A stretch of 64,000 bases of DNA, taken from contig JALJCO010009073.1 of assembly GCA_023101725.1 (NCBI GenBank), positions 1-64,000 on the forward strand, read 5' to 3'. The notes under the pieces are model-generated. The model was given only the letters and a program-made list of their open reading frames with translations, was not told where the DNA came from and ran no database searches. The DNA comes from Atherinomorus stipes. Lineage: Eukaryota > Chordata > Actinopteri > Atheriniformes > Atherinidae. Position 1 is the first letter of the stretch, and the number at the start of each line of letters is the position of its first letter. Shown piece after piece: positions 1 through 64,000 of the stretch. The position numbers and the translations under genes are program-made.

Positions 1-157
1 ACCATTTGGTGGAGGCAAATAAAACACCTGAATCTAATTTTGACATAAATTTTGTAATATTTTTTACTCAGCATTAAAGGTGGAGTAGAAGTATAATAAG
101 GCAATTTTCAGTATATTTGAAAATGTATTTTTAAACACTAAACAGTGTACGAAGTGT

Positions 158-966
158 ATGATCAGTAAACTCAGCAAACCTAAAAGGTTACTTTCTGAAT
201 ACTTTAAAGTCTACTTCACTGTTGCCAACTTAGCGACTTTGTCGCTAAATATAGCGACAAAGTCAGCATACACCAGAGTAACTCATGGAGTTCCCCAGGG
301 TTCTGTGCTCGGACCAATTCTCTTCACATTATACATGCTTCCTTTGGGTAATATCATCAGACAACATGGCATAAATGTTCATTGTTATGCAGACGACACT
401 CAGATATACTTATCTATGAAGCCTGATGAAACCAATCAGTTTGTTAGATTACAAAGATGTTTTAGTGACATAAAGACCTGGATGACCCTGAACTTTCTGC
501 TTCTAAATTCAGACCAGACCGAGGTTCTAGTCTTTGGACCTGAAAAACTCAGGACTAAATTATCTAGCTTTATAGTTGATCTGGATGCATTAATTTGGCT
601 TCCAGCACTACAGTGAAGAATCTTGGAGTCATTTCTGACCAGGATTTGTCTTTCAACTCCCATATAAAACAGGTTTCTAGAACCGCCTTCTTTCACCTAC
701 GTAATATTGCTAAAATTAGGAACATCCTCTCTCAGGACGATGCAGAAAAACTAGTCCATGCTTTTGTTACTTCCAGATTGGATTACTGTAATTCCTTATT
801 ATTGGGCTGCCCCAAATATGCCTGAAAAGTCTCCATCTGATCCAGAATGCTGCAGCGAGGGTTCTGACTAGAACCAGCAGGAGAGATCATATTTCTCCAG
901 TTCTAGCTTCTCTTCATTGGCTCCCTGTTAAATCCAGGATAGAATTTAAAATTCTTCTTCTCACAT
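158..966 (+). mobile_element. L2-type LINE reverse transcriptase fragment
   Basis: This is a 5'- and 3'-truncated non-LTR retrotransposon. The frame opening at 158 carries the RT block [10 protein letters not shown] and then the catalytic YADD followed by TQIYLS. Homology then moves to a second frame (about 600-825, with LDYCNSLLLG) and a third (about 830-960, with HWLPVKSRIEFKILLLTYE), so at least two frameshifts break it. It stops at 966, where the 3' tail of an antisense LINE begins. The order and spacing of the blocks fit L2 elements of fish. Nearby, 228-270 holds a small inverted motif (AGCGAC / GTCGCT) that may be a separate insertion remnant. Confidence 0.8.
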
Positions 967-2095
967 ATGAAATGAAATGAAAAATGCTTTATTTTTCCCA
1001 GAAGGGAAATTATATATTGTAAAAAGCTCATACTCTTTTTTTGTTTGTTTGTTTTAACGATATAACACATATATGAAATAATAATACAACAATAATCAGT
1101 CAGTCAGTTTTGTTCTTTAGGGTGATGCTGCTGGCAGGAATGAATCTTTTTTTAACGATCAGCTCCAGCGGCTCCAGAGTTCTCCCCAGCACAGAACCAG
1201 CTTTTCTTGATCAGCTTGTTTAGTTTCTTCAAGTCTCTGATTCTGATGCTGCTGCCCCAGCAGATGCTGCAAAGCTGATTGCACTTTCCACAACAGACTT
1301 GTAAAAGATCTGCAACATCTTGGTGCAGACGTTGAATGATCTCAGCTTCCTTAAGAAGTAGAGTCTGCTCTGACCTTTCTTGTAGATGTAGTCAGTGTTG
1401 CATTTCCAGTCGAGTCTGTTGTCCAGCTGAACTCCAGGTATTTGTAGTTCTCTACCACCTCCACCTCCTCTTCCAGGATGTAGACAGGACTATGCTGCTT
1501 ATTCTTGCTCCTCCTGAAGTCAACAATCATCTCTTTAGTCTTGCTGGTATTTAAGATGAGCTGATTGTTACCATTTCACAAACTGATTGACCAGTTCCCT
1601 GTACTCGGCTTCTTGTCCATCACTGATACACCCCACAACAGCAGAGTCATCAGAGTATTTCTGCAGATGACAGGATCAGAGTTGTACTGGAAGTCTGAGG
1701 TGTACAGTGTTAAGAGGAACGGTGAGAGTACAGTTCCTTGTGGTGCTCCAGTGCTGCTGACCACCACAGGATGTCCTGATGTGGAGGGAGATTAGGTTGT
1801 GTTCAGGTCCATGACTGAGCTGAGGGGTGACAGAGAGAAGGTGGGACAGGAAGGCTGTGGGCTTATGGAGGGTGTGTGGTGTGTTGGGTTGTCAGCAGGG
1901 GGGGAACTGAACCTATTGAAGAACATGTTCAGTTCGTTAGCTCTGTCCAGACCTCCGTCAGTCTGGTCCCCCTTTACCTTGAAGCCAGTGATCTTCTTTA
2001 TTCCCGACCACACATCCCTCACGTTGTTTTGCTGGAGCTGCTCTCCAACTTCTTCCTGTAGTCCTCCTTCACTTCTGATGCCCCCTTTTCCACCA
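967..2095 (-). mobile_element. Rex1/CR1-like LINE, 5'-truncated, antisense
   Basis: Read on the - strand, this runs from a pre-RT segment (about 2022-1800, with KKITGFKVKGDQTDGGLDRA) through the RT block GAPQGTVLSPF (about 1740) to the segment NTSKTKEMIVDFRR (about 1545) and the C-terminal RT part. It ends at 967 in an ATTTCATTT-type tail, the usual 3' end of these elements. Several stops and frameshifts break the frame. The same family occurs on the + strand at 22317-23490 with near-identical blocks. It inserted into the L2 fragment at 966/967. The assignment to the Rex1/CR1 group is from memory of the protein blocks. Confidence 0.75.
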
Positions 2096-2864
2096 TCCCT
2101 TTTCTGCTCAACTCACCTCACCTCTCCTCGGTTATTGGGCTTTTCCACTGGGGGTTTTCCGAGCTGAGGTGATACAGTTTCTGTACCTCCTCTGGCGAGG
2201 TTCTGAGCATGCTGAAGCGAGCTATGTCTGATGTCATCTCACTGCATGCCACTTATTGGCTAAGGGGTTAGCCAATCAGATGTCAGGGTCAGAGAGTGAC
2301 ATCATTAAATGAGCGACAGTTCACACTCCCTACCAGTAAGCGGTTGTAATACAACTCATGAGGAAGAAGACGAAAAGAAGTATTCTAGGTTGATAATGTT
2401 GATAAAAAGACAACTATAATTAAAAAAAAACCTCAAAAGCTAAGAGAGAGCTGTTACAAACTGCGGCGCGTTCCAGAATGAACATTCCAGAGAAATATAA
2501 AGCTCTCCATGACCAAGCTTCATTATATATTAGCAAGGGAGTAGGTTTGATTTTGAAATTGGTGGGGACACAAAAGTGCTCCAAGGCAGCACTCTTGAAA
2601 GTTAGTTTTTTGCATTAGCAATACAATTTCACGTCATGCAGATGCTACAGGTTAAAGTAACAAATGAATGAAAAGGAGGCATTTTTGAAGAGTTCCTATC
2701 TTTACTCTTTAGTGCAGGGCTGTAGTGCAACTGTTCAACATATCAATTAACATTTCAACAAAATTGGAAATACATAAATACAACATTGTCAATAAACATA
2801 AATTAAATATGAATGTTTTTTGTCACCAATGCCCAAATATAAGCACATTAGTGTCCACTTGTTC
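2096..2864. other. left flank of the nested retrovirus: DNA-transposon remnants
   Basis: No gene is seen. About 2130-2360 resembles the AT-poor end of fish non-autonomous DNA transposons (GTTAGCCAATCAGATGTC at about 2268), but no matching inverted repeat could be assigned. About 2500-2864 should be the 3' part of the hAT element whose transposase ends at 2865, because it lies directly beyond that stop codon. No hAT terminal repeat was recognised. Confidence 0.4.
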
Positions 2865-2888
2865 CTACTTGAAAGAGCCAAACACAAA
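2865..2888 (-). pseudogene. last codons and stop of the hAT transposase, split off by the retrovirus
   Basis: On the - strand, bases 2888-2865 read F-V-F-G-S-F-K-stop in the same frame as the transposase at 10548-12668 once the retrovirus and one CAAA copy are removed. The TAG stop is at 2865-2867. The retrovirus therefore entered about six codons before the end of the gene and separated the two parts by 7.66 kb. This fragment is an inference from frame continuity across the 4-bp target duplication. Confidence 0.75.
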
Positions 2889-3386
2889 TGTAATGGAAAT
2901 TTTATAATCACACTGCTATTATTATGAGCACACTGAGGTTTATACTCCTGAGCAAGTATATTTGTGTATTTTTAGTTTTAATTGCAGCACATACCTTCAT
3001 TGTCGTTTCTGCACCCATATGAAATATGAGTATAATGTTCTCTTTTCAGGGTTCAGCTAATGATAAGATTGCAGGTGTTCTCCTTCTGAACTGGCCTTGA
3101 ATGTCTGAAGTTATGATATGTGTTTGCTAGTTAGATGTGTGAGGCGCTTAGCACATACAGTTTCAGATAAGGATGTCTGATTCATGTCAATGTCAACTGT
3201 GACAGCAACAGTTCCCTGTTTCCAGCCTTTCTCTCTGCCACTGGATAAAAAGACATGTTCTTTCAGTATTTCTTCAGAGGGTGCTCACAATCTGATTGCG
3301 TGCATCATCTCCAACCTGGTTGTAAAATAAACTTTATATTCTGCAAAGATCACCTCATCTGGGTCTTTATTAGAATTTCCACCACA
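2889..3386 (+). mobile_element. 5' LTR of the retrovirus
   Basis: It begins TGTAATGGAAATTTTA and ends in an imperfect inverted copy (TAGAATTTCCACCACA). A TATA-like GGATAAAAAG lies at about 3243-3252 and a poly(A) signal AATAAA at 3326-3331, about 85 nt apart, so R would be short. It matches the 3' LTR at all but three aligned positions plus two 1-nt indels. Confidence 0.95.
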
Positions 3387-3843
3387 ATTTTGGCGTCTAC
3401 GAACAGGATTTCACGACGGGCGTCGAGGACGCGGGACCTGGGAATCTGTCGACAACTCACTTCATCACACGCGCTTAGTGTGGAAGCCTGGCCTCCTTCG
3501 TCCACGGCGTGCGCGCTGAAATCTTGGGACCTGGCTGGGAGCTTTTCCCTGCCATTACACCCGGTGAGAGATCTTGCTTCCAAAATTTGCAAATTGATTT
3601 ACTGGTTCATTAATACATTTCTTTTTTTCCCCCTTACTCTTCTTTAAGGAAACTGGACATTTTCTTTAATTTAAATACCCCTTATGGGAGTACTTAGGGG
3701 TGGTGACTCGAGGCTTTAGGGTGAGTTTTCTTAGGCTTAGTTAACACCCGCTGTCAATAAAATAAAAGTCTTAACAGTGACGGTATTTTAGCACTTTTCA
3801 CCAGAAGGCAGAAAGGCCAGTTAGAAGACGTTCTAACTGTAAA
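3387..3843 (+). promoter_or_regulatory. retroviral leader with candidate primer-binding site
   Basis: The 457 bases lie between the LTR and the first gag codon. A primer-binding site beginning TGGCGTCTACGAACAGGA is likely at 3391-3408, four bases after the LTR. It resembles the lysine-tRNA class of site but with extra bases, and the primer tRNA was not identified. GGTGAGAG at about 3564-3571 could be a splice donor for an env message. Leader and packaging functions are inferred from position only. Confidence 0.5.
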
Positions 3844-5622
3844 ATGGGATCCGGATCCACAAAGCTTGCCTCACCGCTCCCTGACTCTCCCATTTGTCGG
3901 GACATGATTAGAAAATATGGGTTTGACAGTGTTCAATTCCTTAAAGAATGGTCTCGGAAATATGACTTTCCTGAAGGAGGAAGTCTGAGTCCAAACCAGC
4001 TTGATAAGCTGGAGAAACAGATGCATGAGAAGCATAAGTAAAAAAGACAGAAGAAAGGAGTTAAAGACAGAGAGCTAGCTGATTTAAAGAAAAGAGAGGC
4101 TGCTTTACAAGCTTGGAAATCTGAATGTGACAGCAGACAGAGGAAAGCTAATTTTACTCAGCTTAGTGGGAGTGCAGATTTTAGTGGAGAGGTTGCGGGT
4201 CGCACAGACAACTTGTCTGTGAGGCCCAATGCTTCTGCTCCTGCACCCTCCTTATAGATGTACTGATAACACATATAGTAAGTCGCGTGAAACTTCACCC
4301 CACTCTCCATATTCTGGTGTTATTCAGGATCTGGCTGCTGTGAAGATCTGCGAGGGCCTGGACTCTTTCCCACATCTTCCCCCTCATCACGCCGGCTGCC
4401 ATCCCAGGGGGACCCAGCTAGAGCGGCACCAACTGACCCAGACTCTTCCCACCTGCCTGGTTCTGGGGTGATTATCAGCCAGCCTACTCCTGTGTCATCA
4501 CCGTCCAGGCCTGATTCTTCTACTGCAGCGCAGCGATCTCCAGCTCTGCTTATCCAGTCAGCAGATTCATCCAGCCATGGGGCTGCAGCTGCAGCGTCAG
4601 GAATTTCCCAGGCCTCAGATGCTGCATGGAACTGGTTTCCACAAGACTCCCCGGTTGCCAGTCACACCAGGTCTCACACCCAGCAATCTCCAGGCTCGAG
4701 CAACCCCTCCAACCCCTTTCTGTCTGACGGAAATTTCCCAATGGTGGAAGTTTCTGGCCCAGCGGGCACAATTCTTGTTTTCCGCCCCTGGTCCATCACG
4801 GAAGTCATGCAGCATGCTGAAATGCTTCCAGATCCCGTGTTAGACGGAGAGAAGTTTGGGACTGAGCTTTTGTCATTTTGCCAGGAATTTCGCCCCACAG
4901 GCATAGAGCTCAGAAAGATTTTGGCTAAGAAATTCAAGGCTTGCGATCTGGCTGAAATCAAAGACTCTCTACCTCCTGATTCCAACAGGCTGAAAAATCC
5001 TGATTATGATCACCAAGATAATGCCACTTATCGGGACAACCTCAACACGCTCATCACACAAATTAACAGAAAGTTTCCACGCCGCCTGGACCCCGGTGCC
5101 CTGCAAAACCTAACGCAGGGACCGAATGAGGCAGTGGAAGATTTCTTTCACAGAGCTGAGTTGATTTTTACCCAGAACTCTGGACTGGAACGACCACGTG
5201 ATCTGGGCGATACAGCAGGAAGCTGGGAGAGCCTTTTTTGTGCAGCTCTCCTGGAACGCATGTTGCCAGAAATTGTGACTGAGGTGAGACGGGCTTATGT
5301 GGGCATGAAGACCAACACACGACTCACAGACCTTCGTCGTTACGCCTGCCACGCCCAACAGCTGTTATCAGATCGCAAAGCCAAGAAAACTGCACGAGAG
5401 GAGGCTACGTTACAGAAGGCCTCTCTCACCATGCTCAAGTCAGTGACTGGAACTTTCCCTCCTCCTCTCCGAGGCAGAGGGAGGGGGAGAAGCCGCGCTC
5501 GAGGGAGATTTGCACAACCAGGAGACAGGAACCGCTGTTATATCTGCGGCTCGACTGAACACTTTCGCCGCGACTGTCCACGAAACCCTGACAGAGCACC
5601 GGCTCCAGCCCAGGCTGACTGA
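3844..5622 (+). pseudogene. gag: retroviral gag, broken
   Basis: Gag is the structural polyprotein of the virion. The first codons give Met-Gly, the usual myristoylation start of matrix. The frame is interrupted by a TAA at 4039-4041, more stops from 4255, and a shift through a second frame (about 4229-4471) before returning to frame at about 4468. The long open part to 5622 carries a capsid region with QGPNEAVEDFFHR, like the gammaretroviral major homology area, then an Arg/Gly-rich stretch. A single CCHC zinc knuckle follows (CYICGSTEHFRRDC, about 5536-5577). It ends at TGA 5620-5622, in frame with pol. No functional product is expected. Confidence 0.85.
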
Positions 5623-8600
5623 TGGGGAGTTGAGGTGGAGGGAGTCCTGGATCCCGGATCTTCAGGAATCTTTCCTGCAGCAGATGAGGGGCGTGAGATT
5701 CCACCTGACACACACACACTGCTACACTCTGAAAGAACTTTAGTGGCGCCTGCTTCTACTGATACACATTTTCTGCTTACAGAGGCCATCACACACTTAG
5801 AACACAAAACAACACCACAGACTGGCAGTTATGTTCATCTGACTGCTGAGGCTTACAAAAATCTTCCAATGATGTCACTCCAGGTTAAAGGTCAATGGAT
5901 CCCCTTTTTAGTGGATTCTGGGGCAGCAAATTCTGTTTTAATGTCTTCGACTTTTAATCCTCCTCTGAAGCATGGAGGACGTTCACTCCTTTCTGTGTCA
6001 GCTTCGGGACATACTCAGAGAGAATATTTTACAAAACCTTTGACATGCCTCACTGAATGTGGGGCTACTTTCAAACACAGCTTCCTCTTGTCTCACCTCT
6101 GCCCTCTAAATTTGTTGGGAAGAGACCTGATTTTGGCTCTAAACATTACTTTAACATCAACGCCAAATGGTCTGGAGGTCAAAATGCCATCACGAGAGGA
6201 AGCTCATGACTTTTGCTTTGTTAATTTTGAATCTACCACGCCTGTGTATGTCTACGAATGGCATCTGGGCGTAGGTGCCATCCCGGATCAGCTCTGCTCT
6301 GAGGCCCGTGCTCGTGTGTCTCCTGCAGCAGAGTTGATGTCTAGAGAAGGCTTCCATTGTACAGCGCACTACTCTGAGTCTGGTCCGGATCCTGATTTTG
6401 AGACACTGTGGTACAGAGTCAGAAATGATAAACTTACCACCACATCATTATACTGGACTGACTTGTTTTGTGTGTTGGATGTGACTTTGACTTCTGATCA
6501 GACTAGAGTTTTTCGTATGCATACACCACCTCACATTTCTCTTTCCAAACCACATGATGCACAATGGGAACAAACTGGCCAGTTTTTGAGTAATTGTCAG
6601 GCAACCTCAGATTGGCAAACCACTGAGGACACAGCTGTGATGTTTTCACCCAGCCTGCATGCATACAGAACTGCTTTTCAGTCTATTCTGCACAGCACAC
6701 GAACATTGCACATGACGTCACCCTGCTTGCTCTGTGCTTCTGTGGAGAGGAGAGGAGACAGCTCACCCTCCCCTCTTCCCTCACAAGTCATGGAGAAAAT
6801 TCCTCCTGATTTATGGGCAAAGGATAAGTTCGATGTGGGTCTGGTTAAAGATTGTGAGCCTGTTGTTATCACACCTAAATCTACTTACAGACCCTGTCAA
6901 AAACAGTATCCACTCAAACCTGAAGCTTTGGCTGGTATTCGTCCTGTTTTTCAGACCTACTTAGACCGAGGTATCTTGGCACCTTGCCCTGATTCACCGG
7001 TCCGCACACCTCTTTTTCCTGTGAAAAAGATTCGTGGTCCTGGTGTGCCTGATGAATGGCGTTTTGTGCAGGATTTGAAGGCCGTAAATCGCGCAGTTGT
7101 CCCGCGTGCTCCAGTCGTTCCCAATCCTGCCACGATTTTGGGTCAAATTCCCCAAAGTGCTCGATTCTTTAGCTGTGTGGACCTGTCAAATGCATTTCTG
7201 TCAGTTCCAGTAGCTAAGGATTCACAATTTTGGTTCGCTTTTGAATTTGATGGCAAACTTTACACCTCTACAAGGTTGGTTCAAGGTTTCACTGACAGTC
7301 CATCTCTGTTTAATGGGATTCTCAGAGACTCCTTGTCTGATCTCATTCTGCCAGAAAAGGTGGCATTGTTGCAGTATGTTGATGATTTGTTGATCTGTGC
7401 CCCTTCAGAAGCTGTGTGTGCAGATGCAACACTTAAATTGCTTCTTCATCTCCATGCTAAAGGCTACAAAGCTAGTTTGTCTAAGTTACAGTATGTTAAA
7501 CCTACTGTCACTTTTCTGGGTCATGTGATCTCTGCTCAGTCTCATTCCCTCTCTACATCTCGAGTTGCAGCCATTCAGAATATCCCTAAGCCAATCACAA
7601 AAAAACAATTAATGTCATTTTTAGGAATGACATCATATTGTCGTGCTTTCATCCCTAATTATTCTGAAATTGAGTCTCCCCTTTCTTCTTTGATTCATGG
7701 TAAGAATCTGGCTGCTTCTGATCACATTTCCTGGACTCCTGAAGCAGAGTCTGCTTTTGTGGCTTTAAAGCGCTCCCTGCAGTCAGCTCCTGCCCTGGCG
7801 CTTCCTGATGCTTCACGCCCTTTTGTTCAGATGGTTGCTGAAAAATCTGGTTTTATGACTTCTGTTTTGCTACAGTCACATGGTGACAAGCTGCGCCCAG
7901 TCGCATATTTCTCATCCAAGTTGGATGCTGTGGCACAGGGCCAACCGAGTTGCCTTAGAGCTGTGGCAGCAGCAGAGAAAGCTGTTCTAGCTTCACGAGA
8001 CATTGTGGGGTATTCTCATGTCACCCTGTTTGTCCCTCATAATGTAGCAATGATTTTGCTGGAGCAGAAGACATCACACCTTTCTGCTGCACGTTGGTTG
8101 AGGTATTCCACTATTCTCTTGGAATTACCCAACATTGAAATTCGTCGTTGTGGCCAACTCAATCCTGCCACACTTTTGCCTACTGAACTTGACGGAGAGA
8201 CACATCATGACTGCATTGAGGTTATTGATCAAGTGTGTTCGCCCCGCCCTGACCTTTCTGACATCCCTTTACAGAATGCAGACATGGAACTGTTTGTGGA
8301 CGGTTCATCCTCACGGAGTGAAACTGGAGTTAACCGTGTAGGTTATGCTGTTTGCTCTCATTCAGCTGTCCTTTCTTCTGGCTCCCTTCCAAGTCATCTC
8401 TCTGCTCAGGCAGCTGAATTGGTTGCTCTTGCCTCTGCATGCAGATTGGCAGCTGACAAAACGGTTAACATTTACACAGACAGTCGTTATGCTTTTGGTG
8501 TTGTGCATGATTTTGGTGAATTGTGGAAAAATCGTAATTTCCTAAAATCAGATGGGAAGCCGATTCTGAATTCCAAATATGTGGCAGACCTGTTAGAAGC

Positions 8601-9655
8601 TGTCTTGTTGCCTAAAACGGTGGCTGTCATTAAGTGCTCAGCACACACAAAAGGGAGGGATCCCATTACTCTTGGTGGTCCAAGTTTTGTAACTCTTGTC
8701 TTGTGTGTGCTAATCACAACATCTCACGTGCTGTTTCTGTTGGAAGAGCAGCTCACCCTCAGCCTACCCTCCCCTTCGAATTCCTCATGATGGATTTCAT
8801 CGAACTGACTCCTTCAGAGGGAAAGAAATACTGTCTAGTGATAGTGGATCTTTTCTCGAAGTGGCCAGAAGCTTTTCCGGTGAGGAGAGCTGATGGGGGG
8901 GCAGTTGCCAAAGTTTTGGTCAGTGACATTTTCCCCCGTTGGGGTCTGCCAACTAGGATTTATTCTGATAATGGCACACATTTTGTCAATCAGGCCCTGA
9001 CTGAGATCAGTTCAAAGCTTGGTTTTCAACTTAAAACAGGGGGGGGGGGGGGAGGGGAAGAGGGAGGGGGGGGGGGGGGGGGGGGAGACACTGTGCTTAT
9101 CATCCTCAGTCTGGAGGCGCTGTTGAGCGGGAAAACTCCACACTGAAAAATAAGCTGGCCAAGATATGTCAGGAAACGGGGTTGTCATGGACACACGCAC
9201 TTCCTCTTGCTCTCATGTATCTCCGCATGCGAAAAAGGGCCAGAGCTAACTTGAGCCCGTTTGAGATCCTTTTCGGACGTCCACCCTCTCTGGGTGGGGA
9301 GCCTCGTCCGGGACATTCTCTTTCTCCTGATTGTTGTGCTAGTGACATGGTGGCATATTGTCATAATCTCTCTCGTTTTCTTTCACAGACACACGCGTCA
9401 GTGAAGGCTGCCCTTCCATTACCAGCTTCAGGACCGCTGCATCCCATCAAACCAGGTCAATGGGTTCTGGTGAAGGATTTCCGCAGGAAGTCGTGGAAAG
9501 CGAAGCGCTGGCTGGGGCCGTTCCAAGTCCTGTTGGTCACTCACACCTCCATCAAAATCTCGGAGAGGGCGACTTGGATCCACGCCAGCCACTGCAAGAT
9601 CTTCAAGGGGACGCCTCCGGAGCTGGGCCCTCCAGCCCAGCCGCCTCCGACTTAG
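5623..9655 (+). pseudogene. pol: retroviral protease-RT-RNase H-integrase (pol), broken
   Basis: Pol follows gag in the same frame after one TGA. Protease has DSGA at 5914-5925 and LLGRDL near 6116. RT has YVDD at 7375-7386. RNase H starts near 8284 (ELFVDGSSS) and has YTDSRYAF near 8475. At about 8650 the RNase H C-terminus and the two His of the integrase zinc-binding domain are missing, and the frame changes; the paired Cys (CNSCLVC) remain. The integrase core has Asp at 8793 and 8967. A G-rich tract at 9039-9087 then shifts the frame before the catalytic Glu at 9125-9127. The integrase C-terminus ends at 9655. The enzyme set is complete in outline but cannot be translated as one chain. 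Confidence 0.9.
9039..9087 (+). repeat. G-rich tract inside the integrase region
   Basis: A run of G with three short interruptions lies between integrase codons that are normally adjacent, because coding similarity resumes directly after it in another frame. It is either a real insertion or a sequencing/assembly artefact. Other G or C tracts of similar length occur elsewhere in the window. Confidence 0.8.
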
Positions 9656-9879
9656 GCTGCCACTCCCTGCCTGGCTGGCCTGATACCACCCTGGCTACCA
9701 TCCTGCGTTCTACTCTGCTGAGACGCTACAAGCCCCGCCGCGACGTCACCTGCTTCCTGGGGTTCATGGCCTTTGGTCTGACGGTCCTCATCTTCCTCTC
9801 TCCTATGACCCCCGCGGTTCTTACTCTGTTTTTGACCTCAAACTTGATTCTCTCGAGGTCTCCACTGTGTGAAGTGTGA
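9460..9879 (+). pseudogene. env: env remnant overlapping the end of pol
   Basis: An ATG-initiated frame of 139 codons overlaps the pol end by about 196 nt, as env does in gammaretroviruses. A basic patch followed by a hydrophobic stretch at about residues 97-118 (CFLGFMAFGLTVLIFL) looks like an envelope signal peptide. The frame stops at 9877-9879. Only 170 nt remain before the 3' LTR, so the surface and transmembrane domains are absent. Assignment as env rests on position and the hydrophobic segment, not on conserved envelope motifs. Confidence 0.55.
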
Positions 9880-10037
9880 TGGGGGTGATGTTCAACCCTC
9901 TCTTGAGGGCATATTTCCTCCTGATGTTATCCACATTTGATCTCTAGATTTTGAGTTTGTGGTCTGCATTTATTCTGCATTTATTCTGAGTTACCCTTTT
10001 TGTTAAAATTTCTATATTGAGTGATTAACATGTAATC

Positions 10038-10049
10038 AAAAGGGAGGAG
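10038..10049 (+). promoter_or_regulatory. polypurine tract before the 3' LTR
   Basis: The bases AAAAGGGAGGAG directly precede the LTR start at 10050, the expected place for the plus-strand primer of retroviral reverse transcription. Confidence 0.8.
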
Positions 10050-10547
10050 TGTAATGGAAATTTTATAATCACACTGCTATTAGTATGAGCACACTGAGTT
10101 TATACTCCTGAGCAAGTATATTTGTGTATTTTTAGTTTTAATTGCAGCACATACCTTCAGTTGTCGTTTCTGCACCCATATGAAATATGAGTATAATGTT
10201 CTCTTTTCAGGGTTCAGCTAATGATAAGATTGCAGGTGTTCTCCTTCTGAACTGGCCTTGAATGTCTGAAGTTATGATATGTGTTTGCTAGTTAGATGTG
10301 TGAGGCGCATAGCACATACAGCTTCAGATAAGGATGTCTGATTCATGTCAATGTCAACTGTGACAGCAACAGTTCCCTGTTTCCAGCCTTTCTCTCTGCC
10401 ACTGGATAAAAAGACATGTTCTTTCAGTATTTCTTCAGAGGGTGCTCACAATCTGATTGCGTGCATCATCTCCAACCTGGTTGTAAAATAAACTTTATAT
10501 TCTGCAAAGATCACCTCATCTGGGTCTTTATTAGAATTTCCACCACA
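10050..10547 (+). mobile_element. 3' LTR of the retrovirus
   Basis: 498 bp, like the 5' LTR, with the same AATAAA (10487-10492). It is followed by the second CAAA target copy at 10548-10551. Its antisense strand supplies the false last residues of the truncated hAT transposase frame. Confidence 0.95.
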
Positions 10548-12668
10548 CAAAGCTTCGTCGGTCTGTAACAGAAATGAACTCCTGGCAAATTTCTGTCAGG
10601 TCAGTATTGTCCAGTTTTCCCTGATGGACATGGCAAACAGCAAGATTGTTCAGTCTTACTTGTGTCATGGTGGTTCTAAGCCATGTTTTAAGTCTCCTAA
10701 GAGCACTAAAACTTCTTTTAGCCTCAGCTGATGAAACTGGGATGACTAAAAGCAGTCTAACAAGGGATTCAACTTGATCAAACAAGCCTCTCACTTCAAC
10801 TGCCAAACCTCTCAGTATGTCAGCCACTTCAGCGCTGGATTTGAAAGTGTATTTGGACCTAAACATGGCCAATTGGACCTTTAATTTGTCCCTGTTTAGC
10901 TCGGGGTAATGATCAACAGTGTCCTTTACTTCTCCAGTCAGGAGAGTGTCCTCTAGCTTCTGCAAGACATCTAGATCTGGCTGGTTGAACCTCTCCTCAA
11001 ACTGAATATGTACACTGTCTAACATTTTATAGAATTCTGTTCTATAATGCTCTTCAGCTGACTTGGGAGTGTGCTGGTTCACCTCTCTGGGGAATCGTTT
11101 TGGTGGCTTTCTTTGTTGAGGAATCTCGATGGGCTCAATCCCAAGGGAGTCAACCATTGCCACTGCTTTCTCAAAAACCTCATGAAAGCCCTCCTCACTT
11201 CTTTTACCATGTATAGTATTTCTGACACACTCTATAGCACCTCTCATCCCTGCAACAGTTTCAGTTCTTTTTTGCAGAGATGTACTCAAACACTCCAGCT
11301 CCTCTATCACTTCTAATGCAAGACAAAGTCCAAGTACAGTTTTCCCTTTCTCAAACCTCTCTCGCAGACCATTTGCTCTCATGCCTGTGTTAGACCCATT
11401 TGATGCCATCTCCTCTAAGCTGGACAAAACATGTTCATACTGAGACAGCACTGCTCTGATAGCTTTTCCTCTCACTGTCCACCTGGTTGGGCAAAGTGGT
11501 CTGAGTGACTTTACTGGTCCTTCTGAACTTACTGCTGCAGAAAATATGTTCTTGAATTTTCCAGATTGTTTGCTTAATGTCCCTAGCTCATGCACCCACT
11601 GCAAGGAATCGTTTATCAAAGGACTGGCTCTGCATGCAGACTGCGTGATCAAGTTAAGACTGTGTGCCCCACAATGTACAAACAATGCCAATGGTTGCTG
11701 TCTCTTCATTTCCGCCTGTGATCCAGAATATTTGCCTGACATATTTGCAGCACCGTCATATGTCTGGGCTCTTAAACCAGAAATGGGAATATTGAGCCTC
11801 AAGAGGACATCTTCAGCCATTTTTGAAATCTCAACTCCAGTGGTGCCAGGGACCTCATACAAACCGATAAAAACTTCATGTGGTACCAGGTCATGGTCCA
11901 CATATCTTACACAAATAGACTCTTGCTCTGTCCCTGAGACGTCTTGTGTGCCATCAATAATGAGTGAGTACTGCAAAACTGGTAGCAACTGGATGGACTG
12001 TGCAATACTCCTGACAATACAGCTTCCTAGCATTTGCAAAATCTCATTTTGCACTTGAGGAGAAGTAAAGTCATGACACCGAGTTAGCCAAGTACGGAGA
12101 CGTGCATCATCTTTGGCTTTGAATTTCAAAAGCTGAAAAAGATTGCCATCTTGTGTCTCATGGCCTCTTAGTGCTATGCCCTGCCTGGCAAGGTACTGTA
12201 TTGATCCTACAATATTTTGCAGGCAGTGCCTAGCATCCGCTTGTTGTTGTGCCCACACACTTGAGAGTTGAGAATCTATTGAACTTCTCTCTTGAGCACT
12301 AACTGTCACAGCATGATGGTGGGATTTGCTATTTTGATGCTGCTGAAACTGGCAAGTGCATTCTTCCAATTGTTGAATCCCTTTGATGAAAAGGCAGGAT
12401 CTGCCTTTTTGGACAGGTCACTTTTCTTAATGGTGTATGTTTTAAAACAGTGAAAACATAGAACACACTTGAGGGAGGTGCTGTAGTGCAGCCATGGATA
12501 CTGCTTGTACCAGCTCACTTGGAAATGGAGGGTCCTGTTTGAAAGCTGTTGAGCTGGAATGATATTTGGGTCAGGTTGGTTGGGTTTGTCCAGAATATCC
12601 TCCTGATTTCTGCTACTCTCCCTGCTGCTCACTCCAGGTAGATCAGTTTCCTTAGGGATCAACCACAA
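10548..12668 (-). pseudogene. hAT-family transposase, one frameshift, interrupted by the retrovirus
   Basis: DNA cut-and-paste transposase of the hAT superfamily. On the - strand, 12668-12306 gives a TTF-type zinc-finger segment (KCVLCFHCFKTY, then KGFNNWKNALASF). About 12370 the frame shifts and continues for some 600 residues. This second frame includes the catalytic-domain segment YDGAANMSGKYSG, a CGAHSLNL motif and a C-terminal hAT dimerisation region (SSAEAKRSFSALRRLK, about 10720-10680). The frame then runs into the antisense LTR; its true end lies at 2865-2888. Length and domain order match ZMYM-like/hAT transposases. The single frameshift and the insertion make it inactive. Confidence 0.88.
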
Positions 12669-13344
12669 TATACATTTTACAATGGTATAGCAACTACTGT
12701 AAACACACTAACAATGTATGATGAGGTCTCTTAGAACACCAGACTTGACATAAGGCTCTGAATTTTAAAGCCACATGGGTGAACTATTGTTATTCAGATC
12801 CTCTTTTTAACAGTTATATTCTGTGTGTGAAGGCTTGTTTTGCTCTAATGTTTAAACTGTTTTTTTAATCATGTAAAGCACTTTGTGTTGCTTTGAGGGA
12901 TGGGCTCAATTAATCGATGATCAAAACATTGATAGTGGAGAATTTTTTTGATTACGTTGGTTTTTTTTTTTTTGATCATCCGACAGTGTTATAAAACAGA
13001 GTTCATTCATGTAGTGTACGTCTTGGAGCGCTGTAATAAATGTCATTATGTGGCGGTAATAAAACATCCTACCAGCGGGGGGGCGACGTAGCCTAAAGAC
13101 AGCAGAGAAAGCCGCCTGTGAGCTGCAGTCTTTCCACACTCAGCTCGTCTAAACAAACATTAAGCTAGCACAGTGAAGTCTTTACAACAGTGAAGTTGGT
13201 TTCAAGTTAGATATCAGACGTGAGAAAGACGCTGCTGACTGCGGATCGCCAAGAGCGAATATCCAACTTGATAATTCTAATTTTACATTAGAAAATGACT
13301 CCTCACATTGTAAATACTGCGACATGTTTTATAAAAACAATTTG
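12669..13344. other. unassigned, probable hAT 5' region and another repeat end
   Basis: No gene is seen. At about 12908-12940 the motif AATTAATCGATGATCAAAAC resembles ends of fish hAT-type MITEs. About 13290-13320 can be read as a short zinc-finger-like HCKYCDMFY, too little to call. A short open frame on the - strand at 12921-13139 has no recognisable family. Confidence 0.3.
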
Positions 13345-13353
13345 ACAAAAAAA

Positions 13354-13385
<32 letters not shown>

Positions 13386-13431
13386 AAAAGAAAAAAGAGA
13401 AAAAAAAAAAGAAAGAAAAAAAAAAAAAGAA

Positions 13432-13463
<32 letters not shown>

Positions 13464-13617
13464 AAAGAGAAAGAAAAAAAAAAAAGAAAAAAAAGGGAAA
13501 AAAAAAGAAAAAAAAAAAAAAAGAAAAGAAAAAAAAAAAGAAAAAAAAGAAGAAAAAAAGAAAGAAGGAAAGAAAAAAGAAAAAAAAAGAAGAAGAAAAA
13601 AAAAAAAAGAGAAAAAG

Positions 13618-13662
<45 letters not shown>
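13345..13662 (+). repeat. A-rich A/G low-complexity tract
   Basis: About 318 bases consist almost only of A with scattered single G. It gives lysine-rich or phenylalanine-rich open frames in several frames, which are not genes. No tandem unit is stable. Confidence 0.95.
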
Positions 13663-13664
<2 letters not shown>

Positions 13665-14052
13665 AAAATCTCTATATCTAAGCTTCACACCAATGCCCAC
13701 AAGACACAAGCAGATAAAGCACTAGCATGATACAGTATGATACAATTTTTACACAAACAAAATAATTATAAAACTTATAAATGCTTAAAGTAGGAGAGAA
13801 TTAGCCATTGATAACAAAAAATATACTTGCAGACAAATAATGTCCAATACCCAAGCGCTGCAAGAAGCAGTTTCAGACACCATGTGCTCAGCTGCCATTT
13901 CTGTGACTCACTAAAAAGATGATGCAACCTCTTAATTGCCCTGCACTTCCAGTTACAGAAAACGCCCACAAGGTGGCTACTCTCACATACAAGTATGCTC
14001 TACAACTTAAAATAAGGGACATCTCAATTAAGACGAAATATCGATACCGGCG
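13663..14052. other. no recognised feature
   Basis: AT-rich sequence between the A/G tract and the gypsy LTR. No protein similarity, RNA or terminal repeat was recognised. Confidence 0.4.
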
Positions 14053-14323
14053 TGTTACGACCCGTCTAGGGGTGGCCAGATCGCACCATGAAGGATCCAT
14101 CCTCGTCAGACCTCAAACAGCCACAGCACACAGTTTTCAGCAGATTATGTGATTTTTATTATTAAAAGCTTAGTTTTTCTTGAGTAAGGGGAACAACTGT
14201 AGGAGAGGAGTGGTTATTGTCAGAGTGAACTAATGCCGAAAACAACAAACAAAACAAAACTACCTTGTTTACCAATGTTTATGTTGTTTACCAATGTTTA
14301 ATTCCTTTCCCAAGAATTAACCA
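14053..14323 (-). mobile_element. putative 3' LTR of the Gmr1-like gypsy element
   Basis: On the - strand it begins TGGTTAATTC directly after a purine run (AAGGGGGA, 14331-14324) and ends GGGTCGTAACA at 14053, giving TG...CA ends. An AATAAA signal lies on the - strand near 14152-14160. It sits directly downstream of the RNase H remnant. The partner 5' LTR was not found, so the limits are inferred. Confidence 0.5.
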
Positions 14324-15819
14324 TCCCCCTTAATGTTTAATTCAAGTGAGAAAGTTACAAAGCTCTAGACAAAGCGTCACCCAAGACATTGTCCTCACCG
14401 TTTTTGTGGTTATTCTGCACGTAAAAATCTTGCAGCAGTAAGACCAGCGCATCAATCGTTGGTTGGAATTGTGCATTTGGGAAAGGAACACAAGTGGGTT
14501 ATGATCTGTTTACACTTGAACAGGCTCAACACTTGATCCGACATAGACTTCAAAACTCTGCAAAGCAAACAGCAACGCAAGCGCTTCCTTTTCAGTGGTG
14601 CTGTAATGAACCTGATGCCTGTTAAACCTTTTTGAAAAGTAACAGACAGGATGATCCATACCTTGATCATCCTCCTGCAAAAGAACAGCCCCTGTACCAC
14701 ACAAACTGGCATCAACCTCGAGTTTAAAAGGGCGGTCAAACTCCGGCGCAGCCAGCACTGGTGCACTGCACAATAGCGCTTTTGGGGACTCGAACGCAGC
14801 TTGAAAGGCTGAAGACCAAGTGAAACGATTCAGAGGACTAACAAGTGCAGTAAGAGGACTGATCACATTGGAAAACTTCTGCAAAACCCACGATAAAAAC
14901 CAGACATCCCCAAAAAGCGACGCAGGTCTTTTTTAGTCTGCGGGACAGGAAAATCAATCATTGCTTGTACGTTCGCAGCTATGGGACACACGCGTCCCTG
15001 TCCAACCTGCCTCCCTAGATAAGTGATGGTAGCCTTCCCCAACTCACATTTCGAAAGATTTAATGTGAGAGAAGCATCACGGAAACGACTAAACACTAAC
15101 GAGAGCGTTTCCAAATGTTCTGACCAGTCAGTCATTTTCTGTACCGCTTATCCAGTTCAGGGTCGCGGGGGTTGCTGGAGCCTACCCCAGCTGTTATCAG
15201 GCGAGAGGCAGGTACACCCTGGACAGGTCGCCAGTCTGTCGCAGGCCAGGTTCTGACCCAATAAATAACTAAGTCATCCAAATATGCTTCACAATGTCTC
15301 ACTCCAAACAATACCTTCTCCATTAAACGTTGAAATGTTGCAGGTGCATTTCACAACCCAGAAGGCAGTACGGTATATTGGAGGAAATTATCAGGAGTTA
15401 CAAAAGCAGAAATTTCAGATGCTCCACGTGTTAACGGGACTTACCAGTAGCCTTTTAACAGGTCCAACTTTGAAACGAATTTGGCTGAGCCAGCACGATC
15501 AATACAGTCCTCCATTCACAGAACTGCACGCACTGTTACTGGGCACAGCCAAGCCACGTTCAACCAGATAGGCAGCCTCCTGTTGCATTAAAACGCGCTT
15601 TGCTGGATTTACTCGATACGCATGCTGCTTGATGGGCTTATCAACCGTGACATCAACATCATGGTAAAGTACTGAAGTTTGGCTGGGATGATCAGAAAAA
15701 AGCAACAAGTTAGCTTCAATCAGATCAATGATATCCTTTCGGGCTGGCTGTGACAAATGCGCCAGAAAAGATTCCAAACTTCCCAGCACTTCAGAGTTCC
15801 CTGAACGAGCCACAGGCAT
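14324..15819 (-). pseudogene. Gmr1-like gypsy reverse transcriptase and RNase H, broken
   Basis: On the - strand the RT begins near 15770 and reads through KQHAYRVNPAKR (about 15630), FVTPDNFLQYTVL (about 15400), NAPATFQRLM and the catalytic YLDD (about 15282). After a small insertion it continues with WSEHLETLSLVFSRF, FLGMSGFYRGFCR, and RNase H (LEVDASLCGTGAVLLQ, about 14720; TDHNPLVFLSQM, about 14500). The final domain part ends in a DALSR-type motif at about 14345. Multiple stops and shifts are present. Integrase lies upstream of RT on this strand, the reverse of normal gypsy order and the mark of the Gmr1 group. Confidence 0.85.
15126..15249. mobile_element. 124-bp interspersed repeat inserted in the gypsy RT
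   Basis: It is flanked by a 9-bp direct repeat GTTCTGACC (15117-15125 and 15250-15258). The sequence with TTCAGGGTCGCGGGGGTTGC and CCTGGACAGGTCGCCAGTCT is a very common dispersed fish repeat. Its class is not certain (SINE-like or MITE). It sits just after the YLDD codons. Confidence 0.7.
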
Positions 15820-15899
15820 GCAACCGCTATTCTCTCGCAGATCATCTTCTACAAGATGACATGATGGAGCTGGAGAACACAGAAACGGGCAACAGGGGT

Positions 15900-16275
15900 G
15901 GTTATATCGTGAACAGCGCCTTCTCTTGAAAAAAAACCTTTGGGGAAGTTAAAATGGCAAACTCTCACCTGCCTCTTATGGTCGGGGAGTTTTACTCACA
16001 AAGTTTGTTTTTCATTTTTCTGTCCACTTCATATGGACCAGCAAATCGTACATGCAGACTAGAGCCGATCAAAGGAAACAACACTAAAAATTTTTTCCCC
16101 TGGAGTGAAATCTCAGATAACTGATTTGTGTCTTTAAAACTACTGACGAACACACTATGTTCGGTTTGATGCGACTCTGAAAGCCACTTCTCTTTAATCA
16201 GTCAGAGAGGACCACGAACAATGTGTCCAAAAACCAAATCTGCGGGGCTGAATCCAAGGGATTCATGTGCTTTAT
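15900..16275 (-). pseudogene. Gmr1-like gypsy integrase C-terminus
   Basis: The - strand reads ESLGFSPADLVFGHIVRGPL at about 16266-16207 (one stop follows), then a GPY/F-type module with VRFAGPYEVDRKM (about 16050-16012). After a 1-nt insertion in a C run the usual R-V-C-H-F-N stretch follows (near 15960). RT sequence follows within about 130 nt on the same strand. Core catalytic residues are not visible; sequence beyond about 16310 is unrelated. Confidence 0.8.
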
Positions 16276-16328
16276 CGAATGGCAAACAACAACAGTGGAA
16301 GACCTTCATCCCAACTTCAGTGTATCGA

Positions 16329-16343
16329 CCCCCCCCCCCCCCC
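16329..16343 (+). repeat. C15 homopolymer
   Basis: Pure C run at the edge of the gypsy remnant; similarity to the element is lost at this point. Confidence 0.95.
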
Positions 16344-17467
16344 ATTTTTCAAAGTGTTGGAAATCGATAACAAAAATGCTATTTGCAATGACTGCTTATT
16401 TTTCAGCTTTGATATCAGTATCGATATTGGTTATCGGCCACTAGTTTAAACCTCATGAGACCCGAGCTTTATCTTTTTGTGCATTTTTATTTATTTCATG
16501 ATATTTAAGGAGAGTATGGGCATAATAACTATATATATAAATTTTGTTTTGGTACAATAAGTAGTTTCTGAGAAGTAATATGTCCTCATAAGTGGACAGT
16601 GGGTCAATGTTAATAGATAAAATTACAAAGTCATCAGAGTGGAACAATGAAGGAAACTCCTGTTTGCTTCCACAAAAAGACCAACAATAAGTGTAAAATG
16701 TAACAGAACAATTAAGTTGTGATTGCAGTTCAAGAAAATATCACATTTCACCCTGCACACTTGTCGTTCCTGTACAGCCCTTTACATCACACGGCATTAG
16801 ATTATTCAGGTTGAGAAGTTCAGGAAAGCTGCAAAAATGACAAATGTAATGGAGCCATCTCAATATCCAGATGAAGAATAACAGAAGTTCTCACATTTGA
16901 CTGATTTATTTGACTCAGACTGCAAATGAAAATGAACTGATGTATTGCAGCACAAACCCTCTTTAGACTCTTTGTAAAGTATAAGCATATTTTACGCTTA
17001 TGCACGACAAGGAGAGCTAAAGTAAGTACTTTTTTCCTCCCAGTATGGATATCCAGATGTATTACCATTTTATTTTTCCATTTTTGCAACGATTATTGGA
17101 TTTGGGATCTGAAACTCCACTAAGGATTCACAGTTAAAGCAGAATTTCCTGCTTTGTTTCTAGAAGCTCAGGAAGGTATTTTGCAAATATTGTGCAAACT
17201 GTGGCATGAAAGATGTTTTTAGTATTCTTATTTATTTTATGGTCTATTTCTCGTTCTTGAGTAACATCATTACACCAAAATTACCTGCGACGACACCATG
17301 GAGAATTCAAAGAAATGTGCTGGTGTAAAACTTTCAATGTTGTCATGGCGACACAAAAAGCAGCTGCTAGATTATCAAGGTCCAAGAAGTGAATCATTAT
17401 TTGAATTGTCCACTTACTTTTTGGACATTCATTCCATAGGAACTCATCACCCCATCTACCAAGTCAA

Positions 17468-17783
17468 CGAGCATGTACTAGTATGTACGAGCATGTACTA
17501 GTATGTACGAGCATGTACTAGTATGTACTAGTATGTACGAGCATGTACTAGTATGTACGAGCATGTACTAGTATGTACTAGTATGTACTAGTATGTACGA
17601 GCATGTACTAGTATGTACGAGCATGTACTAGTATGTACTAGTATGTACTAGTATGTACGAGCATGTACTAGCATGTACTAGTATGTACTAGTATGTACGA
17701 GCATGTACTAGTATGTACTAGTATGTACGAGCATGTACTAGTATGTACGAGCATGTACTAGTATGTACGAGCATGTACTAGTA
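17468..17783 (+). repeat. 10-bp minisatellite
   Basis: About 31 copies of a decamer of the form GTATGTACTA or GCATGTACTA / GTATGTACGA. Adjacent units create the palindrome GTACTAGTAC. It lies within the piggyBac-like element. Confidence 0.95.
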
Positions 17784-18345
17784 TACAACATGGTCACATG
17801 ATACTCTCGTATTGTTCGTCTCTGTCAGACCGCTGCTGCAGATGACTCAGATTGTTCAGCATGAACAGATGATGTCATCAAACTTGGTTTGTTGTCAGAT
17901 CACCTTTATAAGCCACCTTTCCATCATCTCTGATGATGCTGATGTTCGTCTTCCACGCGATTTCACAAATTTGCCACTAGGCAGCTTTTGGAGGGCCTTG
18001 ATGATCCAATATAGCTTTACTGGATGTAACTAACATCTGATATTATTTAGAAACTTAGAATTGATGCACAAAACTACCCAGTCTGTCCTAAATATTCCAC
18101 TAGGTGCACTTTCTTTTACTCTGCATATGTGGTCATATATTGTAAAGTTCGTCCCAATCTCCTCATATGAGTACTTGACATTTAACTTTGTTTTGTAAAG
18201 TATTTGCTATACATATTTTTGAAATATTCATACCACATAGACATTACTTTCTTCAAATATCCACATTTTAGCACAAACATCACTGTTATCTCTTAGATTT
18301 TTAACTTTTCTTCTGAAAAGTGCACTTGCAGCTTTTCACTGATAC

Positions 18346-18361
18346 GTGCGCCCTCTTGTGG
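18346..18361 (-). promoter_or_regulatory. CTCF-like motif
   Basis: The - strand reads CCACAAGAGGGCGCAC, close to the vertebrate CTCF core (CCAnnAGRKGGC). It is inside the TTAA-flanked element, so further copies elsewhere in the genome are likely. Binding is unknown. Confidence 0.35.
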
Positions 18362-18559
18362 CTTGACAGAGTCGTGCATTGTGATAAATGCAACCACTAG
18401 GTGGAAGCTAAGTGTCCACTTTTAAGGACAGCAGGTCAAAGTTATGTGGAATGAAGGATATGGGGGAGGGAAGTAAAAATGTAATGTCCTAGTATGTGCA
18501 CGCAGGGTCTCAGGAGGTTAAAATATTGGCATGTCGAAATTTGAATTTAGTGCATTCCT

Positions 18560-18925
18560 AAAATGTTTGTAATGGCTTCCCATGCTCTTCCGTCTCTGTC
18601 TGTCCATCATCGTCCCTGCTCTCCTCGCCCTTCACAGGAACCTCATCCAGGTTGGAGGCGGATGGGTGCTCCTCTGTGAAGGACTCCAAAAAACCCATCA
18701 CAGAACTGCAGCACCACACACGGCCCACCTCCAGCCCCTCTGGCCCACCTCCAGCCCACCTCCGGCCCGCCTCCAGCCCACCTCCAGCCCACCTCCGGCC
18801 CACCTCAGGCCCACCCACTTCCCCTCCTGTCATCTGGCTTCTTTCGCCTCCTGTAGTGGTCCCTCAGACCTTTCCATTTCTTTCTGCAATCTTCAGCTAA
18901 TGGACAGAGAACTCAAATAATTGTC
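18560..18925 (-). pseudogene. MADF/Myb-like domain fragment (Harbinger-type) with internal minisatellite
   Basis: The - strand from about 18910 reads LAEDCRKKWKGLRDHYRRRK, the third helix region of a MADF domain as in PIF/Harbinger accessory proteins. A stop follows at about 18822. After the 11-bp array the frame gives SVMGFLESFTEEHPSASNLD, the part that usually follows MADF by a few residues. The domain start is missing. It may equally be a remnant of a host MADF gene; no exons or promoter are seen. Confidence 0.6.
18722..18815 (-). repeat. 11-bp minisatellite inside the MADF frame
   Basis: About eight units of GGTGGGCYGGA on the - strand. The array separates two parts of one protein that are normally close together. 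Confidence 0.85.
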
Positions 18926-19129
18926 CAGCAAACCTGAATCAAAACGGAATAAAAAATTAGCACGTTTTCAGCAAACTCTGGACACTAAATGAGATATATT
19001 TAATTATACGTGATCTGTCAATACATGACGTTTGCAACGACTTTCCACAGCACACGTCAAGATATTTTTGCTCCATTTAAACGGCACTTAGTTTTCAAAT
19101 CCTACTGATAAAATGCTGTGTTGTGCAGT

Positions 19130-19523
19130 CGGGCTGCGACGATTAGTCGATTAATCGACAACCATTGATTATCAAAATAGTCGACTAATTTTGTAATCGA
19201 CTAATCGTTTATTGTTTGTAAGCTTTGCTTTTCCTCTCACAAATGCTGCTGTACCTTCCACTGGCTTGTCTGCCTTTCTCTCTGGTCAGTTTTTCTTGAT
19301 TATATATATATTTACTATAGGGGCGGGGGGCCCCAAAGGGGGGGGGGACAGGAGGGCATGGGGGCAAAAGGGACTTGTTAACATAAATAAACACACACAC
19401 TACCAGTCACACGTTTTCCATTAGATTAAATGGGAAAGTGTCCAAACTTTTGACTGCTACTGTAAATATGCTGCAATTTGGTGACTAATCGACTATGAAA
19501 ATTATCGTTTGTGACAGCGTTAT
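19130..19523. mobile_element. hAT-type MITE with 8-bp target duplication
   Basis: Flanked by TGTGCAGT at 19122-19129 and 19524-19531. The left end GGGCTGCGACGATTAGTCGA and the right end (inverted, CGCTGTCACAAACGATAAT) are imperfect terminal repeats. AATCGACTA motifs repeat within. About 19300-19380 holds a TA run and a G-rich patch that may be a nested insertion. Confidence 0.7.
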
Positions 19524-19531
19524 TGTGCAGT

Positions 19532-22122
19532 GTGTCATCTCATTCAGATCAAGCAAGAAAGGCTAGCATGCTAGGCTATGTTCCTATTTTTTTGCTATTT
19601 CTGTTATTACCGTCCATTTTTTAAAAACTCACCGGACCAACCAACCACCTCTGCAACGCGATCCCAAACAACATTCTTTTTTATTTTGATCGCAGTAGTC
19701 AAACAGACGAACATTATGAAGGACGGGACGTGCCTGAACAGTGGTTCTCGGCATCCATGACGGAACGAGTGTGTTCTAGGAACCGACTGCTCTCATTGAA
19801 AATGTCCGAACTTTTGCAGCTCTGACTTTGAATGCAAGTCAGTGTTGATCTTGAACTTCAACTGAGAATCTGTGGAGGAAAAGAAAATGGAAATCAGCAT
19901 CACCTCACAATAATTCACCTGAAATATAAGAACCAAACTTTGTCTTTAATTCTTAAGATATAAGCTGATTAAATTCTTAGAATGATGTAAAAAGATTCAA
20001 ATATGGGCAATTCTAGTGTTCTGGACGTTACATTCAGAGAGGAAATTGGAAAACAAGCTTGCCATTGACAAGCTATTGATTTGAATTAGAAAATTAAATA
20101 CGTAACTGATTATGAACGACGAGGTGTCCATTATCAGAAATTATTGGACGACATGGAGGCACGATGGACGGTTTCCTCCACAAAGCCCATTAATTTCTGA
20201 TAATGGACACCTCATCGGGAAAGAAATAACGTTGAGCCAATTATTAATATGTTAATGTTGTTTTTACCGTTGAAATCAGTTTTTCACTAGAAGAGGCTGA
20301 GCAGATATTCAACGTCTTCCGTGACGCTACCAGCCGACTCTCGCCACAGCACCTGCAGCTCAGTCGGACTGCAGCTGTTAATCCGGCCTGATCAGAGGAG
20401 GGAAGTCAGATTATTGCTAAAAATGTTTTCTGATAGCAAGTTTTATTCCAGAGGGACTGACGGATCCCAGTCTGCCTGCAGGCTGCTTTCACAGCGATGC
20501 GCCGTCACGGACACGATCCGGCGCAGACACCTGCAACAGGTCGGGTACCTAACAGGTGCACAGATTAAACTTCACATACAGGTGTGGGCGGATATTTATT
20601 TAGTGCAGGCGTGTCGTGGGTGAGACCGTGTTTTTTTTCTTTCTTCTTATTTCGGTCTACATTACAAATGTTTCACTTTCCCATCATCCATGCAGCTGTG
20701 AGTCTTTCTCCACAGCTGGAAGCAGAGGTGCTGGATGAGATCTTGTTTAAGCAGCAATCTCTGAATAACACCAATAAAGCCTCCAAATGGCAAAATAAAA
20801 GATCACAGGGTCGAGGTTCAGTGTGACATGTTAACACATTATTGCTCCGTAAAATAAACTCTACCTGCTGTGTTTTTCTCTTTTTCTTATTGCAAATGAA
20901 AACGTAACAAAGCAGTTGGTTATCACATTAAACCATCTACAGGAATGAATGAGGGAAAGAAACGCGGTAAATGGAGGGAGGGGGGGTGTGCAGGTTGTTC
21001 TTTTCTTGTTTGTTTTTTTAACATCAGCAGGTGACTGGAAGATGCTGGGACACGGGTCGGGTTTGATATTCATCCTCACGGGTTTCGGGGTGTGGGTTGG
21101 ACCCGTGCAGGACTCTGCTCTGGCGTGTTCCAGCCCGGCGTTCGAGTCGACCCACATCCGAGCTCCGGAGGCTGTGGGTCGTGTTAATCTGTGACAGACC
21201 CACCTTAAAGAAACAACAACTCATGTTCTGTCTATCATCTTGCTGTTGTGGTGAAATAAACTGTAAAATAACTTATGTCAGTGCATATTCTGAGTCTCTG
21301 TTGCTACGGTTACCAAATAGTGTCTGAGCCAGCGCACTGATTTAAAACAATCATTTGACCAGAACTTCTTTATAGGTGCCCTACATGACTTTTTAACGGA
21401 CAACCTGCAGCCAATCAGAGCTGGGTATTCCCCCCTACCGTGGTATAAACAGATTTTAGTTACACTGACTGGGATCTTACATAAACCTGAAATATAAAAT
21501 GTTTTGACCCCTTGTATTTTGAAAAAAGAGGAAAATACCGAGCATTATAAATGTCAAGGAAAAGGACAAGTTTTCAGACTCACTGAACACATGATGGAAA
21601 CTCTGAACTGTTCTGTTAAAGACCGACATGTTTCATATTTTGTTGGGAAGGTTTGAGAAACCCAAAAGCACATTCAGGAAAACGTGTTTTCGGCAACTTT
21701 TTTTCATGGTGAGGTTGACATTTGCATTAAACTGCCCAGATAAACCTTCTCGCTGAATGTCCCAGTTCAATTTAAAACATATTAATAATAAATGTGGAAC
21801 CACAAATGTGACATCTTCACTCCGTTATGACGTAATGGAAGAGAAGCCTAAATGTGGTTTCCTCCGTAGAAAAACTGAATCAGAGTGAAACACTTACAGT
21901 CTGGAAATGACTTCCTACAGCTTAAGAACAGGAAGACGAGGGTCTGCTTCTGCACATTCTGGACAGCATCACTTCTCCTGTTTCAGAGACTGTACTCGGT
22001 ACCTTTCCCCAAAAAATGAGACAACAGAGAGCAACATGAATGAAAATGGGTACATGTATTTATGCACGACTGTGATTTGAAAAAAAAAAAAGAAAGTAGT
22101 ATTATGACTTTGTAGGCTGAAC
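19532..22122. other. no gene recognised apart from a foldback
   Basis: Short open frames here (for example 20321-20623 and 20949-21194) have no recognisable family or splice context. Base composition is ordinary. The fold-back at 20121-20213 is listed separately. Confidence 0.4.
20121..20213. repeat. foldback: 23-bp perfect inverted repeat with 47-nt loop
   Basis: GAGGTGTCCATTATCAGAAA plus TTA (20121-20143) is perfectly inverted at 20191-20213. Outer flanks pair weakly. It may be the core of a small MITE; no target duplication was found. Confidence 0.85.
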
Positions 22123-22263
22123 ATGCTTTTCAAAAGCATTGTAGAAGAAATGGAGGGACATGACATAAACATGCAAGCCACATTCACTGAAGGCCAGACG
22201 TCAGAGGACACATCCCTTCTGAAGATCTCAGAAAGCATCAACAGCGTACCTCGTATACAATGA
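22123..22263 (+). other. 46-codon open stretch of unknown origin
   Basis: An ATG frame beginning MLFKSIVEEMEGHDINMQAT ends at TGA 22261-22263, just before the Rex1-like LINE begins at 22317. Composition looks protein-like, but no family is recognised. It may belong to another broken transposon. Confidence 0.25.
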
Positions 22264-22316
22264 TCTGGCAGCTGAAGAGATTCTACGTGAAGCTTTGACG
22301 AAGAATGGGGTCTATC

Positions 22317-23490
22317 AGTGATGGACAAGAAGCTGAGTACAGGGAACTGGTCAGTCAGTTTGTGAAATGGTAACAATCAGCTCATCTTAAATACCAGCAA
22401 GACTAAAGAGATGATTGTTGACTTCAGGAGGAGCAAGAATAAGCAGCATAGTCCTGTCTACATCCTGGAAGAGGAGGTGGAGGTGGTGGAGAACTACAAA
22501 TACCTGGAGTTCAGCTGGACAACAGACTCGACTGGAAATGCAACAGTGACTACATCTACAAGAAAGGTCAGAGCAGACTCTACTTCTTAAGGAAGCTGAG
22601 ATCATTCAACGTCTGCACCAAGATGCTGCAGATCTTCTACAAGTCTGTTGTGGAAAGTGCAATTAGCTTTGCAGCATCTGCTGGGGCAGCAGCATCAGAA
22701 CCAGAACCAGAGACTTGAAGAAACTAAACAAGCTGATCAAGAAAGCTGGTTCTGTGCTGGGGAGAACTCTGGAACCGCTGGAGATGATCGTTCAGCAAAG
22801 AATGCTGCATAAGCTGATGAAGATGATGGAGGATTCTCCATCCTCTCCACAAGCTGATGAAGATGATGGAGGATTCTTCCTCCTCTCCACAAGCTGATGA
22901 AGATGATGGAGGATTCTTCCTCCTCTCCACAAGCTGATGAAGATGATGGAGGATGCTTCCTCCTCTCCACAAGCTGATGAAGATGATGGAGGATTCTTCC
23001 TCCTCTCCACAAGCTGATGAAGATGATGGAGGATTCTTCATCCTCTCCACAAGCTGATGAAGATGATGGAGGATGCTTCCTCCTCTCCACAAGCTGATGA
23101 AGATGATGGAGGATGCTTCCTCCTCTCCACAAGCTGATGAAGATGATGGAGGATGCTTCCTCCTCTCCACAAGCTGATGAAGATGATGGAGGATTCTTCC
23201 TCCTCTCCACAACACGGTGAAGAATGTTCAGTGGGAGGCTGCGTCAGGTTCATTGTAGGACGGAGAGATACAGAAAATCATTCCTGCCAGCAGCATCACC
23301 CTAAAGAACAAGACTGACTGACTGACTTGATATTATTATTATCAATGTTATATTGTTAAAAACAAAACAAAACAAAACAAAAAAAACAAAAAGAAAAGAA
23401 AAAGAAAAGAAAAGAGCTTTTTTACATTGTCGAATTTCCCTCCTGGGATAAGTAAAGTATTTTTCATTTAATTTCATTTAATTTCATTTC
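22317..23490 (+). mobile_element. Rex1/CR1-like LINE, 5'-truncated, with internal array
   Basis: The same family as 967-2095. It starts in the mid RT region (NTSKTKEMIVDFRRSKNKQ in the frame near 22390) and continues with KKGQSRLYFLRKLRSFNVC (about 22560). Then come KKLNKLIKKAGSVLGRTLEP (about 22715), the last coding part, and the 3' UTR. The tail of ATTTCATTT-type repeats ends near 23490. The coding end is expanded by the 40-bp array at 22811-23210. Several shifts and stops are present. Confidence 0.85.
22811..23210 (+). repeat. 40-bp array, 10 copies, inside the LINE coding end
   Basis: Each unit starts AAGCTGATGAAGATGATG and ends CTCTCCAC. The first unit follows directly on the LINE codons for RMLHKLMKMMED, and the element resumes after the last unit. 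Units are nearly identical, with TTCC/CTCCA/GCTTCC variants. Forty is not a multiple of three, so the frame rotates. Confidence 0.97.
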
Positions 23491-23858
23491 ATTCAGGTGT
23501 CATAAGCTGCTGTTTTACATCCACAATCCTTCTTAAATTATCTTCAAATAAATTTTTAATTCTATTTGGGTGGGACGAAAATTTAATGAGCTCATTTTAA
23601 CCTCTTTTTATCTCCAACTATTGTTTGTCGCGATAACACGTACGCGAATCAGAGCTGTCTGTAAACGCGTTCACGAGGCAAACTTCAAAGCCAAAACAAA
23701 GTTTTATCAGGACAGAGCAGGTGAAGGAAATGATGTCCCAGCAGAGAAAAACGTGATAAAAACGTAACGGCGCGGTTGATGGAGAGAATCCGGAGTAAAA
23801 GGGCTGGACTCTGATGAATATAAGGAGCAGACGTCTGACGTGAAGTTAACCAAACAGT
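23491..23858. other. no recognised feature
   Basis: Sequence between the LINE tail and a MITE; the small frame at 23570-23767 has no recognisable family. Confidence 0.4.
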
Positions 23859-24486
23859 GGCCACGTTTACATGGAGACTTTTTTTTCCCTTTCGGATTGA
23901 AATCATTCTGATTGAGGATTTCAGGGCAGCTGTTTACATGGGAACTAATTCATTCGGATCTGGCGTGTACATGCGCCAACATTTATTCAGAATAATCCTG
24001 CCTGACATGCGCAGAATGATGTAAATCACGTTATTTATTAAAGACGGAGGTCTACAAACAGCTGATCGTCACAGTCTTTGTGGTTTCTGCAGGACGTTAA
24101 TGAAGCAGCAGCTGATCCTCATGAGCTCCTGCTGGAAACAACCAAGAGGAAAAGCTGTAGAGACAGAGTTTGAGTTAAAAACACTTTCTCGCTGTCCAGT
24201 CGTTCACAGCCATCTGTCAAAGTGAGGAAACGTCACTTGTTTCACGTTGACGTCTTGTCGAAGCATGCGCTGTAAGAGTGCAACCTCACAACTTTCCAAT
24301 TCAGCGTTTACATGATTCCCCGTTCGGTTTGGGGAAAGGAATATTCTACCCCCGTGAAACCGAAAGAAAATTAATTTGGTTCTGCGCTTTTCATTCGGAA
24401 AGAGGCGTTTATATGGATCATTTTCATTATGAAAGAGCTTTTAAACCGAAAGCAATCGGTCTATTTGGGTCCATGTAAACGCAGCT
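23859..24486. mobile_element. non-autonomous DNA transposon with CGTTTACATGG ends
   Basis: CGTTTACATGG near 23864 is exactly inverted as CCATGTAAACG at 24471-24481. Inner parts carry further paired CGGAA/TTCCG-type segments, as in fish MITEs of this look. No target duplication was settled, so the superfamily is not assigned. Confidence 0.6.
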
Positions 24487-26449
24487 ACTGTTAGCTTCTG
24501 TAGCTACATTAGCAGCTTGTCCGCTCGTCTACCACCGTTTACTGGTCTCTGACACAAAAGATAATAAGTTACACAAGCAGCAACACTTACCGACTGCACA
24601 TCCTCACTGATAAATATAATCCACTGCTCCCTGGTAAAGCTGTCCCTCCTGTTACACTGAAAACTGATGAATTTCTGCCGAGGCAACTCAGCATGGCAAT
24701 CCCCCCCTCCCCCCTCCCTGTCATCCTCCTCCTCCTCCTCCTCCCTGACAAAGCTGGTCGTAACTCCTCCACGGCAGGTAATCAGCTGCTTTTAGGCTTT
24801 TAGGTGCTAAAGAGGCTAGCTTAGCAGCTAGCAGCCTCTCTCGTTCACATCATTGGGAGAAAGAAATCCAAACGGCGTACTGTGGAGAGCGCGTGCTTGT
24901 GGCCGGTTCTGGTGAGAAGAGAGCGCCGCACTCAAAGACGGAGTTACTTTCACTTTCCGGAGTTTCTGGCCCGTTATTACTGAGGTCCTGTTCCAGTACA
25001 TGTTTTAACGTGAAAAAGTGGATTTCCGGGTGATGACTCATTGAAATTTAAAAGATCCCGATAATCCGTCTGTGGGGATCATTATTTTTACAAACTAAAG
25101 CAGATATGTGGCTTTGGTCCACCACCTCATTGTCAAGCCCCTCCTCCCACCACCGTTACCACATGCACCCAGACATTTACCATGAGACACATGAAAGTGC
25201 ACTACATTTGGGACGGGGGGACGGGGGGGGCAATGCCTTTTGTTGAGTCATCATCATTCAGTGATTTAAATAAATATTTCCATTTGTTGTTAGAAGTGCA
25301 AAACCTATACTGGCTGCCCCCCCCCCCCCCCCCCCCCCGGCATAGCCCTGAGCCCCCCAGTTTGGTAGGGGGCTCAGGGATGATGGATTTAACGCCAGAA
25401 TTTGTAGTTTTGCCTGAAGTTTCTCTCTTTGATCATCAGCTTTAGTTTAACATCCGTGTATGTCTGTTGTGCTTGAAAGTCCCCCCGCCCCCTCATGTTT
25501 ACTTTGATATTGATGAAAGTAAACATGAATAAAAAGTTTATGAACATCATGTTACTGATTTTAAATGGTGGTTCAACAGAAATATTAAAGACAAACAAAA
25601 AATAAAACACGTAAACAAGCATGATGGGGCTCCGAAGCTAAAATGTTGCTAAGCAACGCTTTGATTCAATCACTGCAATCAGGTGTTTCTGTAACGTCCA
25701 ATCAGACGTCTGCACCTGCTGGCAGGTATGTGGGTCCATGTTCATGGGAAAGATGCTCTGATGTGTTTGGGACAGTTTTGTTTGTTTGTTTTTTTAAATT
25801 ATTTTTCTAAACCAAAGTTCAAAATTAATATTTCATTTTACTAAATCATAATTTAGTAATGTTTTCTTACATTCTTCAGTGTTGAGTTATTTGAACTACT
25901 GTTGTGAATTTATCCTTTTCTGTGATGGGAGGGGTGTAAACTTCCAGCACAGCTGTATAGGCCAACGGGAGGCTGGTTTCATGAATCAGCTCGCTACCTT
26001 AAGGCCCATGACCTCTGCATCCACCAGGAATCCTGCAGAGAAAACCATGCAAAGACAACGTCTCTGTAGACACAGTCCTGCTCTTTATTAATGAGAGATG
26101 AATGAAACGTGCTTGTCCTCCAGGAAATGAGTTGGCATACCAGGAGCAGCCTCTGGCTCCTTTCCACCGGCCCTTCAAGGAGCCCTTTATGTTTGTGCTG
26201 AGTCCAGGAGACGTGCAGCTATCAGGGGTCAGCGGTGTGACATCCAGCTGCTGGGCACCAAACTCTGGAAACAAAGAACCACTCTTTCTTTAATTGTCTG
26301 ATAAACCTCAGACAGGACAGAGAAACGACGGTGGAAACAATGTGATGTCGAAGCCCAGCAGACATCGAGATGGACAAAGAACCGCTTTCTTCTCAGAGCT
26401 TTATTGTTACTATAGCAATGCAGTATGGTACAACAAAAATATGAAGTGT
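24487..26449. other. no gene recognised
   Basis: It contains a run of 22 C at 25317-25338 and a G-rich patch near 25210-25230. A GT donor-like CAGTCGGTAAGTG is read on the - strand near 24596-24584, but no exon could be built. Open frames at 25999-26293 on both strands show no family. Confidence 0.4.
25317..25338 (+). repeat. C22 homopolymer
   Basis: Pure run of C, similar to the other long G/C tracts in the window. Confidence 0.95.
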
Positions 26450-29400
26450 AACGGGAGATTCTCACCACGATGAGGTGGAACGGGAGATTCTCATCATGAT
26501 GAGGTGGAACGGGAGATTCTCATCACGATGAGGTGGAACGGGAGATTCTCATCACGATGTGGTGGAACGAAGATTCTCATCACGATGAAGTGGAACGGGA
26601 GATTCTCATCGTGATGAGGGGGGAAGGGAGAGTGATGAGGTAGAACGGGAGGTTCTCATCATGATGAGGTGGAACGGGAGGTTCTCATCATGATGAGGTG
26701 GAATGGGAGATTCTCATCATGATGAGGTGGAACGGGAGATTCTCATCGTGATGAGTTAGAACGGGAGATTCTCATCACGATGAGGTGGAACGGGAGGTTC
26801 TCATCACGATGAGGTGGAACGGGAGGTTCTCATCACGATGAGGTGGAACGGGAGATTCTCATCGTGATGAGGTGGAACGGGAGGTTCTCATCGTGATGAG
26901 GTGGAACGGGAGATCCTCATCAAGATGAAGTGGAACGGGAGATTCTCATCATGATGAGGTGGAACGGAAGATTCTCATCATGATGAGGTGGAACGGGAGA
27001 TTCTCATCATGATGAGGTGGAACGGGAGATTCTCATCGTGATGAGGTGGAACGGGAGATTCTCATCATGATGAGGTGGAACGGGAGATTCTCATCAGGAT
27101 GAGGTGGAACGGGAGGTTCTCATCATGATGAGGTGGAACAGGAGATTCTCATCTGTGATGAGGTGGAACGGGAGATTCTCATCATGATGAGGTGGAACGG
27201 GAGATTCTCATTGTGATGAGGTGGAACGGGAGATTCTCATCATGATGAGGTGGAACGGGAGATTCTCATCATGATGAGGTGGAACGGGAGATTCTCATCA
27301 TGATGAGGTGGAACGGGAGATTCTCATCATGATGAGGTGGAACGGGAGATTCTCATCATGATGAGGTGGAACGGGAGATTCTCATCACGATGAGGTGGAA
27401 CGGGAGATTCTCATCGTGATGAGGTGGAACGGGAGATTCTCATCATGATGAGGTGGAACGGGAGATTCTCATCGTGATGAGGTGGAAGGGGAGATTCTCA
27501 TCACGATGAAGTGGAACGGGAGATTCTCATCGTGATGAGTTAGAACGGGAGGTTCTCATCACGATGAGGTGGAACGGGAGATTCTCATCGTGGATGAGGT
27601 AGAACGGGAGATTCTCATCATGATGAGGTGGAACGGGAGATTCTCATCGTGATGAGGTGGAACGGGAGATTCTCATCAGGATGAGGTGGAACGGGAGGTT
27701 CTCATCGTGATGAGGTGGAACGGGAGGTTCTCATCAGGATGAGGTGGAACGGGAGATTCTCATCGTGATGAGGTGGAACGGGGAGATTCTCATCATGATG
27801 AGGTGGAACGGGAGATTCTCATCGTGATGAGGTGGAACGGGAGATTCTCATCATGATGAGGTGGAACGGGAGATTCTCATCAGGATGAGGTGGAACGGGA
27901 GATTCTCATCATGATGAGGTGGAACGGGAGATTCTCATCAGGATGAGGTGGAACGGGAGATTCTCATCATGATGAGGTGGAACGGGAGATTCTCATCGTG
28001 ATGAGGTGGAACGGGAGATTCTCATCATGATGAGGTGGAACGGGAGATTCTCATCATAATGAGGTGGAATGGGAGATTCTCATCATGATGAGGTGGAACG
28101 GGAGATTCTCATCACGATGAGGTGGAACGGGAGATTCTCATCACGATGAGGTGGAACGGGAGATTCTCATCATGATGAGGTGGAACGGGAGATTCTCATC
28201 ACGATGAGGTGGAACGGGAGATTCTCATCATGATGAGGTGGAACGGGAGATTCTCATCGTGATGATGATGTGGTGGAACGGGGAGATTCTCATCATGATG
28301 AGGTGGAACGGGAGATTCTCATCGTGATGAGGTGGAACGGGAGACTCTCATCGTGATGAGGTGGAATGGGAGATTCTCATCACAATGAGGTGGAACGGGA
28401 GACTCTCATCGTGATGAGGTGGAACGGGAGTTTCTCATCGTGATGAGGTGGAACGGGAGATTCTCATCGTGATGAGGTGGAACGGGAGATTCTCATCGTG
28501 ATGAGGAGGAACGGGAGATTCTCATCATGATGAGGTGGAACGGGAGATTCTCATCACGATGAGGTGGAACGGGAGACTCTCATCGTGATGAGGTGGAACG
28601 GGAGATTCTCATCATGGTAGAGGTGGAATGGGAGATTCTCATCACGATGAGGTGGAACGGGAGATTCTCATTATGATGAGTTGGAACGGGAGATTTTCAT
28701 CGTGATGAGGTGGAACGGGAGATTCTCATCGTGATGAGGTGGAACGGGAGATTCTTATCGTGATAAGGTGGAATGGGAGATTCTCATCATGGTAGAGGTG
28801 GTATGGGAGATTCTCATAGTGATGAGGTGAAACGGGAGATTCCCATCGTGATGAGGTGAAACGGGAGATTCTCATCGTGATGAGGTGGAATGGGAGATTA
28901 TCATTGTGATGAGGTGAAACGGGAGATTCTCATCGTGATGAGGTGAAACGGGAGATTCTCATCGTGATGAGGTGAAACGGGAGATTCTCATCATGATGTG
29001 TTGGAAGTGGAGGTTCTCATCATGATGAGGTGGAACAGGAGATTCTCATCGTGATGAGGTGGAACGGGGAGATTCTCATCGTGATGAGGTGGAATGGGAG
29101 ATTCTCATTGTGATGAGGTGGAACGGGAGATTCTCATCATGGATGAGGTGGAACGGGAGATTCTCATCACGATGAGGTGGAACGGGAGATTCTCATCTTG
29201 GATGAGGTGGAACAGGAGATTCTCATCGTGATGAGGTGGAACGGGAGATTCTCATCGTGATGAGGTGGAACGGGAGATTCTCATCGTGATGAGGTGGAAC
29301 GGGAGATTCTCATCGTGATGTGGTGGAACGGGAGATTCTCATCGTGATGAGGTGGAACGGGAGATTCTCATCAGGATGAGGTGGAACGGGAGATTCTCAT

Positions 29401-30741
29401 CAGGATGAGGTGGAACGGGAGATTCTCATCATGATGAGGTGGAACGGGAGATTCTCATCACGATGAGGTGGAACGGGAGATTCTCATCAGGATGAGGTGG
29501 AACGGGAGATTCCCATCGTGATGAGGTGAAACGGGAGATTCTCATCGTGATGAGGTGGAACGGGAGATTCTCATCGTGATGAGGTGGAACGGGAGATTCC
29601 CATCATGATGAGGTGGAACGGGAGATTCTCATTGTGATGAGGTGAAACAGGAGATTCTCATCGTGATGAGGTGGAACGGGAGATTCCCATCGTGATGAGG
29701 TGAAACGGGAGATTCTCATCGTGATGAGGTGGAAGGGGAGATTCTCATTGTGATGAGGTGGAACGGGAGATTCTCATCATGGATGAGGTGGAACGGGAGA
29801 TTCTCATCACGATGAGGTGGAACGGGAGATTCTCATCTTGGATGAGGTGGAACGGGAGATTCTCATCGTGATGAGGTGGAATTGGAGGTTCTCATCATGA
29901 TGAGGTGGAACGGGAGATTCTCATCGTGATGAGGTGGAACGGGAGATTCTCATCGTGATGAGGTGGAATGGGAGATTCTCATCTGTGATGAGGTGGAACG
30001 GGAGATTCTCATCATGGATGAGGTGGAACGGGAGATTCTCATCACGATGAGGTGGAACGGGAGGATCTCATCTTGAATGAGGTGGAACGGGAGATTCTCA
30101 TTGTGATGTGGTGGAACGGGAGATTCTCATCGTGATGAGGTGGAACGGGAGATTCTCATCGTGATGAGGTGGAACGGGAGATTCTATTGACTCGGTGGAA
30201 CGGGAGATTCTCATCATGGATGAGGTGAAACGGGAGATTCTCATCACGATGAGGTGGAACGGGAGAATCTCATCTTGAATGAGGTGGAACGGGAGATTCT
30301 CATTGTGATGTGGTGGAACGGGAGATTCTCATCGTGATGAGGTGGAACGGGAGATTCTCATCAGGATGAGGTGGAACGGGAGATTCTCATCAGGATGAGG
30401 TGGAACGGGAGATTCTCATCGTGATGAGGTGGAACGGGAGATTCTCATCGTGATGAGGTGGAACGGGAGATTCTCATCATGATGAGGTGGAACGGGAGAT
30501 TCTCATCGTGATGAGGTGGAACGGGAGATTCTCATCATGATGAGGTGGAACGGGAGATTCTCATCGTGATGAGGTGGAACGGGAGATTCTCATCGTGATG
30601 AGGTGGAACGGGAGATTCTCATCAGGATGAGGTGGAACGGGAGATTCTCATCATGATGAGGTGGAACGGGAGATTCTCATCAGGATGAGGTGGAACGGGA
30701 GATTCTCATCAGGATGAGGTGGAACGGGAGATTCTCATCAC
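26450..30741 (+). repeat. 29-bp array of about 148 copies derived from Tc1 transposase
   Basis: A typical unit begins GATGAGGTGGAACGGGAG and ends TCTCATCAT. The last unit runs straight into Tc1 coding sequence at 30742. In the Tc1 frame the unit reads as E-V-E-R-E-I-L-I, so the unit is a piece of that gene. The centre varies (ATCATGAT, ATCACGAT, ATCGTGAT, ATCAGGAT); the first variant gives the perfect palindrome CTCATCATGATGAG. Blocks recur at about 640 bp spacing (for example CTCATCTTGGATGAGG near 29192 and 29832), so larger duplications occurred. Open frames inside are not genes. Confidence 0.97.
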
Positions 30742-30860
30742 TGATGTGCAGCCAACATATCTGCAGCGACTGTGTGATGATATCATGTCAGTTTGGAGTG
30801 AAATCTCAGGAATATTTCCAGCACCTTGTTGAGACTTTGACATCAAGCATTCAGGCTGGG
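30742..30860 (+). pseudogene. Tc1 transposase C-terminal fragment
   Basis: In frame with the last array unit, it reads DVQPTYLQRLCDDIMSVWSE, then after a shift SQEYFQHLVETLTSSIQAG, the C-terminal part of fish Tc1 transposases. There is no terminal repeat. It identifies the origin of the 29-bp array. Confidence 0.85.
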
Positions 30861-31817
30861 GGGGTCCAGCCCTGAATGAGAAGGTGAACCCGGTAAAGTG
30901 GAAGTGGAAGTTCATATAACCTGCTGTTAATGTGCCTGAAACAAGGAGAGAAAACTTCCTCCCATTCTGAAACAGTTCCGCTCCTAAAGGTCCTGGACCT
31001 GTTTCAGTGACAGAGGCTTTCAGGTTTAAGTCCTCACTGGAAGACGTTGTCAATCACTTTTCCTCCTTTGGATCTATTTTAAACTCGTTCTTTGTTATAC
31101 TGTAAAACTCTGGACAACAGCCTCCTTTCCACAGAAAAGAAAACACAAAAGCAGCAGCACAGTTTTAAGGGGCAGATGCTTCATACTGGCTGGGCCTCCT
31201 GATTCAAATGGGCCGGAGTACCAGCTATTTAAAACTCATTTTCAGCCCCACATGTGAGTAGTTAGAAAACAAATACTTTTCTGTTCAGTTAATGCTTCAT
31301 CTTTGTTCCCATGAAGAGCTCTTCATGCCCTCTTTCCTCCTGTCCTTTATTTCATACAAACTGCTGTCACTGCAGTCTTGATTGGCGGCTGCATTCCTTC
31401 GTGTTCACCTCTCAGACATCATCAAGCTCAGACTTCTCTGATAAGAAAACTGCAGCTCGATGCTTCATTTCACCAGCTGATTCATCGGCCAACATGGAGA
31501 TTCAAACATATCTCTGGTTCCAGTTAATGTGGGGCATGAATCTGCTGCCCAAGTGATGTGGATTAATCATGTCTGCAATTTCAGATGCATGGAAACAGTT
31601 ATGTACACAGCTGAAGACGACGGATGATGATTTAGGTTTTACTATCTTCTTCAAATGTGGCTGTTACAGAGAAGAAGCAGTCTCAGCTCGGTTTTGTATA
31701 GATTCACCAAAAGCCTCAGAGAGCCGTTTTCAGACACGATGACAACAGCTGACAGTTTCAGACATGGTATTCATGTTTTATGACTTCCTTCATACAGAAG
31801 TTCTGGTTTTCTTATCC
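30861..31817. other. no recognised feature
   Basis: Ordinary composition; small open frames (31311-31556) without family or splice context. Confidence 0.4.
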
Positions 31818-31960
31818 ATTTTCATAATAATCATAGTAATAAATATATGTATAATTATATATGTGTTTGGCCTAATATTTCTATAATAATTATTCATTTA
31901 TTATTAGCATCTTTGATTGTTGTCATAATCTCTATTTTATTGACTTTTATTCATCATCTT
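31818..31960 (-). repeat. dispersed repeat, inverted copy at 58683-58823
   Basis: The reverse complement matches 58683-58823 along nearly its whole length with only small indels. It is AT-rich with no coding sense and belongs to an unclassified interspersed family. Confidence 0.8.
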
Positions 31961-32106
31961 TAATTGGTTTAATTGTACTTTATTAACTCATACAGCTTGA
32001 TAAGGTACAAAAATGGACCATGAAGGTACAGAAATGTCTTTCAGAAAGGAACCCCCCCAGCAACAAGCTTTGGACCCTTTTAGGTACAAATCGGTATCTC
32101 TATTTT

Positions 32107-32138
32107 TGTGTGTATATACATACATACATATATATATG

Positions 32139-32192
<54 letters not shown>

Positions 32193-32216
32193 TATACATA
32201 TATATACATACATATA
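32107..32216 (+). repeat. TA/CA microsatellite
   Basis: Compound TATATA...ACACAC...ATACAT run. Open frames across it are artefacts. Confidence 0.95.
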
Positions 32217-33316
32217 CCCTTTTCTTCTATTTAACAAGTTAAATTTATTTGAAAATGTTGAGGAAGCTGATTACCCTGGAAAAAGTAAGTAAACAAACTT
32301 AATTGTGGAGATTATTGTGAAATTGTTATATTTGAGTAAGCTGCACTTTTTCATAGTTGTGACTACATGTACAGTATATACTATACTATGAGGAGATTTA
32401 TAAGAAAAACTGAGAGAAAACTTTCAACCGTGAAAACAAGTAGTTGCCACTAGATTTATAGTTTAATGGTCATGTACCAAAACTCGTCCAGCAGCTATCT
32501 GAGCCTCTAAAGACGGACAAATCAACTTCTGATTAAGTTTTATTCAGCGTATTCGACTTGGAATAAAAGTGAAAAAATAAGATTAGTCTAAATCAAAACT
32601 AAGACCTTGGATGAAAAGCTGGCTGTTTTAGGACATTTTAAGGCGTTAAGTTTAAAGTTTTTAGACTCTTTAAGACCCTGCAAGAACCCTGAGAAAACAC
32701 ATCACATCCGCCCTCGTCCAATCAGAACCCCTCCCACCTCCAGATCTAAAGCAGAATTAAATGAAGGCGAATAAATGTGTTTTTCATTTAAACCTTAATT
32801 CAAAATACTGTTTCAACATAAACACGAAGGAGAAAACTTTTCTGAAGTCAGAATTGTTCATTTCAAAGTAAAAGCAACATGTAGCTGTGGTCATTGTTGT
32901 GCTGTTATGATTCTTGTTGTCTGGCTGAACCTGGACTGAGTGGGCCTCCTTTGTCCAGAGTCTGGTACTGGACCAGAACCTCGGCCTGTTCTGGTCTAAC
33001 CTGCAACAGATGGAGGAGCAGAGTTCTCATCAGCTCTGAAAAGAGTCTTTGTTCACCTCTGAACACCTGGACTGACTCTCCGCCCTCCCCGTTCCCATCG
33101 CTCCATCATCCAGTCAGAAGCTCCTCCTCTTCCTCGTCTTTCCCAGGTCCTTCCTCTCCTCTCCAGCAGACATCCTTTTAACATGAGAAGGATCTGATCA
33201 CTGTTCAGCTGAAGGTACATTTCACTGCAGGTACAGAGTGTAAAAATAGACGTCAATGGCAAAGAAATTAAATATATATTTCAAAATGACTTTTTCAAAC
33301 TACATTTTTATCTGCC
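32217..33316. other. no gene; holds one copy of a dispersed repeat
   Basis: 32699-32841 matches 53012-53146 in direct orientation (CCTCCAGATCTAAAGCAGAAT is shared, then GTGTTTTTCAT.TAAACCTTAATTCA-like). The rest shows no family. Confidence 0.6.
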
Positions 33317-33652
33317 TCAGGCTAAACACCAGCTCTGCTGCCCCTCCTACAGCACCGCATTCACAATTTACCCTCAGTAAGGAGCAGTTCAGGCTAAACA
33401 CCAGCTCTGCTGCCCCTCCTACAGCACCGCATTCACAATTTACCCTCAAAGTAAGGAGCAGTTCAGGCTAAACACCAGCTCTGCTGCCCCTCCTACAGCA
33501 CCTGCATTCACTATTTACCCTCAGTAAGGAGCAGTTCAGGCTAAACACCAGCTCTGCTGCCCCTCCTACAGCACCGCATTCACAATTTACCCTCAGTAAG
33601 CAGCAGTTCAGACTAAACACCAGCTCTGCTGCCCCTCCTACAGCACCTGTTA
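33317..33652 (+). repeat. 72-74-bp array, about 4.6 copies
   Basis: Units start near 33322, 33394, 33468, 33541 and 33613 with CTAAACACCAGCTCTGCTG and share CCCCTCCTACAGCACC. Differences are few. Confidence 0.95.
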
Positions 33653-33671
33653 CTACCTACCTAAGCTACCT

Positions 33672-34735
33672 GCGTAGCTTACCGTCACCATGTATGAATG
33701 AGGCTACATACGTAGCTTACCGTCACCAAATATGAATGAGGCTACATACGTAGCTTACCGTCACCACGTATAAATGAGGCTACATACGTAGCTTACTGTC
33801 ACCAAATATGAATGAGGCTACATACGTAGCTTACCATCACCACGTATGAATGAGGCTACATACGTAGCTTACCGTCACCATGTATGAATGAGGCTACATA
33901 CGTAGCTTACCGTCACCAAATATGAATGAGGCTACATACGTAGCTTACCGTCACCACGTATGAATGAGGCTACATACGTAGCTTACTGTCACCAAATATG
34001 AATGAGGCTACATACGTAGCTTACCGTCACCACGTATGAATGAGGCTACATACGTAGCTTACCGTCACCATGTATGAATGAGGCTACATACGTAGCTTAC
34101 CGTCACCACGTATGAATGAGGCTACATACGTAGCTTACCGTCACCAAATATGAATGAGAGTACATACGTAGCTTACCGTCACCATGTATGAATGAGGCTA
34201 CATACGTAGCTTACCGTCACCAAATATGAATGAGGCTACATACGTAGCTTACCGTCACCAAATATGAATGAGGCTACACACGTAGCTTACCGTCACCATG
34301 TATGAATGAGGCTACATACGTAGCTTACCGTCACCATGTATGAATGAGGCTACATACGTAGCTTACCGTCACCATGTATGAATGAGGCTACATACGTAGC
34401 TTACTGTCACCAAATATGAATGAGGCTACATACGTAGCTAACCGTCACCATGTATGAATGAGGCTACATACGTAGCTTACCGTCACCACGTATGAATGAG
34501 GCTACATACGTAGCTTACCGTCACCAAATATGAATGAGGCTACATACGTAGCTTACCGTCACCACGTATGAATGAGGCTACATACTCAGCTTACCGTCAC
34601 CACGTATGAATGAGGCTACATACGTAGCTTACCGTCACCAAATATGAATGAGGCTACATATGTAGCTTACCGTCACCGCGTATGAATGAGGCTACATACG
34701 TAGCTTACCATCACCACGTGTGAATGTGGCTACAT
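33672..34735 (+). repeat. 38-bp array A, about 28 copies
   Basis: The unit contains GAGGCTACATACGTAGCTTA followed by CCGTCACC and then CACGTATGAAT, CATGTATGAAT or AAATATGAAT. It has inverted arms GCTAC/GTAGC around ATAC. Copies are about 95% alike by eye. It ends against array B. Confidence 0.97.
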
Positions 34736-34741
34736 TTGTCT

Positions 34742-36180
34742 GGTGACGCGTGTGGGAACAGCTGTCTGGGGAATCCTGACGTGACGCGTGTGGGAACAGC
34801 TGTCTGGGGAATCCTGACGTGACGCGTGTGGGAACAGCTGTCTGGGGAATCCCGATGTGACGCGTGTGGGAACAGCTGTCTGGGGAATCCCGACGTGATG
34901 CGTGTGGAAACAGCTGTCTGGGGAATCCCGATGTGACGCGTGTGGGAACAGCTGTCTGGGGAATCCCGACGTGATGCGTGTGGAAACAGCTGTCTGAGGA
35001 ATCCTGACGTGACGCGTGTGGGAACAGCTGTCTGGGGAATCCTGACGTGACGCGTGTGGGAACAGCTGTCTGGGGAATCCTGACCATGACGCATGTGGGA
35101 ACAGCTGTCTGGGGAATCCTGACGTGACGCGTGTGGGAACAGCTGTCTGGGGAATCCTGACGTGACGCGTGTGGGAACAGCTGTCTGGGGAATCCTGACG
35201 TGACGCGTGTGGGAACAGCTGTCTGGGGAATCCCGACGTGACGCGTGTGGAAACAGCTGTCTGGGGAATCCCGACGTGACGCGTGTGGAAACAGCTGTCT
35301 GGGGAATCCCGACGTGACGCGTGTGGAAACAGCTGTCTGGGGAATCCCGACGTGACGCGTGTGGGAACAGCTGTCTGGGGAATCCCGACGTGATGCGTGT
35401 GGAAACAGCTGTCTGGGGAATTCTGACGTGACGCGTGTGGGAACAGCTGTCTGGGGAATCCTGACGTGACGCGTGTGGGAACAGCTGTCTGGGGAATCCT
35501 GACGTGACGCGTGTGGGAACAGCTGTCTGGGGAATCCCGATGTGACGCGTGTGGGAACAGCTGTCTGGGGAATCCTGACGTGACGCGTGTGGGAACAGCT
35601 GTCTGGGGAATCCTGACGTGATGCGTGTGGGAACAGCTGTCTGGGGAATCCTGACGTGACGCGTGTGGGAACAGCTGTCTGGGGAATCCTGACGTGACGC
35701 GTGTGGGAACAGCTGTCTGGGGAATCCTGACGTGACGCGTGTGGGAACAGCTGTCTGGGGAATCCTGACGTGACGCGTGTGGGAACAGCTGTCTGGGGAA
35801 TCCTGACGTGACGCGTGTGGGAACAGCTGTCTGGGGAATCCTGACGTGACGCGTGTGGGAACAGCTGTCTGGGGAATCCTGACGTGATGCGTGTGGGAAC
35901 AGCTGTCTGGGGAATCCCGACGTGATGCGTGTGGGAACAGCTGTCTGGGGAATCCTGACGTGACGCGTGTGGGAACAGCTGTCTGGGGAATCCTGACGTG
36001 ACGCATGTGGGAACAGCTGTCTGGGGAATCCTGACGTGACGCGTGTGGGAACAGCTGTCTGGGGAATCCTGACGTGATGCGTGTGGGAACAGCTGTCTGG
36101 GGAATCCCGACATGATGCGTGTGGGAACAGCTGTCTGGGGAATCCTGACGTGACGCGTGTGGGAACAGCTGTCTGGGGAG
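34742..36180 (+). repeat. 38-bp array B, about 38 copies
   Basis: The unit contains GTGACGCGTGTGGGAACAGC then TGTCTGGGGAATCCTGAC (or CCCGAC). It is CpG-rich and holds TGACGTGA across unit joins plus the palindrome ACAGCTGT. With 38 not divisible by three and no stop in any phase, all three - strand frames stay open for over 500 codons; these are not genes. Confidence 0.97.
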
Positions 36181-36304
36181 CAACAGAAACCACTGGTGGC
36201 CAACGATGAGAATACCCATGAGAAGTCAGAAGTTTGTAGTTCACCCTTCATCCGCTAGGGACCGCAAACCAGAGCAGATCCCCATGTTACAAAGACCAAC
36301 TTCA

Positions 36305-37254
36305 CAGCAGGAATAAACATGTTTACAGCAGATATAAACATGTTTACAGCAGGAATAAACATGTTTACAGCAGGAAGAATCATGTTTACAGCAGGAATAA
36401 ACATGTTTACAGCAGGAAGAATCATGTTTACAGCAGATATAAACATGTTTACAGCAGGAATAAACATTTTTACAGCAGGAAGAATCATGTTTACAGCAGG
36501 AATAAACATGTTTACAGCAGGAAGAATCATGTTTACAGCAGATATAAACATGTTTACAGCAGGAATAAACATTTTAACAGCAAATATAAACATGTTTACA
36601 GCAGGAATAAACATGTTTACAGCAGGAAGAAGCATGTTTACAGCAGAAATAAACATGTTTACAGCAGATATAAACATGTTTACAGCAGGAATAAACATGT
36701 TTACAGCAGGAAGAAGCATGTTTACAGCAGAAATAAACATGTTTACAGCAGATATAAACCTGTTTACAGCAGGAAGAATCATGTTTACAGCAGATATAAA
36801 CATGTTTACAGCAGATATAAACATGTTTACAGGAGATATAAACATGTTTACAGCAGAAATAAACATTTTTACAGCAGAAAAAACATTTTACAGGAGATAT
36901 AAACATGCTTACAGCAGGAATAAACATGTTTACAGCAAGAAGAAGCATGTTTACAGCAGAAATAAACATTTTTACAGCAGAAAAACATTTTACAGCAGAT
37001 ATAAACATGTTTACAGCAAGAAAAATCATGTTTACAGCAGATATAAACATGTTTACTGCAGAAATAAACATGTTTACAGCTGAAATAAACATTTTAGAGC
37101 AGAAATAAACCCGTTTACAGCTGAAATAAACATTTTACAGCAGATATAAACATGTTTACTGCAGAAATAAACATGTTTACAGCTGAAATAAACATTTTAC
37201 AGCAGAAATAAACATGTTTACAGCTGAAATAAACATTTTACAGCAGATATAAAC
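36305..37254 (+). repeat. 21-bp array, left part
   Basis: About 45 units of the form GTTTACAGCAGGAATAAACA plus T. The core GTTTAC joined to AAACAT gives TAAACATGTTTA, a forkhead-type palindrome. Twenty-one is seven codons, so long open frames (MFTAGIN-type repeats) arise without being genes. The same array resumes at 38003 after a MITE. Confidence 0.97.
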
Positions 37255-38002
37255 TAGGGATGCACCGATTGTGAAAATCTGGGCCGATACCGATACCGAT
37301 GTTTAACATAACAACTTGGCCGATGGCCGATGTTTTCTATTTTTATTTATTACTTCCTTTGTGCCACAGAAATTTACAAGTCTTTCAGCTCCTCATCAGT
37401 CTACCTTGAATGAGCACAAATTCAATCAGGCCAATTTATGAAACAGAAACAACCTTTAATGTCACTTTGTGGTTGACATTATTTATAACAAGCTCTTTTC
37501 TGAAAACCTTTCAAAAACCTGGGACTGATAATCCCTAAAAAGAATGCTTTAGTATATTGCCCAACAACATTGAGTGGTTTTAGCCTAATAAACAAAAACA
37601 TACTCAGTGAGATTATTTTCATGGCCCAATAAAAAATATTTATGGAGCATGTACTGCAAACTGCGTAATGCTGATCTTTTTCTGAAATGGTAAAATATTG
37701 GCACACGACCGCCGCCATCTTTGTTTCTCTACTGAGGAAAGTGCGTGGATGCCTTCTACCAGTATCTCCCCCCACCCGCCCAAAAAAGAGGGGGAAAAAG
37801 AGTTTTTCTTAAGCACAGTGTGGATGACACATGTAAATCATTATATATATATAGCCTATATATATATATATATATATATGCTATATAATAATCGGCCACT
37901 GCCATCGGCGAATGTCATTTTTATTGGCCGAAGGCCGATGGCAGTTAACGAGGCAAACATCGGCCGATACCGATGTCCAGCCGATGCATCGGTGCATCCC
38001 TA
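37255..38002. mobile_element. hAT-type MITE inserted in the 21-bp array
   Basis: Ends are TAGGGATGCACCGAT and its perfect inverse ATCGGTGCATCCCTA. The 8-bp target duplication is ATATAAAC (37247-37254) and ATATAAAT (38003-38010). 748 bp with a TA run at about 37838-37880. No transposase frame. Confidence 0.9.
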
Positions 38003-38456
38003 ATATAAATATGTTTACAGCAGGAAAAAGCATGTTTACAGCAGATATAAACATGTTTACTGCAGAAATAAACATGTTTACAGCTGAAATAAACATTTTA
38101 CAGCAGAAATAAACCCGTTTACAGCTGAAATAAACATTTTACAGCAGATATAGACATGTTTACTGCAGAAATAAACATGTTTACAGCTGAAATAAACATT
38201 TTACAGCAGAAATAAACATTTTACAGCAGATATAAACATGTTTACAGCAGGAAAAAGCATGTTTACAGCAGATATAAACATGTTTACAGCAGAAATAAAC
38301 ATGTTTACAGCTGAAATAAACATTTTACAGCAGATATAAACATGTTTTCTGCAGAAATAAACATTTTACAGCAGTAATAAACATTTTACAGCAGATATAA
38401 ACATGTTTACAGCAGGAAAAAGCATGTTTACAGCAGACATAAACATGTTTACTGCA
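38003..38456 (+). repeat. 21-bp array, right part
   Basis: About 21 more units. The multi-unit pattern with CAGCTGAAATAAACATTTTA is shared with 37070-37250, so the MITE split one array. It ends about 375 bp before the aldh1a3 start codon. Confidence 0.95.
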
Positions 38457-38589
38457 ATACCATCTTTACCACTAGATGTCAGTAATTTTTACAGACTGTA
38501 CCTTTATGTAATTTCGTCTTTTTTATTTTTTAGAGGGTGATGAGATATTTTGACTAGAAATTAGAAAATGTTCTTGCTAAGATTTGACT

Positions 38590-38832
38590 TTTGCCGTGGA
38601 GGACGGGTCTGCAGGTGGGGGGGGGGGGGTGTCCTGGATGGAGGACGGGTCTGGAGGGTGGTGGTGGGGGGGGGGGGGGGGGGGGGGGGGTCCTGGATGG
38701 AGGACGGGTCTGCAGGTGTTCCTGCGTTCTTGGGGGGCGGAGCTGGTGAAAAGGGAGGAACTTGTTGCGGATATTAAAGCTGGGGGAGCCGGTTCTGGGG
38801 AGACGGAGCAGCCCGGACCGGCGGGTGTCAGC
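38590..38832 (+). promoter_or_regulatory. aldh1a3 5' flank, G-rich, GC box
   Basis: Three copies of GGAGGACGGGTCTG (about 38598, 38640, 38698) alternate with runs of 13 and 25 G (38617-38629 and 38666-38690). A GC box GGGGCGGAGC is at about 38734-38743, some 90 bp before the ATG. No TATA box is clear. Promoter function is inferred from position; the transcription start was not located. Confidence 0.4.
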
Positions 38833-38924
38833 ATGGCCCAGGGGGGACCTCGGAGAACGGGTTGGAAGAACGGACCCGCGCCTTCCCGCAGCCGGTCCAG
38901 GTCCAGCACATCAGAAACACCAAG
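38833..38924 (+). CDS. aldh1a3: aldh1a3-like exon 1 (start codon; one base out of frame)
   Basis: Retinaldehyde dehydrogenase oxidises retinal to retinoic acid with NAD+ in the cytosol as a tetramer. Exons 1-6 in the window encode about 220 residues: the N-terminal arm and the first half of the NAD-binding domain. The catalytic Cys and general-base Glu lie in exons beyond the edge. Here the ATG at 38833 and the conserved end EERTRAFPQPVQVQHIRNTK are in different frames. A G6 run at 38841-38846 one base longer would join them and give an arm of 31 residues, normal for the family. The donor is AAG|GTCAGA. ALDH1A3 is preferred over 1A1/1A2 because of exon 3 and 4 wording ([27 protein letters not shown]). 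Confidence 0.75.
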
Positions 38925-39019
38925 GTCAGAACCGATCCTGGACCTGCTGAGTCCGGATTCTCCGAACATCCGCAATCAGCTGAAATATCTCCAAAGTGTC
39001 ACGTGCGCGTTCTCCGCAG

Positions 39020-39124
39020 GTTTTCATCAACAACGAGTGGCGCGCGGCCATCAGGGGACACACGTTCCCGACATTCAACCCTGCGACAGGTGCGAAGCTG
39101 TGTGACGTGGAGGCGGCGGGCAGA
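39020..39124 (+). CDS. aldh1a3: aldh1a3-like exon 2
   Basis: 105 nt, phase 0 at both ends, acceptor TCTCCGCAG, donor AGA|GTAAGG. It encodes 35 residues with VFINNEW and FPTFNPATGAKLCDVEAAG, the ALDH N-terminal strand and the conserved NPATG. Intron 1 is only 95 bp. Confidence 0.92.
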
Positions 39125-39135
39125 GTAAGGAGACG

Positions 39136-39627
39136 CAGCTGGGTCTGACGGGTCTGGGTCTGACGGGTCTGGGTCTGACGGGTCTGGATCCGACGGATCT
39201 GGGTCTGACGGGTCGGGATCTGACGGGTCTGGGTCTGACGGGTCTGGGTCTGACGGATCTTGGTCTGACGCAGCTGGGTCTGACGGATCTGGATCTGACG
39301 GGTCTGGGTCTGACGGATCTGGGTCTGACGGGTCTGGGTCTGACGGGTCGGGATCTGACGGATCTGGGTCTGACGGGTCTGGGTCTGACGGGTCGGGATC
39401 TGACGGATCTGGGTCTGACGGATCTGGGTCTGACGGGTCTGGATCTGACGGATCTGGGTCTGACGGATCTGGGTCTGACGGGTCTGGGTCTGACGGGTCT
39501 GAATCCGACGGGTCTGGATCTGACGGGTCTGGGTCTGACGGATCTGGGTCTGACGGGTCTGGGTCTGACGGATCTGGGTCTGACGCACCTGGGTCTGACG
39601 GATCTGGGTCTGACGGGTCTGGATCTC
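39136..39627 (+). repeat. 15-bp array in aldh1a3 intron 2
   Basis: About 33 units of GGGTCTGACGGATCT or GGGTCTGACGGGTCT. It fills most of the 584-bp intron. The unit is five codons, so long open frames on the - strand are artefacts. Confidence 0.97.
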
Positions 39628-39708
39628 ATGACTGTTTGAAACCTGATCTGCAGCGCGTGCGCCGCAGTGTGGCTTTAGCGCTTGTCTCCGGTTCCTCTGT
39701 CCCCCCAG

Positions 39709-39849
39709 GAGGACGTGGATGAGGCGGTGGAAGCAGCCAGAGCGGCCGTCCAGAGGAGCGCTCCGTGGCGGAGGATGGACGCGTCCAGCCGGGGGAGGCT
39801 GCTGCACCAGCTGGCCGACCTGATGGAGCGGGACCGGCTCCTGCTGGCG
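39709..39849 (+). CDS. aldh1a3: aldh1a3-like exon 3
   Basis: 141 nt, phase 0, acceptor TCCCCCCAG, donor GCG|GTAAGC. It encodes [13 protein letters not shown], then [20 protein letters not shown] and MERDR, the helical segment before the first Rossmann strands. The [10 protein letters not shown] wording favours the 1A3 paralogue. Confidence 0.95.
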
Positions 39850-39861
39850 GTAAGCCACCAG

Positions 39862-41582
39862 GACACACAGGGACAGGCACCGGGACAGACACAGGGACAG
39901 AGGCCGGGACAGGCACCGGGACAGACAACGGGACAGGCACAGGGACAGAGACCAGGACAGAGACTGGGACAGGCACCGGGTCAAACGCCAGGACGGAGAC
40001 AGGGAAAGAGACCAGGACAGAGACTGGGACAGGCAGCAGGACAGACACCGGGACAGTCACCAGGACAGGCACTGGGACATACACCGGGACAGACACAGGG
40101 ACAGAGACCAGGACGGAGACTGGGACAGGCAGCAGGACAGACACCAGGACAGAGACCGTGACATACACCGGGACAGTCACCAGGACAGGCACTGGGACAG
40201 GCACCGGGACAGACAACGGGACAGGGACAGAGACCAGGACAGAGACTGGGACAGGCAGCGGGACAGACGCCAGGACAGAGACCGTGACAGAGACCGGGAC
40301 AGGCACCGGGACAGACACAGGGACAGGCACAGGGACAGACAAGGGGACAGACACAGGGACAGAGACCAGGACAGGCACCGGGACAGACACAGGGACAGAG
40401 ACCAGGACAGACACCGGGACAGACAAAGGCACAGACACCGGGACATACACAGGGACAGTCACCAGGACAGGCACCGGGACATACACCGGGACAGTCACCA
40501 GGACAGAGACCGGGACAGGCACCGGGACAGACCACGGGACAGACACCAGGACATACACAGGGACAGTCACCAGGACAGGCACCGGGACAGACACAGGGAC
40601 AGGCACGGGGACAGACACAGGGACAGAGACCAGGACAGGCACCAGGACAGACACCGGGACATACACAGGGACAGACACCGGGACAGGCACAGGGACAGAG
40701 ACCAGGACAGACACCGGGACAGGCACAGGGACAGACCAGGACAGACACCGGGACATACACAGGGACAGAGACCAGGACAGACACCGGGACAGGCACAGGG
40801 ACAGAGACCAGGACAGACACCGGGACATACACAGGGACAGTCACCAGGACAGGCACCGGGACATACACAGGGACAGAGACCAGGACAGAGACTGGGACAG
40901 GCAGCGGGACAGACGCCAGGACAGAGACCGTGACAGAAACCGGGACAGGCACCGGAGCAGACACAGGGACAGAGACCAGGACAGACACCGGGACAGACAC
41001 AGGGACAGGCACCGGGACAGACAACGGGACAGACACAGGGACAGACAACGGGACAGACAACGGGACAGACACCAGGACAGGCACCGGGACGGACACCAGG
41101 ACAGGCACTGGGACAGGCACCGGGACAGACAACGGGACAAACACCAGGACATACACAGGGACAGACACCGGGACAGTCACCAGGACAGAGACCAGGACAG
41201 ACACCGGGACAGGCACCAGGACAGACACCGGGACAGTCACCAGGACAGAGACCGGGACAGACACCGGGACAGACACTGGGACAGGCACCAGGACAGGCAC
41301 CGGGACAGTCACCAGGACAGAGACCGGGACAGACACTAGGACAGAGACCGGGACAGACACTGGGACAGGCACCAGGACAGACACTGGGGCAGAGACCGGG
41401 ACAGACACTGGGACAGGCACCAGACAGGCACCGGGACAGAGACTGGGACAGACACTGGGACAGAGACCGGGACCGACACTGGGACAGGCACCAGGACAGA
41501 CACTGGGACAGAGACCGGGACAGACACTGGGACAGAGACCGGGACCGACACTGGGACAGGCACCAGGACAGGCACCGGGACA
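39862..41582 (+). repeat. 12-bp array in aldh1a3 intron 3
   Basis: About 143 units of the form ACCGGGACAGAC, ACAGGGACAGAG, ACCAGGACAGTC and similar. It starts 12 nt after the exon 3 splice donor. The unit is four codons, so open frames in several frames on both strands (up to 536 codons) are artefacts. Confidence 0.97.
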
Positions 41583-42024
41583 TGAGCTCACATCTCAGCT
41601 CCTCTGGATCTGATAGGTGATTGTCTTTAATCTGAGGACGGTGTCCCTGTTTTGTCCTTTAGTCGTGTAGCAACTGATGACATCACGGAGGTTGTAATCA
41701 GATTAATCAGCTGCGATCCTCATTAGCATCAGTTTAGATTCTTTTCAGTTCTTTGTATGTCAAAATCTAAACTCTGTTTACAAGTTTGATTTCCACAGAA
41801 TTTCATTTTTGTTTAATCAAAGAAAAACGTTTAACAAAACAGTTGTACAGAAAAAAGGAAACATGAAGTAAAATCTGGGAGGACAAAAAGAAAACGGACA
41901 TAACGGTGGGAATGTACAGTAGTTGCTAATATAACCAGAACGCAAGAAAGTAGGATTACTAGTACTAATGATAATAATTATAATGTAGAAAGTAACCATA
42001 TAAGGATCAAATTTTGATTTCAAA
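41583..42024. other. intron 3, no recognised feature
   Basis: Ordinary AT-rich intron sequence; no repeat family or conserved element recognised. Confidence 0.4.
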
Positions 42025-42025
42025 G

Positions 42026-42058
<33 letters not shown>

Positions 42059-42077
42059 GGGGGGGGGGGGGGGGGGG
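42025..42077 (+). repeat. TG microsatellite running into G22
   Basis: A TG run of about 14 units is followed by G5-like and then 22 G (42056-42077). Confidence 0.95.
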
Positions 42078-42207
42078 CATTATTTATAAGCTTGGCAGCG
42101 GCTGAACTCTTTCAGATAAACGTAACAAAATAAATTGATGAGGAACTTCTAATTTAAGCATTACAATAATGCCAAAATGCTGCCTGATAACCAAGTTCAG
42201 GTTCCTG

Positions 42208-45200
42208 CCTCCGGTCCTGGACTTCCTGACCAGCTCCGGTCCTGGACTTCCTGACCAGCTCCGGTCCTGGACTTCCTGACCAGCTACGGTCCTGGACTTC
42301 CTGACCAGCTTCGGTCCTGGACTTCCTGACCAGCTCCGGTACTGGACTCCCTGACCAGCTCCGGTACTGGACTTCCTGACCAGCTCCGGTCCTGGACTTC
42401 CTGACCAGCTTCGGTCCTGGACTTCCTGACCAGCTCCGGTACTGGACTTCCTGACCAGCTCCGGTACTGGACTTCCTGACCAGCTTCGGTCCTGGACTTC
42501 CTGACCAGCTCTGGTACTGGACTCCCTGACCAGCTCCGGTACTGGACGTCCTGACCAGCTCTGGTACTGGACTCCCTGACCAGCTCCGGTACTGGACTTC
42601 CTGACCAGCTCCGGTCCTGGACTTCCTGACCAGCTTCGGTCCTGGACTTCCTGACCACCTCCGGTCCTGGACTTCCTGACCAGCTTCGGTACTGGACTTC
42701 CTGACCAGCTCCGGTCCTGGACTTCCTGACCAGCTCCGGTCCTGGACTTCCTGACCAGCTCCGGTCCTGGACTCCCTGACCAGCTCCGGTACTGGACTTC
42801 CTGACCAGCTTCGGTACTGGACTTCCTGACCAGCTCCGGTCCTGGACTTCCTGACCAGCTCCGGTACTGGACTCCCTGACCAGCTTCGGTGCTGGACTTC
42901 CTGACCAGCTCTGGTACTGGCTTCCTGCCGCTTCGGTCCTGGACTTCCTGCCAGCTTGGTACTGGCTCCTGCCAGCTACGGTACTGGACTTCCTGCCAGC
43001 TATGGTACTGGACTTCCTGCCAGCTCTGGTACTGGACTTCCTGCCAGCTCCGGTCCTGGACTACCTGACCAGCTTCAGTCCTGGCTTCCTGCCAGCTCTG
43101 GTACTGGACTTCCTGACCAGCTTCGCTGGACTCTTGACCAGTTTCTGGTCTGGCTTCCTGCCAGCTCCGGTACTGGCTTCCTGCCAGCTCTGGTACTGGC
43201 TTCCTGCCGCTCCGGTCCTGGACTACCTGCCAGCTCTGGTACTGGACTTCCTGCCAGCTCTGGTACTGGACTCTTGCCAGCTTCGGTCCTGGCTTCCTGC
43301 CAGCTCCGGTACTGGCTCCCTGACCAGCCCGGTACTGGCTCCTGACGCTCGGTCCTGGACTCTGACAGCTTCGGTCCTGGACTTCCTGCCAGCTCCGGTC
43401 CTGGACTCCTGCCGCTCCGGTCCTGGACTCCTGACCAGCTCTGGTCTGGACTCCCTGCCAGCTCCGGTACTGGACTTCCTGCCAGCTCTGGTCTGGCTTC
43501 CTGCCGCTCCGGTACTGGACTTCCTGCCAGCTCTGGTCTGGACTTCCTGCCAGCTACGGTACTGGACGTCCGCCAGCTCTGGTACTGGCTCCTGCCGCTC
43601 CGGTACTGGACTCTGCCAGCTCCGGTCTGGACTTCCTGCCAGCTTCGGTCCTGGCTTCCTGACCAGCTCTGGTACTGGACCCCTGCCAGCTCCGGTACTG
43701 GACGTCTGCCAGCTCTGGTCTGGACTCCCGCCAGCTCCGGTATGGACTTCCTGCCAGCTCCGGTCCTGGACTTCCTGCCAGCTTCGGTCCTGGACTTCCT
43801 GCCACCTCCCGGTCCTGGACTTCCTGCCGCTCCGGTCCTGGCTTCCTGGCCAGCTACGGTCCTGGCTTCCTGCCGCTCCGGTCCTGGACTTCCTGCCGCT
43901 CCGGTCCTGGCTCCCTGCCGCTCCGGTCTGGCTTCCTGACCAGCTCGGTACTGGCTCCTGCCAGCTCCGGTCCTGGACTCCTGCCAGCTCGGTCTGGCTC
44001 CCTGCCAGCTTCGGTGCTGGACTTCCTGCCAGCTCCGGTCCTGGACTCCTGCCAGCTCCGGTCCTGGACTCCTGCCAGCTCGGTCCTGGACTTCCTGCCA
44101 GCTACGGCACTGGCTTCCTGCCAGCTCTGGTACTGGCTTCCTGCCAGCTTCGGTCCTGGACTTCCTGCCAGCTCTGGTCTGGCTTCCTGCCAGCTACGGT
44201 CTGGCTTCCTGACCAGCTTGGTACTGGCTTCCTGCCAGCTCTGGTACTGGACTTCCTGCCGCTCGGTCCTGGCTCCTGACCAGTCAGTCCTGGCTTCCTG
44301 CCAGCTCTGGTACTGGCTTCCTGCCGCTTCGGTCCTGGACTTTTGCCAGCTTTCTGGTACTGGCTTCCTGCCAGCTCCGGTACTGGACTTCCTGCCGCTC
44401 TGGTCTGGCTTCCTGCCAGCTCCGGTCCTGGACTACCTGCCAGCTCTGGTCTGGCTTCCTGCCAGCTCTGGTACTGGACTTCTTGACCAGCTCGGTCCTG
44501 GACTTCCTGCCAGCTCCGGTACTGGACTCCCTGACCAGCTCCGGTACTGGACTTCCTGCCAGCTCCGGTCCTGGACTTCCTGCCAGCTTCGGTCCTGGCT
44601 TCCTGCCAGCTCCGGTCCTGGACTTCGACCAGCTCCGGTCCTGGACTTCCTGCCAGCTCTGGTACTGGACTTCCTGCCGCTCCGGTCCTGGCTTCCTGAC
44701 CAGCTCCGGTACTGGACTTCCGCCAGCTCTGGTACTGGACTCCTGACCGCTCCGGTACTGGACTTCCTGCCAGCTCTGGTACTGGACTTCCTGACAGCTA
44801 CGGTACTGGACGTCCTGACCGCTCTGGTACTGGACTCCCTGCCAGCTCCGGTACTGGACTTCCTGCCAGCTCCGGTACTGGACTTCCTGACCAGCTTCGG
44901 TCCTGGCTTCCTGCCGCTCTGGTACTGGACTCCCTGCCGCTCCGGTCTGGACGTCCTGCCGCTCTGCTCTGGACTCCCTGCCAGCTCCGGTACTGGACTT
45001 CCGCCAGCTCCGGTCCTGGACTTCCTGCCAGCTTCGGTCCTGGACTTCCTGACCACCTCCGGTCCTGGCTTCCTGACCAGCTCGGTACTGGACTCCTGCC
45101 AGCTCCGGTCCTGGACTTCCGACCAGCTCCGGTCCTGGACTTCCTGACCAGCTCCGGTCCTGGACTCCCTGACCAGCTCCGGTCCTGGACTTCCTGACCA

Positions 45201-45506
45201 GCTCCGGTACTGGACTCCCTGACCAGCTTCGGTACTGGACTTCCTGACCAGCTCCGGTCCTGGACTTCCTGACCAGCTCCGGTCCTGGACTTCCTGACCA
45301 GCTCCGGTCCTGGACTTCCTGACCAGCTCCGGTACTGGACTTCCTGACCAGCTCCGGTCCTGGACTTCCTGACCAGCTCCGGTCCTGGACTCCCTGACCA
45401 GCTCCGGTCCTGGACTTCCTGACCAGCTTCGGTCCTGGACTTCCTGACCAGCTCCGGTCCTGGACTTCCTGACCAGCTCCGGTCCTGGACTTCCTGACCA
45501 GCTTCG
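42208..45506 (+). repeat. 25-bp array in aldh1a3 intron 3
   Basis: The unit is CAGCTCCGGTCCTGGACTTC then CTGAC, with TCC/TAC and TTC/TCC variants, about 130 copies. From 42208 to about 42910 and from about 45130 to 45506 units are an exact 25 bp. In between, most units have lost single A residues (CTGACC to CTGCC, GGACTT to GGCTT, CCAGC to CCGC). Open frames here are artefacts. Confidence 0.96.
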
Positions 45507-46387
45507 GTACTTCGGTTCCTCCTCAACTCTTTGCTGGACCTTGCAGAAGTTTACTCTCAGTGATGGAACCGTAAATTACCGTAGAAGCTCATCGGTGTTT
45601 CACTGGGGACGACTTTGTTTCTGATGCTGCAGATGCTTTTCTGCCATTTCTGGCTTCTTTCCGTATGCTGGAGGATTGATGGCAGTAATCTGCATGAACG
45701 TGATGGTTACAGTCCCGAGGAGACGGGACAGCGCCGTGATTCTCTGCATCCACTGGTAACAGCTACAGGGTTTAAACCACGATTACCAGTCACAAAGTGA
45801 TCCCAACATATCGTCAGATGTTTCCATGGTTTCCAGTGAACTGTCAGCGTTTATGGGCTGGATAGCCGCTAGCACGTAGCGCGTCGTTCAGGGCTTGGAA
45901 GAACTTCCTCTAGTCCGTTCATGGCAGCCAATCACAGCGGGACTTCTGGGAATTTCCTAAGTAGAATAAACGAAGATTGAGGAGCAATAAAGGAGGTCAT
46001 CAAATGGTTCCCCTATGCAACGGAGCGATGTTTCCACCCCCTACCTAACCGGACGCTCGCGGTGATCCCTGAATTCAGCCATGGCGCAGCGCCACAGCTA
46101 ATTTCATGTCACGGTGATTGTTGTTATCGAGGTTTGGTGAAATCTGCTCAAAGTGTTCAGAAAGTACGAACAGTATACACACAATAAAATCATTCCACCA
46201 AATTTAGATAAAAAACAAAAATAGGAACGAGCGTAACGGACTTTCTGCTGGCAGAAACATTAATAACATGTAAACATCAAACGTATAAATGTGCGTGAAA
46301 GATGCATCTACCACCATGACAGGGTTCCTCGCTTTATGCATCATTGTAGATCAGAACCAGGAATACTTTTGTTCACATTCAGAGCTG
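45507..46387. other. intron 3, no recognised feature
   Basis: No family recognised; short frame 45615-45800 has no similarity. Confidence 0.4.
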
Positions 46388-46598
46388 AAGACCTGATCCA
46401 GACCTGATCTAGACCTGATGTAGACCTGATCTAGACCTGATGTAGACCTGATCTAGACCTGATCTAGACCTGACGTAGACTGATCTAGACCTGATCTAGA
46501 CCTGATCTAGACCTGATCTAGACCTGACGTAGACCCGATCTAGACCTGATCTAGACCTGACCTAGACCTGATCTAGACCTGACGTAGACCTGATCTCG
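46388..46598 (+). repeat. 11-bp array in intron 3
   Basis: About 19 units of AGACCTGATCT with ATGT/ACGT variants. Many joins give the palindrome-like GATCTAGA. Confidence 0.95.
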
Positions 46599-46599
46599 T

Positions 46600-47251
46600 C
46601 TGACAGATTTCTGAAGAACTGGTCCAGAAAGGAAACTTTAACTGTTTGCATCCAGACTTCAGACTTTGTCCTTTTAGAGGGAAAAATCTCCAGAGACGTC
46701 CCTGCAGTGGCTTCTGGCCTTCCAACACGATTTCAGAGACCAAACAAATCACAGTTTTAGTCGTTAAAATCTCAAACTGGAATATTCATCGTCGGGAATT
46801 AGATCTCCATTTATCTTTTTATCGGTTATTGTTACATCCCTAATGTATATGCATATACATATACATATACATATATCTCACCATCATCTGCCTTTAACGA
46901 ACATGAAATCCCCTTTCAGGACCTGCAGTGCTGGTGGACAGGAAACCATCTGCTCTCTGATCGGAGAATGTGATTGGTCATTGGTCATCATCATCACACT
47001 CATTCAGATTGTCATTATTTTTGATGCAACACTAAACGGAACAAGTGAAGAACTCGAAGAAAACATCCTTCCAAGTGAAACATCTGTTTCCATCAGCTGA
47101 CGAATGCGAATTCGACCACTTATTGGAGCTTTTTTTCTTTTATTTTTTATGAGGTAGTATCCTGCTTATACACGGCCACATACGAAAGAAATCAATATTT
47201 AATCGATGTCTTTTTTTACAGTAAAAATCGTAAGTTCTTCCAAAGAAGAAC
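46600..47251. other. intron 3; short microsatellite and hAT end
   Basis: ATCGGTTATTGTTACATCCCTA-like sequence ending at about 46841 resembles a hAT terminal repeat. ATACAT units follow at 46843-46878. The rest shows nothing. Confidence 0.4.
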
Positions 47252-47414
47252 GGACTCTTTCCCGTCTCTCTGTGATGCTGCAGAGGACTCTTTCCCGTCT
47301 CTCTGCGATGCTGCAGAGGACTCTTTCCCGTCTCTCTGCGATGCTGCAGAGGACTCTTTCCCGTCTCTCTGCGATGCTGCAGAGGACTCTTTCCCGTCTC
47401 TCTGCGATGCTGCG
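47252..47414 (+). repeat. 33-bp array, five copies
   Basis: Units of GGACTCTTTCCCGTCTCTCT then GCGATGCTGCAGA, almost identical. The unit is eleven codons and keeps frames open without being a gene. Confidence 0.96.
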
Positions 47415-48552
47415 GCACACGAGCTCCGGAAGCTGGGGGGGTCCAACAATGATCGCCCGCAACGCACAAACATGCTGCATCACACCTGAGCTGCAGAGAT
47501 GCTGCTCTTTATTTACACAAATAACCAAACGAAAAGAAAAGAAACGCCTTTCACTTATTTCACCTACCCCCATGAATTAGGTACTCGGGTCGATACTTGG
47601 TATCGGCAATTACTCAAATGCAAGTACTCTTACTCGTACTTGGTCAGTAAAAACTGCTGTACAGCACTCAGGTCCCCTATCCACCAGACTGCTTCCAGCG
47701 CTGTTTGGAACCAGAACCAGAATAAAAACTGGTTCTTTAGCTTCCCACCACCTAAACACGGCTCCTGGCTCTAAAACCAGCTCTTTGCTGGACCAGAGTG
47801 AAGATCTGGCTCACGTACTTGAGCTGCCTGAGCACCGGGTGGAGCAGCACCGAGCCTCACGGCCGCATAGGCTCAGTAATCACCTGTCATGTCCGCAAAA
47901 GAAAATAAAGGTTCGTATTTTTACCTGCTTCAGTGCCCACTAACACCAGCGAAAAATATAATCCACGGCATATTTACCCGCAAAACATGGTAAAACGTCT
48001 GCAGGAGAGACAGGACTCTAAGCAGCTGCAGAGAGACGAGCGTCACGGGGGGGCTTCACGAGAGTGAGAGGAGACCAGCAGGGGGAGCCCCGAGCTGAAG
48101 TTACCGTTTCCTTCTGAAACTGGATTGATACTCGCGCTGCATCTGCGTCTGTGTCAGGCTGGTGACGCCGTCACGGCGCACGGCCTGTATCGGTCTGTGG
48201 AGGCTCAACACAGAAGCTTCTGTTCACCAGGAACAAAAATGAATCTCACATCAACGCTGTCAGTGACGGTCAGTACGGGTGACAGCGTTGTCATGACAGA
48301 CAGTAATTAGTTAGATTAGCCCGTTACTGAAAAAGTAGTGCCGTTAGTAACGCCGTTTATTTCTAACGCCGTGATTCCGATCACTGCAGACCACTGAGGA
48401 GATGCTCCTCACATCCGTCAACAGCTGACTGGATGCTTCAGTTCAGAGACTGCAGCCAAATCTGAAACGTTACCAGGAACTCGGTCTGCAAACAGCTGGA
48501 GGAGATGCCGGGACCCCAGCAGGGCCCTTCATTCTGCTGGCCAACCTCTCTT
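47415..48552. other. intron 3; MITE-like fragments
   Basis: About 47580-47650 (TACTCGGGTCGATACTTGG) and 48305-48390 (AACGCCGTTTATTTCTAACG, ending ATCACTG) look like ends of fish hAT-type MITEs. CCAGCAGGGGGAGCC at 48075-48089 resembles a CTCF core with one mismatch. Confidence 0.4.
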
Positions 48553-48957
48553 AGAAGTCCCAAGAGCGAAGCTGAAACAGTGGGGCGACCGCTCGTTCTC
48601 AGCTGCTGGCCTGGTGGAACTCGCTGCCCCCGACATTCGTCTCACGACTGAACTGGGATCTTTTAAATCGAAGCTAAAGACCTATTTTTAATTCTAACTA
48701 GCTTATTGATGAAAGATTTTACTCTCTTTTCGGTACACCCTGCGCTCCCCGAGTAGCCTGTTCTGATTCTCTGTTGGTTGTTTTTATAGCTCTTAACTAC
48801 TTTGTTCTTAATTTTTCCCAGTATTTAACTTTACATTTTTAGGATGTTTTACATTGTTGTCTCCTTTTCTGTTGCCCCTGCTGTAAAGCACTTTGTGTGT
48901 CCATTGGGTACTGTAAAGGGCTATAGAAATAAACTTGATTTGATTTGATGAAGCTGC
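48553..48957 (+). mobile_element. L2-type LINE 3' end
   Basis: The last coding part (WGDRSFSAAG, then LGSFKSKLKTY after a shift) and the 3' UTR end in TTGATTTGATTTGATG. The 5' part is missing. Confidence 0.7.
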
Positions 48958-49258
48958 TCTCGGACGTGAGGTCACGTTTAGCGACTGTCTTTCTGAACAG
49001 AACTGACCGAAGGTCCCTTCTGGGTCTCGTTGCACCACCAGAGTCCAAACAAGCAAAGCCTGGAGTCAAATAAACCACAGAGCAGAAACACGCACAGCTG
49101 GAAAAACTCAACACCGCTTCTTATTTAATTAAATAGTTCCAACTTTTTATAAAAGCTTTGCAATGTTCTTGGTTTGACAGATTTGGGAGAAAATAAAGAT
49201 ATTCTAGAAGAAAACTGAGAATCTTTCAACGCTGATGTTTGTTTTCCTGGTTCTTCAG

Positions 49259-49388
49259 ACCCTGGAGACTCTGGACACCGGCAAGCCGTTCCTGCAGTCC
49301 TTCTTCATCGACCTGGAGGGAAGTATCCGAACTCTCCGATACTACGCAGGCTGGACCGACAAGATCCACGGCCAGAGTCTGCCTGTAG
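49259..49388 (+). CDS. aldh1a3: aldh1a3-like exon 4
   Basis: 130 nt, acceptor GTTCTTCAG, donor GTAG|GTGAGT, ends in phase 1. It encodes [20 protein letters not shown] then [16 protein letters not shown], the conserved block before the cofactor site. Intron 3 before it is 9.4 kb, most of it arrays. Confidence 0.95.
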
Positions 49389-49514
49389 GTGAGTGTGGGT
49401 GTCACGGCCCCCGGTGGCGAGGAGGAGGCCTGGTGATGTCTCACTGCAAATTGTTTCATCAGAAATGGAGCAGCTGGAACAGAGATCAGAAATGTTTTGC
49501 ATGTTTTGGTTCTT

Positions 49515-50189
49515 CAGCACACCTGATGCATCCTCCTGGACCTCACTGCTGCATTTGACACGATCAACCAAACCATCTTACTCCCATCCCTCCTCCACAT
49601 GGTAACACCCTCTCTTGGCTAGCTTCATATCTTGCAGACCGGAAACATCTCCATCAATAATGCCCCCCTGTCCCAAGGAGTCCCCCAGGGTTCAGTGCTT
49701 GGTCCTCTCCTGTCCATCCTCTACACCCTCCCCCTCAGTCAGATCATCCAACACCACGGTCTCCATTTCCATTGCTATGCTGATGACATTCAACTTTACA
49801 TATCCACCAAATCCATCACTCCCCAAACCCACAGCACGCGATCAAACGGTCTCTGACATCAACCACTGGATACAAAACAGTTTTCTCAAGCTTAACTCTA
49901 GCAAGTCAGACGTACTCGTACTCGATTGCCTCACCTCCACTCTCAAAGATTTCCGTCTTTCAGTTGATAACTCCATCCTGTCATCCTCATCCCATTGCCG
50001 TAACCTCGGTGTTATCTTTGATCCAAAACTCACCTTCACCCACCACATTAAATCTGTCACCAAAACAGCTTTCCACCCCCCCCCCCCCCCCCCCCCCCTT
50101 ACTTCCCTTCAGTTGATTACTGCAACAGCATCCTTTATGGCATTCCCACCAATCTCCTCATCAGCCAATCACATGGCAGCAACTCACCG
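49515..50189 (+). mobile_element. L2-type LINE RT fragment, 5' portion
   Basis: [16 protein letters not shown] near 49530, then [20 protein letters not shown] and [10 protein letters not shown]. It continues through NLGVIFDPKLTFTHHIKSVT to a C23 run at 50076-50098, after which YFPSVDYCNSILYGIPTN follows. About 25 codons usual at this place are absent. The copy continues at 52173 beyond a Tc1 insertion. Confidence 0.85.
50076..50098 (+). repeat. C23 homopolymer inside the L2 copy
   Basis: Pure C tract standing where RT coding sequence is expected. Confidence 0.95.
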
Positions 50190-50194
50190 CATTT

Positions 50195-52172
50195 AGGCAT
50201 GGAGACATGGTGAAGACGATCTGCTGCAGTTCAAACCAGCATCAGAATGAGGAAGAACAGTGATTTACGTGACTTTGAACGTGGCATGGTCGTTGGTCTG
50301 AGTTTTTCAGAAACTGCTGATCTACTGGGATTTTCCTGCACAACCATCTCTAGGGTTTACAGAGAATGGTCCCAAAAAGAGAAAATATCCAGTGAGCAGC
50401 AGTTCTGTGGGTGCAAATGCCTTGTTGATGCCAGAGGTCAGAGGAGAATGGCCAGACTGGTTCCAGCTGATAGAAAGGCAACAGTAATTAAAATAACCAC
50501 TTGTTCCAACCGAAGTATTCAGAAGAGCATCTCTGAATGTACAACACATCCAACCTGGAAGCAGATGGGCTACAGTAGCAGAAGCAGAAGACCACACTGG
50601 GTGCCGCTCCTGTCAGCTAAGAACAGGAAACTGAGGCTACAATTCACACAGACTCACCAACATTGGACAATAGAAGATGGAGAAATGTTGCCTTGTCTGA
50701 TGAGTCTCCATTTCTGCTACCAAATTCAGATGTAGGCTCAGAATTTGGTGTCAACAACATGAAAGCATGGATCCATCCTGCCTTGTATCAATGGTTCAGC
50801 TTGGTGGTGGTGGTGTGATGGTGTGGGACAGATTTTCTTGGCCCACTTTGGGCCCCTTAGTACCAACGTGGCGGTTTAACCACCACAGCCTACCTGAGTA
50901 TTGTTGCTGACCATGTCCATCCCTTTATGACCACAGTGGAGCATCCTCTGATGCTGCTTCCAGCAGGAGAACGCGCCATGTCATAAAGATGACATCATCC
51001 AGCAGGAGAACGCGCCATGTCATAAAGATGACATCATCCAGCAGGAGAACGCGCCATGTCATAAAGATGACATCATCCAGCAGGAGAACGAGCCATGTCA
51101 TAAAGATGACATCATCCAGCAGGAGAACGCGCCATGTCATAAAGATGACATCATCCAGCAGGACAACGTGCCATGTCATAAAGATGAGATCATCCAGGAG
51201 GAGAATGCGCCATGTCACAACGATGACATCATCCAGCAGGAGAACGCGCCATGTCATAAAGATGACATCATCCAGCAGGAGAATGCGCCATGTCATAACG
51301 ATGACATCATCCAGCAGGAGAACGCGCCATGTCATAACGATGACATCATCCAGCAGGAGAACGCGCCATGTCATAACGATGACATCATCCAGCAGGAGAA
51401 CGCGCCATGTCATAAAGATGACATCATCCAGCAGGAGAACGCGCCATGTCATAAAGATGACATCATCCAGCAGGAGAACGCGCCATGTCATAAAGATGAC
51501 ATCATCCAGCAGGAGAATGCGCCATGTCATAAAGATGACATCATCCAGCAGGAGAACGCGCCATGTCATAAAGATGACATCATCCAGCAGGAGAACGCGC
51601 CATGTCATAAAGATGACATCATCCAGCAGGAGAACGCGCCATGTCATAAAGATGACATCATCCAGCAGGAGAACGCGCCATGTCATAAAGATGACATCAT
51701 CCAGCAGGAGAACGCGCCATGTCATAAAGATGACATCATCCAGCAGGAGAACGCGCCATGTCATAAAGATGACATCATCCAGCAGGAGAACGCGCCATGT
51801 CATAAAGATGGCATCATCCAGCAGGAGAACGCGCCATGTCATAAAGATGACATCATCCAGCAGGAGAACGCGCCATGTCATAAAGATGACATCATCCAGC
51901 AGGAGAATGCGCCATGTCATAAAGATGACATCATCCAGCAGGAGAACGCGCCATGTCATAAAGATGACATCATCCAGCAGGAGAACGCGCCATGTCATAA
52001 AGATGGCATCATCCAGCAGGAGAACACGCCATGTCATAAAGATGACATCATCCAGCAGGATAACGCGCCATGTCATAAAGCAGGAATCATATCAGACTGG
52101 TTTTTGAACATGACGATGAGTTCATTGTTCTCAAATGTTCTCCACGGTCACCAGATCTCAATCCAACAGAGC
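50195..52172 (+). mobile_element. Tc1-like transposase fragment with expanded internal array
   Basis: A frame from 50247 reads MRKNSDLRDFERGMVVGLSF with the N-terminal helix-turn-helix region (SETADLLGFSCTTISRVYRE). Later frames give WSDESPFLLPNSD, NNMKAWIHPALYQ and the DDE-domain stretch around QQDNAPCHKAGIISDWF. The element then reads on to SPDLNPTEQ and stops at about 52172. No terminal repeats are seen and several shifts are present. The 39-bp array at 50961-52090 lies inside it. Confidence 0.88.
50961..52090 (+). repeat. 39-bp array, 29 copies, made of a Tc1 catalytic motif
   Basis: Each unit encodes QQENAPCHKDDII (13 codons), beginning CAGCAGGAGAACGCGCCATG. Twenty-eight full units precede a last one that keeps D in place of E and reads on into normal transposase. 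Variants (AACGAT, GGCATC) are sparse. Frame-preserving, so a 433-codon frame results; it is not a functional gene. Confidence 0.97.
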
Positions 52173-52612
52173 AGCAAATTCGTAATCCTCCTCCTCACCC
52201 ACAAAGCCCTCCATAACCAGCCCCCTCTGATCCTGAAGACATGCTTTACCCCTACACCCCCTCCTGTTCCCTCTGGTTTGCTACTGCAACCTCTTCATCA
52301 TCCCCAGGACCAAGCACCAAACCTGGGGGGACAGGGCCTTTTCTGTCATTGCCCCCACCCTCTGGAATTCTCTCCGTCAGCACATCGGCAGCACCACAGA
52401 CCCCGCCCAAATCACAACTTAAAACTCACCTATTTCCATCCGCTTTCATCACCTAATGTTCTTGGATGACTATGTTTTAATTTCGAACTTATTATTATTA
52501 TTATTATTATTGAACCGTACTGCATTTTATCTTGTTTTTGAATGTTCTTTTATCTTTTGACATTAACAGCAGCTTTGAGTTTTATGAAAAGCGCTATACA
52601 AATAAAATGTGT
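52173..52612 (+). mobile_element. L2-type LINE, 3' portion
   Basis: KFVILLLTHKALHNQPP directly follows the Tc1 break, then the C-terminal part, and a 3' UTR ending AAGCGCTATACAAATAAAAT. It fits the 3' part of the copy at 49515-50189, with about 35 codons lost at the insertion. Confidence 0.8.
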
Positions 52613-53184
52613 TATTATTATGCAAATGAATTGATCGTGGTCTTTGCTGATGAGCCATTCATGTGAGTCAGGTGTGTTAAAGTACGGACACCTCAAACAC
52701 ATTCGGGGCAGTGTTACCGGAGGACCAGATTGACAAACACTGATGTTAGCCTTTATTCCGCTGATCCCCGCCGTTCTGAGCATGCTCCTTCCCTTGTCTT
52801 GTTGTTCTGTAATGGCAGATGTCAAAGTGCACATGAAACAAGTGCTGGTCTCAAGCCAGCTGGCGAGGTTAAGCAATATGTTAGTGTCTGCTGCTACAAA
52901 ACTACAATCAAAGTAAAAATCTGTATTATTATGTAGTTTTCATGTCGTAGCTGAAACAAAAAGGCGCATGTACCAGCTTGTTTATATCAGGTAACATAAA
53001 TGGATGTAAACACATCACGCCTGCCCACTGTCCAATCAGATCCCTTCCCAACCTCCAGATCTAAAGCAGAATTAGATAAACGTGTTTTTCATGTAAACCT
53101 TAATTCAGAATTATTAATTTTATGTAAACATAAAGGAGAATAATTCAATTCTAAATTAAAAAACATCATACAACTGGGGCCACT

Positions 53185-53238
<54 letters not shown>
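52613..53238. other. intron 4; dispersed-repeat copy and TA run
   Basis: 53012-53146 matches 32699-32841. A TA microsatellite fills 53190-53238. Nothing else was recognised. Confidence 0.5.
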
Positions 53239-53498
53239 TAGGGCTGAAAGATATATCGTTATCGTATCTATATTGAGATATGGACATTCAAGATATTAAT
53301 ATCGCAAAAGCAACTATATAAAAGATATAGATTTCCCCTGTGCTTGTCCTGCATATAAAGCTCTGGAAGTCACAAACAAAACTGCACTTTCCACCAAAGT
53401 GTTTGGTTTTTAACGAACCCGTAGTCATATCGTATCGTATCGATATTGAGATGTCTGGCATGAATATCGAGATATGAAATTTTGTCCATATCGTTCAG

Positions 53499-53503
<5 letters not shown>
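53239..53503. mobile_element. MITE within a TA microsatellite
   Basis: Ends TAGGGCTGAAAGATAT and inverted TAGGGCTGAACGATATGG. Sub-terminal TATCG motifs repeat. It is flanked by TA runs on both sides, so the 8-bp duplication cannot be resolved. hAT-like by end sequence. Confidence 0.7.
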
Positions 53504-53542
<39 letters not shown>

Positions 53543-53560
53543 TGTATACGTAATATACAG

Positions 53561-54473
53561 ATACTACCCAAAAAATTTCAATACCCTGAAAAAGTTAATG
53601 TATTTCTGTAATTCAACTTAAAAGGTGCAATTTACATATTGTATAGACAAATAATATGTGAATCAATATATTTCAAGCTTTTATTTGTTTGGATGTTGCT
53701 GATTAGAAGTTGCAGCTTAAGACAACCTCAAACTCAAAAACTCCAAAAATGAGAATATTGTGAAAAGCTCCAGTATTGTAGCTCAGACTGTCACATTCTA
53801 ATCAGGTCAGTAATCCAAACACCTCCATAAGTACCCTGAGCCTTTAAAAAGTCTCTGTGTTGGTTTAGAAGAATTCACAATCATGGGGAAGATGCTGATC
53901 TGACAGTTGTGCAGAAAACCATCATTGACTCCCTGCACAAGGTGGAAAGACACAAAAAGTGTTAGAAAAGAAGCTGGATGTTCTCAGAGTGCTGTCTCAA
54001 AGCACATTAATGGACAGTTAAGTGGAAGGAAGAAGTGTGGAAGAAAACGGTGTAGAAGCCGGAGGGCTGACAGCAGCCTGAAGAAGATGGCCAGGAAAGG
54101 GCCTTTCAGACGTGTGGAGGACTTCATAAGGAATGGACCTGTGAGCTTCATCAAGTCCAGCATCAATGCAGCCGTCTACCAGGACATTTTGGAGACCTTC
54201 ATGCTTGCTTCAGTGGACCAGCTGTATGGGGATGCAGACTTCATCTTCCAGCAGGACTTGGCACCTGCCCACACTGCCAAAACTACAAAATCCTGCTTCA
54301 ACAACCATGGATCACCATGCTGGATTGGCCCGCAAACCCACCTGACCTGAACCCCATTGAAAACATGTGGGACATCGTCAGAGAAAGCTGAACGGGAAGA
54401 GAGCAAACAATAAAGAAGAGCTCAAGGCTGTGATGGAAGCATGTTGGTCTCCATAACAGCTGAGATATGCCAC
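53561..54473 (+). mobile_element. Tc1-like transposon, internally deleted
   Basis: About 53570-53900 has the leader typical of a common fish Tc1 family. Coding pieces follow: REAGCSQSAVSKHINGQLSG-like (near 53960, first residue K), then a deletion to KKMARKGPF, DADFIFQQDLAPAHTAKTT (near 54230), and after shifts SPDLNPIEN-like sequence. It runs straight into the 31-bp array, whose first unit is the codons for KLLASMPRRV. The 3' terminal repeat was not seen. Confidence 0.8.
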
Positions 54474-55590
54474 AAGCTGCTAGCATCCATGCCACGCCGG
54501 GTTAAACCTGCTGGCATCCATACCACGCCAGGTTAAAGCTTCTAGCATCCATTTCACGCCGGGTTAAAGCTGCTAGCATCCATGCCATGCTGGGTTAAAG
54601 ATGCTAGCATCCATGCCACGCCGGGTTAAAGCTGCTAGCATCCATGCCATGCCGGGTTAAAGCTGCTAGCATCCATGCCACGCTGGGTTAAAGCTGCTTG
54701 CATCCATTTCACGCCGGGTTAAAGCTGCTAGCATCCATGCCACGCCGGGTTAAAGCTGGTAGCATCCATGCAAAGCTGGGTTAAAGCTGCTAGCATCAAT
54801 GCCACACTGGGTTAAAGCTGCTAGCATCCATGCCACGCCGGGTTAAAGCTGCTAGCATCCATGCCACGCTGGGTTAAAGCTGCTAGCATCCATGCCACGC
54901 TGGGTTAAAGCTGGTAGCATCCATGCCATGCCGGGTTAAAGCAGCTAGCATCCATGCCACGCCAAGTTAAAGCTGCTAGCATCCATGCCACGCCGGGTTA
55001 AAGCTGCTAGCATCCATGCCACGCCAAGTTAAAGCTGCTAGCATCCATGCCACACCAAGTTAAAGCTGCTAGCATCCATGCCACGCCAAGTTAAAGCTGC
55101 TAGCATCCATGCCATGCCGGGTTAAAGCTGCTAGCATCCATGCCACGCCGGGTTAAAGCTGCTTGCATCCATTTCACGCCGGGTTAAAGCTGCTAGCATC
55201 CATGCCACGCCGGGTTAAAGCTGGTAGCATCCATGCAAAGCTGGGTTAAAGCTGCTAGCATCAATGCCACACTGGGTTAAAGCTGCTAGCATCCATGCCA
55301 CGCCGGGTTAAAGCTGCTAGCATCCATGCCACGCTGGGTTAAAGCTGCTAGCATCCATGCCACGCTGGGTTAAAGCTGGTAGCATCCATGCCATGCCGGG
55401 TTAAAGCAGCTAGCATCCATGCCACGCCAAGTTAAAGCTGCTAGCATCCATGCCACGCCGGGTTAAAGCTGCTAGCATCCATGCCACGCCAAGTTAAAGC
55501 TGCTAGCATCCATGCCACGCCAAGTTAAAGCTGCTAGCATCCATGCCACGCCAAGTTAAAGCTGCTAGCATCCAATCATGCCGGATTAAG
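54474..55590 (+). repeat. 31-bp array, about 36 copies, from a Tc1 C-terminus, with higher-order repeat
   Basis: The unit begins AAGCTGCTAGCATCCATG and ends CACGCCGGGTTA. It matches the Tc1 codons for KLLASMPRRV at the junction with the element. Variant units (GCTTGCATCCATTTC, GGTAGCATCCATGCAAAG, ATCAATGCCACACTG) recur in the same order with an offset of 465 bp (54696 and 55161), i.e. a 15-unit higher-order repeat. Confidence 0.97.
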
Positions 55591-56333
55591 GAGTCATTCA
55601 TGCAAAAGGACCAAAGCAAGTAGTAAGTACACATGCAAGATTTTACTGCAGGAGGACGCACATTTTTGTATTTAAAGTCATTTTTATAATCGATTTCAAG
55701 CAATATTCCAATTTTTTGAGATTTTGAATTTGAGGTTTTCTTAACCTGCAACTTCTAATCATAATAATAGGCATGGAAAATGAAAATGAATGAATACATA
55801 TAAAATAACACAAACCAGAAAAAACTGTTAAAAATATGACACAAAGGACCACACAACTCACGCAGTGTCAAAAGCCAGAGAGCGGCAGAGCGTTCCAGAG
55901 TCTGGGGCCGCCATGTCCCCCCTGGTTTTAAGCCTCGCCTTAGGGACCACGAGCTGGGACCCAGACCTCAGAGCGCGACGAAGTATAATTGATCCGGGAT
56001 AAGCTCCAAGAGAAGAAAGTTCTGCTCGGCCGAGGGGTCGAGAACAAGCCGCATGACGTCCTCGATCGCGTCCTCATTTTGTTCTGGTGGTCTAGAGAAC
56101 AAGAAGAAAGTTCTCACTTCCATGGAGGATGGAAGGAGCTTGTGCAGCAGATCCAGAGGACAGAATCCAGATTTAGTCACTCGCTGAAATGATACACTGA
56201 TTTCAGTTAATAAAGCTTAAAACAAACATGTAAGTGGGGTTATTTTGAGTTTTTATTAGTTTAAATGATAATAAAGTGTGAAGAAAAGCTGAGCTCGGTC
56301 TTCCTACAGTAAGTTTGTTTCCTCTCTGTGCAG
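55591..56333. other. intron 4, no recognised feature
   Basis: No family recognised up to the exon 5 acceptor. Confidence 0.4.
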
Positions 56334-56395
56334 ATGAGAGCTTCATGTGTTTGACCAGACACGAGCCCGTTGGCGTGTGTGGAGCCATCATCCCA
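56334..56395 (+). CDS. aldh1a3: aldh1a3-like exon 5
   Basis: 62 nt, acceptor CTCTGTGCAG, donor CCA|GTAAGT. With the base carried from exon 4 it encodes DESFMCLTRHEPVGVCGAII then P, the strand leading into the conserved P-W-N. Confidence 0.95.
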
Positions 56396-57834
56396 GTAAG
56401 TCCCACCATCAGTCCCAGCCACAACTCACAGCTTCAACTCTGACTTCAAGCATGCTGACATCTCACCAGACAAAGTTCAGAACTTCCTGGTGTTCATTTC
56501 TTGGTTCATCCATCTGTTTTCCGTTTGATTTATGTTTCATGGTTCTAAAATCCTGTACTTATAAACAGAGGCATTATGGGGCCAGAACAACATGAAGCTG
56601 CTTATTTTTTTAGTTGTCAGGGAGACCGACTTAACAGGCCAGCATGTTAGCAGCAAAATGTACAAATGTTGCATTATTTCCTGTTTTAAACATTTAAACA
56701 CTTTCCATAACAGTCTGTAAGCAGACGTTACAGAGGACTGTGTTTAACACCGATTTATCTGCTCTCAAACAAGAACGTTTAGTTTAAAATAAATGTATAT
56801 TACTGGTTTTACTTCGTGTTGATCCATCAAGCAGCCATTTACGATAGGCTAGCTGGTGAGTCTATCCCCACTTTCAAGGTCTAAACTCTGACTTCTTGTT
56901 GTATTTCTGATTGGAGACTTGGAAAGTCCGACTTTCAGGATTAAATTGAACACACTGTTGGTACAGTGCAGTACCATGATAATAAAACTGCTCTATTTAA
57001 TTTCCAGTTTTTCTGGAGTAACATGTCAATAAACCCCTTCAAGAAATATTCCACCCAGAAAAGTATTTTAAATTTTTTTTCAAATTCCCTTAATGGTAGT
57101 AAAGATTTTGAAGGAGTTTTTAATATCTCAAATGCAGTGGGAGATCAGGAGGAATTGGAGTTTCCCAAAAAAAAAATTCAAAAGAGATCAAAAGAAATAT
57201 ATAAATAAAGAGGAACAAATAGATATTAATATTTCTCCATACTACAAATTTAATTAAATTCAAAAATTTTGAATGGGTAGAATTAAGTGTGAATTGGGTA
57301 ATATGGAATATAATATGATTTTAAACAATAAAAAATAAAAAATAAATAAAAAGTAAGTAGTAAATAGATCTAATATATAAAAATCAATAAGAGTGATGAT
57401 GAGAAAACGGTAAAAGATGGAGTGTAAGAGAGATTATATTTTTTATTATCTTTTTATATATTTAATAAAAATTAACCATTATAAAATATTGTTACATATA
57501 TTTAATTATCAATATAGTTTTAAATTAGTTAGCACAAAGTACAATGAAAATAAGTAATTAAATTATTAAATTTTGTGGAAATAAGGAAGTATAAGTTGAG
57601 GGAAAGGAATAAGTGAATTTGTGAATATGGATATTTTGAAAAAAGAAGGAATGATTTTGATAAAAATAAAAAAAAAAAGTATAATAGATAATATCGTGTG
57701 CGTTGAAATGTGGGAGCCGCTCAGTAGGGAAGGATGGAATAGGGTGGGCGGGGAGGAGGGAAAAGAAAATGAAGAGTAGGGGGGGGGAAAAGGGGGGAGA
57801 AGATATGGAGAAAGAAGGGGAAAGAATGAAGGGG
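56396..57834. other. intron 5, AT-rich, no recognised feature
   Basis: AT-rich sequence; short frames (56966-57208) lack family. It grades into the A-rich tract. Confidence 0.4.
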
Positions 57835-58252
57835 GAAAAGGAAAAAGTGAAAAGGAAAAAAAAGGGAAAAAGAAAAAATAAGAAAAAAAAAAATAAAAAA
57901 AAAAAAAAAGAAAAAAAAAAAAAAAAAATAAAAAATAAAAAAGAAAAAAGGAAAAAAAGGGAAAAAAAGATAAAAAATAAAAAAAAAAAAAGAAAAAATA
58001 AAAAATATAGAAAATGGGGGGGTAAATGGGGGAATAAATAAAGAATAACAAAAAAAAGAAAGAAACAAAAAAAAAATAAAAATAAAAGAAAATAGAAAAA
58101 AAAAAAACAGAGGAGAAAAAGAGAGGAACAAGAAGAGATCGAAAAAAAGAGGAAAAGAAGAAAGAAGAAAAAAAAGAAGAAAAGAAAACTGAGAGGAAGA
58201 AAAAGGGGAGAAAAAAGAAAAAAAAAAAAAGATAAATAAATAAGAAAAAATG

Positions 58253-58287
<35 letters not shown>

Positions 58288-58327
58288 ATAAAAAAAAAAA
58301 AAAAAATAAAAAAAAAAAACAAAAAAA

Positions 58328-58361
<34 letters not shown>

Positions 58362-58520
58362 AAAAAAGAAAATAAAAAAAAAAAAAAAAAGAAAATGAAA
58401 AAAAAAAAAAAAAAAAAGAAAATAAAAAAAATAAAAAAAAAAAAATAAAAAAAAAAAAAAAATAATAAAAAAAATAAAAAAAAAATAAAAAAAATAAAAT
58501 AAAAAAAAAAATATAAAATA
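57835..58520 (+). repeat. A-rich low-complexity tract in intron 5
   Basis: Nearly 700 bases of A with scattered G and T. It yields long Phe-rich frames on the - strand that are not genes. Confidence 0.95.
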
Positions 58521-59707
58521 AATAATGAAAGCAGGCGCGAAAAAACATAACTCCATGATTGAAAAGTGGATGTTGTTGAACCCAGAGATCGTTCTGGGGC
58601 ATCTTATGCCGCATGTGGCTGCAGCAGCTGTGAAAATAAATGAATCTGAACGTTGTAAAATGAGCGAACTTAACGTAGGATAAAGATGATGAATAAAAGT
58701 CAATAAAATAGAGATTATGACAACAATCAAAGATGCTAATAATAAATGAATAATTATATAAAATATTAGGCCAAACGCATATATAATTATACATATAATT
58801 ATTACTATGATTATTATGAAAATCATGATAAAATAACTATAATTATACTACTGTTTAGAAGTACTGCTATTTATAGTTATTGTACAAGCTACACACATTT
58901 TTCAATGCTGCAGGTACCCTTAGGGTTGGAATGGTACAAATGTGTACTTTATATTACTTTGGACCCTTTTTCATAATATATAGGTACTTCTGGCCTCATA
59001 AAGACCAATATTGCACTTTTGAGAGAACGTTTGTTAAAACTGTACGTACAGGTACAGAAATGTTCCTGTGTCGTACTTCTGTTTCTGAGTGTGTACTTGG
59101 TAAGACTGGACTTTTTGCAGTGTTCTGGTGGGTCAGTACCAGCACCGAAGCACAAGCAAAGGCGACTGCTATGGGCCCGGATAGTTCATCCTCCGCCATC
59201 ATCATGACGTTCTACGTGTGCCGTGGTTTTGGTTGGGATCACGTATGCAGGAGTCCCTGTTAGCTAACGCATGTAAACGGGTTATTCTTTCAGAAACTGG
59301 AATCTTGACCTGAACCCCAATATTGATGGCATGTAAAGTACCCACTGAACCAAAGATGCCTATCAGACGTCTCGTCTAAGTTTAGACCGAAATTCACCCG
59401 ACTATAATCGGTCTATATTTCAGCCCACAACTAGATGTTATAATTTAATCCATTATTATTAAATATTAAATTAAAAACAACTGTAGACTGTAAAAATGAT
59501 GGTCAAATGTTGGATTAAAGCATTTGGCCAGTGACTGATCAATGTTTAGTGTAGTTTAGATTTAGTCTAAGCTTAGACGGCTAAAAACTTTCATCCAGTA
59601 GGCCGATTTTAACCTAGACGTCTAAGGATGATTAGATGTGTATAAGACGTCTTTAAGACCAAAGCCATGCTGGGTGGGTAGCTGTTGTTGTCTTCTGTGT
59701 GTTTCAG
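58521..59707. other. intron 5; dispersed-repeat copy and MITE-like sequence
   Basis: 58683-58823 is the inverted partner of 31818-31960. About 58900-59110 repeats GGTACAG/GGTACTT motifs. About 59370-59640 has AGACGTCT and TTAGACC motifs in both orientations, MITE-like but not resolved. Confidence 0.5.
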
Positions 59708-59836
59708 TGGAACTTTCCTCTCCTGATGTTCATGTGGAAGATGGCTCCAGCCCTGAGCTGTGGGAACACGGTGGTGATTAAGCCGGCGGAGCAGACCCCC
59801 CTCACAGCCCTCCATGTTGGCTCTCTCATCAAAGAG
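59708..59836 (+). CDS. aldh1a3: aldh1a3-like exon 6
   Basis: 129 nt, phase 0, acceptor GTGTGTTTCAG, donor GAG|GTCAGC. It encodes [20 protein letters not shown] then [15 protein letters not shown] and GSLIKE. The WNFP and KPAEQTP motifs contact NAD+. No seventh exon was found before the window ends, so the gene is cut by the edge. Confidence 0.96.
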
Positions 59837-60190
59837 GTCAGCTTTTTAGTCAACGTTGGGCTGAAACGAGTAAGCGTTTGGTTTTCACATTGTCCTCTTA
59901 CTTTATGCTGGATTTCACCCAGTGGACTGGAACGTAAACGTAGCCTTAAAACAAAACAGGGTCGGAGTAAAAACTGCAGATATGCAACTCTGACTCATCA
60001 CCATCAGGGCCCAAAGCCAGAAAAACAAGCACAACCAGAATATTTGGTTCTTTATTTCAAATGCAATAAAATCTTGACCCTGTTATTTGATTGAATCTTT
60101 ATTGAACACTTACAAGAACAAAGACAGGATCGGTGGTGCCTTCACTGACCAAGCAAACAGGAAGTTTGCTTAGTTAAAGTTTGCTAATAC
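59837..60190. other. intron 6, no recognised feature
   Basis: Start of intron 6; nothing recognised. Confidence 0.4.
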
Positions 60191-61272
60191 AGCTGTGTGA
60201 AAAAGTGTTTGCCCCCTTCTGATTCCTTATTTTTTTTGCATGTTTGACACATTAAAGAATTTCAATGTTGATTGTTACTTTTTTAATAGGGTAAAATGCT
60301 GTGGATGAGGTAGGTACTTTGAAATAAAGACAGACCCACATTAATAAAACAAAATATTATTCAATCTAAATATTCAATGAAAACTCCAACCAATCCTTGA
60401 AGTGGGGTGCACCCCTAGGATTGGCCAAGGGATCTGCGTGTCAGACCTTTGCTTCTGCATTGGGAGGCAGAGAGAATACGGGGGCGGGTCTTAGGAGTGA
60501 GGCGGGACTGTTTATATTCAAATAATCTTGCTGTGCTTTCTGAAATGCAAGATTGGTAAGGGTTGCTTTAAATGTTTCAGATCATCAAACAAATTTAAAT
60601 ACACTACTCACAAAAAGTTAGGGATATTTGGGTTTTTGTATGACGTCAGATTGAACCTAAAACCCACGACAACCTTTCCAGGTGAACTGAATTAGACTTT
60701 CTCCAAACGTTTCAATGCACATGTACATTATTCAATGGTTAAATGTTTATTGCACATAATGCTGTTCTCCAAAAGCTGTAAGTTGAATATCCCTAACTTT
60801 TTATGAGTAGTGCATTAGACAAAGATAACTCAAGTAAACACAAAATGCAGTTTTTGAATGAAGATTTTTATTAGTAAGTGGGAAAAATCCAAACCTCCAT
60901 GGTCCTGTGTGAAAAACCACCTTAAAAAGGCGGTTCATGCTGGAAAAGCCTCCAATGTGGCTGAATTACAACAATTCTGCAAAATTCCTCCACAGCGCTG
61001 TAGAAGACTCACTGCCAGTTATCACAAACGCTTGATGCAGTTGTTGCTGCTAAGGTGGAACAACCAGTTATTAGGTTTAGGGGAAGATCACTTTTTCACA
61101 CAGGGACATGGAGGTTTGGACCCCCCCCCCCCCCAAAATCTTCATTTAAAAACCACATTTTGTGTTCACTTGTGTTATCTTTGTCTAACATTTAAATTTC
61201 TTTGATGATCTGAAACATTTAAGCGAAACATGCAAAAAAAAATAAGAAATCAGGAAGGAGGCAAACACAGCT
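60191..61272. mobile_element. non-autonomous Tc1-type element with long inverted ends
   Basis: After TA at 60189-60190 the left end reads CAGCTGTGTGAAAAAGTG then TTTGCCCCC. The right end, inverted, matches GTGTTTGCCTCCTTCCTGAT with a small gap in the outer bases. Inner arms also pair (60866-60902 against about 61105-61145). It carries a nested MITE at 60602-60812 and a C14 run at 61121-61134. Confidence 0.8.
60602..60812. mobile_element. nested TA-target MITE
   Basis: It begins CACTACTCACAAAAAGTTAG and ends with the inverse (one mismatch). TA precedes it; CA follows, probably a mutated TA. It sits in the left half of the Tc1-type element, so it is younger. Confidence 0.85.
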
Positions 61273-61682
61273 GAAGATGACTGCATGGACGATTATCTTT
61301 CAGCTGCAACAAGTTATTAAACGGATGCATCACCTGGAAAAGTCAGTTTTGCTTGTACTTTGGTGGTGGACCTCATTTAAAAGTTGCCTGACAATCCAGA
61401 ATTGTAAAGTGGCTGAGTTTTCTTCATTTGGGCTCTTTGATGACGTTGTCCACAACACCAGATTTGATTCTGCTTTGTTATTTACATAACCAAAGGAGAC
61501 TATGCTACGCTACGTTATGCTTTGTGCCTCCTCTCCTCTTCCTCCACCTGAAATCACCTGCTTAGCTGCTGCAGCATCACTGAGGACTTGTGTGAAAGAT
61601 GTCTGAACGTCACTCCCTTGTTAACTGCGCTGGTTGAAGCGAACAAAACATTTATATACATACATACATACATATATATCTA

Positions 61683-61766
<84 letters not shown>

Positions 61767-63667
61767 CTATCTATCTATCTATCTATCTATATATATATAT
61801 ACAGTATATGTATATGTATATTAGGGGTGTGCAAAGCAGCCGGTATTGTATTTGTATTTGTATTGAGGTGGGAAAGTATTTGTATTTGTATTCAAGTAAA
61901 ATCGTAGGCATAATTTTATTTTATTTTATTTCTTGCGTTACTCTTTAATTATTTCAGGTTTAGCATGAAATAAAACTAATGGGTGATTGGAACTGACTTG
62001 CAGAGGCAGAACTTGTCTGTGATGATGTGCTGGTGTTTATGTTGTGAAGTCAAAACAATGAAAATAATGAAAATGATACATTAAATTGCCGTGTACATGG
62101 TGGGATTTCAAAGGGCTAAAATTTCAAGGGCCAGCTTGTGATTTGGGGGTGTCAGAATGAAGGCCAGGAACCCCCAGCCCCTGAGCTCAAATAGAGACAT
62201 GGTAACATGGCATGTTACCGTATGTAGCAACCAGTTGCCCATAATACTCTAATATTAATTCATATATTTAATTTCAAAACAGGCTTAGACTGTTCCTGCA
62301 CCTGTAACAGGGAACGTCCCCATTACTGACACACAATACAAGAACCACATCCTTTCATCATCATGTGACAGCTGAACGCTGAAGTCACGTCACATCATTG
62401 AACTTCATCATGGAATGATTTTACATAAATGACAGGAACCAGGTGATTAAAAAACCCACTGATGAAAGAAGAAAGTCCTGATGAAACCGTTTCATTCAGT
62501 GGAGTCGCTGAAGGTCAGATCTTAGATAACTGGTGGCGATTTTAAAACCCACAGTTCTCTGTCCACGGTGCATTCATCCATCCATGCTCAGGATGGGGGG
62601 TGAATCGGGTCAAGTCCAGATTTGATCCAATCTGCGGGTTTCCTTTGCAAGGCCATTATGATCTGACTTGAATTTCTGTCTGATAAGCGCCATGAGGTGC
62701 CATAGCTGGGTTTCCATCACACCTGGAACTGTGCAAAACCTAAATATCGCATTTAAAAACCGCTAATGGAAACACCTACATTTAGAAAAAACTCTCAAAT
62801 AATGCAAAAAAAGTTTTTACGCTTTCATGAGGCGTAAATCCAGATGTTTCAATAAAGCAGTTTTTCACATAAATGTAATAGAAACATTTTTTTTTTGCAA
62901 TTACATGCCATCAGACGTGACGTGGGGGGGGGGGGGGGGGTTAGAATCCAGTTATTTCTCCTTAATTATGATGAATATGATCATTTAAAAGCATGATGGG
63001 GAAGTTTTATCAGTCACATAAATGAAAAATCCCCAAATCTCCGTAACTCAGCAAGCTGAGTTCATTTTGGACATTATACAGATGCTTTAAGGTCCTCATG
63101 TTTGAACGACTGGACACCAGCTGTTTATGTGGTTTCCACACATTTGTAACACCACGACTCGGTTATCTGGTTCCCACGTGTTAATTATACGTCACCAGGT
63201 CACCTACATATCACTATTGTACTTTTTTTAAATTTAAGAAATATCACTTTTTATTTTTGAAAGTATGTAATGGAAACCAGCTAGAGTCATGAATTGACGC
63301 TGTACAGATAAAGTTGAATTGAATTGGTCAGAGAAGGAGGATGATGAGTGTGGACTGATGAGTTTAAGGGTGAATTCCAGTTCCTGTCTTAACCCTCAAT
63401 CTCAAAAATGTGCACTCCCGTGAAGAGCAAGTGCTGTCCCGATTCTGAGAACGTTAAGTTAAGGGGCAAGTTTGAGGCTGAATCGCCCTCAATACTGAGA
63501 TTCTCTGACACCACGCTTGTGAGTAAGGGCTACCCAGAATGCAGCAGCAAAGAAGGCGAGCTACAAATTTTGGTATTTTCTTTGTTAATGGTGGTATAAA
63601 TATAACGAAAACCACTGTATTATCTTAGTTTAGGCCCATGTTATGGATTAGTTACCTCATTGTTGCA
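61273..63667. other. intron 6 or beyond; microsatellites only
   Basis: A TATC microsatellite spans about 61677-61800. 61823-61905 (GGGGTGTGCAAAGCAGCCGG) looks like a hAT end. G17 is at 62924-62940. Near 63300-63330 AAAGTTGAATTGAATTGG resembles a LINE tail. No exon was found. Confidence 0.45.
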
Positions 63668-63885
63668 TAATACACTGCCTGGCCAAAAAAAAGTCACCAC
63701 CAAAAAAAAAGGTCATTGACTCTCATACTTTGTTGGATCGCCTTTAGCTTTGATTACGGCACGCATTCGCTGTGGCATTGTTTCTATAAGCTTCTGCAAT
63801 GTCAAAAGATTTATTTCCATCCAGTGTTGCATTAATTTTTCACCAAGATCTTGATGATGATTGTAGAGTCTGACCGCTGCTGTGA
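63668..63885 (-). mobile_element. Tc1-like transposon end with C-terminal transposase codons
   Basis: TA then CACTGCCTGGCCAAAAAAAA at about 63671 is a Tc1 terminal repeat. On the - strand the frame reads LMQHWMEINLLTLQKLIETM then PQRMRAVIKAKGDPTKY, the transposase C-terminus. It is truncated at about 63885. Confidence 0.85.
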
Positions 63886-63948
63886 CCCCAGGAAGGAAAA
63901 TGAGCACTTTGGGAATCACAGAGGGCTTTGCTACAAATGACGGACATG

Positions 63949-64000
63949 AGGTTCCACTGAGACTTGAACTCAGATCACTGGATTCAGAGTCCAGAGTGCT
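63949..64000 (-). tRNA. tRNA-Gln(CTG), 3' 52 nt, cut by the window edge
   Basis: On the - strand it shows an anticodon arm CTGGA-CTCTGAA-TCCAG with anticodon CTG (63985-63987). A T arm CTGAG-TTCAAGT-CTCAG and an acceptor end GTGGAACC with T as the unpaired last base follow. The missing 5' 20 nt lie beyond 64000. All visible stems pair fully, so it looks intact. A short T run on the - strand lies about 50 nt downstream. Confidence 0.85.

What the first reader, a model, noticed from the sequence alone, without database searches (positions are those of the whole stretch)
18560..55590. Five separate cases of tandem arrays born from transposon coding sequence
Three different Tc1 fragments, one LINE and one MADF fragment each contain an array built from, or set into, their own coding bases. 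The parts amplified are different each time (29, 39, 31, 40, 11 bp). This goes beyond one accident and suggests that this genome readily turns short transposon segments into satellites. It may be helped by gene conversion or replication slippage between many similar copies. I know of scattered reports of transposon-derived satellites, but not of so many from one family in one window.
Basis: partly seen in the sequence, partly recalled or inferred. Interest (0 to 1): 0.8.

Follow-up and report, generated by a model that had tools for sequence, protein, structure and literature searches.

The report
Tandem repeats carried by Tc1 transposons
Several of this fish window's tandem repeats are pieces of jumping-gene coding sequence, but most likely were not born here: the same repeats sit at the same spot inside other copies of the same jumping genes elsewhere in the genome, in varying numbers.

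Summary
The fifth (11 bp beside a MADF-like piece) is unproven. Five local births are not supported. In the window's own genome (1.18 Gb) the unit-to-unit seams recur 44,271 (29 bp), 12,167 (31 bp), 2,395 (39 bp) and 223 (40 bp) times; reversed controls 0. Of 39 other listed copies of the Tc1 with the 39-bp array, 20 were read at the array site: 14 carry two or more units of the same repeat, 6 carry one. Five other copies of the second Tc1 carry 1 to 22 units. Best reading: repeats riding on transposon families, spread by transposition, changing length locally. The 29-bp segment is framed by a 7-bp direct repeat 30 bp apart in single-copy relatives, and one copy shows a 30-bp array of that form. 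Repeats riding on Tc1/mariner elements are known (Xenopus, from a review). Transposase-coding minisatellites of Tc1 were not found in my paper searches.

The parts
50173..52180 (+). Tc1 copy 'TcA' (degraded transposase) holding the 39-bp array; lies inside a LINE by my reading
   Evidence: PF01498 E=3.5e-10; tblastn of 120 of 120 TcA-set homologues at 50173-51092 and of 4 of 120 at 52041-52174; RVT_1 match upstream
50959..52080 (+). 39-bp array, 28.8 copies = 13 codons of the transposase, (derived unit)n + one ancestral unit
   Evidence: homologue P0081
53558..55761 (+). Tc1 copy 'TcB', internally deleted (FIRN joined to GPVSF), long terminal inverted repeats; outer part of the right one lost
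54474..55574 (+). 31-bp array, 35.5 copies, C-terminal transposase codons; contains a 15-unit block duplication
26441..30746 (+). 29-bp array, 148.1 copies, TcA-family segment DVVEREIRIM
30747..30856 (+). Tc1 C-terminal remnant continuing the 29-bp array on its right; no Tc1 recognised on the left
22305..23295 (+). LINE 3' coding end (Pfam label of the piece: ALKBH8_N)
22811..23212 (+). 40-bp array, 10.1 copies, in the LINE
18721..18815 (.). 11/22-bp GC-rich array
18811..18897 (-). short MADF-like piece next to the 11-bp array (approximate ends)
   Evidence: 22.9 bits, E=1.1e-4
33665..34735 (.). 38-bp array whose unit is single-copy at L028 and whose seam occurs 4,497 times in the genome
36304..37254 (.). 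21-bp array, unit also tandem (2.3 copies) at L010
38005..38456 (.). second 21-bp array, right flank is a dispersed repeat
34743..36179 (.). second 38-bp array, low-copy: 72 seams on 4 contigs
49259..49389 (+). exon of an aldh1a-type gene; another at about 59708; two more recognised by motif only near 39020 and 56360; the 39- and 31-bp arrays are then intronic

Best explanation
The arrays are element-borne minisatellites. Inside certain Tc1 families, and one LINE family, a short coding segment became tandemly duplicated in a founder copy. The element, no longer able to make its own transposase, was spread to many loci with the duplication inside (for Tc1 presumably by transposase supplied in trans). 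At each locus the array then grew, shrank and was homogenised by slippage or unequal exchange, and some old copies lost the rest of the element and became free-standing arrays. Shown: same site, same unit and different length in the copies read. Inferred: the founder event, mobilisation in trans and the length-change mechanism. For the 29-bp segment the likely seed is a 7-bp direct repeat in the coding sequence, and there arrays may have started more than once.
For: Seams recur genome-wide with reversed control 0: 39 bp 2,395, 31 bp 12,167, 29 bp 44,271, 40 bp 223; counts include the window. TcA: 39 other listed copies at 95-97% identity; 20 of 39 read at the 39-bp site: 14 of 20 have two or more units, 6 of 20 one. 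All 14 multi-unit copies hold the derived unit, and 6 of the 8 whose right end was reached read (derived)n + one ancestral unit, as the window does. TcB: 5 other copies with 1, 4, 2, 9 and 22 matched units; 3 of the 5 (L051-L053) show terminal repeats on both sides of the array, L001 only the left and L050 only the right. LINE: 6 of 7 loci with LINE left flank and 5 of 7 with LINE right flank around the 40-bp units. Seed: GGATGTG repeated 30 bp apart in the 5 of 6 tried single-copy relatives long enough to test, the longest match over shifts 15-60; TcA copy L045, single at the 39-bp site, carries a 30-bp-type array with GGATGTG at 2 of 3 seams and GAATGTG at the third. Contrast: an array without transposon evidence (second 38-bp) has 72 seams on 4 contigs.
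Against: The 29-bp arrays do not all sit in recognisable Tc1: of 16 stretches at 9 other arrays, BLAST found Tc1 outside the units in L061, L064 and L069 (and a 42-base inverted piece in L054, a 32-base piece in L058); L060 and L065 look Tc1-like by eye. L045 may mean more than one birth at that site. At the array's own period the longest match is 3 bp at the 31-bp site and 4 bp at the 39-bp site, so no seed repeat there; a 6-bp match at shift 25 in L045 is not the array's period. At the 39-bp site 2 of 8 right-ended multi-unit copies (L038, L041) do not end in the ancestral unit, and 6 of 14 ran off or were interrupted before an end. Gene conversion between copies could also spread units. The copies read were top hits to a query holding 34 bases of the array, so 14 of 20 is biased upward.
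Confidence: 0.78

Rival explanations
1. Recurrent birth: the coding sequence has built-in direct repeats, so each inserted copy starts its own array at the same place. This does not exclude the best reading at other sites.
For: GGATGTG 7-bp repeat 30 bp apart in 5 of 5 testable single-copy relatives; L045 has a 30-bp form distinct from the window's 29-bp GATGAG form. LINE unit is framed by CACAA on both sides (read by eye).
Against: 14 of 14 multi-unit copies read at the 39-bp site hold the same derived unit, not expected from independent starts; no seed longer than 4 bp at the array's period at the 39- and 31-bp sites.
Confidence: 0.35
2. Local birth in this window, five independent accidents.
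For: Left flank, array and right flank join into one element for 39, 31 and 40 bp.
Against: Same units at other loci, and same sites in the copies read.
Confidence: 0.03
3. Units spread between element copies by gene conversion or ectopic exchange, not with transposition.
For: Many near-identical copies (95-97%); derived and ancestral units mixed in one array.
Against: Array-bearing TcB copies have their own terminal repeats in flanks that look unrelated, with TA beside 6 of 7 outer ends read, the window's included.
Confidence: 0.2
4. Assembly artefact.
For: Contig only 69,741 bases; another contig starts inside a 29-bp array (C123). No reads could be examined.
Against: Arrays of different length inside contigs with flanking sequence; distinct unit variants in the window's arrays.
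Confidence: 0.05

Closest known systems
miDNA4, a Tc1/mariner MITE of Xenopus with an internal satellite (Scalvenzi and Pollet; seen only through the review PMC12628747, passages and section 6 part 1)
   Same: Tc1/mariner non-autonomous element; satellite present as one monomer or as an array of variable length; short direct repeats at the array; model in which arrays later lose the element ends
   Different: [quoted passage not shown] here the units are transposase coding sequence, at two sites of one family and one of another
Xstir tandem repeats and MITE, Xenopus (Hikosaka and Kawahara; seen only through PMC12628747)
   Same: Tandem repeats that may derive from internal sequence of the element; composite element-array forms
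   Different: MITE internal sequence, not a transposase coding region
Transposon-derived minisatellites of the human genome (Ahmed and Liang 2012, PMC3389668; abstract, section 3.4 and passages read)
   Same: Same phenomenon: at least 7,276 or 23% of minisatellites and satellites derived from transposable elements; 300 of them flanked by direct repeats of 5-20 bp
   Different: A census of human arrays by element family; that an array is shared by copies of one family is not what I saw described there
Satellites from coding or central parts of elements: CR1 ORF2 (chicken HinfI), LINE-1 ORF2 (Phodopus, Phoca) in the table of PMC9659126 (passages read); 'central parts of DNA transposons' named as a source in PMC12628747 (passage read)
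   Same: Inner or coding part of an element as source of the monomer
   Different: The named ORF cases are retroelements; no Tc1 transposase case in the passages I saw

Membership tests
Tc1/mariner transposon | Tc1-type transposase domains | tested here: met
   TcA: PF01498 40.5 bits, cut-off 31.5. TcB: DDE_3 only 18.4 bits, below its cut-off of 28.6, but 4,827 homologues, best 346 aa with PF01498 and PF13358
Tc1/mariner transposon | Terminal inverted repeats | tested here: met
   TcB: 61-nt arms at 89% in the window; further outward by eye in L051-L053. TcA: none of 20 nt or more found in 50100-53000, so not met for that copy
Tc1/mariner transposon | TA target-site duplication | tested here: inconclusive
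   TA beside the left end in the window and L051 and beside the right end in L050-L053; the left end of L053 is CA; no copy was tested for an empty site
Satellite riding on a Tc1/mariner element (miDNA4 type) | Array inside the element, between its terminal repeats | tested here: met
   TcB: both terminal repeats seen in 3 of 5 other loci (L051-L053), one of them in the other 2
Satellite riding on a Tc1/mariner element (miDNA4 type) | Unit number varies from one upward between copies | tested here: met
   39 bp: 1 to 15 or more in 20 copies; 31 bp: 1 to 22 in 5 copies
Satellite riding on a Tc1/mariner element (miDNA4 type) | Short direct repeats of 5 bp or more at the array edges | tested here: inconclusive
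   Met for 29/30 bp (7 bp); not met for 31 and 39 bp; 5 bp by eye for 40 bp
Satellite riding on a Tc1/mariner element (miDNA4 type) | Carrier is a MITE (short, no coding remnant) | tested here: not met
   Carriers are degraded transposase-bearing copies
Transposon-derived minisatellite (Ahmed and Liang) | Unit similar to, or array overlapping, a transposable element by one period or more | tested here: met
   29, 39, 31, 40 bp
Classical satellite DNA | Very long heterochromatic arrays | not testable with these tools
   Longest array in the window 4.3 kb; no cytogenetics

The most novel reading that the evidence does not exclude
Tc1 families of this fish are nurseries of satellites: direct repeats inside the transposase coding sequence make arrays start again and again, transposition seeds them over the genome, and old copies shed the element and remain as free-standing arrays. 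For the four units at two mismatches that is already about 59,000 seams (sum).
Probability: 0.35. Interest if true: 0.65.

Novelty: new variant of a known kind. Interest (0 to 1): 0.5.

Why it matters
Element copies in one genome show several stages: a single segment, a 30-bp form that still carries its seed repeat, short arrays inside elements with terminal repeats, and a multi-kilobase array with only one recognisable element flank. If the order holds, the path from transposon to satellite can be read from one assembly; and it warns that arrays close together in a window need not be independent births. Two of the arrays lie, by my reading, in an intron of an aldh1a-type gene.

Tried and rejected
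Relatives of Tc1 in bacterial and viral contigs: none. Matched test for excess of transposon origin among the 16 arrays: no clear excess. Direct-repeat seed for the 31- and 39-bp arrays: looked for, not found. Coding function of the 39-bp repeat (13 codons): rejected, because the window's element is broken by stops and frame changes and most units have Glu for the Asp of QQDNAPCH, which I recall, without a call, as a catalytic residue. Seam of the 25-bp array: every request was answered 'busy', so whether it is dispersed is unknown. The 30-, 72-, 15-, 12-, 25-, 11- (46389) and 33-bp arrays were not traced to a source beyond, and no seam search was made for the 21-bp unit.

Full report
What is there. 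TRF lists the five arrays at the stated places. The window, bases 1-64000 of a 69,741-base contig of a 1.18 Gb, 7,656-contig genome, holds 16 arrays on my list, 17,462 bases together. Named homologues are mostly from bony fish, some from frogs and snakes; I take the genome for a fish from that. Twenty 10-kb stretches from large contigs held 1 array of period >=10 and >=5 copies, against 12 in the window. The stretches came from contigs that had strong Tc1 matches, at positions I chose, so they are not a strict random sample.

Identity of the four arrays. The 39-bp unit is 13 codons of a Tc1 transposase; homologue P0081 reads FQQDNAPCHKAGIISDW there and, further on, DVVEREIRIMDVQPTN, which is the 29-bp unit. 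So 29 and 39 bp are two sites of one family (TcA): single-copy forms of both sites lie on the same short stretches, for example L043 and L044. The 31-bp unit is HKLLASMPRRV of a second family (TcB), whose copy lacks the middle of the transposase. The 40-bp unit is HKLMKMMEDSSxPLH of a LINE. The flanks continue the element on both sides for 39, 31 and 40 bp and on the right only for 29 bp. The MADF case is weak.

Not only here. With up to two mismatches the seams between units occur 2,395 (39 bp), 12,167 (31 bp), 44,271 (29 bp) and 223 (40 bp) times in the genome, with 0 for each reversed pattern. At unit length the 29-bp count alone is about 1.28 Mb, 0.11% of the assembly; my arithmetic. The counts include the window's own units. 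Only the first 100 places of each search were listed; for the 40-bp seam these fall on 21 contigs.

The 39-bp site. A search with 777 bases of TcA lists 39 other copies at 95-97% identity, out of 4,472 first-look candidates of which 40 were scored. I read 20 of the 39 at the array site. Six have one unit (L032, L037, L043-L046), 14 have two or more. Eight of the 14 were read to their right end; six of these (L031, L033, L034, L035, L036, L039) and the window read as n derived units followed by one ancestral unit, while L038 and L041 lack the ancestral end by my test. The other six (L030, L040, L042, L047, L048, L049) run off the stretch or are interrupted. L032 has a single derived unit joined to the right flank, as a contraction or as the founder form would give; I cannot tell which.

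The 31-bp site. Five other TcB copies have 1, 4, 2, 9 and 22 matched units (L001, L050-L053). L051-L053 show terminal repeats on both sides; in L001 the stretch ends before the right one and in L050 the left part did not align. The outer ends (CAGGTACTACCC ... GGGTAGTACCTG) adjoin TA on the right in L050-L053 and on the left in the window and L051, but CA on the left in L053. L001, L051, L052 and L053 match the window's left part through (784, 784, 783 and 784 bases; L050 from base 234), so they share its internal deletion. The window's array shows a 15-unit block copied once (identity 0.65 at lag 15), a local change.

The 29-bp site. Of six single-copy relatives tried, one stretch was too short; in the other five the segment is framed by GGATGTG twice, 30 bp apart, and that is the longest match over shifts of 15 to 60. 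L045, single at the 39-bp site, carries units of that form, with GGATGTG at 2 of 3 seams. Nine other 29-bp arrays were sampled at 16 stretches. BLAST finds Tc1 outside the units at C121 (left), C153 (right) and C160 (right), and short pieces at C35 (inverted) and C85; the opposite ends at C121 and C153 look Tc1-like by eye. L057, L059 and L068 were array all through. The others show nothing that I could recognise as Tc1, or only decayed likeness.

The LINE. At 7 loci, 6 have the LINE on the left and 5 on the right of 1 to 7 matched units; C2212 holds 30 exact seams over about 1.7 kb.

Other arrays. The first 38-bp array has a single-copy relative at L028 and 4,497 seams. The second has 72 seams on 4 contigs. 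The 21-bp unit occurs 2.3 times at L010. At matched sensitivity 3 of 16 consensus units hit the 200-kb sample, against 4.7-10% of random segments; two of the three are the two 21-bp arrays, so this is no sign of excess.

Context. Pfam matches aldehyde dehydrogenase at about 49259 and 59708, and the two pieces together match ALDH1A3 and ALDH1A2 best among solved structures. Two further exons, near 39020 and 56360, were recognised by motif only. On that reading the 39- and 31-bp arrays are in the intron between 49.4 and about 56.3 kb. TcA sits inside a LINE (reverse transcriptase match at about 49515-49826; LINE-like reading resumes after 52185, my reading).

Literature. Searches listed no paper that I could see reporting minisatellites from Tc1 transposase coding sequence; I opened only four of the listed papers, and most subscription papers are not in that library. 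Reviews PMC9659126 (passages) and PMC12628747 (passages and section 6, part 1) and the study PMC3389668 (abstract, section 3.4, passages) show that transposon-derived minisatellites and tandem repeats riding on MITEs are known, and PMC12628747 names central parts of DNA transposons as a source of satellites; the primary Xenopus papers were not read. PMC5599695 (passages) shows no such report.

Noticed in passing
window 33317-37254: Four arrays of different period (72, 38, 38, 21 bp) lie nearly end to end.
   Followed up: partly
window 39020-59835: Pieces of an aldh1a-type gene on the + strand; arrays of 15, 12, 25, 11, 33, 39 and 31 bp lie between them.
   Followed up: partly
window 42209-45508: 25-bp array, 139 copies, GC-rich, source unknown; seam search did not complete.
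   Followed up: no
window 13347-13662 and 57856-58522: Long A-rich tracts of 316 and 667 bases.
   Followed up: no
window 287-1764: LINE fragments (287-607 on +, 1031-1764 on -) without an array; a Tc1 fragment without an array lies at 63680-63865.
   Followed up: no
G000 contigs C33, C153, C169, C197: Contigs whose listed matches include both 39-bp and 31-bp seams.
   Followed up: no
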